A stretch of 64,000 nucleotides of DNA from Thuidium tamariscinum (lineage: Eukaryota; Streptophyta; Bryopsida; Hypnales; Thuidiaceae): positions 18,842,053 to 18,906,052 of the forward strand of contig OX344750.2 in NCBI GenBank assembly GCA_947034885.2, given 5' to 3'. Shown here piece after piece: positions 1-64,000 of this stretch. The notes beneath the pieces are model-generated. The model saw nothing but the letters and a program-made list of their open reading frames with translations, was not told where the DNA came from and did no database searches. A program made the translations under genes and the position numbers. The first letter of the stretch is position 1; each line of letters begins with the position of its first letter.

Positions 1-2004
1 CAACTTGTCAGTTATGCTGTCAAGCGCAATCATGAATTGTGATGTCCAGACTGTAGGTCTTCCTTCGAGTATGGTCTTGCAGTGAAAGTGGCATGTGACC
101 CATTCTTCTAGAATATCTGGCGAGTCAATTTATACGTCAGGGTCACGATTGACGTCTCAAGGAAGAATTAGTAATGTATTGGTTACCAAGCGTAGTAAGC
201 AATAGCCAAATGTAAGTATAATACCTTGGCTGAAGTTGTTTTCTTCCTTCCAGGACATCAAGTATTCACCTACAAGTGTTTCAACCAGCTGAAACCTGCG
301 TTGGTCGATTTTGGAAGTTAATTAATTTTCTGCATGCGATTGAACTTTTCATAGAAACGAAGCAGGTGCTCAGAAGTATAGTTCTACGAAACTGAGGTTG
401 AAAAGAGAATGCAGAAGTCTCATGACTAGTCCTATGCAAACGAAGGCTGTGCGAGCTGGGGTTCTGAGATGCATGGGTTTGGTCTTACACAAAGAATAGG
501 TTTTCGTAGATCTGAGAGAACCCCTCGTCAAACGGGTCCATACACTGGAGCCTCTCCAGCACCATGGCTATCTGTTGTGATGCGGTGAGAAGCATTCGGT
601 GCCCTACGTATGCGCATTCCGAAAGTCCTTGCATGACGACAAGTATCCTTTGATTGTCGTCTAATTCAGTTCCTTCTGAAAATTCTGCAATGACAACATT
701 ACTGTCAGTGACCTCGATAATATACACGCCGCGGAGGAGTTTTCAGGAGTTTTCAGGAGTGTCTATCAAACTACCTTGGTCAGGTGTGAAGTTGAGCAAC
801 TTCCTAACCAGATCCAACACCAGTTTCGCTACAAGGTTGTCGACAAGGACACGCTTCTCCTCGTTTCCTTCAAGCAACATAGGTATTGTGTCTGAATGGT
901 CAAAATCCGGGTCGTAGTAAGTGGTTTGGATGATCCGAGAACCCAAGACAGTCACAAGTCGAATGTTGGTTGACCGTTGATTTCTAATGTATGATTTCTA
1001 ATGTTCTTGGAACCATAGCTGAGAATCGTAGGAACTTCAAATTGCGAACAGGATCTTATATTATACTAAGGCAAATATGGCAGAGGATCGTAGACAAGCT
1101 TGACCTTTGATGAAGTCCACTGCGTGGTGGAAGTAAGCCTCAGCGTATCTCCCTTTCATGTGAAGCTGACAATAAATAATTCGATTGCTAGTCATGAAAG
1201 GGACATAATGTACATATTGCACGAGAAATTACGCATTCCTTCCTCTCGTTATGCCAAGAATTCGCCCCCTTTAAAAATAAAAAATCATTCTCATATATTG
1301 CAGCACTCACCGGTTTTATCTGGCAGCTCAGGTCAATTACAAAGTCAACCACCATAGCCAGATACTCTTGTTCTTCATCTGCATGTTTTTTTCACCTAGC
1401 CAGTCAATTCCTGGCTTAGTTCTTACGCAACTCTCTTTCGTGAAAAGTTTGCTTCAAACTATTCATGTTTCAAAATGCCACAAGTCATTACCAGAATTGT
1501 CCCCTGTCCTTTGCAGCTTCAATGTCCTCAAAAGTCGCACTGCCCCCAATAATCCCACATCAAGACATATTAGAATAAGCGAGCTCGGTTGGAGTTTAAG
1601 GTCATGGTGAACATTTTGTTCTTTGCAGATTCAAATGGAAACTGAGTTTCAGATCAACTTTAAAATCACCATTTCTCAAAAATACTTGAACTGAGCCCTG
1701 CTTAATGTAGTCATGATAGGTGATTCGATCCTCATTTTCTTTACTAGAACGCAACTCGTTGTCTGTAGACTTGAAAATGTGGCACTTGCATGGTGCAAGC
1801 AACGGGAGACTATCCAGCACGATTGCACCTGCCATTCATCACATCCATCAATTTCAGATACGTATTCGACGAATTTAATGAGACCATACAACACTTCCTT
1901 GGAATCCGTTAAAAACGAAGGCAAGTTGAGGACTGAACGACTGGACCTCGTAACTCCTCCAGCTCCTCTGTCACCACAGAACACTTCTCTTCAAACACTT
2001 TGGC
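1..2004 (-). CDS. Multi-exon gene of unknown identity, partial (3' part outside window)
   Basis: I reconstruct ten exons on the minus strand, in transcription order: 2004-1947, 1893-1829, 1769-1670, 1620-1492, 1378-1311, 1165-1067, 997-775, 684-489, 295-225 and 116-1 (continuing out of the window). All nine junctions are GT-AG and every phase matches, giving about 375 residues without a stop. An apparent in-frame TGA near 740 falls inside the 685-774 intron. The product is rich in amphipathic helices; it starts with a short acidic helix (AKVFEEKCSVVTEELEELR) and continues with helical blocks such as GRYAEAYFHHAVDFIKGQ and ILEEWVTCHFHCKTILEGRP. This is compatible with a HEAT/armadillo-like solenoid, but I recognise no family. 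Introns at 1621-1669, 1770-1828 and 1894-1946 are only 49-59 nt, unusually short for a plant, so the 5' half is less certain. The start codon is not settled: an ATG at 2048-2050 would need a 37-nt intron. Confidence 0.55.
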
Positions 2005-2049
2005 CTGCAATGTGAGGGCACAATCACGTATGGATCATTACCTTGCACA

Positions 2050-2240
2050 TTCACGAAAGGCTAAGTACATTGCCCAGTCACCAAACCAGGGCTAATTGCA
2101 TTCCACAGTCACCAAACTAAGGCCATCACAGTCGACAAAGGCTAAACACTTCGAGAGTCACCGAAGGCTAATTGCATTTGAGCGGCCAACAAAGTCTCAC
2201 TATATTGCAGTCACCTAAGTAACCTGAATACATTAGTCGC
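2050..2240. repeat. Degenerate tandem array, period about 25-31 bp
   Basis: The phrase CAGTCACCAAA followed by GGCTAA and TGCATT recurs about seven times with drift (near 2053, 2075, 2107, 2130, 2157, 2184 and 2209). It lies directly upstream of the unknown minus-strand gene, where a promoter would be expected. Function is unknown. Confidence 0.6.
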
Positions 2241-4025
2241 TGCAACACTACTTCACCAGATCCCAAGAGAAAAGTGATTTCGATTGGAAACGGCCGGCCA
2301 AAAGTGACGCCGAATTCGGCATATATAAGTGATGCCGAATTCATGCATTCACTTATTCAAGAAGCTCAATGAGAAATCAGGAGATAATTCTAAACATCCA
2401 TCTACAATTCCCGATTCGATCATCGAAATGTTCGCAAAGAACAGCGGAAGCAAAATAAAGCATAAAATATGAATCGAAACAATTCTTTCACCGCATGGTT
2501 GCATATACCTTCTTCCGCCACTGATTCTCCTCTGCTCCACTCTGCGAGCGATGAGACGTCCTCCACATCGCAAGTGCCACCGCCAGCTTCAGATTCATCG
2601 AATCATCTCCTTCCTTCACGCTCCCCATCGCTACTAAGCAAGGCCCAAACGCGAAGAGCGGGAGTTCCTCACCTCGCGCTAAGCCAGCAGAAGAAGATAG
2701 GCGATACTTGGATGATAAAACAACGATGAATGTGAGACGTCTTCCGATCCGTCATCGTTACTTGGCGGGTGAGTGACGGTGGTGGGACAGGAACGGGAGG
2801 TGGATGAGAATCGTTGTAAATGAGTGAATGAAACAGACATTAGGTACTGAGTAGCCCGACTGACCCCTTTCCGATCAACCCCTATTCCCAAAGTCTAGGC
2901 TGCTCTAATTCCAAGCATAGAAGGTGGGAGTAACTAGTTCATTATGATGTATTATGAGTCACTAATTTCCTTTCAATCTCCTAACCAACCTATGGTCAAA
3001 ATTAGACATACCTATATTTCAAGAATAGGTTTCATAGAATCTTGATGAAAAAAATTTACAATAATTTTGCTTTGGGGCAAAAAAAAATTTTAATTTCAGT
3101 TCCATTTGAAATCTATTTTCCCACATTCAAAATTTTCCCCTACCAAACATAGGTGAAAGCTACGCTAAATTCCTTAAGTGGCTAGAAATCATTTGCAAGC
3201 TTCTATAGTATCCTAAAACATTGCCTAGTTGATAGTTTTTTCAATTATTGATTATTGTAGGATTGAGTCAAATACCTATTTGCCAAATGTTTTGTTTTTT
3301 TCAAAATGTAAAGCTTAGCAAATGCAAGGAATAGAATTTTAAACTAATGTTCTTGTTTTTACCATACAAAAAAATTATTTTAAGAAAAAATAATTTTATT
3401 GAAGTTTTAGCATCTATTTTTAAAAATATTTTCGACCAGACCTACCCTTCAATTAGAGTAGTGTACACATTCTCTTAATCATTTAAAGATTGGCAAAAAG
3501 CTAAATTTGAGCTTTATGTTTGTTTAAGAGTATTTATTGAGTTTAATGACCTCTTGAAGTGAGATTTTACTCTAATTACAATTCATTTGGGTACTTTAAT
3601 GATCCTTTATTTAAGATAAGGAGGGATGTTGACCAATGAACAGAAACAAATAGTAGCTAGTTCAAAGTTAGCTAGTGAAATTGGGGAAAAAAAAGCAATT
3701 GCAATCTGAAAACATTGGCAAAAAATTGATGGAAAAATTTATAAAAATCTTATTCTAAAAAAAAATAGAGAAAATAACGAGACACATTGTGCTTGAAAAA
3801 CTGGTTCAATTTGGGAATTGGAGGAGAAACTCAAAGAGGCTTCCCGATTTTTGGATGAAAAAAAGACGACGAATGTGCAACACCGTCTGATCATCGTTCC
3901 GAGGTTGCCGTATGACGAGAGTCATCCATTCCGATGAACGAAACATCCCTCTGGGGATTCAATTTATTGCCGTGAAGCTATCCAAGCCAGAAGCTGGCAA
4001 TGGCGGTTTGGAGGTTGCAGCAGCG
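2241..4025. other. Intergenic spacer between unknown gene and ndhS
   Basis: At 2303-2345 the motif GTGAYGCCGAATTC occurs twice as a direct repeat around a TATATAA-like sequence. From about 2900 to 3850 the sequence is AT-rich with no coding signal. The plus-strand frame at 2469-2729 (86 codons, Ser/Pro-rich) has no recognisable domain and I do not call it. The ndhS frame stays open upstream to an ATG at 3912, but the transit-peptide-like start is at 4026. Confidence 0.5.
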
Positions 4026-4751
4026 ATGGCATCTATGACGAGCTTGTCCATTTCGCCTCTGCGTCTCGGCGAGTCTTCCTTCTTCTCCACCAATTTCCTC
4101 ACACAGTCGAAGAGCACCATCAATTCTTGTTCCAGGACCGGTCGCGTAACAATTCGAGCAGAAGGCTTCGACTTGTGGCACATTCTCGGTGGCCGGGGTT
4201 TGCAAGGCGGCGAAGACGGACTCCGGCAAGAGAAAACCGAGAAGCTCCTCCTGGACGCGAAGAACAGCCTCCCCGTGGAGCGCAAGCAGACGGGTCCCGT
4301 GGAGGGCAATGTCGACGCCTTGAAAGCTTTCCCGGGCACATTCGACAAGGAGCTCGGGGGATTAACAGGGGGGTTTCCCGGAGGAGAGAGAGGTTTGGTG
4401 CAATTCTTGGTGACCAATCCACCTCCGGTGAAATACTCCCAGGAGATGCAGATGCTGAGGGATAGCGTGTCCACGCCGGTGAAGGTGAAGAAGATTGCGC
4501 CGCCGTTGCTGATGCCCGGGATGACGGTGATTGTGAAGTCGCCGAGGAATCCGTACCATGAATTTTCAGGTATTGTGCAGAGGGTGACCGATGGGAAAGC
4601 AGGGGTGCTGTTCGAGGGAGGGAATTGGGATAAGTTAGTGTCGTTTAGGTTGACGGAGCTAGAGCGGACGTCGAAAGGGCCGCCGATGAATAATCCGAAG
4701 TCGGCAGTTCTGGAAAGAATGGCGGTGCCGGAAGGGAACGCTGCCAGTTGA
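4026..4751 (+). CDS. ndhS: Chloroplast NAD(P)H-quinone oxidoreductase subunit S (NdhS / CRR31)
   Basis: NdhS is the nuclear-encoded subunit of the chloroplast NDH complex that forms the ferredoxin-docking site for cyclic electron flow around photosystem I. The uninterrupted frame encodes 241 residues. Residues 1 to about 45 are rich in Ser/Thr ([15 protein letters not shown]...) and end near [10 protein letters not shown], as expected for a stromal transit peptide. Next come the family's conserved blocks: [13 protein letters not shown], then [14 protein letters not shown], then the SH3-like domain [16 protein letters not shown] with [17 protein letters not shown] and [15 protein letters not shown]. 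The end, [14 protein letters not shown], also matches. I chose the ATG at 4026 over the in-frame ATG at 3912 because it gives a typical transit peptide. There is no intron and no lesion, and codon use is more GC-rich than the surroundings. It is convergent with the TLC gene. Its presence implies a lineage that kept the plastid NDH complex. Confidence 0.93.
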
Positions 4752-6019
4752 TCATTCTTTTGATTCTTTGTGTATCATTTAATAATACGAAAATCTCATC
4801 AATTTTTATATGCAATTGCGTGTGCTTCAGTGCAGGAGGTCTGAAAGTGGTTGACTGCGTAGGAACTGTGGGACTGTCATGCATGCTGTCCTTCCGAGTT
4901 GCTCGAGAGAGCATCATTCTAGAATCTCTCCTTTTCTGCTGCTTCTTTGATACAGCTATCATGTGATCAATCCTGTGGAGCCTCATTCAAGATTTGATGG
5001 CGAATTCTGAAACATGGATAGATCTAGTTGTTCCTCGATTCTGAAACTGCAGCTTACTGCAGTCATGGAATCATCAGGTGTATTTGGTATTGCATTCGCT
5101 CTGTTACAATTGCTTGATTGATCGGCCAGAAGGTACGATTTTTGAACATTTTCTAGCAGTTGCTTTTCAAATCAGCTGATATTTTGCGGCACCTTAATTG
5201 CTGCCTTTGTACACGGTGTTCAATACGAATCCTAGGTTACCAGAGCGTAAATTAGAGAGACAGAGCCTGCCATTTCAAACATTGACAACTCAGATGGGCT
5301 CTGCTCGTACTTGACATGGTACTCGACTTGTTTTTCGGGAACGCAGGGCTTTCACATCACAAGAATTATTCCTCACTACATGACCCACTGGCATATACAA
5401 CATAAAGACCAGAAATCGAAGTGACACAGCATATCTACCGAAACCGCAGATAGAAAACGTCGCTAGATATTTACTGTAGATCAAGGGCAGGTTTGAATGC
5501 GTCCTAAATGTTGGGACGGGAGAACAGCGCCAGCAGATGGGAATAGAACCGTAGTACAAGTGACGATGAAGTACTAACGCAAACCTGCGTACTATTGTTC
5601 AGCATCTGGGTGGGGCGCCCCAAAGGGAATTTAGTAATACATGTGGTGCTCGAGCACTTACAAGCCCTAACTCGTTCAAAGAACGAAAGAGCATGCCCGT
5701 CTACCCAATTGTCGCTAAGACTCTCTGTTCAAAATACGCTGAAACGATCCCGAAGAAGAAGACTGATGTAGCATTCAACACTTCTCCATAACGAACACAG
5801 TTCTAACTACATGCTTTACAAACTTAGCCAAGAATTCCTGGCCGTACCAAAAACTGGTCATTGAACGAGCACACTTGTTGAAAGACGTAGTCAAGTGACA
5901 GATACAGTGCAATAGAAAAAGAGGAAAGAAAAAAGAACCTTGATACACGCATAAGAATGAAGCCTGCGTAAGAAAGAATTCAGGCATGAGGAAGAATACA
6001 GAACGCCATAACTGGAAAG
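4752..6019. other. Spacer between convergent ndhS and TLC genes
   Basis: This stretch should contain both 3' untranslated regions. Minus-strand open frames at 5290-5559 and 5775-5987 show no domain, no conserved motif and no convincing splice link to the TLC gene. I see no repeat structure. Confidence 0.5.
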
Positions 6020-8180
6020 TTAGGCAGCCTTTCGTGTCTTTGGCTTGGATAGCTTGTAAGTTACCATTCGTGCTATCTTATAGAACCACAATAAACTAAC
6101 CACTTGGATTCCAACGGCTCCTACCTGTAACAGAGGGTACAAAATACGTTGGTCTTCAGTTAGAAGGTCATTCGACTGGTGCTAGACATCAAGACAATGT
6201 GATATAAAAAAATTACAGAAAGAAAAAAGATGATTGCATTGGAGGTAGGAAATACGACCTTAACCGCGAAGGGGCTGGTGGGTGATACCACACACAAGTA
6301 CACAACTACTGGCCCAACGAAAATCCTCGCAACGGTGAAAACTAGGGCGAATAGAACCTGCACAGAAGCCAAATATTACGAGAGTAAGTAACTAATGACA
6401 TGTTTAGGGGAGCACAAGCTAGGCCAAACTAATGTCAGTCTTAAATGAGCGTATAAATTAAGATGCAACGTTAGTAGTTCGTATGGGCCGGTTTACACTT
6501 TCTCAAACAAGCAAAACGTGGAGATAAAGCAATAGCTATTTGGAACCCACGGGACAAGATATTAAGACATTGAAAATAAAGAAGCTACAGTAGGCTAAAT
6601 GGATTGGTCTGTTTGATGAATAATGGTATTCGGGGCACTTCGCTTAAACAAAACCACTCTCAAGAAGTGTTGCTATGCAAGCATCCATATCAAAGTATGA
6701 AGCCCTTCAAGAAAACTCTCTAACTTTAGCCCAATCACAATGCTAGATTACTTTAAAATAAATTGTCTCTAAAACGATGTAAATCCACCCTAATGTTGCA
6801 GCTAATCAAAGAAATCTAGGACAACGAGGTGCAGCGGAATAAGGACAATGAGGCATTGCACATTGACAGGGAGCAGATTGGGAGAGATTATTCACATCAT
6901 TAGCAAGGCTAAGCGGTGAATCTTTAAGATTCAGTTCCTTGAGAAGCTCCCGACCGTGCATGAAGGGGTTCGACACCTCCATCAACATTAAACACGCCAC
7001 CAGCTCTGTCCCACTCTGTTCAGAAGAATTGAACAGCAAACGTTCGTTAAGGGCATACGGCAGTTAGAAACCATGAGACACGAGATATCCAGCACGAAAG
7101 AAGCCTGAACGAGGCAATTCAAATGGAAACAATCAAAAATCGCAGCTGAGGAGAGAGGACGTACAATTTGACGCACGTATCCAAACACCAATCCCATGAG
7201 AGTGAGTACATGGTGTATTAAGAACTCCATGCTGAATGGAAGCTCCACAGCACAGCAAATGGTGTCGTAAATGAAGTAAGCGAGGCTAACTGTTATAGCC
7301 AGCATCTGTGACATTCAAATAGGATCACATTAGCAATTGGCACCATCAACAATTGCACAGCTTGAGATTCCGAAGTTGCTAAAGAAAACTGAATTATACA
7401 TTGCAGAACTAAACCTTCTATATCAAAATCCTCAGAGACATAATCCTGCACCAGCATCAATACATCAAGAACATTTTTCTAAGCTCAATACACATTGCAA
7501 ATGCGAAGGATGCAAAAGCAGCATACAAGTACAATCAAAAGATGTCGATGTCAAGATACAAAAAAACATATCCTTTTTCATCGTCTGAGAGTAATCCTGA
7601 GGCTTAAAAAGCTGAAGTGGACCAGGAAACTTAAGTATGAATAATCCTCACATTGCAACGACTACTCACAGTCCGACCTAAACCTTCTGTAACAAAACTT
7701 TCAGAAACAGAATCCAGTACCAGCATCAAAATTACAGAGGCCATACTAAGCATCCATCTAAACGATACCTGACAACACATTGCAACGCAAATGTAGACTA
7801 CAAGTACTATCGAAATCTCTCAATGCCGAGGTTCGAAAGAATTATTCATTAACTCCGACGCTTGAAACAGTCAAATGTGGACCAGGAGAACTACTACTCA
7901 CAATGCGCACACTCTCTGCCCTAGAGCGTTGAGAACTTTGGACCTGTGGGTAAGTGGACGCAGCGCCGACGCCGTCCAGAGGGCGAGACCAATTGGCCAC
8001 CGAGAGGCTACCGAAATACAAGGACACAACTACGTGAATGAGCGAGACGCAGCGGTTGCAGAAATCCTTGGAGCGGCCGGACAACGCCACGCGTGTGAGA
8101 ATGTATATGAGCCCCCAGGCTGCAGTCATAGCCGACAACGTCGTCGGCCCGAGATCCAACTCTTTCGATGGGACTGCCAT
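6020..8180 (-). CDS. TLC (TRAM/LAG1/CLN8) domain-containing membrane protein
   Basis: Five exons on the minus strand: 8180-7944, 7305-7165, 7015-6896, 6357-6259 and 6124-6020. All joins keep frame and give 233 residues. The order of motifs matches plant TLC proteins: KDFCNRCVSLIHVVVSLYFG in exon 1, VSLAYFIYDTICC and FLIHHVLTLMGLV in exon 2, SGTELVACLMLMEVSNPFMH and GRELLKELN in exon 3, FTVARIFVGPVVVY in exon 4, and VVSLLWFYKIARMV plus a basic C-terminus (KLSKPKTRKAA) in exon 5. At least five hydrophobic segments suggest a multi-pass membrane protein. The His pair in exon 2 and the Glu of MEVSNPFMH are typical family positions. TLC proteins are linked to lipid sensing or transport; the substrate is unknown. 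The exon 4 donor is AAG|GTCGTA, or three bases downstream (GTATTT), which would add one Val. The start is the ATG at 8178-8180. Confidence 0.88.
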
Positions 8181-8604
8181 TGTTAGCTCACGCACGCGCC
8201 CGTCGCTCTTCCGGCAGGTCGCTTAACTTGAGCTGCCGCAGCAACACTATGGTCCGTCCCTGATGAAAAAGCTCAAAGATCAAAACTCCAAGCTCAGAGC
8301 TCTCAACCCGAAGCTCGAAAGCGAAAAACCCAAACCTTGCTTCCTCGTCGTCTTCGCCATTGGACCCACTCAGTCGTGTGGTCTCGGATTTAGGGTGGTG
8401 ATACTTGAAAACAACTGAATATGGCAGAGTCACGGGCGAAGGCGCTTCCTCACGGTCAGAGGATTACTTAGAGGCCGTTTCCATTGGGGCCGAGGTCCAG
8501 TCCCTTGCCATCGACCGGCAGGGGACCTGGACGTCCAGTCGCACCTCCAGGTCAGGTTCCAGCCTCCAGGTCATGTTTAGTGGAAATAGAGACCTAGAGG
8601 GGTA
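8181..8604. other. Upstream region of the TLC gene
   Basis: Presumed promoter and 5' leader of the TLC gene. It is moderately GC-rich and contains short open frames on both strands without recognisable protein features. No clear TATA element is visible. Confidence 0.4.
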
Positions 8605-8607
8605 TAA

Positions 8608-9051
8608 GAGCATCCCCACGGCTCCACGCCAAAAGGCGCAAACTAGTTATTTGGGCGGGCCTGGGCAGAAATACCACCCCACGGCACACATGCCAAGCAA
8701 GAAAATCAGAGCGGCCACACCAGAATTTGAGGATGGCACATTGAAATGGTGGCACCTTGAGCGTGCCCGCCATGAGTTGAGTGGCAGTTTGATTACACTT
8801 TGTCAACGTTGAACGAATCTCTCGCATGGGGTTCGCATTTTAGGATACCTCCACTTGTCCCTAACAAGGCGCATGATTTATGGAAGGTGACTTTAAATCT
8901 CTTGGGGTCGCGTGTTTATACAAGTAGCGCGTCCGAATGGCGCTTCCACCGTGGGGCACCTCCCACGCTCTGAAACCAGTCTCGTCAATTCTCACACCAA
9001 ACTCTTCTCTAGTGCCCCCCCCCCCTTAGCACTGTAGCCGTGGGGCTACTC
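8608..9051. mobile_element. PIF/Harbinger (Tourist)-like MITE
   Basis: The ends are inverted: GAGCATCCCCACGGCT on the left, and the complement of GAGTAGCCCCACGGCT on the right. Both sides are flanked by TAA (8605-8607 and 9052-9054), the 3-bp TWA duplication typical of PIF/Harbinger elements. The 444-bp interior has no transposase. A run of about 13 C at 9017-9029 lies near the right end. Confidence 0.8.
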
Positions 9052-9072
9052 TAAGACCTCCAATCAAAGGTA

Positions 9073-9667
9073 TAGGAGAGGGCTCGAAAAAAGTGTGGCC
9101 ATTTTCAACTGTCCAATAGGAGGCTGTGAAATGGATACCAGATTGTAGGAAAATGGCCTCTTAATTACATCAGAGCATGATAAGATTTGGTTTATACTTC
9201 TTCAATGGCTAGTTTAAGAGCCACAATGGGTCCTTTCCTAACTAAGTGGATAGGTGTTTACTAATTTTATTCAAAATAAGAATTGGTGGTCCAACTATCT
9301 TCTTACAAATATTAAAAAATGTGACATAATGATCGATTTAAGCATTCATTTCAGTTTTAGAAAGGGTCACATTTAGAAAGCATCCCTATTACTTTTTACA
9401 TGTTTGTAATGCTAGTTTTTGAACAAAACCATATTCTTTTTTAAAACTAAGCATGTGTGGGTTTCCAAGGCCTACGAATCACAAATAGGGCCTATGCAAG
9501 ATTTCATTTGAAATTCATAATACTCTGAAAAATTATGAAACAACTTGTATTAGATTCCTCATTTATTTCTCTTTGACTAAAAAATGAGAAAAAAAATATT
9601 TCCATCTAAAAAATACATGATAAAGGCATATTAGTACTTAAATGAGCAATTTTTGAGCTTCTTACTT
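9073..9667. mobile_element. TA-flanked MITE, family A (copy 1)
   Basis: Begins TAGGAGAGGGCTC after TA and ends with the approximate complement (GAGCTTCTTACTT) before TA. The interior phrase ACTAAGTGGATAGGTGT is shared with copies near 14.2, 18.7, 20.9 and 57.7 kb. No coding capacity. TA duplication suggests a Tc1/mariner-type transposase in trans. Confidence 0.7.
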
Positions 9668-9949
9668 TACAATCCTAATTTTTTTTGCTACAAAATAGGA
9701 AGAAAATAAATATCAACGTTCAATGTTTACTACATGGAGCTACTGCTCTTCCAAGTTCTAAAGGTCCAAAGGGCAATGAAAAGCTTGATTTGGTTGTCTT
9801 GGCCTGGCCACCCTCCACCCTACCTTCCAATCCCTAGACGTCCAAGTCTGAATGGAAACTAGCCCTTAGATTTTGTTACAATGGAGCAACAACACAATAG
9901 CCTAAAAGTGTTGTTTGTAAGAAATAGGACCCCTCTGAATCCTTGTATG

Positions 9950-10220
9950 TCATTAGATGAAATTTGAATGCATTAGAAGACTACACGTTCTTAGACTATA
10001 TGAACGCAATTTATGCCGCAGGAACAAGAATCCTATGTGGTCAAGAGGCTGCCACGTCATTAACTTCTTTTTTGAAAAAAAAATGGGTTTTTTTTCATAT
10101 TTCAGATACCAATTTTTTTGGGCTAATGTTGGCCTAACAACAGCCAGCAATATCTAGAACCATTTTGGAAACAGGCCCTAAACGGCCCTCCAGAGCCCTC
10201 AAATTTTTTCTAATGTAAGG
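9950..10220. mobile_element. MITE family B (copy 1), diverged
   Basis: The left end has GTCATTAGATGAAATTTGA and the right end CTCAAATTTTTTCTAATG, an imperfect inverted repeat. The interior ATCCTATGTGGTC...GCTGCCACGTCATT matches the better preserved copy at 14.5-14.8 kb. Confidence 0.6.
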
Positions 10221-11563
10221 GATGAGGTTCATAAAGAATCCATCTAAGAGCTAAAACTAAAACTAAAATTTGGGGTAGTGAAACTTCTTGAAATATTTTT
10301 CAATAAAATTTTGTTGAAAGACAAATTGAAATGGCATCTAATCCAAGTTGTTTCATACTTTTTGGAGCTTTGTAGAGTTAATTATAAATTTTTGAAGTCT
10401 AAATAATAAAAGGCTGTAAAACCGTCCACCTCCTCAAATGTACATTGTTTGTACATTCTTGTAATGATGACATAGCAATATGTATAAAATGTGTAGATTT
10501 GAGAAGGTCAGTGGTTTTAGAGCCGGAGCAGATTTCAAGCCTTCCCCCTTAACATTCCTTCTATGAGTTTTTTGGGCTTTAGAGAAGTAAATGATTCACA
10601 CAATACTGAAAAGGATAATTTCCACAAGGGTTGGCCTAGTATTTTGTGGTTAAATTTGAATAAGAGCATGGCTACAATGCTCTCTCAATAAACAATCCCT
10701 ATATTCATAAATGGAGGGGCATTCCATGAAGCTTGCATAGTTCCAAGTTTTCTTAGAACAAATTGATCCAAAACAAAACCAATAATCCAAACATCAAATG
10801 AAATTTTTTACATTATATAAAAAAAGGATAAGATTCTACATTAAAAAAGACTTTTTATGCAAACAAGGAAAGGTTGCATTGATTGGCACATATTACAATG
10901 TAGGAAAAGGTATAAGAATAATGACTATTTTTACATTAAGTCAACTTGCAGGCCCTTCAAACTTTGCAAATTTGCCAATCCCAAGCCATGGAAGTGCAAC
11001 CTCCTATATTACTTGCATCTGAGCACATTTTTAATTAAAAATCTTTGTGCACTTATGATGGTTTCAATAATGTCTTTCTTGCCAAAAGCATTGCAAATGT
11101 TCTAAGCAATTGATCATTTTTTCTATGACTGGTGTTTTGTTAAATGTTGTTGGAAGTCAAAGGAAAAATTTAGATTTTTTCTTTATGCATTTCTTAAAGT
11201 TTGTATAAATAAGCTACAAATTTTCAAAGTACTCAAAGTAGGTATTCCAAAGAGCATTCCAAGGCTCTCATGAATAGATGTTGTACAATTAGGTGTAGTT
11301 ATTTTAATAGCATCCTAGACAAATCCATCTAAAATCTTCCAAATATCAAGTGTTTGAACATGGTTTTTTTTAATTCAAATCTAACTTCTTTATAGCTTTT
11401 GATGTTTTCAAATTGTGATTAGTTTTACTTGCAATAGTCATTATGTAATTAAAAAGATGAGATCTTCTTTATAAACTCTACTAATTATTAGACAACTTTG
11501 CTCAATTTAAAGGTAAATGTATAGTTATAACATGTTACTAAAATGCACCCAAAAGTGTCTTGC
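10221..11563. other. AT-rich spacer with decayed repeats
   Basis: The part at 10,260-10,560 resembles 54,370-54,600 (AATATTTTTCAATAAAAT, a TTTTTGGAGCTT-like phrase and a TTTGTACA tract). At 10,410-10,525 there is an imperfect palindrome (GTAAAACCGTCCACCTCC against GAAGGTCAGTGGTTTTAG). The rest has no coding signal. Confidence 0.45.
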
Positions 11564-11566
11564 ATA

Positions 11567-12832
11567 CACTATGAGAAACTCGCGTTTTCTGTCGTCAAAA
11601 TAAAGACATGTCATGTTTTTAAAAACGCATCATGTTTTTAAAAAACGCGACAGCGCTCATAGTTGTTAATTTTAATTACACATGATTTTATTAGATGTCA
11701 CTAGAAACATTGCATGTTTTTTGTGCAATGTGAATATGTCCATTGAGACAGGGATGTTTTTTTGAACGTCACATAGAACATGATAAGATTTTTTCAAACA
11801 TCCAAAAAAACATAGATGGCCACGTCAGCAAAGAATTCATTCTAATTTTGAAAAAATTAATAAAAAAATTTACAGTCTATAATAAAAAATTGACCACAAG
11901 TGAAAAATTTAGAGAAAGGGCAACCACATGGCATGTTTTGCAAAGAAAAATGGAATGGATGGATGATTTGGATGCATAATATGGATGAAAACAAGTGGTC
12001 TTTATACTAGTCCAGTGGTTGGAAAAGAGACAATCCATATGGGATATGTAAGAATAACGTTGAGATGTTTAAGAAAACATCTCAATGTTTGAAATGACAT
12101 CAACATGTCTAAAATGACGTGACATGTCTCAAATGACATCAACATATTCAATTGTCAAGTTGCCATTTTCTCAAATCCCATATCTTTTGTCTCACCGAGG
12201 GCTGAGAAAGGATATAAGTATACTCTTTCCTTCCTTCCTTTTCATTAACTTCAAATGAAGTGATCTTATCATTTGCCATCAAAATTCTCAAAAAGGTAAA
12301 TAGTAAGTTTTTTTGTTTTTTTAAATTAAATTAAATTTTTTTAAATTTAATTTAATATTATTTGTTTTCTGACTTGGCCTTGTAGATACAGTATGTACTA
12401 ACCAATGTTTAATTTGATGTCTCAAAAAAACATCTAATTGACATCTTAGAAAACACCATTAAAATGTTTAAGTGACCCAAAAGTGTGCTAACAAAGCAAG
12501 CCACATCAACATAATTTGGGGTCCACGTCAGCATGATTTAGAAGCCCATGTCAGCATAATTTAGGGGTTTATATTACAAAAAACATGGATGAGGCAATAG
12601 ATGAAAAAAATCATAGGTGGCACTGCCCGCCCAAAAGTTGCTAATGTGGACCTTCCCGCACTACCAAATGGCACTATTTGGGGCCCTCAAATTAACTTGT
12701 CTTGAAGGACGTGTTTTACGTTTTTTCCACCATGTTTTTTGCTTGTCCATTTTGACGGATTTTAGGTGACATCGTATTTGGCACAAAATCGCGTTTTTTT
12801 AATATCCCAGAATTTGCTGTTTTCTTATAGTG
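11567..12832. mobile_element. Non-autonomous CACTA-like (En/Spm) element
   Basis: Starts CACTATGAGAAACTCGCG and ends with the complement of CACTATAAGAAAACAGC. It is flanked by the 3-bp direct repeat ATA (11,564-11,566 and 12,833-12,835). The CACTA terminus with a 3-bp duplication is diagnostic for the superfamily. Both subterminal regions carry ACGCG(A/T)-type motifs in runs of A or T. The 1266-bp interior contains no transposase; it includes repeats of ATGACATCAACATGTC near 12,090-12,150. Confidence 0.8.
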
Positions 12833-12835
12833 ATA

Positions 12836-13719
12836 TTAAAATGTACAACCTCTATTAAAAAGAACCTCTATTCTTGATTGTAGACACACCAAATTTCAAT
12901 ACTTTGAAAATTTACAATTCATTCATTCACTAAAAAAAGAATAATTTCTGCAAATGGAATCACAATCATTTTTTTTGTCGACATCGACATATTGAACAAC
13001 ATATTCTAGAAGTTCAATTTTTTAATAGTCAGAGAGGTTCATTTCATGCTAAATAAAACAATCTAATATTTTTAGGTATTGACAACCACACCACTAGATT
13101 TGGGTACTTTTCTACCAACATCTAGTTGTTTGAAGATCATCTCGGACCAAAATCTCCGTCCTTTTGAATCATAGAAAAATTCAAAAATAATTTACACTAA
13201 ATAGTAAATTTAGGTTGTCTCTCACTAATTTCTTAACATTCCATACCATATGAATATTTATTGTTATTGTAGAAGAATGCACTTTTGAATTAATTATTAG
13301 TGTAATTAGAACTCTTGAATCTCCTTATTGACAAATGGAAGTATTTGTAGAAATAATTGTTGACTTTGATGGCTTGTAGAATAACTTTCTTGGGGTGAGA
13401 ACATCTCTTGCAACCCACAAATCAAATATTCCAACCCCTTCAATTAAGATGTGTCCAATTTAGAAGAAATGGCTACTTATATGCCAACAATACAACTCAC
13501 TAAATATATTTTCAACCAATTACAAGTCACATAACTCACAAAACTAAAGACAAAAAACAATCATTTATTATGACAATTTGCTAATCCTAAAAGAAAATAT
13601 AGCTTATAGAAGGATTAGAGACCCCTTCAAATATGGCTAATTTGGTGGGCCAAAGTGAAGATAAAGGCTAACTCATACTAAAATTGATTGCTTTTCATCC
13701 AAAAATTAAGTTATGGTAG
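12836..13719. other. AT-rich spacer
   Basis: No gene, no long repeat and no clear transposon terminus seen. Confidence 0.5.
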
Positions 13720-14075
13720 AGGTATCGATAACCAATAAAATAAATACATTTGGACATGATCCAAGGTTGTGCAAGGTAAAGCTAATATTTTCAAAAGTGC
13801 ATTGACAAAAATAATGGGGATTGTAAGAAATTTGGTAATTTTATGTATCTTTTGAATTGAAATTAATATAAATTTTGAAAGGTAAAAGTTGGAGTTGACC
13901 TATGACCAACATCTAGAGTCATCCAATTCCAATCATTCAAGAACTACTTTCATGCTAAATACTTCCTACTTTTTAGCTCATTTATGTGTCATTAACTTAT
14001 TGGTTCAAACCTTGGAAAAGTACAAAGACATACATTCCAAGGAGAAAAGAGGAATTCTTTCCAATCTTGGTTGAA
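13720..14075. mobile_element. Decayed copy of TA-flanked MITE family M2
   Basis: The internal sequence (GGACATGATC, AATATTTTCAAAAGTGCA, ATAATGGGGATTG) parallels the intact element at 51,200-51,611. Termini are too diverged to place exactly. It directly adjoins family A copy 2. Confidence 0.5.
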
Positions 14076-14083
14076 AAGAGGTA

Positions 14084-15001
14084 TAGGAGACGGCTCAAAA
14101 TTGGTGCAAGCTTTTTGAACTATCCATTAGGAAGTTGTGAAATGGATATTAGATTGTGGAAAAATGGACTCTTGATTACATTAGAGCATGATAAGAGTTT
14201 TTTTTTTTCTTCTTCAATAGATGGCTTAAGATCCAAAATGGGTTCATTCCTAACTAAGTGGATAGGTGTGTATCAAGTTTATTCAAAATAAGAATTGGTA
14301 CATAGTCCAACTACCTTCTTACAAATGTTAAAAAATCTGAAATAATTATTGATTCAAGCATTCATTTCACATTTAGAAAAGGTTGCATTTTGAACCCATC
14401 TTGGTTACTTTTCACATGCTACAATGTTAGTTTTTGAACAAAGCCATATTCTTTTCCAAACCAAGCATGTGTGGATTTTCAAGGCATTAGAAGAAATTTG
14501 AGGGCATTAGGAGACTGCGGGTTCCCGGACTGCGGGAACGCAGTTTCTGCCCTGTGAACCCGAATCCTACGTGGTCGGGACACTGCCACGTAATTTTATT
14601 TTTTTTTTTCAAAAAAAATAAATAAATTTTGGACTTATTTTCATATTTAAGGACCCAAATTTATTTATTTATTTATTTATTTATTTATTTCCATAAAAAT
14701 CGGTCTGACGAGGATCTGCGGCATTGGGAGCCGTTTCGGGAACAGACCCGAAACGGTCTCCTAATGCCCTCAGATTTCATCTAATGCCTACTAATCACAA
14801 ATAGGGCCCTATGTGAGATTTTGTTTGAAAATTCATAAGTAAATCATAAATGCTTTGAAAATTATGAAACAACTTGTGTAAGATTCTTCATATATTTTTC
14901 TTTAACTGAAAAATGAATTATAAATATTACCATCTAAGAAAATGCATGCAAAAGGCGGACCAACCCTCAAACAAGCGGTTTCTAAGCCTCCTCTTTTACC
15001 C
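14084..15001. mobile_element. TA-flanked MITE, family A (copy 2), interrupted
   Basis: Starts TAGGAGACGGCTCAAAA and ends AAGCCTCCTCTTTTACC. The reading of the family is broken at CAAGGC/CTAC by a family B MITE at about 14,485-14,793. Confidence 0.7.
14485..14793. mobile_element. MITE family B (copy 2), nested in family A
   Basis: Inverted ends of about 35 bp: ATTAGAAGAAATTTGAGG with GCATTAGGAGACTG on the left, CGGTCTCCTAATGC with CTCAGATTTCATCTAAT on the right. The host sequence CAAGGCCTAC is split with GC repeated on both sides, which fixes the boundaries closely. The interior holds a (TTTA)n run at about 14,658-14,690. Confidence 0.75.
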
Positions 15002-15109
15002 TATTTATTGTTGATGGGACGTGTGTTAGTAATGTGTATCTCTAACTTACTATAGAAGGGTCGAGATATTTTGAGGGTTGCAAGAGTTGAAAATTATTCA
15101 AGAGCAACC

Positions 15110-15494
15110 TAAGGGAAAAACACCCATTTCTGTCCCTGAACCTCCTGGACCCTAGAGTGTCGCTAAATTTGTCCATAAGCATTCATTAAAGTGTCTGACA
15201 AATGTTTAATTTTAATTTGTTGACATAGTTGTAAGACACATGTATAATTTTCATTCATTGATAGTTGATTTCAGCAGAGTTTAGTTTAGGGTACATCTAT
15301 AGGACAGTTCCAGTGGTCTAGGGAGCCAACACTTTGAAAATTTATAGAAATTACATACTGATTCCAAAAATTTTAATTTTTTTTTTGAATATCCATGATT
15401 GTCACTCGCTAATACCAGAAAAATATGCCTCCAACCATGCTGAATTCCTTATTTGTACGGTTTTGGGTGTTTCCACCATAATTTCACTATTTAG
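15110..15494. repeat. Dispersed repeat family C (copy 1)
   Basis: Shares AACACCCA-TTCTG, GGACCCTAGA, ACACTTTGAAAA and ATGCTGAATTCCTTA in the same order with 62,084-62,470. Its right part is interrupted by the hAT-like element at 15,495. Confidence 0.6.
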
Positions 15495-16696
15495 CAGCCC
15501 TTTTTTTTGGGTGATTTGGTGCGAGATTGCACCATTCCAAAATAAATGTCTACTTTTTGCTAGATAAAAGTAATCTTTCTTCGCCAGACTTTTTTCATTT
15601 GTGTTCAAAATATAGATGAAATTGCCAATTTTGGATGAAAAAGTGCATGGATATGACTGAAAAGTGTTTTTTTATCAAAAAGATGGATGGATGGAGATAT
15701 ACAATGCTTCGCCAAATTTTAACCCCTAAAGGACCACGGCCGTTTTTCAACCCAAAACCATTCAAAATTGTCATTTCTGCTCCATTCATCCATGAAAAAC
15801 AAAAAAACTAAATTTTTAGAATCTAACCATAGGATCTTGTACTTTACTTAACTAAGATCATGTGGTGAAAATTTCATGAAGTTTGACCGTATAGATAGGA
15901 AGATATGAGCATTCAAAGTTCGAAAACAAAGTTTTCTTAAACTCTAGTTTGCAACTTCAAATGACTTTGTCCTCCATTTATGTAATTTTTTTGCACTACA
16001 GACCTTGAATTTAAATTTTTTTCTATTGAGAAATTGAGCTAAGAGCTTAGGGAAAAAAATTCACAAAATAAAGACTTCTTTTTCATTCCTTAAAAAATTA
16101 TCAAGTAGATGTAGGTCCAAGTTTGAAAGAAAAACTAAATTGAAAATATCTCATAGATGGAATTGAAACACAATAATCCCAATGGTGAGATTGTTCTAGC
16201 AAACAAAATCAACCTTGTCCAACAATTTTTTTTGAAAAATTGTGAAAATTGCATTCACAAATGAATCCTATAAGTTATTTTTTCAAGAAGATGCTTAGAT
16301 TGCCCGAAAAACAAGATTGTTCATAACTTTCACATTACTAATCCAAATGGAATGAATCAAAGCTTCACTTGTAGACAAAAATAAAATCTATAAGAAAAAA
16401 AAATTAATTTTTTAATTTTGAAGTTTTTGTAGATTTTTTTTTCTGCCCAGCGACATGAAAATTATGTTTAAGATGGCATAACTTTTGCTCCCGGTCACCA
16501 ATTGAAAAAAAATTTATATTCCCACAGAGCTAATCAGTTTTTCTATTTTATGTGAAAATTTCAAGAAAATTCATTAAAAATTGAAGTCACAAGTGCGTGC
16601 CCGAATTCTTAAAGTCCCCCGAGGGGACTCTTGGTCCTTTAGGGGTTAAGTGGTCGCCATCTTGGCACTTTCTCAAAAACCAAAAAAAAAGGGCTG
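15495..16696. mobile_element. Non-autonomous hAT element carrying a nested TTAA element
   Basis: Ends are CAGCCCTTTTTTTTGG and its complement CCAAAAAAAAAGGGCTG. Flanks CTATTTAG (15,487-15,494) and CTACTTAG (16,697-16,704) are an 8-bp duplication with one mismatch, as hAT elements make. The right end inward (CAGCCCTTTTTTTTT, TTTTTGAGAAAGTGCCA, ATGGCGAC) closely parallels the left end of the 7-kb hAT at 29,090. The element itself is only about 270 bp; the rest is the nested TTAA element at 15,719-16,649. Confidence 0.8.
15719..16649. mobile_element. TTAA-flanked (piggyBac-like) MITE, copy P1
   Basis: TTAA lies at both ends, with inverted termini CCCCTAAAGGACCA. Same family as 22,185-23,097 and 27,771-28,685, but in opposite orientation. 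No open frame of note. Confidence 0.75.
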
Positions 16697-16708
16697 CTAC
16701 TTAGTGTA

Positions 16709-17301
16709 AGGTAGGTGGCTTGAAAATAGACCCTCTTCTTTAGATGGTCCTATACGGAGGCATGTAATGGACAGTCAATGGTTCCAAAATGGATTGCCAA
16801 TAACTGTCAGTGCATAATTAAGACTTATTCTATGTTGCTTCATACTTTGTCAATAGATGGAATTAGAGCCAAGGAGGTCCATTTCAAAGACAGGGTATGT
16901 TCACTTAATTTTTTTGAATGAGAATTGATTGCCCAATTAACTTCTTCCAAATGTTAAAATACTGTAAAATTTGTTTAAGTTTTAGTAAGATCGCATTTAG
17001 GAACATCATGTATTATTTTTTTGATGCAGCACTGCAGATTTGAAGTCAAGTCATATCGTTTTTCAAAGCACATGTGCATGGTTTTTGTAAGGCCTACGGG
17101 TCAGGAAAAGATACATATCCCAGAATTCTTTGAAAATTCATAAGTAATTCATAAGTGCTCCGAAAAATATGAAACCACTTGGGTTAGATTCCTCATCAAT
17201 TCCTCTTTAAGAGAAAAATAAGTGAAAAACAATTTTGAGCATCTGAAACCCATCAAAAAGGCCAACAGCCCTTAAAGGGTCGCTTTTTGAGCCGGCTACC
17301 T
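16709..17301. mobile_element. TA-flanked MITE, family A relative (copy 3)
   Basis: Starts AGGTAGGTGGCTTGAAAA after TA and ends TTTTTGAGCCGGCTACCT before TA. Interior diverged from copy 1 but contains the family's AAAATATGAAACCACTT tract. 593 bp, no coding capacity. Confidence 0.75.
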
Positions 17302-17303
17302 TA

Positions 17304-17620
17304 GATGATTTATTAACAGCGGTAATTGCATATCATACTGACAAACATTTATGCACCGAAATTGCAGCATCATCAAGCATTTTCAGTTGTTGCCTTTGAA
17401 CTTCTGAAGAGCCAGTGAAGACTGAAGCTCAGGGAATCATTATGGGTGACGCGGAGCCTGTCATGTCCAGCATAATAAACTTATCTAAAAATGCAGGGTT
17501 GTCATAATTTTCCAATAAATTTCCATCCAGTAATCGACTGCAAAAATGTTGGCTACTACCGTACCAGTGAGTGTTGTACTGCACAGGTTTTTTATTTTGT
17601 TGTTTTTTACACAAATGAAA
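17304..17620. other. Spacer without recognised content
   Basis: Short unique-looking stretch between two MITEs. No gene or repeat seen. Confidence 0.45.
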
Positions 17621-17891
17621 CGTGGGTACACCTAAAATTGCACCTCACCTAAAAGTGCCATCTATAGTTGCTGTACATTTCTGAATTCCATTATGTACCT
17701 ATTTGGATGGAGTGCTTTTAGAAACAGACTTTGAACCTTAATAATTTTTGCATACTGTATCCAAATGCTGCATTTTTTGGTGCATTGGAACGTGCTTTCA
17801 CTTGCCAAGAAGACTATATGAAAATTTGATCAAACCAGTAATAGTTACTAGACACAGTTCCAAAAAGTGGCACTTTTAGGTGTACCCACCT
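17621..17891. mobile_element. TA-type MITE, family N
   Basis: Palindromic ends: GTGGGTACACCTAAAATTG and CACTTTTAGGTGTACCCACCT, then TA. The ends resemble those of the MITE at 48,048-48,320 (GGTACACCC), but the centre differs apart from a shared CTGTATCCAAATGC-type phrase. Confidence 0.65.
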
Positions 17892-17956
17892 TAGGAGAGG
17901 GCTCTAAAACAGTGTGGGGCATTTTCAATTGTTCAATGGGAGGTTGTGATATGGAT

Positions 17957-18595
17957 AAGGTAGAACCATCTATACCTGATCACTTAAGCAATTCTCGAAC
18001 AAGTTACAGGAGAGGTACCCAATGGCACGGTTGCACCAATGTCGTCCATTTCTAAGTCATTCATTCTAGAACAGAAATGTAGCGGGATTGTAGATTGCTT
18101 ATTGTTTTAGGTCAAAAGAAATAAGCCATGTACTACCTACCTACATTTATAGCCTGAAATGATTGTATGCTGTAGAAATGAACGGCATTGGGTATAGGTG
18201 TGCCATTGGGTGCCTCTCCCTTATGAGGAATACGAGGTCATGTAAATTTTCTTGTGTAGAAAGATAGGGAATGTGGGGATTGCAAATTTTTCATAATTTT
18301 ATTTCCAAAACTGAATTACTATGTTTTTTGGAAGCCAAAAAGTGCTTTGAACCTATAGCCAATGTTTAGAATCTTCCAATTCAGATCATAGTTGAGACTA
18401 CTTTCCTACTTGGTACTTTTCACACACTTTATGACACTTTGGGACATGTGTCATGACCTTATTAGTCCCAATTTTGAAAATGGGGCAAAAGTATATTCCA
18501 AGCTTTGATTGGAAATTTCTTCTAGCCTTGGTTGGAAATAGCCACATCCTACAAGTTGGGTATGGAACCCTAGTTGGGAATAGGTGGTTCTACCT
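17957..18595. mobile_element. TA-flanked MITE family M2, nested in family A
   Basis: Starts AGGTAGAACCATCTATACC and ends GGTGGTTCTACCT, with TA at 17,955-17,956 and 18,596-18,597. Matches the intact copy at 51,200-51,611, but is interrupted by the M3 element at 18,007-18,231. Confidence 0.8.
18007..18231. mobile_element. TA-flanked MITE family M3, nested in M2
   Basis: Ends AGGAGAGGTACCCAATGGC and GCCATTGGGTGCCTCTCCCT, flanked by TA. Interior (GAAATGTAGCGGGA, CTACCTACCTACATTTATAG) is nearly the same as 50,920-51,139. It is the innermost of three nested levels. Confidence 0.8.
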
Positions 18596-19145
18596 TACCT
18601 CATTGTAGAAAAATGGCCTCTTGATGACATCAGAGCATGATAAGATTTGGTTTGTACTTCTTCAATGGATAGTTTAAGAGCCACAATGGGTCCGTTCCTA
18701 ACTAAGTGGATAGGTGTTTACTAATTTTATTCAAAAGAAGAATTGGTAGTTCAACCACCTTCTTACAAATGTTAAAAAATCTAAAATAATGATTGATTCA
18801 AGCATTCATTTCAATTTTAAGAAGGGTTGCATTTAGAAACCATCTCTATTACTTTTTACATGTTCCAACGCTAGTTTTTAAACAAAACCATGTTGCTTTT
18901 AAAACTAAGCATGTGTGGGTTTGCAAGGCCTATGTATCACAAATAGGGCCCTTTGCCAAATTTCGTTTGAAAATTCATAAGTAATTCATCAATGCTTCGA
19001 AAATTATGAAACGACTTGTGTTAGATTCCTCATTTATTTTTCTTTCAGTAAAAATGAGAAAAATATTTCCATCTAAAAAAATACATGATAAAGTTGGACT
19101 AGCCCTTAAATGAGTGGTTTCTAAGCGTTTTACCTTAATGAGCTC

Positions 19146-20717
19146 TTAACCCCTACATGCCTTTGGCCTTTTTTGAGCTTCCAAGAATTTGCTCTAAATT
19201 GAACAGTAAGTTAACATTTTGATAAGTTTTATTATTATTTTTTGAAATATAATTGTACAAATTCAAACTAGACATGCTTAGGATCTCTTAGGAAAAGAAA
19301 ACACAACAATATCACTTATGGATTGAAAGATTATAATGTCCATCCATGAGGGTGTTAGAACTATAAAAGTGAGTTGAAGTCTTTCACTCCTCTTTTCACA
19401 TGTCAAATCTATAAATTTGGTCATCAATAAATATGAAGTTAAAGGGCCTAACATGCTTAACCGCAATCATGTACTGCTTTTCAAAATCCACTCTACAACA
19501 TTCTCTAATGAATTTATAATGTGTGTTTTTCTCCAAGATCTAAAGTATTTGAGGCTCATTTTCAAGAGCCTTCAACACTATGGAAAGTCAAAATTGCAAT
19601 GGACACCCTTACACAAAATCTTGAATAGAAAAATCATAATCAATTATTTTTCAAAATTGGATTTTTGTTGCTTAAACTAGACTTTGAAAAAGAAATCCAA
19701 AAATATAGACTACTAAAAATAGCAAATTGGTTAGGTTTTATGTTCCTTCAAAGTTTTTCAAACACCAAGTTTTGTTGCCTTGAGTATTTAGGGATCAATA
19801 ACTTAAGGTTTTTTACTATGAGTTTTCACCAGAAACTGCTTCAAAACTATCATTTCTAGGACAACTACCAAATTTATGAAAAAAAGTATTTTTGGACAAA
19901 TATAACTATAGGATCTTTTAGTATGGTGGTTTGAAAAGATGTAGAAAAATTCAAAAATTTCCACCTTCTAGATTGCAAGATATTAGTATTTCAAGTGACA
20001 AATTTTTTTTTATCCCTATAAAACCTCAGGCAATTGCACTTCAGAAGGTCACATTTGTATGAAAAAATGTACAAAATGGTTTTAACTCTTTAGATTCATT
20101 CTTTAAGTCAAGTTGACTACATGCTTGAAAATTTTCAAATTAGTTGAAATTGTACAACATGTAGGAAAAAAAGATAGTAAGTAGAAAGGAGTAGAAAATG
20201 ATTCAAAATACTAAATTATTAATAATGTATTTATAGAATTGAAAAATGTCAATACCAATGTTTGAAATGTTATAATAAAAAATCTACACCAAATGTTTTT
20301 TTTTTTTTTTTCAAATTATTAAAAATTGAATTAAATAAAAGACTTCAAAAAACTACCTACAAACTAAAAACCCCATAACTTTCATCTCATTAATCAAAAT
20401 GAAATGATTCAAAGCTTTCCATAAACATATGAATTTTAAAAAATAATTTAAAATATTTATTTTCTTAAAAAATGATTTTTGAGGAAGTTTTTTTAGCTAT
20501 CCATGTTGCTTGCCAAGCGATAAAAACTACATATCATACAATAACTTTTGAACCATACTGTCAAAAGTTCTAAAATTTTTGGGTTTTAAAACTACTCCTT
20601 AGGGACATGTTGTATAAAAATTTCAAAGAAAAAAACATAACAAAAAACCCATCTATAGTGAGATGCCCAAAATTGCTATGTTGCCAAAAAAATGTAGTTT
20701 AGTCCATTTGGGGTTAA
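19146..20717. mobile_element. TTAA-flanked (piggyBac-like) element, copy P6
   Basis: TTAA at both ends with CCCCTACATGCCTTTGGCC on the left and the complement of CCCCAAATGGAC on the right. Interior segments near 20,030-20,190 match 63,300-63,520 in reverse orientation. At 1572 bp it is longer than the other copies; small open frames show no transposase features. Confidence 0.65.
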
Positions 20718-22184
20718 ACCAACTTTCTTCTTCAAATGTCTTCTAGGAGGCTTTGAAATTGATATGTGCTAATTGGAGAATGGACTAACAACTATGTCAA
20801 AATATATTAAGGTTTGGTTGATACTTCTTCAATGGTTGGTTTAAGAGCCACAATGGATCCATTACTAACTAAGTGGATAGGTGTCCGGGGATGCTATTTT
20901 GTGAGCCTACCAGCGTGAGCCTATGAGCCTGTGAGCTTGTGAGCCTAGAATTTTTGGTGAAATTTTTAGTGATTTTTAGGGCATGGACCTATTACCATGC
21001 TTTAAGAATTTTGGATTTTTATATATAATACCCCCCTCATGGGATTTGAAATTTGTGACTTTCAAAATTATTTATTTATTTTTATTTTCAGTTTATTTTC
21101 AGTTTATTTTCAGTTATTTTCAGTTTATTTTCAGTTATTTTCAGTCCTTTTTTTTTCAAATTTTTTTTGCAACTCCATCACCTTCCAAAATCCGTCTTGA
21201 TATTGAAAGGGGTTTGGAGGTAGAGGGCTTTGGAGCTCTCAAAACTTTTTTTTTTTTCATTTTTTTGCAACCCCCTTTTTTTCCAACTATGTTACTAGTT
21301 CATTTTTTTTGCGACTTTTCACCCTTGGAAACCTTCTCTCGGTATCGAGAGATCAATTTCAGGGTGAAAAAGTCGGAAAAAAAAACAAAAAAACTTTTCT
21401 TTTTTCTTTTTTCTTTCCACAACTCCATCACCCTAGAAAACCCCTTGTTGGATTCTAGATTTTGAACCTCAAAAAAAAATTCAAAAATTCAAATTTTTCT
21501 TGGAAGGTATTGAGAGGCCCTTTGGAGATAGTAGGCTTTGAAAATTTAAAATACATTAATCACATTTCCATGGTCATAGGTCCACAATTATAAAGCTGAA
21601 ATTTTACTCTAAATAGATTTTTTTTAAATGACTTCACTTTTTTTTTCTCTTGGCTTAAAAAATTCACAGTTTTTTTTGGTTAATTCTCTGGGCTCACAAA
21701 ACCTATGCTCATGGCTCACAAGCTCATGCTTTTAGGCTCACAAACTAGCGTCGTTGGATAGGTGTCCATCAAATTTTTTCAAAATAAGAATTGGGAGCCC
21801 AAATACCTTCTTCCATACTAAAAAAAATCTAAAATAAGAATTCATTCAAGCTTCCATTTAAGTTTTATTCAAGGTTGCATTTTTAAAAAATTCTATTACT
21901 TTTTACATGCTATAATGCTTGTTTTTGGTAAAGCGATATATTTTTTCAAACCATGTGTGTGAGGGGTTTGTAAAGGCTACAAGTCAAGATTAGGCCCTTT
22001 TAGCATATTTCTCTGGAAATTCATAACTATTTCATATATGCTCCAAAAAATATGAAACCACTTGTATTGGATTTTGCTTCAATTTGTCTTGAAGTGAAAA
22101 ATAAGGGAAAATAATTTGCACATCTTGAATACCATCAAAAAGGCCGACTAACCCTTAAAAGATTGCATTGAGAGCACCTCACCT
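20718..22184. mobile_element. TA-flanked MITE, family A (copy 6), split by a fold-back element
   Basis: The family A interior (TTAAGAGCCACAATGG, ACTAAGTGGATAGGTGTC) is interrupted at 20,886, resumes with TGGATAGGTGTCC at 21,755, and runs to about 22,184 where a TTAA element begins. Confidence 0.65.
20887..21754. mobile_element. Fold-back / MULE-like element (FB1)
   Basis: The inverted arms contain GCTA(G/T)TTTGTGAGCCTA followed by repeats of TGTGAGCC and CATGAGC. The element is bounded by a direct repeat of host sequence, TGGATAGGTGTCC (20,874-20,886 and 21,755-21,767), of up to 13 bp. That is long for a target duplication, so the exact length (perhaps 9-12) is open. The interior is T-rich low-complexity sequence, with a TTTATTTTCAG tandem run at about 21,085-21,145. 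The 160-codon open frame at 20,983-21,465 is mostly phenylalanine from this T-richness and is not called. Confidence 0.65.
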
Positions 22185-23097
22185 TAACCCCTAAAGGACC
22201 ATTGTCCCCTCGGAGGACAAAATGGATTTTGGGCAGGTTCCTATGACTTCAATTTTTGATGAAACCTTTAGAAACTTTCTCACAAGATAGAAAAAATTGA
22301 TTAGCTTCATGGAAATGTAATCTTTATTTCAATTAATGACTAGGAGCAAAAGTTATATCACAAAAAGCCCAAATTTTCATTTGGCAAGCAAAAATATTTT
22401 TTTGGAAAAAGTCAAAATTTACTTTATTTTTTTTTCTGAAATAATATATTTTTGCCTACATGTGAAGCTTTCATTCATTCTATTTGGACTTATAATGAGA
22501 AAGTTATAGACAATCTTGTTTCTTAGGCAATCTAAACATCTTCTTGAAAAAATAACTTGTAGGATTCATTTTTGAATGCAATTTTCACAATTTAAAAAAA
22601 AAATTGTTGGACAAGATTATGTTTACTTGCTAGAACAATACCACCATTGGGATTTAATTCCATCTTATAGTTATTAACCATTTAGTTTTTCTTTCAATCT
22701 TAGACCTATGTCTAGTTAACAATTTTTTAAAGAATAAAAATCAAGTGTTTTTGTGTGAATTTTTTAGTCCTACCCTCAACTCAATTTTTTAACACAAAAA
22801 TTAAAAATTCAAGTTCTACAATGCAATTCATTTTTACAAATGGTGGTCAAAGCCATTTGAAATTGCAAACCACAATTCAAAAAAACTTGTATTTCCAATT
22901 TTGAATGCTCATAGCTTCCAATCTATATGGTCAAACTTCATGAAATTTTTACCACATGATCTTAGTAAAGTTAAGTACAAGATCCTATGGTTAGATTCTT
23001 AAAAAAATGTTTTTTTGTTTTCTTGGATGAATGCAATAGAAATGGCAGTTTTAAGAGGTTTTTGATAAGAAAATGGCCATGGTCCTTTAGGGTTTAA
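22185..23097. mobile_element. TTAA-flanked (piggyBac-like) MITE, copy P2
   Basis: TTAA at both ends, left terminus CCCCTAAAGGACCATTG, right terminus the complement of (C)CCTAAAGGACCATGG. Same family as P1, reversed. 913 bp, non-coding. Confidence 0.75.
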
Positions 23098-23745
23098 GGT
23101 GGGTGCCCACAAAACCTCCACTTTTTTGCTTTTGTATTGAGTTCCTGAGTTATTTTTAGTCTTGTCAAATTTTCATATTTTGTTATTGGTACTTGAAAGA
23201 AGGGTCTAATATCCCAAAAAATGCGATGTTTGGATAACGTATGCAAAAGTTATAAAGGAACAAAGTCTAGTTCTTCCACATAGGTTCCTTCCACATAGGT
23301 ACATAATTTATTTTGGACATGTGTGTAAAGTGAAGATGACACTTTAGAATTAGAACATCACTACCAATCTCGCCACTAAGCCTTGGCAATGCCACTCTAG
23401 GCTTGTCGTAGCCAAAACTACTCTATGCCAATACCTTATTCTGTTGAAAGTTGTGTTATTCCTCCTAAGTATCACTCCCATAGTCATTTGCTTAACAATA
23501 GAGGACCTTTGTAGCAAGTTGTTTTACACTCATGCCAACTTAGTCAACTTTGACTATTATCTTAGTGGAAGATGTAGAGGCTAGTGAGAAGTGTGAGAAT
23601 AAGGAAAGAACTTTAGTGAGGACTTTAAGAGGTGATCGGTGCAAAACATTGAATTTGAGTGTACCGCCACATCCCATGAGGCAAGAAGTGCCTTGCTACT
23701 TCTTAATGTGGCAATCAAATATAGGAGGAGGCTCTTGAATGGAGC
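23098..23745. other. Spacer without recognised gene
   Basis: Contains a doubled CCTTCCACATAGGT phrase near 23,280. The 62-codon frame at 23,550-23,738 has no recognisable features. Confidence 0.4.
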
Positions 23746-23861
23746 GGGTTCTAAAATGGTGCCCTATCTTAAATGTATAGTACTTGTACATGTTGCATTT
23801 TCATAGCCTTCAGTAGTGTACTGACAGTGTATATTTTAGCTAGGGCACCATTTTAGAGCCC
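23746..23861. mobile_element. Short palindromic MITE-like repeat
   Basis: Inverted ends GGGTTCTAAAATGGTGCCCTA and its complement surround about 75 bp. The element is 116 bp long. Confidence 0.65.
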
Positions 23862-24821
23862 TATGCCCTTTGAACTTCAGAATTTGATAACTAATTCTAG
23901 AGAGCTCCAAAAAATATGAAACAACTTGGGTTAGATGCCTATTCAAGCTGTCTTTCAAGGAAAATTCTCTGAAAAATATTTCAAGATGCTTGACCTGCCC
24001 AAAATTCTGTTCCAGCCCTTAGATGGTCGGTTTCTGGACCTCCTCCCATAGAGTGTAACTAGTTGCAATGCTTTTAGTGACACATTTTTGGGTGCCTACT
24101 ATACTAGTACAAGTGAAAATGTTTGGATGAAGTAGACTTACTTTTTTATACCCAAAAATTATTGAGTTGCAAGGCTAGCTAAGTTGTTTTTTTCCAAATG
24201 TAAAGTTGTGTGATTTCACTATTTCATCACTTGAGGCAAAGTTCCATGTTGATTTTTTGAGGCATTGAAATATTGTATGATATTGGTGGCTATGTATTGT
24301 GAGTTTCATACATAGTTTGAAGACATTTATTGCAAACATGAAGTGGTATAATTTTTTGAAAATTTGAAATTTATTACAAGTTATTTAGTAGATTTAGAGG
24401 TAGTTTAACAAGAATTTGGCATCATTCATGGAAAAAAAAGTAGCTTACAAGGCTTTTATCTAAACTACATTTTTTTTAAAAAGAAATTCTACATCGCAAA
24501 TATAAAGCCTAACTAGCTATCTACAATAGACTTGCATACAACAAAATACACATAGATGCTCAATATAATCAATATTTGGAATTTGGAATTTTTCAATCAA
24601 GAAAAAATAAACACATACTTTTTAAGAAAATTCACAATTCAACATTAGAAGTCTAAGTACACATTAAACCTATACACAACAAAATACTCTCAAACTTTCA
24701 ACATTAGAATGTTGATATGAAAATGAACTGATCATAAAAAACCTAGGCAAGTACATTTTTGAAATTCCAAATGACCATGCAACATAACAAGCCAAGGGTC
24801 ATTGCGCAAGAAACCACCGTA
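23862..24821. other. AT-rich spacer with a decayed family A end
   Basis: Around 23,880-24,050 the phrase AAAAAATATGAAACAACTTG and a GACCTCCTCCCAT terminus resemble the end of family A elements. The rest shows no feature. Confidence 0.45.
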
Positions 24822-25044
24822 GCTAGTATGTGAGCACAGAAAGTGTGAGCCTATGAGCTTAGAATCTATACACCTATAGCATAGGTGTCTATATTATAGA
24901 TACTTCAATGGTTATAGTGTATCTATGTTTTAAACATCTATATTATAGTTGTTTATGTTATAAACACCTTCAATGAGTGTAGAATACTTACTTATACTTA
25001 GGCTCAAGGCTCATAGGTTTAAACTTCTATACTCACATACTAGC
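24822..25044. mobile_element. Fold-back repeat FB2 (left arm of an inverted pair)
   Basis: Starts GCTAGTATGTGAGC and ends CTCACATACTAGC. Its interior is dense in TATA/CACC palindromes (ACACCTATAGCATAGGTGT). The whole 223 bp is repeated in reverse at 26,468-26,691. Confidence 0.75.
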
Positions 25045-25164
25045 ATTGTTGTGTTTCCTCAATTCTAGCTACAAAAAAATATTTAAGATGTAAGTTGTCA
25101 TAAGCACTTGTTAGCACTCAAATTTGAATACTACAATGCTTAAGAGATGAGCCATGTTTAGGTG

Positions 25165-25470
25165 TCACTGCCTTTGAACAAAGATGCCCTTATGAGCAAC
25201 AAACCATGTTCCTGTTTAGCCATGAAGGCTAATTTGGAGCAAATCATGACTCCACCCTATATGTGCGATTCATTTACAAGGCTCTGACAAATATTTGGTG
25301 CAAATCAAATATTGCTTTAAACCTTTCCCAAATACTTTAAGAAGAGTGAATTGGCAATGGTTTTGGCACTAAGCTTGGTTGAGGATGAAAGGACATTTTT
25401 GACAATTGGCATTGAGAAATCCAAGATGAGAAATAAACTCAAAGATCACCTTGCCTTATGTGTCCAATGA
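25165..25470 (+). pseudogene. hAT transposase C-terminal fragment, decayed
   Basis: The plus strand reads TPPYMCDSFTRL, a TGA where Trp is expected, then QIFGANQILL, and after a frame change ELAMVLALSLVEDERTFL and SKMRNKLKDHLALCVQ before a stop. These are the hAT dimerisation-domain motifs seen in the 7-kb element (PPFDLNPLTRLW, EIAIVQVLGSVEDERCFS, KNKLRNALDNHLECVV). It has at least one nonsense change and one frame break and is clearly dead. It sits between the inverted fold-back repeats FB2 and FB3. The protein is more diverged from the 7-kb copy than a simple deletion derivative would be, so it is probably an older insertion. Confidence 0.75.
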
Positions 25471-25734
25471 AAATTGAATGTTTTGGATTCTTGGCACCTT
25501 CCTACTTTTTGAAGATATGCAAGAATGGTTTTTGATTAATGCTAGATATGGCCTCAAAGGCCTCTAGATAGCTTCAAATCAAGTTTAGGAAGCACATTAC
25601 AAGGTGCTTTATTTTTTAGTAGAGTTCTTGCTTCACATGTTGATAATGTCATGAGTATGCATGCATCTTAATTTGTGTAAGGGATGTAGGGTTGGTTTTA
25701 GATTTATTTTGATATTTTACAATTTTACCTTTGC

Positions 25735-26440
25735 ATCATTGCAAGAAACACTGGTCCTATTTCTTGTCACAATGTGGATCATTTTTTGGTTGTCCACTAT
25801 AACTTTTGGAGCTTAAGTCCAATGAACATGAAATTTTTAATGAACATACCTAACTTGAAGGTATTTATATCCCTTATTTTTTTGAAATTCAATACAAAAA
25901 ATCATTTTATATTTAAAAATCATTTTATACCTTGTTGAGCTATCACAAGGTATTATTTACAATTATCACTATGTTATGAGTGCCCAAATTTAATGCTTTG
26001 TAGACAAAAGTTTCATGGTCTATTTGCATAGGTGTAAAACATACAAATTCCAAATGAAATCTCAAAATATGTTATTTTATGTCCTCCACATGAGTACAAA
26101 TTATATCTCGTTGCGTACAATTTTTGAACATTGAAGATGGTTCTAAGATTATTCTTTTGGTGAAATCTCGCTAAAGAAAACTCTTTCCAAATGGAAAATT
26201 TATAGTTTAAAAAAATTTGATTTTCCTTTTTTTACAAATTAAAATGTAAAAGTACCAATTTTCATGAGATTTTGCACTTTTCTAGTTCTCCTACTTAAAG
26301 ATTTTTTCTATGCTTTTTGTTTCTATAGTAACTTTTCCTTAAAGTTGTATATATGAAACATATTTTTCACTTTTAAAAAAAAAATTCTAATTTTAAGGCC
26401 CTCCCAAAGAAAAAAAGAGTACTATGAAAACGCTACACTT
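25735..26440. mobile_element. Truncated copy of element F
   Basis: Begins ATTGCAAGAAACACTGGTCC and continues collinearly with the reverse complement of 42,323-43,049 (GTCACA, CATAACTTTTG-type phrase, GTTCTCCTACTTA). The distal terminus is missing. Confidence 0.55.
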
Positions 26441-26467
26441 TTTAGATGGTGCTTTTTGCACAATGGC

Positions 26468-26691
26468 GCTAGTATGTGAGTATAGAAGTTTTAACCTATG
26501 AGCCTTGAGCCTAAGTATAAATAGGTATCCTACACTCATTGAAGGTGTTTATAACATAAACACCTATAATATAGATATTTAGAACATAGATACAATATAA
26601 CCATTGAAGTGTCTATAATATAGACACTTATACTATAGGTATATAGAATTCTAGGCTCACAAGCTTATACTTTCTATGTTCACATACTAGC
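26468..26691. mobile_element. Fold-back repeat FB3 (right arm of an inverted pair)
   Basis: GCTAGTATGTGAG at the left, CACATACTAGC at the right. It is the reverse complement of FB2 over its length. The pair encloses 1.4 kb including a hAT transposase fragment. Confidence 0.75.
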
Positions 26692-27437
26692 AATCGTGCC
26701 CTTTGTACAACCTCAAGGCTAATCAATTAAAACACAAGCTACATAAATTGAAGTGACATAATCAGATTAGAATATACATAAATATATTATAAGACATAAA
26801 TCTGATTATGGACTATGACACAAATACAAACATATTTGAAAAGAAAGGACAAAGTCTAAATTACAATCAACTATATTATGTTTATGCAACAAATTAGATT
26901 TGAAGAGTTCATAGTTTGGGACTCACCAATACATTGTTCTTTCACCAATTTTGCTATCTTTGTCTATTTGGTTTTTGTTACTTTAGTCTTATCTTTTGTT
27001 ATAAAGTTGCTTCTTACAACTAAGATATTTGTGGAAACATTAGATGATTGAAAGGTGGAGAGTTCTACTTCACCATTGGAAGAGTTCACATATGGAATCC
27101 ACGTCATTCAAATTGACTCTAAGGTTGTGCCTTCCAATCCCTTTGAAATAGTCACGGAAATAGTAAAGTGGTTTGATTTAAAAGGTTGCAAACTCGTCAA
27201 TTTACATACATTGAAACTCTATGATATATTATCTCATAGCTACAACCAAATCATAGATGTATGCATCATGTGCTTGGGTATACTTGTTAACTCTAATAAT
27301 GTCTTTAAATCAAAAAGGGAATCAAAGAAAACCTTATCAAAAGCTCTTTTTATCCTTGTTTAATGCTATCTTGACAATAAGTGTACTATGTGTGCTCAAG
27401 ATCCTTTGAGGCAACAACAATATGCTACACTTTCAAA
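26692..27437. other. AT-rich spacer
   Basis: The plus-strand 102-codon frame at 27,055-27,363 has no domain I can name, but it adjoins a reversed hAT relic and may be transposon debris. Confidence 0.4.
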
Positions 27438-27566
27438 TTTGGCATGTTTTAAGATCTTCCATCCCTTTGTTTCCATAAACATAGCTAATATGGTGAAATC
27501 TAGGTGGTATTTGGGCATCTTATGAAAATATTCATGAATTTTTTGAAGAACTATGTTCATGATACA
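27438..27566 (-). pseudogene. hAT transposase central-domain relic
   Basis: The minus strand reads IVLQKIHEYFHKMPKYHLDF and then METKGWKILKHAK. This parallels QVIQKVHSYFSKSPKRLAEY and METQGLKPLL in the transposase pseudogene at 33.5-33.9 kb. Only about 43 residues are recognisable. The orientation is opposite to the relic at 25.2 kb, so the two are not obviously one copy. Confidence 0.65.
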
Positions 27567-27770
27567 AGCTAAAACTATGACCCTAGAAATGGAAATAACC
27601 ACAAAAGTGTCATCTTAAATGCCCAAAAATGGACACACAATATATAGGGAGCAAACTTTTTGCTAATTTTATTCCAATACCATGCCTAAATCCATTACAA
27701 AAATCTAGACCGTACAAAAGGCCACAAGACTCTTGCAGTAGCAATGCAATTACAATTTTTTTAACCCCTA

Positions 27771-28685
27771 AAAGCCCATTATTCCCTCAGGGGACAATTT
27801 GGAGTTTGGGCAGGTTTTGTAGACCTCAATTTTTAGTGAATCTTTTTGAATTGTTTCATAAGATAGTAAAATTGATTAGCTTTGTGGGAATATAATTTCT
27901 ATTTCAATTAGTGCGCGGGAGAAAAAGTTATACCACAAAAAGCCAAAATTTTAATTCAGCAGGCAAAAAAATAAATCCACAAAAACTTGAAATTTCATTT
28001 TTTTTTCATTTTTTGATCTTATATATTTTATTTTTGTCTACGTTTGAAGCTTTGATTAATTCCATTTGGATTAGTTATGTGAAATCTATGAACAATCTTG
28101 TTTTTCAGGCAGTTTGAGGATCTTCTTGAAAAAATAACTTATAGGATTTGTTTCTAGATGCAATTTTCACATTTTAATAAATTTGCTTGATAAGGTTAAT
28201 TTTTTTTGCTAAAACAATCTCACCATTGGGATTATTGTGTTTCAATCTCATCTTAGAGCTATTAACAATTTCATTTTTCTTTCAATCTTAAACCTACCTC
28301 TACTTAATAATTTCTTAAAAAATCAAAATCAAGCATTTAAAAAAAAAAATTCCTAGACTTTTAAGTCAATTCTTAAACACAAAATTTTGATAATTCAAAG
28401 TCCATAGTGCAAAAGATTCAACAAATGGCAATCAAAGTCATCTGAAATTGCAGGACAATGTTTCAAGAAACTATGTTTTTCAACTTTGAATGCTCATATC
28501 TTCCAATCTATAGAGTCAAACTTCATGAAGTTTTTACCATATGACTTCAGACAAACAAAGTACAAGATCCTACTATTAGATTCTATAAACACACTTTCTT
28601 TTATTCTTTTAGATGAGTGCAACAAAAATGGTAGTTTTGAGTGGTTTTTGACAAAAAAAATGGCCTTGGGCCTTTAGGGGTTAAA
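27771..28685. mobile_element. TTAA-flanked (piggyBac-like) MITE, copy P3
   Basis: TTAA at both ends, with CCCCTAAAAGCCCATTATT and the complement of CCCCTAAAGGCCCAAGG. 915 bp, same orientation as P2. Confidence 0.75.
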
Positions 28686-29081
28686 GAAATTTAAAAGTAA
28701 ATGGGGCACTATTAATGCCACATCAAATTGAAAATTTTAAAAATATAAAAAATATTTTTAATTTTTATTTATTTTTTCTATATTAGCAATGTGGTTGAAA
28801 ATCAAATGAAAGTTAATGGCTCTTTGCAAAGTTTAGATTTTTGTATTGCTTGGAATATGGATGCACCTGTTGTTCTAATTAAAATGCACTAATTTGACCA
28901 TTAATAGCTCATAAGTCAAGTCTCTAGCCATAAAAATCCATGCATGATCACTTGACAAAGCAAGTCAAACATTTATACAACCATAATTTTTTTAAGACAT
29001 AACAAAGATGGACACATACACAATCAATGACCACAAGTACATGAATTGAAATCCAAAATCCATTATCACCTGATGGAACCA
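28686..29081. other. Spacer left of the hAT element
   Basis: AT-rich, no gene or repeat recognised. Confidence 0.45.
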
Positions 29082-29089
29082 CCTACCAC
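29082..29089. repeat. Left target-site duplication of the hAT element
   Basis: CCTACCAC, identical to 36,109-36,116 and directly abutting the CAACCC terminus. Confidence 0.9.
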
Positions 29090-32000
29090 CAACCCTTTTT
29101 TTTTTGATTTTGAGAAAAAGCCAGTCTGGCGACAATTGCTCTACAGTTCATTGCCCACATGGCGAGGTATCCAAATATCTTCATGAATCCCAAAGGCGAA
29201 GGCCTGACAATGAATGGGGTAATCTGGCTTACATGATTTTGAAGCAGTGTAAATTTCTGGCGATTTAGAGAAAATTAAAATGGCCCACAAGGCGAAATTG
29301 TTTACATTTCGATGTATTATCTGGCATCTAGTAGATTTAGTACGAGAAAAGGTAAGGCTACAGCATAGAGCACTAGTGGTGCATTTTGGCTCCACCTCAC
29401 TTTATAAAATAATAATTACTTATATGAAAGACACAAGACATGGCAAAAGGGGAAAATATGCATTAATAATGTTCTTCATGGACACATGTCGCCAAGCCAA
29501 GGGCTGTCCATTGAAGAAAAGTCCTACATCATGCTTGGTTGTTGGACTTCACTAATTTCTATTGACCTACCAACTCAATGCATAAGTCCATATCTGCGGT
29601 CTGCTCCTTTTGTCCACTGCTTGTAGGAGTCATCATAAGGAAAATTTTCTAGGGTGAAAATCTTCTGAGAATACATGCCCACAACACACTCCAAGTGGTT
29701 GTCTAGAGCATTTCTTAACTTATTTTTTAGAAATGCCAAAGAGCTAAAACAACGCTCATCCTCCACAGACCCCAACACTTGTACAATTGCAATTTCAGCT
29801 AGTTTATAGAATTCAAGGAATGCTTTCACTCTAAGGACAATGCATGAATCTAAGAAACGCCACAAGCGGGTAAGAGGATTCAGATCAAATGGAGGTTCGA
29901 TGTGTTTTGCAGAGTTGTTTACTATGGCCAATTTAAATAAACCCTGCTGTGTTTCCAAACTGCGGCGGTCAAGGATAGGTGCAATAAGTTTCTTTACCTT
30001 ATCAAGCTCAACCAGCTTTGGCTCGCAGTAGTAAGCCATCAAGACTGAAAGGTGTCTATAAAAACACTCTTCTGCTTCCTTTTGAAGCCAATACTAAGGG
30101 TAAACAATCCCTAGGGCATCCATCACTGCATGAGAGGGAAATCGAGACTGTAACTTCCTTAACACCTGTTGAGCTGCTCCTATAAAAAAGAAAAAATTGT
30201 ATGCTTAGCAACCACAGTCAATGTGTCAATCATCACATCAAAGTAAACTACTTATTCTACAATTAGTCCTTAAGAGAAAGTAGACAACTTTTACATACTC
30301 ATGATAGCTTTCACATACTATTTACATAATACAAGCATTTGCAAAAATGAAAACCTTAGCTCCATAGACATTATCTAGACTTTTAAAACCAACCACATAT
30401 AACTCATGAACTGAGATTTAGCTGTACAGAACTCAAATGAAATGGAAAAGTCTATCTGAATGTAAACAATAACAATGATGAGGCCATGGAAGTGGGTCAC
30501 TGAAATTACAATAAATATAATAGTCATTAAAACAGTGCACAGAAGCTCTAAAGTTCCACATAAGAGTACATAAGATTACAAAACATTAATGTCAAAATGA
30601 AGATGTTTGTGGTCAATTATAACACATACATTAAGTTGACAAAAGACATAATAATTTGCTTCAATTAAATTACAGTCAACATTAATTAAATTATTGCAAA
30701 GACCTTAAAAGAACACAAAGAGTTGATAGTGAAAAAATCAATGGCATGAACTTCACCTAATGCTACAGCTCATCAACAGAGTATAGAACACCCATGCCCA
30801 AAACAAGAACAAGGAAAAGACTTATACCTGAACACTCCTTCTTTACAGCCATAACTAGAGCTCCAAAAACTTCTCTACCAACCGGTGAGTCATGGGTGTA
30901 CTTGAGGTAACATGAGCCACTATTCTTGTAACCAGTGCTTTTTTCCATGGAATCTTCATTATAACAACTAAAAATATTCAAAAGAATGAAAAAAAATTAT
31001 ATGTCAATGTTTTATATATATAGACATATTATGTGTCAAAATATGAATGCATTCTAACTAAAAATAGGACATCAAAAGGACTTACAAAGGTACTGTAACC
31101 AATCCTTTGTACTCCTTAGTGGTGTGCTTTATTTGATGAATAACAAACCTTTTCATTGAAATTTTTGAACTTTTGAATAGAATTTGCCATCAATATTTCA
31201 ATTGAATATATTTTGAATTATTTTCAATGCAATTGGAGACATTTTTGAATGAAATATTCTACAAAATATTCCAAAAAGGACTCAAAAAAGGACCCAAAGC
31301 ACGTCGTTCGTGGCTCATGTTACCTTAAGTGCACCCTCATCATGAACTGCCCAGATTTGAGAGCCGTTGGCAACAAAAACTAGCTCTACAGATTCATCAT
31401 TGAGATCCGACACCCACTTCAAATGGATTTGACTGTGAGAGCAGTCCATGACATTTTTCATTGCCCAAAACTCATCTCCATCAAAAGTAGTGTTTTTGTC
31501 AACAAAAAGGGTATACAACTGCCCTTCAGCAATTTGAAGGGTAGCTACAAAATCACACATACACATCCCGTTTTGGGGCAAATGTGACTAGCAAATCAAT
31601 CGTTTCCAAGAGGGGCATAAGTGCAGTCATCCCTAACAGAGTATAGGGATCCAACATGAGTGTCAAACATTTCTGCAAACAAGCCCACAAATATTTAAAG
31701 TTAGTAAATTCTGAGTTACTGAAAGATCAAAATAACATCAAAATAACAGAGACTTTTTAATCCTCCACTTAGAATCTGAGTAACGAAGTACTTCAGTATC
31801 TGCCTGCCGATGGTCATCTTTCCTAGCTACAATGCAGACAGATCAGCTGCATTAAACTTACTCGAACAACTTGTGTGCTGGAATTCGCTGCATTGAAGTA
31901 AAAAGTTTAACTCAGCATTTGTATCTTAAGCATGGGAAATAATAGAATAAACATCATTCACGAAAAAGCGAGTGGACTTGTAAGTGCATGTTCCTGTCTG

Positions 32001-32359
32001 GCGGGAAATGAAACTCAGTGGTGAATCTGCGGAGTCTGTCAAGGACCCCGAAGGCCAAGAGGCGTTGCAGTGAGATAGAGGTTAATGGTGACTTGAGGAT
32101 CAATTGGGGACAGGCACATGAATTGCAGAATTTGACAACAAACTTCGCCGATTTTGGACAAGCGCAGGCACCATGAATTTGAAGCGTCCAGAGAGCACAG
32201 ACCTTCTTCCACGGCACACAGGTACATAGCACAATTATGTGCACTTGAACCTTATTTCCTTTACATAGTTGAATTCATAAAATCAAATATAACAGCTCTA
32301 TATTATCGACATAGTTATCTAATTTCAAAACTCAATCCACTGATTACGTGATCGAGTTT

Positions 32360-32575
32360 ACAGTATCGAAGTCTGCCCACGTTCTGAGAATAATGACAGT
32401 ATTGAAGTCTGCCTATACTTACAATATCAAAGTCTACAATGCTGATGTCTGCCCACACTTGAAGCATCGACGGCCAGAGTACACTCACAACATTTATGTC
32501 CGGAGCACACTTCCAACATCGATGGCCGAAGCACACTCACGACATCGATGTCCGAAGCACCGACAGGATTTGCAA
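32360..32575. repeat. Degenerate minisatellite inside the hAT element
   Basis: Phrases of the form ACACTCACAACATCGATGTC followed by CGAAGC, and GAAGTCTGCCCACAC, recur about seven times with a period near 30 bp. It lies in the long intron of the transposase pseudogene. Confidence 0.65.
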
Positions 32576-33502
32576 ATCGATCTTAAGCACCTCTGTGGAC
32601 ACTTTGTGCCCGCCTAACTCTCACAAACGTATCAGCTGACTGGGAATCGAAATTGAAAAGACGAACGGCATAAGAACTAGCGCGGCCAAACAATCTCTGC
32701 GGGTTGGCACTTCCCGGGTCTGACACAACAAACCGAGACGTTGCCGAAGGATTTGTCCTAAACCCGAAGGATGTCTAGTAATGAGACAGGGTGCAACAAG
32801 TATAGAACCTGAAGGACCGATGAGGGGCTCGGCTCGGCTCAACTCTGTTCAGAGCTAGGTTGGGGTTTTTGTCAGTGCCATTGAGGATTGTAAAGTCAAA
32901 TTTAATGTTGCGCACGAAAATTAGGGATACTAATCGCCCCTATTGGAGGATTACGAACTTGGACGTTGAATATTACTAATCTTAAGTTTATCCATCAACC
33001 AAACTAGCGATCTGATTGCAGTTTGGCTATAAAAAGCACCAGAATGAGCTCCCGAATAAATGCTATGAATTGGATCTTATTACAAGGGAGCAAAAATTTT
33101 CAGCAAATGTTAGACAAACATGCGACAGGTTCTATATCTAACGAACTCCGCAGTAAGTATCAACAGACCCTCAAAAAATTAAATAAAATGATCTCATATT
33201 ATGTGCAACAGTGACTGAGTGTAATGAGACTCAAATTTCACCAAGAAAGGTTGTCCTAGAAATCCGACGAGTAACCAGAGAGAGGTCGACGATCAACACA
33301 CAAGAATGACTGCTCAGGTTTGAACTCCAGCAGTCAAGAATGGAAACGGAAGGGATTCTCATCGGCCAGTTAAAGCTTGCACCGTTCTTTGCAAGAGACA
33401 GAAGCATTGTGGCTCAAATTTTGAATCACTCTAATCCGAGCTATACATTACAAATCACGTGCAGAAGTACCGAATAAGCAAAAAAGTCGGAAGGGAGTTT
33501 AC
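32576..33502. other. Rest of the long transposase intron
   Basis: More GC-rich than the outside flanks. The plus-strand 63-codon frame at 33,023-33,214 has a helical look but no recognisable family. No separate nested transposon boundary seen. Confidence 0.35.
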
Positions 33503-35250
33503 CTCCGCAGCGTCATTCTTCCCTGCGTCAGCCTTCATTTTGGCAAGCAAAGTTCTGTAGTCCGCAAGCAACCTCCTCAGCGGCTCCAAAAGGGACACCC
33601 ACCTCATAGCTACTTGCAGTAGAGGCTTCAAGCCTTGGGTCTCCATTACCTCTGCTAATTTCTGGTACTCTGCGAGGCGCTTAGGGCTCTTGCTAAAATA
33701 AGAATGGACTTTTTGAATAACTTGCTCCACCACTCCAAAGATTGGTAAAGTTGAAAGTGACTTTGTTGCCAAGTTGCATCTGTGGGCCATGCAGTGGACC
33801 CCCATGCAGAAAGGAGCATATTTCGTCTGGATTTGCACAATGACGCCACTTCTAATTCCTTGGAAGGTGCTGACACCATCAGCACCGAAACAGATCAACT
33901 TCCTCGAGATCTGCTCAAAGGTAGATCACCTCCACCTTCCAAGGCCTTCAGAAGGACCATTGTCAAATTATCTGCACTACCTCCTTCAACTAGACGCTGC
34001 AACGAAATCATCAATGGGATCCTGACGTAATTTTCTACAATGTAGCTATGAATACAAATCCAACTGCCGTTGTCTACCGTGGTAACCTCATCACAAGTAA
34101 GAGCAACAAAGTGGGCAGACCTGGTCTTTTTGCGTATGGCTTCTTTCACTTGGATGAACATGTAATCAACCATGCTCCACTCGGAATTGTCTGACCAGTG
34201 CATTTGAGGGAAATTTGGAACGTTTAGAAACGCATAGAGGACTTCCCTCTCTTCATATTCAGTCCTGGGTCGTCTAGATGATAAAATCTGAAAAATTGTG
34301 GATAGCTGCACAATCTTCTTTGAACGTGCAATAGAAGTAGAACTGTTCACTTGCTGTAAAACGGATGCAGGCTGCTTTGCTGCAAAAAGCTGCAAGTTCA
34401 CTTGATGACGGCTAGAACTTGAGATGTAATATTCTCCCGCCTTCACCTTATACTTAGGCATATCGAAAGCAGCTTTCCTCCTCCCCTCGTACTTGGTGAG
34501 TGTGTCCCACTTAGGACCCAAGATCTTAGGATTTTTTTCACGCACCTGGCCATCGCTTCCCCTTATCGGTTTTGCCTATACCAACTTCGCAGCCCATTCG
34601 TTTTGGAACCTTCTAGTCCGATCATAGTTCAGCTTCACTTTTTTGGGGGTTGGAATCTCTTGAAAATCGTCATCACTCTCTATGTCTTCCTCACCATCTG
34701 TAATGTGGACCATATCATCCCGTAGATGCCGGTGCACCTCATCCGCAGCTTGTGCAGCTACTTGGACCTGATCAACGCTGCTGCTCCCTTTCTGGGACAA
34801 AGTTCGAGGATCAGATTCAAGAAGTACCGTGTCAACAGACACAGCGTTCGATGAAATCGTTTTCGATGCTGAACGAGCAAACCTCTGATCGACTTAATCG
34901 GAGCGATGATTTGCTTCCAGGGGCTGTCGACTGAAGGAATTCCGTGAGCTATGAAAGAATCATGCAATCGAAGTTGCCTCTCGTGCACCCTTTCTCGCTT
35001 TGGAATCTTCCACGCAAACAGATTTGCCTTTGATCTCTCGCCGTTTTCTTGCAGCTTCTTGTGCTGCCTTTCTACCAACAGCCCGAGTGGCTCTGGCATC
35101 CACGACAGGGGCTTCAACATTCTTAGTATTCGGCACAGATAAGCTGCCCACCTCTTCGACCTCAAAAATATCGACATCCTCCAACCTTGCCGACAATTCC
35201 TCGCTCGAATTGAGCAACTCAATGTGTGGCGACAAAAGTTCTTCACCCAT

Positions 35251-36108
35251 CGTGGAGGATCATGCACAACTTTGCAGCGAAGAATAAACCAATCGAAAGG
35301 GAAAATTGTCAGATTCACAGAAAGCAAACACCATTGGCGAGCTCGTCAAACCATGGCGTTGCTTATTGTATGAAGATAATATAATTCAAAACCGCAGTTG
35401 GTGAACTCCTCTCAAACAATGGCAACACAGAGAGTATGAATATCCATCTACAAAGCTCTAAAAGTAAACAGAGAACGATACAAAAGTCTTGGAATCTGCG
35501 GCTCATTGCAAAATGATGACAACGGAAAATAAGAAAAACAACCTCATACAAAACAGGGATTCGAACATACACTGATATACTTGAGTAGATCCACCGATGC
35601 TTCCCGACTTCCACCCTCAGACCACAAAGTACCCTAAACCAAGCCATAACGACAGGACGTAGTGGAAACAAGTGTCCTTCCCCTGCAGTAATTGCAACAC
35701 CACTCAAAGCCATCACGAAATCAAAGAGAGAAAGAGTAGGAATGAAGGCGACAAGGTGAAAAGATGTGTACGCTGCTTGGCGATAGAAGTTTTGAACGCT
35801 CAAACAGGCGATGTATAGAATTGTGAACAAGCTGCACTGGCGATGAATGTGGCGAAGCTTGAGGGCGAGAGGCGAGGAAGGCTGGGAGGAGGCAGCAAAG
35901 TGGCGCGCGATTTTGAAATCTAAGCGCGGCAGAAGCGGGACGACAGGCGACTGCGGCGTTTAGGGTTGGAGTTATGAGGCAGCGCCTCTGCAACCTCAGG
36001 TCGCAGTCAGGCGATTTATTCCATAAAAAAACAAACCCTATAGGCCTTTTCGCCATGCTGAATTAAATGGTGCTAACTGGCACCATTTCGCCAGATTAAA
36101 AAGGGTTG
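35251..36108. promoter_or_regulatory. 5' region of the hAT element
   Basis: Between the transposase ATG and the right terminus. It presumably carried the promoter and subterminal transposase-binding repeats. It holds a GC-rich GGCGAGAGGCGAGG tract near 35,863 and ends in the terminal hairpin. A 155-codon minus-strand frame at 35,363-35,830 has no recognised domain. Confidence 0.35.
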
Positions 36109-36116
36109 CCTACCAC
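36109..36116. repeat. Right target-site duplication of the hAT element
   Basis: CCTACCAC, immediately after the GGGTTG right terminus. Confidence 0.9.
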
Positions 36117-36783
36117 AACTCCTTTACCTTGTTACAATACATGAAATGAATCATTATGGCCATGCTCCCACTTCATTAAATGTCCCAATATAATTTTTAG
36201 GACCTTCACATAAATGTGTTGAAATAGGTAACATTATAAAGGAAAATCCTTCAAAGGTCAAGCATTGCTCAAAAGCCAAAACACACAAGCAAATTGCTCC
36301 TTCTTGCAATCTAGTTCATCCCCTACCGAGGGCAATTGTAGAAAACAATTATTTTTAAACATTCATTTTCATTGTCTAGGTGGAAAGAAAATTTGAATAT
36401 AACCTAACAAAACAATGGACAAATTTGTAGTGGACAATATCCTTATGGAATGGTAAAAGACTATTGATGGCTTACAAAAAAATATAGTCCTTGGTTATAA
36501 TGTTTAATATCCAAACTGTTGTAGCAATTATGTTTCTTTGTATTTTAGAATGGGATTTAAAGGGTTGATTTAGGGACTAGTAAATCTTAAATTTCCTTGT
36601 TTGTTTTTTAAGAAGTTGAAACAATCCTAGCCCTTGGTTGTAATCTTTTAATTAGTCTATATTTCATGTGTATTTTGTACGAAATATTGCTTCAATAATT
36701 TTTTGTGAATATTACTAGTGAATGGGAACTTAGTGTGTAATGGAGTGATTGTATTTGTTTTTGTATTCTAGAATTTGATCTTA

Positions 36784-36785
<2 letters not shown>

Positions 36786-36841
<56 letters not shown>
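36786..36841. repeat. (AT)n microsatellite
   Basis: About 28 uninterrupted TA dinucleotides. Confidence 0.95.
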
Positions 36842-36844
<3 letters not shown>

Positions 36845-39800
36845 TATGAATGATTGTAAACCTTAGAATAATAGTCATTGATAAAAACTATTGTAGCCTT
36901 CACTATATTTAAGTTGGCTATTTGACTATTGAAGTAGTGAAAGAAAGCAAGATGATTGGAGAGACTATAGTGATGACTTTAAATGATATATTATGAATTT
37001 GACTATGGTATATTAGTTGAGTTTTATACAATATAAAAGATTGTAGTTTGAAACTTTTAGTGTAGACAAATGTTGTGTAGGAAACTAGACCAAACCATTG
37101 TCAATGTTTGTAAGACTACTATGTAGCATTTGAGAGGATTTAGTGACTAAATTTAGTGAGTGTAAGACATGGACAATTGAATTTGTAGTTTTGATTTGTA
37201 TGTTTAATATATGAAACAACAAAAGTCTTTATTGGATTAGAAGTGGAGCACAAATCAAAACTAAAGGCAAGTTTTTCTTATTATAAATATTGCAATACTT
37301 ATTGTCATGAACTATTTCATAAATTAAAAGAAATAATGAAAATATATATACATGAATAGAAGAGTTACATACATATAACACATGGAAGAAAGCATTTGAT
37401 TTATGTTAGAATATAAAATAAAGATAAAATGAATAAGAAGATTGTATACCCTTCTTTTTGAAAATTATATGAGCAAGAGGATTACAAATTATGTATGAAC
37501 AATCAAATCTTGACTGTGGACATAAACCTTAAACATTATAATAACATCATAGAGGAAAATGAACCCTTCAGTGGGTGTAATGTAGATTTTACCTACTTGA
37601 CAAAAATCCCAAGACAACTAATCACGGGGGTATTTCCTTGGAAAGGTCAATAAGTCTATCATTTATATGACTAAGGTCATGCTTATCGTATGTTGAGTAC
37701 TTATTTATGTCGTTTTTGGTTTTGGTTTTAATAAAATAAACCCAAGGAAAATCTCTAATGTCAAATTGTCACAGTTCAAAAATCCAATGCTATATTATAA
37801 ACCATATATATGGCGTCACAGTCCTACCTAGTATGTGGTTCATATCAAATCACTGTCGTCAATTTGTCTTGGGTGGCCATTTTGTCTTGTGCATGCTCTA
37901 TTATATATATTCATAATTTAATTCCTCTTTTGCTCTCTCACATAGCAATTTTATCACTCTTAATTCAATTACAATTTTGTAATTTAATTTCAAATATAAG
38001 AAATTCAAATTCTTTCCTTTGCTTGTTTATTTCTTTCGGTTGCAAAGTTGATCTTCTTTAGCAAGTCAAAAAGTCTTGGCCATTCCATTGGATTGGATTA
38101 TGTCAATTAGCCATGGACTTACTTTACGAAGGCACTATAAAGCTATGGATTCTTAAAATTTTACATCAATCTTCTATGATTCTATCCACTTGCCTTCTAC
38201 TTCTAACTACTCAATCAAATAGACTTGTGCTATATTCTTTTATCACTCGATTTAGTTTTACAATCAAAAGAAATCCCACCTACCAAATATGCTGGTAACT
38301 TGGGCACAATGGCAATTTGCAATTTTAATTACAATTAAATCTTACGTAATAGTCATCTTGATCAGATTTTACATACTTGTAATTTAGACATAATCAAAAG
38401 GAGCACAATCCATTAGACTTAAATAAGTTCCTACACATTTTATTTTGTGTACTAGACTTTTGCAAATTTCATTAATAGAATTCCTCATAACATAACATCC
38501 AATTGACAAACAAATTTTAATAAACAACTTCAATCTATTAGCTTATCTCACCATTACCACATAATCAATTTGACATTAACACCATCAAAGGCATTGCAAT
38601 TTATAATTATTATCCAAAATTCAATTTGTCAATTCAGTATGTGATAATACAATTTAATTCCACATCTTACTCAATCAATTAGACTTGACAACACAAGACT
38701 TGAGTTCTTCTCAGCCAATTCAACATACTTGCATTTATCAAACTTCAAGTTTTAATTCTTCATAAAACAATTCATAATCTCTCACATATACAAGCATGAT
38801 TTTAATCAAATTGACATTATACTTAATTAATTAGACTTTAAACACTATTCCAATTACTACAACTAGTGGACCAAACTACTTAGTCAATTAGACTACAACA
38901 CCAATGCTCGTTGACAGTTAGACATGGTATAACAGAAGCATACAACATGATGCTTTACTCAAGTAGTAGACATCCAGACCATTAGACTTATCAATAACAT
39001 TTAATTACAGCACATTGCATTGGTTAAAAATCAACAAATTGCTTTGCAATGGAAATTATAAACAAATGGACAAAACTTCCACACACCAGTTTCACTAGAC
39101 GATCTCATAGAACTTCACATTCATTTAACTTCTAATTTTCTCTTCTCAGTCTAATAGACAATAATTACATACAATGCATAATTAATTATGTTCTTACTTA
39201 GACTAATTGACATAACTCACAACCATGGTAAAAGAACTCAAGCCATGTTGTTGAGTTGATTTGTCTTCCCTGTTGAAGCTCGAGCACTACCGCAAGCCAA
39301 CTTGAGACAAATTGACTTAAATTCTATTTTCTCACACTCAACCTCTCTAAGGTATTTGAATATATCTAATCTTGACAACTTGATATCACCTACTACTCGG
39401 ACAAATGGACCATTATTTTCACTTGCAGTTCACGCTCCTTCTCTTAATCACTCTGACCACTAGATTCTAGAAACAATTTCTACTATAATTAAAATTGTAG
39501 CCCTTGACTTTGGCAATTAGACAATAACAAACTCCAATGAGATACACATACAAATTACACACAAGCAAAATGACAAATAGACAAGAAAGCACAAGAGCTC
39601 ACAGCCACCTGATGTCTTAGCTCCAATTCACACAATAAGACGATTTGACGATTTGAAAGCTTGAAAATTATTTACAATAGAAAACGAGTTTGCACATGAG
39701 TCATACTACCTGTATGCACTGAAGACTAAACAATTAGACATTTGGACATATAGTCCCCAAAATGGGAAGACAACTCTTCATCGTGGGGCACATTGCCAAC

Positions 39801-41389
39801 TTGACTTTCCAGTTATTTGATTAGTTCCTTCCAAATCCATCTATTTGCACTTCAATTGATATCTACAAGTCTATTTGACAAGGTAATGGAAATGGACCTA
39901 ATTCTAAGCTCTATTTACACTTTGAATGCCAATTCGACATAAAAATTCAAAAATTTGAGATCACAATGGGCCATTAGACATTGACAAACTAAGCTATTGT
40001 TAGTAGAGTAGGTATCCTAGTGAATATATTGAATTTGTATTGTTATCTTGTATAAATTTCACAAAAAAGAATAAGATTTTTTTCCCCCATGTTGTGAATA
40101 ATCAATGTAGTTCATAGCCAATAATTAATTTAGTCTTGATATAAATCAACCTCGCTTATTGCAATTAGATCTAGTGGTGAGTTAATTTGTTGACAATTTA
40201 GATGGGGCTTCATTCACTCATTAAATCAATCAATTAGAGAGGAAATTTATCGTAGTTGATTCATGCACCACTAGATTTCAACTTATTAAGGTAGTTGAAT
40301 TGATCTTTACAGTTGATTGATTTAATTATTGCAACCCTCACATTGATTTTATGTATACCATATATTGTTCATATAATTGATTCTCTAGTACTTGAACACT
40401 ATTCGAATCCCTCTATTACATCTCTTTCAGCTTTTGCATACTGAGAGAATTCCTTTATTACATCTTTATTAACTTTGGCATGCCAAGTGAGCAAAGATAG
40501 GGTAATAAAATCCCTTTTTAAAAAATGAAAAATAAAAATAAGTCAACTTAGGCCTCTACATCCCTTTGTTTCTTATGAAGCAATCCTCTAGAGGCTCAAA
40601 ATATTCACTAATGAAAACTTAGAGTGATTAATGTCAAAATAATATAATAAGACAAAGTGTGAAGAAAATGGGAAGAGAAAAGAATGAAGAACCTTTGTTT
40701 GTTTGTATAGAAAATACCTTGGATAGCAATTCAAGACAATTTTTATTTCATTATTATCTAAATGGACATTTTATTTTAAAAGTATTCAACAATATGTCAA
40801 AGATATTCATAAGATTTTCTTCCCTATTAATAAGTGACTTTAGCTGCATAATCAATAGACAATTGGACTTTCCCTTGTTTAGAAAAACCTTGCACTAGGT
40901 TTATTTCCCTAAGCTTAATTAGATAAAAAGTTTTAAACTCCAATTGTACCAGCTTTTTATGTTCGAAATGTTTATTACCATTGTCTCTATACCATTCTTT
41001 TGCCATAGCTTCCTCCTTTGGTATGGCAAAGATGGCACACTTCTACCCAACATGTTTATTCAAATTATTAGGGTTGTTGTGATCTCAACCCTAATACAAA
41101 TCAAACACTAGATGAATATAACCATTCCATTATCATCCAACACCTTTTCTATTCAAGAAAAAGAAATAGCTCAAGAATCTTGGAACCACCTAACTTGGTT
41201 CAAAGCACAAGCAACCTTAGCCTTTGGATCTACAACATCTAAAGACTCTAGTAAAAAAATAAAGAATACTAGAAGAAAATCACGTCCGCCGCAATCGACT
41301 GATATGCAACTATGTGTCCTACACGACTTCCCTGCAACTACAATCCTCTGTATTTGCACCAAATTTAATGTTTACACTACTATAGTCGT

Positions 41390-41424
41390 AAAGTAGTCAT
41401 AAAGTAGTCGCAAAGTAGTTGTAG
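41390..41424. repeat. Short 11-bp tandem repeat
   Basis: AAAGTAGTC followed by two variable bases, about three copies. Confidence 0.7.
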
Positions 41425-42322
41425 ATTGAAGTTTCGAGTTGTATGTAGTTGCAAAGTACTTGCAGGTTGAAGTTTGGACTATAGGAATTGAACAAAAGAC
41501 ACTTTTCAATTTTGTTTACAAAAAATGAAGCTATTTAGAGTTACACTTCAAAGTGGCTTCCCCCCTTGATTCATTGTTGTTTCAACCTTTGGTGCAAGCC
41601 ATTAGTGCATTTTCTTTAAGTAGTGAAAACAACTAAAAATTAGTTAATTGTTATTTGAAATTGTAATGGAATATTTTTGGATGTTTATTTGATGGTTGAA
41701 TATATTAAAAAAGGTATATTGTTTCAACAACGTGTCACAGTAAGACCATTAAATTTGAAATTAATCCATATTAGCATACCATTTCTCCATCATTGAGAAC
41801 ACTATCATTCAACCATTATTGGAACAAGCATGAGACAAAATTTAAACAACCACATTTAGCCATTGTTCAAATGACAATTACACAAAATATAAATTATGAG
41901 AATATTCATCTATTGTTGAAACAACATTGACACATTTTTTAAGAAGAAAAACTTAAGAGTAATTAATACAGTAATGAAATATTATTAAAGAATATGTTTG
42001 TATAACTACTTGATACAATATTGAAACAACCTTTCAAAAATTCTATCAGTGTGACAAAATAATGGCTTCAACAGCCAAAAGGCCAAACTACATGAATTGC
42101 ACACAAAATTTTTGCAACACTAACAACAATTTATTCAAGCCTTTTCATTTGCTTGACTTGTGTTATTGTCAAATTAGTAAGAAGTGACCACGAGAATTCA
42201 TAAAATGCACCTTCTTAAAGTATTTCAAAGGTCTAAAAATAACTTGCAAGACAAAGATTTCTTTAGTAACTAAATGAAGTGTCTTACTTGTTGATACCAT
42301 GTTTCGATCAATTGTCTTAAAT

Positions 42323-43049
42323 GGGTGATTGCAAGAAACACCTGCCGATTTTGTTGCGCTTGGCTGATTTTTTCGGGAGTACTTTAAAATTAGAAAATTA
42401 ATTTTAAGAAAATTTGGAAAACATGAATAGTGTATATACCTCTAAATTCTAAAATGAAGGTTTTCACCGAAGGAAATGGATAGAAAATTTCTCTAAGTAG
42501 GAGAACTTGAAAAGTACCAAACCTCCAGAAAATACATACCTTCATGTTTAAATTAGGGAAAAATAGTAAAAATAGATTTTTCAAAAAGTAAAAAGTTTCC
42601 ATTTGCAACAACTTTATGGAGATGGTCATTCACAAAAAAACCCACCAAAATAATATTTTATATATTTCAAAATACAAGCAGAAGGGAGCTCACTTTGTAG
42701 ACCTTCACACCACATAAAATTAACTATTTTTAAGAATCCTTACCTAGAGAGCTAGAGGTCTATTAGAAGACCATCTCATCCAAATTTCATCTTAAAATCA
42801 TTAAAAAAAGGTACTCCATAGTACTAAAAACCCCTAAACTGCAAAGTGTGACATCCAATTGGGGGCTATTTTTGGATAGTAAATTATTTTTGAAAATAAT
42901 GAAAAAATAATGGAAGGTTTATGATAGTTGTAAGTACCTTCCTACAAATCTTGAGTCAATCGGAGCCAAAACACAAAAGTTATGGCCAAAAAACAGATCA
43001 GCACACGTAGTGTGACACAAAATAGGACAAGTGTTTCTTGCAATCACCC
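42323..43049. mobile_element. Non-autonomous DNA element F
   Basis: Inverted ends of about 31 bp, starting GGGTGATTGCAAGAAACAC on the left and its complement on the right. Flanked by AAAT on both sides, a possible 4-bp duplication. A truncated relative lies at 25,735-26,440. The superfamily cannot be assigned from this. No coding capacity. Confidence 0.7.
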
Positions 43050-43879
43050 AAATTAACTTTTCTTCTTAAAAACTTGAACTAGAAGATGTTGAAGAACTAT
43101 GCTAACTTTTATCTCCCAAAATCCACTTGGGATTTTGAAGCCTCATGTAAGAGTTATAGACAAAATTTTAGAGGGTGAGTGGAAGGGACATTTTTTTGGA
43201 CATTTTAAAACACCCTCTCTGAAATTTGTCCATAACTTTTAGATTGAGTATTGAAATCTCAAAAGAATTTCTGGAGATAAAATTTTACTTGATTCCCCAA
43301 CTTTTCTTAGTTTGAAGTTTTTTGAAAAAAATATTATACTATCTCTAAATGAGGTCTAAAATTTGACTTTTATCACAATTCCTGCGTTAACTTTTCGCTT
43401 AACCATGAGTGGTGGAGCTCTTCTTTGTCCAAATCCACAAATCCCATATGGTTTGTTTCACCTACCACTACCCCACTAATATAAAGACCTTCTCTCCTCT
43501 CCTAATTCTACAGAAGATTGGCCAAGAGGCTCTGTTGAAAAGTGGATGAAAAAGAACTATGTGGCTTTTGTGCCACATCATTGGTCCAATTTTCCTACTG
43601 GAAATTTTGTGTTCAATTGAATCCTATTCTGCTTTGTGGATTGACAATTTTGGAGGAATTCTTGTTGTCTGACTCTGTAGCAAAGGCTGTGCTAGAATGG
43701 GGAAAAACCAATAGAAAGCAAAGTAAAAGCAGTATCTGCCCGCATTCCAGGCTTGCCCCTGAAAGAAGCTCACAACGTGAAACCAGACCTTTGTAAATGC
43801 AACTAATTTTTTACCAACAGCTGGTACGAATGTCCCATTAGTCTTGTCCATCCCCCAGGCCAGTTGTGGCTAGGTTGTT
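43050..43879. other. Spacer
   Basis: No recognisable gene. The 84-codon plus frame at 43,542-43,796 has no known motif. Confidence 0.4.
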
Positions 43880-44093
43880 CATAACATTCAATAGCAGCCT
43901 GTCACACTGCCTCCTAGCGGATGAAATGGTGTGGAATATCCCACACCATTCCATCCAACAGATGAAATGGTGTAGAATATTCCACACCATTCAGTAACTA
44001 AAGTTGCAAACTTCAAAAAATGTCAGATGAAATTAGGTGATTGGGACTTCACAGAGGGAAAGGCAGTTCTTCTATGGGCTATTGAATGTTATG
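43880..44093. mobile_element. MITE with internal hairpins (family K, copy 1)
   Basis: Ends CATAACATTCAATAGC and GCTATTGAATGTTATG are perfect complements. Inside are two near-perfect palindromes, AATGGTGTGGAATATCCCAC-type and AATGGTGTAGAATATTCCAC-type. A second copy is at 53,924-54,129. Confidence 0.75.
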
Positions 44094-44565
44094 TTTGTAC
44101 TCTTCTTCTTCGCAATGAATTTCCTTCATTTTGCTTAAAAACAAAACAAAACAAAACAAAACAAACAAAAACAATAAACTGACCCAATGAACGGGGAGTA
44201 CCGGCATTTAGTTACGAGCTAGCCGGTTGAAATCCAGAATTTCCGAATGAAGTTCAAAGTTACAGGAAAAAAACCGATCATTTAAGAGGAAAAAAAAGAA
44301 ATATTCTTTATTTTCTTAAGGCCTAGCCGAGAGTATTCTCCAAGCAACCGGTTAGTGCAAGAAAATGTAGGATTTTGGCCGGTTAAGCTGAAATTCTTCC
44401 CGGACTGTGAACTGACCTACACGCACGGTAGTTCACTTTGAAATCTTGGTGGCATTGAATTTCTAACTAACATTCTTACAATTGAGTACGCCAACCGTAC
44501 ACAGTACTCCATATTTCAGACAGTACGTCACTACTACTGTACTGTACTGTACTGAACTATCATCG
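44094..44565. other. Spacer downstream of the pathogen-related gene
   Basis: Contains an (AAAAC)n run at about 44,139-44,166 and a short TACTG repeat at 44,537-44,553. It presumably includes the 3' UTR of the minus-strand gene. Confidence 0.5.
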
Positions 44566-47259
44566 CTAAGAACGGCCGATGTATGGACAACCTTCCACTC
44601 CTTTCAGGTACTCTCTGTAACTGTCCGATTTCGGTCCCTTCGTCAAGCCCCCGAGAAACGCCGCCGTGTCGTAGTATACTTCCAGCTCCAAGATTTTCAA
44701 ATTCTCGTCCACCTGCACAGATCGTATGATCCCCATCGTCAGAATTCAATTACATTCGAAGTCTCGCGAAAAAATTCTATCTACGGCATGGAGTTGGAGG
44801 GCGAGTAGGTTTTCATTCAGCGATGGGGAACCCAATTCTCGAATTCTCGATCGATAATTTCAGAATTCGAGTAGAGTATCTGATGTTGGGAAGAATTTCA
44901 GGCGCACTGCTGAAGGAATTGAATTGGGGCTCAATATTGCAACAGATCAAAAAGGAAGAACGAAGTGCGATCTCTGACGCTCTGACACTCTAAGGCTTTG
45001 CGCAACTGTGCGGATAAGTACTATATGAAATTGGAAGCAAGAGAGTTCAGTGACGTTCGCGTCCATGAAAACAACGAATCAATTTGGGTTTCTGCAACTG
45101 CAACTCCTTGCCATTTCCACTGAAATTGGAAATTGCAGTACAAAAACTGCAATGGGTACAATCGACCAAGCGCTGATATCTAATTTCGAAAACGGAATCA
45201 GAATCGGTGAAGGAATGAGCACAAGTCTCTGACCCATTGTCACTATTGAGCTTCGCAGAAGTTTGCGGTGACTTATATGATATCGGAAGCAGAAGAGTCC
45301 CTTAACATTGACGTCCATGAAATTGGCAAATTAATGAGGGTTTTCGCAAGAGACAATATACCTTAGCAACCACAATCCCAATCGACTCCACCACCTCCCC
45401 AGTAGCCGCGTGCCCTTTGTACCCGCCGTCCATCACCCCCCAATGCCGGTACTTCATCACCACCACCGGCGGAGGCGAGTACACGGCCTGCACCTCCCAA
45501 GCAAACCCTCCAAGGAACACACTCCTGAAAATCTCATGCGAAGACTCGAACGTCTCCTTCTCCGATTGGTACTTGGCCTCATCTCCTTGGAAGCCGCTCG
45601 TGGCCATCAAGGCGTTGTAGCTGCCCACTTGCAGCGTTTCCGCCGCGGTAATCTTCGGACCACCTGATACATCACCCAGCATTCACACAACATAAAGATC
45701 CATGTTCTCTATGGAAATCGGGATACAATGAAAAAGAGAGGCGGGGGCTGGGGATGAGCTCGCAATTGCGCAAAAGCTTGTGCGATTTTCAATGGGGATT
45801 TGAGAATGAAACCAACCGAGGGTTTGTTGTGGACGACCTCTCGCTCTTACCGTACGTTTCCAACTGTGCAAAAACTTCAATGGAAATTTTGGCACTGGAA
45901 TCGAAGGTCGGAAGGAAGCTTTAGCTTTACCGTTTACGGAGATGCGGAACTTCTCGTGGTCGATGCTCTTGAAGTCGGATACTCTGGTTTTGTGTGAGAG
46001 CTCCATTTCCCATGTTTTCACGAGATTTTGCACCACTTCTTCGAGAGATCCTTTTGGCCATACCTGCTTACGAAAGCCGCTTGCGTGAGTTGAATACAAA
46101 TTTGACGGACTCATCGTTCGTGATTGTGTACGTATTTTAGTGATCTAAGTTGTGTGTTGTATGTGGTTATTCTATCTACGGGTTGCGTTTGTTGAAATCG
46201 AGAGAATGAGCGTGTGCTGCAGCTAAGGAAACTGGAGGTGGGTGTGAAATTGCAGCATTCTCGTTGAGATAAACTCTGGTAAGTAACGCAATTCGAATTC
46301 CGAAGTCAGCACTGGGGAAGAAAGGAAAGAAACAAGTGCGGCTTCGCGACGTAAATTTGCACTATCAGTTCCCGCAATCAGACTCTAGATTCTGCGTAAA
46401 ATAGTGCACAGGATCAAGGCAAGTGCATCCTTTAGAGTGAAATACAAACGAAACTCCACAACCATCCCGATCGATCTTAACTTCCACAACCAAACTCAGT
46501 CTTAGTTATACTAGATTTGCTCAAAATTGTAAACAAGGACCAGGCCACATGTCCGTCTCTTTCACAGTGCAACCCACACGTCCTAGCTGAATTCCACAAC
46601 CAGGCTCTAGCTTAGATTAGCATTAACCAAGACCGAGTGAAGTCCATTCTTCGCACCCCAAACCGCACAAAACTCCACAACCAACCTCTCGATTTGCATA
46701 TCAAAACAAGACCAAGGGAAGGAACGTACATCCTTCACTCCACGATTACACACTAATTAAACTCCACAACCAAGCTCGACATTTGCAGAAAATTAACAAG
46801 ACCGAACCAAGTCCGTCTTACGCATCGCAGCAAGCACAAACCTCACAACCACGCCGTGAACCAAGCTAGGTCCAGAATGATGTGCCCATCAAAACAAGAG
46901 CAACGCTAGCTGCAATTAAGTGCATCATCCTTCACACCGGCCTTAACAAGCACAAATCTCCACAAATTAACTCCAAGTTCTCCATTCTCATCCCAGAACA
47001 GGACCAAATCACAGCAAAACAATACCAAATCGCGCATCAAAACAAATTTACAGTAAGAAACGAACTCAAATAAATGTACCTGAGTGCGTCCCTTCTCAAA
47101 CAAAGCATTAACCGTCTCGTACGTCGGAGCGCTTCCATGGCGCCAGGCCGTGTGAACCTCCCCTTCTCCGGAGAGATGGTTCCTGTAAGAATCCGCCTCC
47201 CGGTTGATCTGCAGTCCTGCGCTCAGACGTTGTGCAACAACCTCTTCTGGAGTAGCCAT
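44566..47259 (-). CDS. Pathogen-related protein (SnoaL/NTF2-like fold), four exons
   Basis: Exons 47,259-47,080, 46,063-45,931, 45,663-45,362 and 44,712-44,566 give 253 residues, with all junctions GT-AG and in phase. The product closely follows plant pathogen-related proteins of the barley type: SYRNHLSGEGEVHTAWRHG with YETVNALFEKGRTQ in exon 1, VWPKGSLEEVVQNLVKTWEM in exon 2, VGSYNALMATSG, VVVMKYRHWGVMDGGYKGH and VVESIGIVVAK in exon 3, and VDENLKILELEVYYDTAAFL in exon 4. The family has an NTF2-like alpha+beta cone fold. It was named for induction by pathogens in cereals; the reaction, if any, is unknown. No signal peptide is visible, so a cytosolic location is likely. There is no lesion. 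Intron 1 (46,064-47,079) contains a degenerate tandem array. The start is the ATG at 47,257-47,259; the first 20 residues are an extra lead not always present in the family. Confidence 0.92.
46408..46990. repeat. Degenerate tandem array in intron 1 of the pathogen-related gene
   Basis: The phrase AACTCCACAACCAAGCTC, followed by ATTTGCA and AAAACAAGACCAAG, recurs about six times with a spacing of roughly 85-115 bp (near 46,453, 46,590, 46,673, 46,763, 46,848 and 46,955). Confidence 0.65.
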
Positions 47260-48047
47260 GATCGAAGCTTGGACCGGGATCGGTGAACAGTGAAAGCGAA
47301 GAAACGGACTCAGTCGATCAATCTCCCAAGTTTCTAACGAGGTTGCCTAACTTCTTTATCCTGCAGGGATATGATGGAAGCATGAACTGCGAAGTACGTA
47401 CAGTACTGGAGTGCTGGCGGCCGGACTGTACATTCAAGTGGAATGACCGAATCCGTCGCGATTCTGTTATGAGCGATCTAAGTTAAGTTATCGCACGATC
47501 GAGCTGTCTGACAAGCTTGCGCCCGTACCGGCAGGCAGGGCTCTCGATTGAGCTCCAGATTGAAGCTAGCCGATGCAGCAGACAGTGTGACACCACTTGA
47601 TTGTTAATTTCCTGTACCAGAAACAAACAAACAAAACGCTCGAAGGCTTGAAAGACGCGACTGGGACTTTCTCGACCAAACAAATGATTATGCAGAGAGT
47701 GGAGAAGACTTGATGGGTGGGGTGGATTTGTGGGGGAAGAAGCTCGACGGAGAGATGGGAAAAGCCGGGTGGGAGGGGAGAAATTCAAGGTTCTCCCTTT
47801 CATGGACTTCGGAGGAAAGTAAGCAACTTGCGTACCTTAACGTGCAGAGTTTCGGTTGGGTGCTGTTTTCCACAGCTAGTCAGGGATTCTATTTTCAATA
47901 GATCTGAGATAGGAAGCTTCTGCTGTCAGCGTTTGGAGTTTGGAATCGAACAGGAAGGCTTGGAATGCTTGCATGGGGCAAAGTTACAATGGAGGGATAA
48001 CTGCGTGTAAGAAACCCGTGTTTTGTTTGACACATTTTTATGTCATA
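47260..48047. promoter_or_regulatory. Upstream region of the pathogen-related gene
   Basis: Moderate GC content. Includes a palindromic GTACGTACAGTAC tract at about 47,395. Plus-strand frames at 47,710-48,010 have no recognised domain. No unambiguous TATA box or W-box cluster seen. Confidence 0.35.
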
Positions 48048-48320
48048 AGGTAGGTACACCCAAAAGCGCCACTTATTCATACTGTGCCTACTTCCTGTTA
48101 TTAGCTAGTTCAGATTTTTATGCAGTCTTGTTGGCAAGTGAAAGTATGTTCCAACGCACCAAAGAACACAGGATTTGGATACCGTATGCAGAAGTTATTA
48201 ACGGTCAAAGTCTGTTTCTGAAAGCGCCATCTACAGCCTCTGAACATGACTGATTTTGGAAATATATGTGCACTGTAGATGGCGCTTTTAGAAACATGAC
48301 GCTTTTGGGTGTACCTACCT
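48048..48320. mobile_element. TA-flanked MITE family M1
   Basis: Ends AGGTAGGTACACCCAAAAGC and its complement, TA on both sides (48,046-48,047 and 48,321-48,322). 273 bp, no coding. Confidence 0.85.
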
Positions 48321-48322
48321 TA

Positions 48323-50261
48323 ATTGATGTTACAACTACTAGTAGCAACATAGTAACATCTTCATCAATTGATGGTATATTTGATGTCATTGTTAACATA
48401 AAACCAAGCAAATGCCACCAAAATTGTGTCAAAAAACTCACATGGGATCTTATACTAGGATCAAGCTGTTGATAGATTAGAACCCTTGGACAAGACATGT
48501 TTCAACTTACACTAATTTTAAAAATAGTATGACTTTGGTAAATGGAGGTCATGTACATTGTTAGGACAAATTAGTTGAGTCAATCCAAAATTGTTCAATT
48601 ATGACATCTTTTGGGAATTAACTCCTATAATAAGTCAAAGCCCTTAGTACTAGCAAGAGGAATGTAGATCTGAAGCTTATTAGACAAAGTCAATTATGGT
48701 TTGTGAAAATTTTAGATTTAGGATAATGATTTGTTATTTACAAGTTTTAACTCTTTCTTAAATTCATATATATTTTATTTTATTCTATTGTAATTGGACA
48801 TTTGCCAATACCTTAATAGCACTTTACATGACCCAAATTTCTTATAATGCAAGGTGAAGCACCCCAATTGCAATTCCATCCTTATGTACCCTTGGTTTAC
48901 ATTTTTAGAATGAAGATGTATAGCACACATACATGGCTCAACCCCTTTGCTCAATCCCTTACAAAAATGCTGAAATTTTTATTTTCTATATACTTGTCCA
49001 CACATAATAAAAATTTTAAATTTTGAATTTATATTTGCAATCAAATGCCACCAATTATCTAGGAGGGTTGTTCAAGGTAAATTAATCAAGCACAAAATAG
49101 GGTGCTTTTTTTCACTTGCACCCTTGGAATGACTTGGAGGAGCTAAATGAAGGGACCGATTCTGCCTAGGTGTGCTTGAGGACAAAATTATAGTTTGTGT
49201 GGTAGTAGGTTGCTGCATCTTTATAGAAATATTTGACATTGCTAAGTCTATGTCATAATAGAGATGTATTTGGGAACATGTCTAAAAAAGGGCGATTGAA
49301 AAGTCATACCAATTAGACATTATACTTCAAACTGGAATAAAAAAATAGTTTTCATGGCAAGTTGGACCAATTGGACATGCATCACACTTCAAAAATTCAT
49401 AAATAAAACTCTTACTTTGTCCACAAAATCAAATTTCTATTACTTCCTTCATTTCTAACATTTGTCTTTGTATAGATAAAAAAGAAACTGAATTTTTTTA
49501 CTAATGGCAACAAGACAAACCACTCATTCTATGTATCATAGGCAAGTTTAACTCAATATCCTTTAAGGCCATTTCCTTATCATTCAAAAAGTAGGTATGG
49601 GTGTCATTTGAGTCCACATAAAGAAAGATAATGAAAGTGGATTCTTATTTCAACACAAACAAATAAGCACAGTCTCCACTATAAGAGACTCTCTCCCTTG
49701 AGCATTGGCTCTCTTTTTCAAGCAAGCCGATTAGGTAGCAACTACTCAAACTTCCTCATTTAACCCTAGAGCATGCCAACATTCAATTTTTGGACAATGA
49801 ACAAATTTGAAATTACTTTTCTGTCTCGTTACTGCTTGAATGGAAGTAATCCTAATTCTTAGAAATTCTTTATGAAGTTTTAGTTCCATCCAAAGGTTGG
49901 ATTTAGTACTACTAGAGTACATAATATTCTAGAATTACAAACATGGAAGTATGTCAAGTGGTTGACTTGCCTTGACTGTAGTTCAAAACCAAATTTGCAA
50001 AAATGAGGTCATAGAATTAAAGAACAAAAAAAATTCCAAAAATCACTATATGAAGAAAACCTCATTTCAAACCCACTCCCATAAGTTTTATTTGAAAAAT
50101 GACAATATTTAGCTTGTAATTGAATTTTGAAGAGATTTTGAAGTTTCCTTTTAGAATTTATAGAAAAATATTGGTGAGAGCATTGGGAGATCTAACTAGC
50201 CATACAAATGGAATCTAAAACTCAAAAGGTACAACTTTTGTTTGTCTTATAATCCCCGAAA
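48323..50261. other. AT-rich spacer
   Basis: No gene, tandem repeat or transposon terminus recognised. Confidence 0.5.
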
Positions 50262-50345
50262 TATTCTTCCAAATAGTACTTTATAATGATTTTTCCCAAA
50301 TCGTCAATTCCGGACACGATTTTCGATGCTCTAGGATTAATTACA
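50262..50345. repeat. Dispersed repeat J (copy 1)
   Basis: TAGTACTTTATAATGATTTT followed by TCCCAAATCGTCAATTC and GCTCTAGGATTAAT is found in reverse complement at 63,920-64,000. Confidence 0.7.
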
Positions 50346-50406
50346 GCTTCTATCAATGCAAAACCTCCTCTCCTTTGATCACGAGCCCAATAAAATCCCA
50401 TTCAAC

Positions 50407-50460
50407 CAGCCCTTTTCTTTTTTTTACTTTTTGAGAAAGTGCCGAGATGGCCATCACTTC
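50407..50460. mobile_element. Solo hAT-like terminus
   Basis: CAGCCCTTTTCTTTTTTTTA, TTTTTGAGAAAGTGCCGAGA and TGGCC match the ends of the hAT elements at 16,696 and 29,090. The other end was not found. Confidence 0.6.
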
Positions 50461-50917
50461 AAATTCGGTGAAACATTGCAAACCTCTTCCATTGCATCAA
50501 CTTGTCAATGCCGTGTGTGTTGAATTCTTCACACACTTTCAGACAACAACTCCACAATATTCTGCCTAAATATTCATTCGTGTCACAACCAAACAAACAA
50601 TGTTCTGCCTCCGTCTCTGCAGTGGATTCCCCTCCGTCTGCAAAAGTGCTAAACTACAACCCAGGTAGATAAGGTTATGTGATTATGTCTGCTTTTTAGA
50701 TTCACCTGGTGTCAACAATATTTTTAAAAACAATCCAATGGTCCACTTGCCAACAATGTCAACCTGCATTAATTGGCAACTTTTTTTTGGTGGCTCTTGC
50801 TTTCCTGGACAAACTGAAAAGAATTCTACGGTATCCGGCCTTTGGGTCTGGATTTATTGATTCTATGTTTTTAATGCAATGGGCCCTGCCCAGTTGTTAA
50901 AAAAAAAAAAAAAATTC
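50461..50917. other. Spacer
   Basis: No feature beyond a poly-A run at about 50,899-50,914. Confidence 0.4.
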
Positions 50918-50919
50918 TA

Positions 50920-51139
50920 CGGTAGAGGCACCCAATGGCGCACCTACACCCAATGCCATCCATTTCTAAGTCATTCATTCATTCTAAAACAGAAATGTAG
51001 CGGGACTGTAGATTGCTTATTGTTTTAGGTCAAAAGAAATAAGCCCTGTACTACCTACCTACATTTATAGCCTGAAGTGATTGTGTGCTGTAGAAACGGA
51101 CGGCATTGGGTACAGGTGCGCCATTGGGTGCCTCTCCCT
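50920..51139. mobile_element. TA-flanked MITE family M3, intact
   Basis: Ends GGTAGAGGCACCCAATGGCG and GCCATTGGGTGCCTCTCCCT, with TA on both sides. 220 bp; matches the nested copy at 18,007-18,231. Confidence 0.8.
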
Positions 51140-51199
51140 TATAAAAGATCCATTTCATTTGTGCCCCACCTCCCCTACACCAAGAACAATAGGATTCTA

Positions 51200-51611
51200 A
51201 GGTAGAACCACCTGTAACCAACCATTTAAGGTATTCTAGACATGATCTGGTGTAGTGTAAGATATAACAAATATTTTCAAAGGTGCAAAGATAAAAATGA
51301 TGGGGATTGCAAAAACTTTGGGAATTGTATCATGTGCATTGAAATTACTATGAATTTTGGAAGGCAAAAAGTGTGCGAGACCACATGCCAACTTGTGGAG
51401 TCTTGTAATTTCAATCACACAAAATATTGTTTTTTTAGTCATTCCTTCCTACTTTCTTGCATGCTACTTTGGGACATGTGCCATGAACTTTTAGTCCCAA
51501 CTTTTAAAATGATAAAAATAGAAATAAAACATTCTAGCTTTGGCCTAGTTGGAAATACGTCCATCAACAAGTTGGCTATGGATTGCTAGTTGGTCATAGG
51601 TGGTTCTACCT
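51200..51611. mobile_element. TA-flanked MITE family M2, intact
   Basis: Ends AGGTAGAACCACCTGTAACC and the complement (TAGGTGGTTCTACCT), TA on both sides. 412 bp, no coding capacity. It is the reference for the copies near 13.8, 18.0-18.6 and 52.6 kb. Confidence 0.8.
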
Positions 51612-51692
51612 TAGAGAAAGGCTGGGAATTTAGTTGCAAATGAGAATGAAAAATTGCATCAATAGGAGATGTAAAAAAACTAAATGGTTGCT

Positions 51693-53399
51693 TTAACCCC
51701 CTAAAAGGAGGGTGTGGTCTCCACGGAAATGAGAGATTTTGTCACCATGTGCATCATGACCAAAAGATCAATTAGAATCACATTGCAAGTAAACCTCATC
51801 TAGAAAATCATCTCCTTTCCACACAAATTCTAAGGATAAAAGATTGTCCTTCCCTTTTAAACCTGATAAAAGAAGATGCTTTATCATTCATTCAACACAA
51901 AATATCCTCAACATCCATTCTAGGTTAATCTTTGAAGGACAAACCTCGGTAACTGTGAAATCTTCCATTTTCATATCATGGAAATCACTTGTTCAAAAAC
52001 ATTCAAAAAGAGTTATTGCAAGTCAAAGTACTGTCTATAGAAGATCCCTCTTTTCTATATAAAATTTTGAAGATGAATAGTTGTACTTTTGTCTCACAAA
52101 GAAAGATTCTTTGTCATCTATCAGATGCCAAAGGTTGATATTGATGTTCAAGGGTTAAATTAAATGTTTGTACTAGGACTTGGGTCCATTGTAGAATCTT
52201 GGTGCCATCAATAAGTCCATAGATGCACCTATTAAGGACCATACATAAGTAGTTGTGGAAACCCAAAGCAACAAATTAGATACTTTTATGAAGCACAAGA
52301 GATTGGACAACACAATATCCACCCACATGCCGATGACAACTTTGTGCAAATCTGCTTCTTTGCTTTGTATTTAAGTTAGTTCCACTTGGATTTAGGTCAT
52401 TTTTTAGATGTCACCAATGTCTTCATATCATTTTTAGGTAGGGCTAAGGTAGGTGACCACTCATTTTTCTTACCAAAGCCCCATATCCAACCTATAAGAT
52501 GTAGATACATATTTCCAATCAAGGTTGGAAGAAATTTTCAACCAAAGTTTAGAATGTATTTTTTTTTCCTTTTCAAGATTGGCACTACTAAGGTCATGAC
52601 ACATGCTTTAAAGTAGGCAAGAAAGTATGGAAAGTAGTTCATCAATGATTAGAACTAGAAAAGTCTAGATATTGGACATGGGTTCAAACCAACTCTAATT
52701 TGGCTTCCTAAATTCATAGTAATTTTAGTTCAAGCAATGAAATTACCAAATTCTTGACAATTTCCATCATTTCTATCTTTGCACCTCCGAATATATTTGC
52801 TTCATCTTACACTACTCTAGGTCATGTCCATAGTTGTTTATTTGATCAGTTAATAGGATGCTAAATCCTACCATAGAAGGTGGGCTAGCATGGTAAATTT
52901 GGAATTCTCCAAATAAAAGTGAAAAAAGTTGTCTATTTTTTACTTGGTCTAGGGTATCTTCAAGACCTCTCTACTCTAATTTGGGGTCTCTAATTGCAAA
53001 TATGAATTTAGAAAATGCCAAAAATATTATTTATAAAAAATAAAAATTTCTATATTTTTCCTTGTGGTAAATCCACCCTATTGGGCCCACCTTCAATGGT
53101 AGGATTTAATGTCCTCCAATTAGTTACCAGTGGGTCTTTGATACCTTGTAGGGTTGAAAAAATTGAAAGGTTGCTTTGCTTGAACTCTATAATGTTGTTG
53201 AGGATACTAAATATCCAATATGTGAAAGAATTCTTGTATATAAGACAAAACTGCAATTAATCATCCTTGAAATTTTGTGCACATAGGCAAAGTCATGAAG
53301 AGTGATTTTGTCAACAACAATTTTAAAATTAATTTTTTTTTAAAAAGTAAATTATTCCCATGGTTTCCACGGAGACCAGCTCATCCTTACAGAGGTTAA
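51693..53399. mobile_element. TTAA-flanked (piggyBac-like) element, copy P8
   Basis: TTAA at both ends, and extended inverted termini sharing GGTCTCC(A/G)TGGAAA about 30 bp in. 1707 bp. A reversed M2-like MITE at about 52,460-52,880 is nested within it. The termini are more diverged (CCCCCTAAAAGG, CCTCTGTAAGG) than in the other copies, so assignment to the same family is tentative. Confidence 0.55.
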
Positions 53400-53923
53400 G
53401 ATCATGTGTACTTTGTACGAGCCACTGGGTCCGTTAGTTGTTGAATCATGACGCCATCTTCATACAACAAAAAGTTGATGGAAAGAAAAAAAGAAGTAAA
53501 GTTGATGGCAAGGATAAGGCTACCGGTAACTCATCTATGATATCTGCAAATGATGTGCTGCTGTGCGACAAATTCTACAACTTTTTTTTCGGCAAAAGTC
53601 AGCATGAAAGCTCTGTTCCATCCAATACTTTTGTGAGAAGCAGGGTTTTTTTTTTGTGGCTATTTTTTCGCCAGATTCAAAATTTGATTCCACAGCATTC
53701 GCCACTGTCAGTGGCCTCTCCAAATATTGCCCTCTGCTGGGATGGCATGCAAGGCTATTTCCTGTTCATCTACAGTGCAAAAAACAAACCCTGGTGAGAA
53801 GTATTCTTCAATTTCTTGCAGTGGAAACAGAAGGAGAAGCTGATGTGTTGTTTTCTAACCCTGGAATGACATTGAGGACCAAAATTGACCAAAATTGTAA
53901 GGTATTGTAGGATGGATGACTTC
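53400..53923. other. Spacer
   Basis: Plus-strand open frames of 84-119 codons occur here but show no domain. Confidence 0.4.
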
Positions 53924-54129
53924 CATAACATTCAGTAGCATTGGCTGGCTCTGCTTTCCCTCAACTATGGAGAGTGTGGAATATTCAACACCTCAATAGT
54001 GTTTCATTAGTAACTACTGTACTGAAATAAGTAGACATGTGGAGGATAGAGAGGTTGTTGGGTGTGGAATATGCCACACTCTTCACTATAGAGAGAAGGC
54101 ATAGCTACAACATGCTATTGAATGTTATG
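53924..54129. mobile_element. MITE family K (copy 2)
   Basis: Ends CATAACATTCAGTAGCA and TGCTATTGAATGTTATG. Contains GTGTGGAATATGCCACAC-type palindromes as in copy 1. Confidence 0.7.
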
Positions 54130-57100
54130 TCATTATTTGTGGATAGAAATAATTTTAAAAATGCTTCTATTGGTTCATAATAAGAGCATTTTGGCGACTA
54201 CTTTGATCATGGCAACCCATCCTTGATCATGGCAATCTATCCTTGGTCGTAATAACTATTGTGAAGATCTCGGAAGTCCAATTTTGGCTACACCAAGGGT
54301 TTTTTTTGTGTATTTGACAAAGATGATAAGGTAGGAGGTCTATAATAAAGCATCCTTGCATTCAGGAGATGATCATTTATTTTGGGAGGTTAGGCTTTTA
54401 GAAATATTTTTTTCAATAAAATATTTTGAAAGATAAAGGGATTGATCAGTATCTAACCAAGTCTTTTCATATTTTTTTAGAGCTCCATAGAATTAGTTAC
54501 TTTGTATGATTTTTAGAAGTTGAAATGCAATGGTTATTAGAAAGCACACACCTCTTGAGATGTACAGTGTTTGTACAGTAGGGTACAATAAATTAAAGAA
54601 TTTTGGATGCCATTGAAATTAAAAGGACTATGGGAGACTTGTGTATGCTTACAAATGAATACAATTTTGAATTGTTGTTTATATTGGAATTACAATAAAG
54701 TGGTGTACTTCATCATCATTAGATACAAAAAATTTGGTATTTTGTATACACTATCTACCATCTTGCATTGCTAACATTTGTGAATTTACAGCTTGTACTC
54801 CAATGGGTACATATCACAAATAAACCTTCACAATTGCTTTAAAGATAATTGATCTCATACTATTTGAATTGCTTATATAGTTTCTTGTTCTTCACCCCAT
54901 TGCGAAAAAATCTTTGAAAATCTTTTGAAGGTTCCCTATGAAATTATAGATTGAATATAAAAGAAATTCAAATTGTTGTATGATTTAAAATTATTCATGT
55001 TTTGCTTGTTGTGAAGGCTCATTCCAATATAGTTTGCAATTACAAAATTGTTTTCATTTTTGAGCATGCTAGACCTTTTGAAGTTACTAAATGTTTTTGT
55101 GATAATCAACTCAAAAATTCATAAGTTTATTGGACCTTCTTGTACATTGCTCTTGCATTGAGAATGTTAATTGTCCCTTTGTGTTAAAAGGATGCTTTCA
55201 AAGCCCAAATGCTTTATGAATTGACTACCTTCTATTATACAAATTGAGGTATATATTAATGATCAATGTTGGGCCATGTTCAATTGGATACATTGCATTT
55301 TATCATTTGAGCAAAATAAGATTGAGATGTTTAAATGATATCCAAATAAAAAGATATTGATTGTTGAATAATAAATCCAATGGTATGTGTTGTACTAATT
55401 CATATTCTAAAACTCTAATATGGATTTCATAAATAAATTTTTTTCTAACTTTCCAACTATAGAAGAGCAAGGGAATACAAATTTGAGACATATAAAGGAG
55501 TTTTGAAATTCGAAGTCATCACAATAGATTAATTTTAAGAAACCAAAATTTGACTCTATCAATATTTGATTTTTGGTTGATAGTTACGAGAAATTTAATT
55601 TGTTTTTCAATGTATGAATGCTATTCACTTTTTAAATTAGTTTAAAAGCTAGTATTAGTGTTTTTGATAAAGTACCAAAGTACATAGCATGCAATAATAT
55701 TGAAAAATCATTTCCAAAAAAGTAGAATATTCTATGCATTTGTCCTTTCTATGAATTACAATTTTTTATTCATACTAAATAAAATGTGTTGTCCTTGTGT
55801 GGATGTATTACAATACACAATACAAGATTTCAAGTTCTAATGTTATTTAATGAAGGAAAAAAGCACACTTCGATTTCTATGGATTTATGTTCTTAAGCAC
55901 GCTTTGTCATGGAAAATAAATTTTTTGTCTTTCAACTTCCTTCTAGTAGGCTCCATTTTGGTTTTCCAATATTCAAATCCAAATTTATTGTGTTTATTTT
56001 AAGAGATCCACTATGTCCTTCCAATGATAGTTCTAATTTACACCAATCAATGGATAGTAACATATTTAGTGATGGAGTTGTTTAGAGTATTGTCGTGATC
56101 AACGTTGCTCTAAACTTCCTAATTAACCTTAAGGTCATACCAAAACATCAAATATTATCACAAAATGTAATCTGTTGGCAAAAAATGCCATATTCATTTC
56201 TCAAAGACAAATTTTGTACTATCATTAGGATTTCTTGCTTAATTACACAACTTTGCCTACATATCAATTGGGCATTTTGCAATTATCATCCAATCATATT
56301 CTATTCATTCTAATGGAGGATTTCCTTTGGCGGTTTCCAATAGGCAATGCCACTTATTATCGAAGATTTTGCAGATAGAGACTGCCTCCTTATTGGGCTT
56401 TGACCTCCTTGTCAACATTTTTTCCCCCTATAAAATCCTATCTATTTTGAGCATTGTCCTATATCACTTTGTTTTTTTGGTTTTCAGACCAATGGTTATG
56501 TGGCCTTTCTTTCAAGAAGGTATTAAGTTTTTTGGCTCCTTCATTTGTGGGGCTTTAATTGAAGGAGGTCAATTTTAAGCATGTAGTTTTTGTATGCATT
56601 GAGTTTGTACAATGGATGAAATGAAGTTTTGGAAGCATTGTAGCAACAATGTGCAAGGCCCTGATTACATTATGACATTTCTTAACACATTTACACTCTT
56701 TTCTTTCTATAGGCTTCAAGTTGCCCATTTTTTGATGAAATTGGGCATTTAATTGCTTTAAGAAAAAAGCATGCCCTATATTTAAGGTAAACTAGCCCAT
56801 GATAGGCCAACTCTCTAATGCAAACATCTATAAAACAATCCATTACAATTTTCTATCAATCCATGGGAGATTTTTTCTAATTAGTGAGGTTAGAACTTCA
56901 TTAGGTAGGTTAATGACCAAATTCAATGCTTTGTATGATGGTGATGGAATTATTAGACATTGATTTAGGAACTTCCACCATTCCAATGTAAAGTCATTAT
57001 AAGAACTAACTTTTTTATTCCATCTAGTCATATTGATGTTAGAAAATTTTGCAACCATATTAGAAAATATTGGGACTGCTCTTGATGTTTAGCTATAAAA

Positions 57101-57490
57101 TAATTTGCTCAAATTTAGATTACTTTGTTGTACACACATTTATGATGCATCACTCCTCTAAATATTTGTTGCCTACACCTATTGATTAATTTGAATATTT
57201 TTTCAATTGCATGAAAGAAACCAACATTGTAATGGACAAATTGTCTAATGGATGACGTAATGTGAAAGAAGTGCTATTGCAACCCCCGTTGCTTTTCATT
57301 CCCTAAAATAGTAACAATGCAACATAACAAGGGGTGAGTGGCCATAGTCACAAAAAACAAAATGTGGGGTTGACTTTGCTATTGTCATTAGTTCATTTTC
57401 AATGGGAAACATTACAATTCTTGAGCTTTAGAATGAACAACAATGAGGTTCACTCTAATGAAGTCACTTAGCATCTTGCAATGAGAATCA
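54130..57490. other. AT-rich spacer
   Basis: At 54,205-54,250 there is a short CCTTGATCATGGCAA tandem. 54,370-54,600 resembles 10,260-10,560. Otherwise no gene or transposon end recognised. Confidence 0.45.
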
Positions 57491-57492
57491 TA

Positions 57493-58108
57493 GAAGAAGG
57501 CTCCAAAATGGTGCATACTTTTCGAACTCTCCAATAGGAGGCTATGAAATGGATACTAGATTGTAGGAAAATGGATTCTTGATTACATCAAAGCATGATA
57601 AGAGTTGTTTTTTTACTTCTGCAATGGATGGCTTAAGATCCAAAAATCCAAAATAGGTTCATTCCTAACTAAGTGGATAGGTGTCTACTAATTTTATTCA
57701 AAATAAGAATTGGTAGTCCAACTACTACCTTTTTACAAATGTTAAAAGATCTAAAATAATGATTAATTCAAGCATTCATTTCAAATTTAGAAAAGATCAC
57801 ATTTTGAAACCATCTTGATTATTTTTCACATGTTGCAATATTAGTTTTTGAACAAAGCCATACTCTTTTCCAAACCAAGCATGTGTGGGTTTTCAAGGCC
57901 TACAAATCACAAATAGGGCCCTATGCAAGATTTTGTTTGAAAATTCATAAGTAATTCATAAATGCTCTAAAAATTATGAAACAACTTGTGTAAGATTCAT
58001 CATCTATTTTTCTTTGACTAAAAAATGAGCTAAAAATATTCCCATATAAGAAAATATATGAAAAAGATGGACCAAACCTTAAATGAGCAGTTTCTAAACC
58101 TCTTACTT
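57493..58108. mobile_element. TA-flanked MITE, family A (copy 5)
   Basis: Starts GAAGAAGGCTCCAAAATGG and ends AAACCTCTTACTT, with TA on both sides. Interior ACTAAGTGGATAGGTGTC and AAACCAAGCATGTGTGGG as in copies 1 and 2. Confidence 0.75.
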
Positions 58109-58324
58109 TAATTCTACAAAACTCCAAAAAATATGAAACAACTTGATTTAGGTGCCAATTCCACTTGACTTTCAAGAAAAAATGTTGAAAATGTTTAAAG
58201 AAGTTTCAGCTATTAGATGGGTACTTTATGGACCTCGTACCTTGGTACCTCTTCTACGGTTGTAGTTTGTTTCTTCCTTGATTGGTCTCATTAGAATTTG
58301 TAAGACTGTAATGTATAATTTGCT

Positions 58325-58983
58325 TTAACCCCTAACTGCCCAATGCACCAGAATCTGGTGTTTGCAAAATTTTGAAGTTAAATAAAACCTAACTAATTTG
58401 CTATTTTTAGTAGTTTGTATCTTTGAAAAGTTCTTCTAGAAGTCTAGTTTTAGTGTCAAAAATCCGATCTGGAAAATGAATGATCAATAGTGATTTTTCT
58501 ATACAAGATTTTGTACAAGGGTACCCCTTGCAATCTTGACTTTGTGTAGTGTTGAGAGCTCTTGAAAATGAGCCTCAAATACACTAGATCTTGAAGAAAA
58601 AATCACATTTAAAATTCATTTAAAAAAATTGTAGAATAGATTTTGAAGAGCCGTAAATTGATTGGAGTTGTGCATGTTAGGCCCTTTCACCTCATATTTT
58701 TTTGGTCACCAACTTTTCAGATCTAACTTGCAAAAAGAGGATAAAAACACTTTACAGCACTTTTGCAGTTTTAACACTCTCATGGTCAAACATTATAATC
58801 TTTCACTCCACAAGTGTTATTGTCGTGTTTTCTTTTCCTATGCAATCTCTAACATGTCTAGTTTGAATTTGTACGGTCACAATTCAAAAAAGATTGATAC
58901 AATTTATCAATATGTTGGCATTTTGTTCAACTTAGAGCAAATTCTAAGAAGCTAGAAACAGGCCTTGGGCAGTTAGGGGTTAA
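58325..58983. mobile_element. TTAA-flanked (piggyBac-like) MITE, copy P4
   Basis: TTAA at both ends, inverted termini CCCCTAACTGCCCAA. 659 bp. The interior near 58,665-58,900 resembles 19,270-19,480 of copy P6 in reverse. Confidence 0.75.
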
Positions 58984-59931
58984 GGTACACGGCTTGTAAA
59001 GCAAGCATTTAAGGACTGAGAGGCCTCTGTTGAGAGCGGTGTGCTTGTAGATAGTGCATTCATGATTTTTTTGGACACCTAAGTAAGGACCCGGTATAAG
59101 GTAAGTGGAACGAAATTTTTTGGAGGCAATTAGAATAAATTTTGAATTGAGGAAGAGAAAGGCCGTAGGTATCCATAAGTAAATGCATAGAGGCTACAAC
59201 AATTATGTACAAGCAAGTGACTTTAAATATAATGAGTCAATCCAAAAACGAAAGAGCGTTGAAGTCCGTATCACTCATACAAGTGCAATGGCCGTCTGCA
59301 AGGAAAGAGAAGTGGCATTCAATGCTTGTGAGTTTTGTACATAAAGAAGCCTATATGACAACTAAGAAAATTTCAAAAGAGTATTTCAAAATGAGTTTTT
59401 TTTTTAGAAAATCAATTCTCACCAACTTGGAAAATATGAAGCAACCACTCTATCACGAGCAATTGCATTATGAAGAGCTCAAAATGAGGCATGTGGAACC
59501 AAAAGTGCTGAAAATACATACATTGCTTCATTTTAGGACTTGTTCACAGTGTTTCCTTCGTTGACCTAAGGATGAATGCAACTCATATGCCTGAAAAAAC
59601 TACTGCTAACTTCTTATAACCCTGAACTATCATCCAAATGATGCTAGCGGCTGTCTAGGGTTAACTGAAGTAGCCTCGGTGCAAACTATGGCTAGACCTT
59701 GTTGATCATATACTTGTGTGTCCCAACCGCTTGATTCAAATGCAAGACTGTCATTTCTAAACAAGCCTAGCTGGAAGTAAGGTAGTCTACTCTAAAAGTG
59801 AGCTTTGTCTTAAAATGGCCCCTACAATTGAGGATAAAAAAGCCATCATGTAGTTTTAAGAGGGAACTGTGATTGATAGTAAATGGCCTAAAGAAGAAGT
59901 GAGAGTGCATTAGGTTGTAGTGTGGATTGAT
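58984..59931. other. Spacer with an unassigned open frame
   Basis: A 119-codon plus-strand frame (59,205-59,564) begins with ATG but has no recognised motif, low complexity or splice context. I do not call it a gene. Confidence 0.4.
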
Positions 59932-60741
59932 TTAACCCCTAAATGCCCAAGTCATTTTAAATGTGTTTTGACTATGAAAAAAGTGCATGAGCTTGTAGTC
60001 ATCCCTAGTGAAGCAAGTTAATTTTTTTCCAAAATCTAATCGCATACATATTTAAAGAGCTTGTTTATTAGTAAGTACACAAATTTTGAGTACAAAATTG
60101 CATAGGAGTGGTGAGATTATAACAAGAGAAGAGTACATTTTCTATGTTTAGTATATTGCCTTTTCCCACAATGTTTCTCAAATTTGCATATAAATTTTTT
60201 TGGGGATTGGAGGTGACATAAACAACTATAAAGAGTGTTAGCACACTAAAATGCACTTCTAAGAAATTTAATTTCACATGAAAAGCTATTAATTTCATTA
60301 CACAATCCACCTTGCAATTGTTGAAATGCAATTATTTTTTATATGTAGAAATTGCAAATAACTCCAAATCGATAGTTGTATGTTTAAATTTTCAATGGTG
60401 AATATCATGAAAACAATTTCCTCTTTCCATTGGAACCGTTCTCAAAGCAAATGGACATGTACAATTTCTTAGATCTCAAATCAAGTGAAATTGCATAAAG
60501 CTAGGAAATGAAGTAAAATTGGCAAGCTTTCCACTTCACTTACAGTACATGTATGCCTTTGAAGACCTCTCAATAATCAAATATGTACTTTTTTCAATGA
60601 AAAATGAAAGTTTTTAGTAGTTAACCCTTAAAACTGCTCGAAATTTTTTTTAAACAATCAAAAGAATTTAATTGCCCATTCAGAAATGGGCCTGAAATTT
60701 CAGATCGACCATGAATGGTTGACTAGGGAGTTAGGGGTTAA
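59932..60741. mobile_element. TTAA-flanked (piggyBac-like) MITE, copy P5
   Basis: TTAA at both ends, termini CCCCTAAATGCCCAAG and CCCCTAACTCCCTAG in inverted orientation. 810 bp. Confidence 0.7.
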
Positions 60742-60949
60742 CATGCAATGTGGTCCATTTCAAAAAACTGCAACATATGTACATTAATATATTTAAAATC
60801 AGATTTGGATGGCCAAGAACCACTTAAAACAGTATATAAAATTTAAAATCTTTCTAACTACCATTGGTCACATTAAGAACCCTCCCTTGTGCTTCATAGC
60901 AAGTCAGCAAGCTCCTTCTAGATGTCCCCATCTCTCTTAACAGATTACA

Positions 60950-61177
60950 TGTGTTCACATTTTGTTAAGCCTACAGTCAGAATTAGGCACCTAGGACTGC
61001 AATCTTTGAAAAATCATAACTAATTCAATATTGCTCTGAAAATTATGAAACCACTTTTGTTGCATGCGGCATCCATTTTTCTCTCTCTGAAAAATAAAAA
61101 TAAAAAATTTCTTTCCACAGAAGCCCATGAAAAAATGCAACCAGCCCTTCAATGGTCGCTTTTAGAGCAGACTACCT
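60950..61177. mobile_element. Right half of a family A-like element
   Basis: Contains AAAATTATGAAACCACTT and ends GAGCAGACTACCT before TA, as in the copy at 16,709-17,301. The left end is not recognisable. Confidence 0.55.
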
Positions 61178-61183
61178 TACGTG

Positions 61184-61285
61184 TAACCCACACCTCCTTA
61201 TGTCTAACCCACACCTCCTTATGTCTAACCCACACCTCCTTATGTCTAACCCACGCCTCCTTACGTCTAACCCAAGCCTCCTGCT
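61184..61285. repeat. 21-bp tandem repeat, five copies
   Basis: Unit TAACCCACACCTCCTTATGT plus C, copies starting at 61,184, 61,205, 61,226, 61,247 and 61,268, the last degraded. It starts a few bases after a family A right terminus. Confidence 0.9.
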
Positions 61286-61495
61286 CAAGGATATTCAAGA
61301 ATCAAGACCCTGGAGAGCAAAGGAAGGTTATTCAATTTGAAAGTGACTGAACTTCCAAGGCTTTAGGATATGTATGACGGAGTAAGCTTATTCCGTAATC
61401 AAATTCTACACAAGGTGGCAGACTTTTGCTGCACACAGAACACAAACTTCATGCAACATGTAATTAACATTCGGCAACATTCTGTCTGTACCTAA

Positions 61496-61635
61496 GGGGC
61501 CGTTTCACACTATGGCCGTCCAAGTTGAGATGCCGTCGATTCCACCAATCAGATTTGAGAAACCATGATTTTCACCAATCAGATTTGAGAAAACCATGGC
61601 CTTTGGACTTGGATGGCCATAGTGTGAAACACCCC
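61496..61635. mobile_element. Short PIF/Harbinger-like MITE
   Basis: Inverted ends GGGGCCGTTTCACACTATGG and the complement of GGGGTGTTTCACACTATGG, flanked by TAA at 61,493-61,495 and 61,636-61,638. 140 bp; internal CCAATCAGATTTGAGAAA occurs twice. Confidence 0.75.
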
Positions 61636-61734
61636 TAAGTTTGTGCCTCCCACGTAAGTTACAATGTTCTAGAATGAAGCAAGTTCACTTTGGTGTGATA
61701 GAAGTTTAGCCCAGTTTAGTAAGTTCATGCTTAA

Positions 61735-62080
61735 GAGCATCCCCACCCCAAAGTTGGCCAAATGGCCCACTCAAGGACCACTTGTCAAGTCATCAATGAA
61801 GCCTAGGCCCGGCCAAAAAAATTTGCCCCACCCCAATGCGGCCAATAAGCATGGGGAAACAACCTTTTTCGGATTTCTAGATGCCACATTGTGGATGCCA
61901 ACAAGGCTAAACCTTTTTCAATTCTAAAGTGCCTTGAAAGTAGGAATTAAATACAAAAAATAGAAACAAAATACCAAGCCCAAGCAAATATTCTCCATTT
62001 GGTTGAGCCATCATCAAATTTAGCCAAGCCTGGCTACTTATCTAGTTTGCGTGATATCTTGCATTGGCATAGAGATGCTT
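61735..62080. mobile_element. PIF/Harbinger-like MITE
   Basis: Left end GAGCATCCCCACCCCA resembles the MITE at 8608. The right end is the complement of AAGCATCTCTATGCC. TAA on both sides. 346 bp. Confidence 0.65.
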
Positions 62081-62083
62081 TAA

Positions 62084-62470
62084 GGGAGAAACACCCAATT
62101 CTGCACCTATCCTTAGCGTTGGACCCTAGACTCATCCAATTGCGTTCATAGGCTTCAGTGAATGTGTTTAGTAAATGTGTTCGCCAAATGCTTGATTCTA
62201 ATTTGTTGATGCATTTAAAGGACACATACCAAAATCTAATTGGCTCATTTCTATTTTTAGTAGGGTTCAGATTTGAGTGCACCTACATGATAGTTTTAGT
62301 GGTATAGGGGACCAACACTTTGAAAAATCATAGAAATTACATACAACATCCAAAAAAATGTATTTTTTTTAATATTCAAGATTTTCACTCTCTAACACTA
62401 GAAAAATATAATTTTTACAAAAAGCTCTCTCCAACTATGCTGAATTCCTTACTTGGATGGTTATTTGTTA
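62084..62470. repeat. Dispersed repeat family C (copy 2)
   Basis: Collinear with 15,110-15,480 (AACACCCAATTCTG, GGACCCTAGA, CCAACACTTTGAAAAA, CTATGCTGAATTCCTTA). Confidence 0.6.
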
Positions 62471-62781
62471 CCTACGATGTGGTTAAGTAAATCAAACTCA
62501 CCAACTAATTCACCATCTAAGTTAACCCTGTTTCGAAACTGTTGGTGTAGTGACATGTGAGATTACAAAGTTCATCTCGGTCATTAGCCTCTGAAACTCA
62601 AGCTGTCTTCTCAACTTCAAAAAATTGATCTACAATTTCTTTCTTACTTGATTCTTTACCATTGGCAGCCAGTTCAAGTTAAGCCCCAACTCTGATTCAT
62701 TTGCTTGAGGAATGAATTAACCTAATTGATTGATTTCCAAATTCAATGCTGCACTACTCCATGAAACCCTGCAACATCAAA
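62471..62781. other. Spacer
   Basis: No feature recognised. Confidence 0.4.
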
Positions 62782-63734
62782 TTAATCCTTAAAGCCCTTA
62801 TTAACAGCGTTTTTTGGCAACATAGAAATTTTGGGCAGCTCATTATGAATAAGCTCACTATGAATGGAGTTTTTATTTTTTTTCTTTGAAAATTTTACAA
62901 AACAAGTGTTTGAGGAGTAGTTTTAAGGCCCAACAATTTTCATAACTTTTGACTACATGGTTTTAAAGTTATGGCATGATATGTTGTTTCCTTTGAACTG
63001 CGGGCAGCCTGGGCAGCAAATTTTTTTATTTAAGAATTGTTTTCTTAAGAAATAAAAATTTGAAATATATTTATTAGATTTGTATCTATGTGGAAAGATT
63101 TGAATCATTCCATTTCAATAAATGAGTCAAAAGTTATAAGGAATCTTAGTTTGGGGTAGTTTGTGGGTAGTTATAGAATTTCTACTCTACAAAAAAGTTT
63201 GAAATTCTTTATTTAATTCAATTTTTAATATTTTTGAAAAAAAACTAAAACATTGGGTGAAGATTTTTTATTACAATATTTTAACCATTGGGTTTTTCAT
63301 TTTTCATTTTTATAAACAAATTGTTTACAATTTAGTATTTTCAAGCATTTTCTACTTCTTTCTACTTACTATTTTTTTCCTATATGTTGTACAATTCCAA
63401 ATGATTTGAAATTTTTTGACCATATAGCCAACTTGAATTGTAAAATTAATTCAAAGAGTAACCATCATTTTGAGTATTTTTTCATACAAATGTGACCTTG
63501 TGAAGTGCAACTGCCCAAATTTTTGCAGGGATATAAAAAGGATTCTTGCTAGTTCAAATGTTAATATCTTGCAATCTACATAGTGAAAGTTTCTGAAATT
63601 TTTTTCACATATTTTCAAACTACCTAACTACAAGATCCTACAATTAAATATGTCAAAAAAATTACACTTGTACTAAAAATTACAGTTTTGTAGTGATTTT
63701 GGTGGAAACATAGTCAAAAACCTTTAGGGGTTAA
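62782..63734. mobile_element. TTAA-flanked (piggyBac-like) MITE, copy P7
   Basis: TTAA at both ends, left TCCTTAAAGCCC, right the complement of CCCCTAAAGG. Interior matches copy P6 in reverse. 953 bp. Confidence 0.65.
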
Positions 63735-63830
63735 CGAGCTAGCTTAAGATCGATCCAATGCAAACTGATGGCAGAACTTACTGTGAGTTGATCATGAGTT
63801 GTTCCTTGGCTGTGAGTCTGCTAATAAATA

Positions 63831-63919
63831 CTCCCTCCGTCTCGATAAAAGCTTCCCAAATTTTTCTTGCATTCATTTGTGTCAAAATAAATAAATAAAT
63901 AAATTCTTCTTGCAAAGAC
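63831..63919. mobile_element. Stowaway-like MITE terminus
   Basis: TA followed by CTCCCTCCGTCTCGATAAAA, which is close to the canonical Stowaway terminus. The matching right end is not visible before repeat J begins. Includes (AAAT)n at about 63,884-63,902. Confidence 0.65.
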
Positions 63920-64000
63920 TGTTAATCCTAGAGCATCTGGAATCATGTTTAGAATTGACGATTTGGGAAAAATCATTATAAAGTACTATTCAGAAGAATA
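63920..64000. repeat. Dispersed repeat J (copy 2), cut by window end
   Basis: AATCCTAGAGCATC, GAATTGACGATTTGGGAAA and ATCATTATAAAGTACTATT are the reverse complement of 50,262-50,345. Confidence 0.7.

Follow-up and report, generated by a model that had tools for sequence, protein, structure and literature searches.

Among described systems, the piggyBac element of the moth Trichoplusia ni and its relatives resemble the elements reported here in their TTAA target and in TIRs of similar length (∼14 bp), and the moth terminus is C-first, as here, whereas our elements have no transposase. Autonomous members of the piggyBac superfamily encode a DDE_Tnp_1_7 (PF13843) transposase, and their excision is precise and leaves no footprint. 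Stowaway and Tourist plant MITEs are alike in being short and non-coding with inverted ends, but their targets are 2-bp TA or 3-bp TWA, unlike TTAA, while Sola3 is another group with TTAA duplication. In the available parts of the cited papers, piggyBac is characterized by TTAA duplications, 12–19 bp TIRs and a usual terminal motif of CC[C/T]T (PMC2872659), and Kolobok, likewise TTAA-specific, has 5′-RR...YY-3′ termini (PMC9587614), thus having the target in common with our elements and differing in its purine-first ends. A close likeness is found in the coral CMITEs, which are of the piggyBac/TTAA type and, in the accessible text, share with the elements described here TTAA duplication, a 13–14 bp TIR, lack of an ORF, tandem or abutting copies, and an empty allele or site (PMC2872659). 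However, coral CMITEs measure ∼100 bp versus 650–950 bp here, their families combine a common interior with differing TIRs where ours combine unrelated interiors with one TIR, and their ends are CC[C/T]T, (PMC2872659), as opposed to CCCCTAA here, in a plant, with no autonomous partner found.

We found eight well-supported short elements, plus one doubtful, in the window, the 64,000-nt stretch of Thuidium tamariscinum DNA that was analysed (GCA_947034885.2, contig OX344750.2, 18,842,053–18,906,052, forward strand). Their inverted ends read TTAA-CCCCTAAANGNCCA, and their lengths (653–953 bp), non-coding nature, TIRs and related copies (families A, B and C) match those of MITEs. Family A has three members, namely E1 (15719..16649, + strand, 931 bp), with TTAACCCCTAAAGGACCA at both ends, E3 (22184..23097, − strand, 914 bp), recognized by its TIRs, and E4 (27761..28684, − strand, 924 bp), recognized by TIRs and homology to the other two; E1 is 77% identical to E3 and E4. 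Family B comprises E2b (19795..20717, + strand, 923 bp) and its homolog E8 (62782..63734, − strand, 953 bp; 63734–62782, 76%), which has one good end, at 63734, and an end at 62782 decayed to TTAATCCTTAAAGCCC. In family C, E2a (19146..19798, + strand, 653 bp), whose right end has decayed to TTGATCCCTAAATAC, matches E6 (58325..58983, − strand, 659 bp) end to end (58983–58325, 79%), and the two ends of E6 agree over 19 terminal bases, TTAA included (TTAACCCCTAACTGCCCAA). Family D is represented by E7 (59932..60741, + strand, 810 bp), the sole copy of its class, which has TIRs but lacks homologs elsewhere in the window; it rests on its two ends and its setting.

The initial annotation had listed eight elements by start position, seven of which are real, with most starts exact and two shifted, from 22185 to 22184 (1 base) and from 27771 to 27761 (10 bases). 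What it read as one element at 19146 (19146–20717) is really two, as indicated by the homology of each part to separate copies: E2a and E2b abut and have one decayed TTAA in common, reading TCAA (19795–19798). The eighth position, 51693, is doubtful. E5 (51693..52158, no strand assigned) starts with TTAACCCCCTAA, with one extra C, and has no convincing right end, the nearest (52158) matching the terminal repeat poorly; BLAST gave it no homolog in the window, its profile match was only partial (53446–53220, E 3.5e-05), and it was rejected as a confirmed element.

Exact TTAA borders 14 of the 16 ends, the remaining two being the shared TCAA of E2a and E2b, a count that is partly circular given that most elements were detected through their TTAA ends. 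The claim of CCCC(T)AA inverted termini also held for the most part: counted together with its complement, the exact 8-base end TTAACCCC appears at 13 places in the window, one of them the doubtful 51693, whereas 60 first-order Markov sequences averaged 0.85, never exceeded 3 and gave no pair 200–2000 apart. Some ends of real elements have decayed. CCCCTAA is immediately preceded by TTAA at 10 of its 15 occurrences, at a TTAA frequency of 0.7% per position. Terminal conservation runs from position 5 to about position 18, ∼14 bp beyond TTAA and within the piggyBac TIR range. One terminus-like site without TTAA, at 10172, scores 14.7 bits, above three true ends.

Two alternative assignments bear on these ends. 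Should the elements instead be MITEs of the Tc1/mariner-like type, duplicating TA and having termini ACCCCTAA..., then the outer T and A would reflect a mere target preference, and T-TA-A with ACCCC...GGGGT indeed spells the same letters as TTAA with CCCC...GGGG, so that existing junctions read identically under TA and TTAA duplication; another repeat family in the window also has TA on both sides in two of the four copies inspected. Against this, the outermost base (position 1, read inwards) is T at all 16 ends, although most elements were detected by that pattern, and NTAA precedes neither any of the five CCCCTAA places without TTAA nor any of the 48 other matrix sites. We consider this explanation very unlikely. 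MITEs of the Kolobok or Sola3 type would use the same target site, yet we regard them as the least probable source, and we rejected Kolobok on terminal polarity: at 14 of 16 ends TTAA is followed by two pyrimidines, and the consensus termini are CCCC...GGGG, as opposed to the purine-first ends given for Kolobok in the accessible text of PMC9587614.

Among unoccupied target sites carrying a single TTAA, as a piggyBac-type insertion had been expected to show, that of E1 is clear: a copy of its target at 50418..50486 (− strand) is identical at 57 of 69 positions, ungapped, across the junction, with a single TGAA in place of TTAA. The site of E7 is weaker and alignment-dependent. This element sits inside a repeat copy at ∼59777–61180 with 31-bp inverted ends, and its flanks, rejoined with one TTAA, match positions 8–616 of a profile of five uninterrupted copies at 155.8 bits, with the TTAA placed on the repeat's own TTAA. 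The score falls only slightly when the flanks are joined with two TTAAs (154.5) or none (152.8); the right flank alone reaches 139.0 and the left flank alone has no match to the profile (E 0.34). MAFFT put the E7 TTAA at a different place, and BLAST found nothing crossing the E7 junction in the window. E3 occupies a TTAA at the boundary between two repeats, the first ending in ..CACCTTA and the second starting with TAAGGTG..; a gapped alignment at 17908 (126/180) crosses its junction by 16 bases, but the site reads CCTAAGG and was rejected as an empty site.

Families A and B are mutually related, while C and D have little in common with the others except their ends; the interiors of A/B, C and D are unrelated, in agreement with the earlier proposal of at least three internal subfamilies using the same ends. 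None of the elements has an ORF of more than 100 aa. The reported absence of a transposase from the window is supported for 111 stop-to-stop ORFs of at least 75 aa, among which we detected no transposase family, including DDE_Tnp_1_7 (PF13843), a scan that shorter pieces of a broken gene would escape; a Pfam search at E 10 on four ORFs gave the same weak matches again and nothing further. With no transposase family among these ORFs, the enzyme might instead come from a different superfamily, whether already described or not, that arrived at TTAA and C-first ends on its own, and the CCCC terminus is one base off the canonical motif in the part of PMC2872659 available. However, the polarity of the ends is right for piggyBac, and the TTAA-duplicating superfamilies named in the accessible text are piggyBac (PMC2872659) or piggyBac and Kolobok (PMC9587614), and we consider such a source unlikely.

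We favor, as the likely reading, that the elements are old non-autonomous MITEs inserted at TTAA by a piggyBac-type transposase acting in trans. TTAA insertion, C-first ends and the misfit of Kolobok argue for the piggyBac assignment of the initial annotation, and the CCCC start speaks against it; membership in the superfamily is provisional given the lack of a transposase among the 111 window ORFs and a consensus start, CCCCT, that does contain CCCT, though shifted one base inwards relative to CC[C/T]T. A transposase recognizing the ∼14-bp terminus CCCCTAAANGNCCA would have mobilized the 650–950 bp non-coding elements in trans, inserting them at TTAA with duplication of those four bases. Judged by the site and the pyrimidine-first ends, its most likely source would be the piggyBac superfamily, and an autonomous partner would once have been present in this plant genome. 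Copies within one family have diverged by 21–24%, which suggests that they inserted long ago and are probably no longer active.

PiggyBac transposons are best known from animals, and the suggestion that plant reports of them are rare was only partly right. Reportedly, the plant claim goes back to a 2017 survey of piggyBac diversity. Our literature search found no statement that piggyBac is absent from plants; in the accessible text, piggyBac-like elements are known in plants (PMC8086355, PMC10140906) and repeat annotation of a fern lists 1,230 PiggyBac copies (PMC6890710). The elements described here thus add to a kind already reported. Should this moss prove to have a piggyBac-type transposase with such ends, that would indicate repeated real activity of the superfamily in a land plant, beyond annotation hits, and a tool currently taken from a moth might then have a native plant counterpart. 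Should a different enzyme be responsible, TTAA insertion would have evolved more often than thought.

A more specific proposal, which we regard as doubtful, is that a land-plant transposase lineage, either divergent piggyBac or unrelated, that targets TTAA strictly and has CCCCTAAA as its terminus, mobilized three or more unrelated MITE interiors by way of one end bearing a small subterminal dyad. In E1 (AGTCCCCTCGGGGGACT) and E6 (CACCAGAATCTGGTG), small palindromes are centred 27–29 bases from one of the two termini; E7 has such a dyad at one end and at its second end too, and E8 lacks it. With one member per family and position left free, 25 of 2000 random sets equaled or exceeded the observed score (P = 0.0125), but the dyad was noticed after looking and is a lead only. 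Other copies score 5 (E3), 4 (E4), 3 (E2a) and ≤3 (E2b). For comparison, moth piggyBac carries 19-bp subterminal repeats, according to the available text of PMC10140906.

Elsewhere in the window, a tRNA scan gave 0 genes and Rfam at gathering scores 0 matches. Searching the NdhS protein against the PDB returned three sequences, named Tlr0636 and Ssl0352, which we take to be cyanobacterial.

Eight TTAA-bounded elements are supported in the window, and their interiors place them in families A to D. Their boundaries were obtained by reading the ends directly and by element-to-element comparison. Family A comprises E1 (15719–16649), E3 (22184–23097) and E4 (27761–28684), and family D the single element E7 (59932–60741). 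In family B, E2b (19795–20717) matches E8 (62782–63734), while in family C the 653 bp of E2a (19146–19798) match 58983–58325, the homologous element E6 (58325–58983), from end to end. The initial annotation had listed eight positions, and elements are real at seven of them; the starts at 22185 and 27771 are corrected to 22184 and 27761, and the single element described at 19146 proved to be two abutting ones, each with its own homolog (E6 and E8), that meet at a single TCAA, the decayed TTAA of both. The remaining position, 51693, begins with TTAACCCCCTAA, but no good partner end was found for it, a BLAST homolog was absent within the window, and its profile match was only partial (E 3.5e-05). 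Given the missing partner end and homolog, this doubtful element (E5) was dropped from the count. It is surrounded by inverted repeats of ∼250 bp (68%; 51198–52852), with related copies at 13712–14084 and 18246–18597. Apart from these small coordinate and counting errors, the initial observation was sound.

Each element end is a 4-bp site followed by a terminus of ∼14 bp. Across the 16 ends, the site columns read T16, T15, A15, and A16, and the next columns C12, C15, C15, C15, T15, A15, A15, and A12, then G/T, G, C/A, C, C/T, and A. The motif TTAACCCC occurs seven times and its complement six times in the window, 51693 among them. By comparison, 60 window-length sequences from a first-order Markov model averaged 0.85 occurrences of the two combined, never more than 3, and had no end pairs 200–2000 bp apart. 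TTAA, which begins at 0.7% of window positions, directly precedes 10 of the 15 CCCCTAA occurrences; 51693, offset by its extra C, is one of the other five. A weight matrix blind to TTAA, built on terminus positions 5–18 of every end but the left one of E2b (15 in all), recovered all 15 input ends and 48 further sites above 7.5 bits, one of them a shifted reading of the end of E4 itself. Neither TTAA nor any NTAA preceded these further sites (0/48). Given that the highest of them, at 10172 (14.7 bits), scored above three true ends, the terminus alone is insufficient to identify an element. A small palindrome is centred 27–29 bases from the tip at both ends of E7 and at a single end each of E1 and E6, with letters unrelated among the three elements; E8 lacks it. 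With position left free, 25 of 2000 random sets reached the combined statistic. As the palindrome was spotted post hoc and some sister copies show it only weakly, it is no more than a lead.

Duplication of TA, with ends ACCCC...GGGGT in place of TTAA with CCCC...GGGG, would yield identical junction letters. The outermost base is T in 16/16 ends, a count tempered by most elements having been found via TTAA, and the window held no terminus-like sites preceded by another NTAA. This tentatively favours a 4-bp target over the TA reading.

Rejoined with one TTAA, the flanks of E1 were identical at 57 of 69 positions, ungapped, to the reverse strand of 50486–50418, but TGAA stands at this unoccupied site. 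The flanks of E7 appear to be parts of one copy of a second repeat family, F (about 59777–61180), with matching inverted ends of 31 bp. Five further copies of F were used to build a profile, which the flanks joined with one TTAA matched over positions 8–616 at 155.8 bits; joining with two TTAAs gave 154.5, joining without TTAA gave 152.8, and the right flank by itself 139.0. The profile alignment puts the TTAA onto that of the F consensus, where five of six other F copies have TTAA and one TTAG. However, a MAFFT alignment places the TTAA of E7 roughly 12 bases off, the left flank by itself fails to match the profile (E 0.34), and BLAST gave no match within the window that spans the junction, so that E7 is a weaker, alignment-dependent case than E1. 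E3 lies at a TTAA formed by two adjoining repeats, one ending ..CACCTTA and the other starting TAAGGTG... For E4, E6, E8, and the two abutting E2 elements, comparison within the window at E up to 0.01 gave no match spanning the junction.

Identity within families A, B, and C was 77%, 76%, and 79%, respectively. A and B are related over most of their length (profile matches down to 3.8e-37), while the strongest matches of C or D to other families reached no better than E 0.09; among those located at known elements, the top two fall at element ends. The eight elements have 25–33% GC. Their longest stop-free stretch is 100 codons (E2a). The longest stretches of E2a and E6 do not represent a conserved gene, since their strands do not correspond. 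As initially annotated, the window showed no transposase: none of 111 stop-to-stop ORFs of at least 75 aa matched a transposase family (Pfam, E 0.1).

The cited literature, as far as its accessible text goes, names piggyBac and Kolobok as TTAA-duplicating superfamilies (PMC2872659, PMC9587614). Kolobok ends start with purines (PMC9587614), whereas the window elements begin CCCCT. PiggyBac TIRs span 12–19 bp with the motif CC[C/T]T (PMC2872659); the window elements agree in site, polarity, and length, but their CCCCT start displaces the motif by one base. The initial piggyBac interpretation is reasonable, and we provisionally regard the elements, on their sequence features, as putative piggyBac/TTAA-type MITEs. 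The coral MITEs of PMC2872659 likewise duplicate TTAA, form tandem arrays, and have an element-free allele, but share interiors and differ in TIRs, the reverse of the window elements. That piggyBac is rare in plants, as initially suggested, needs care. Available passages state its occurrence in plants (PMC8086355, PMC10140906), its presence in all groups studied, land plants included (PMC4438587), and 1,230 copies by repeat annotation in Ceratopteris (PMC6890710); the word was absent from the accessible text of three other fern-genome papers (PMC9122828, PMC9477723, PMC12868710). Our search of mostly open literature, partly in excerpt, found no plant TTAA MITE family like these elements.

The window is repeat-rich DNA with 36% GC by base counts, which together with the NdhS frame described below supports a land-plant host. 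Besides the copy around E7 (listed at 59775–61180), F copies lie at 9063–9669, 14079–15012, 16702–17303, 18595–19138, 20718–22186, and 57481–58110; they measure ∼550–650 bp without insertions, end like AGGTAGG..GGCTC / GAGCC..CTACCT, and have TA on both sides in two of four copies inspected. Several TTAA elements sit within or next to F copies. One F copy contains an insertion (20885–21768) rich in GTGAGCC motifs, with the 13-base direct repeat TGGATAGGTGTCC on either side, perhaps a Mutator-type element, and immediately after the end of another lies a short tandem repeat (61180–61290; ∼21-base unit, CTAACCCACACCTCCTTATGT). At 24815–26698 lies an element whose inverted arms of ∼240 bp share 89% identity and whose ends are near CTAGTATGTGAGC; a clear duplication of its target was not seen. 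On the minus strand, several separate frames at 29578–35345, which we take to resemble a broken hAT-type transposase, had no significant Pfam match, nor did two frames scanned from 45305–47346, where exon-like frames presumably resemble a plant pathogen-related protein. Two of the 111 ORFs matched a TLC domain (TRAM_LAG1_CLN8, best 3.7e-07). An unbroken frame at 3891–4748 encodes subunit S of the chloroplast NDH complex (NdhS; Pfam 1.3e-27), whose N-terminal part is long and falls outside the region matched by solved chains.
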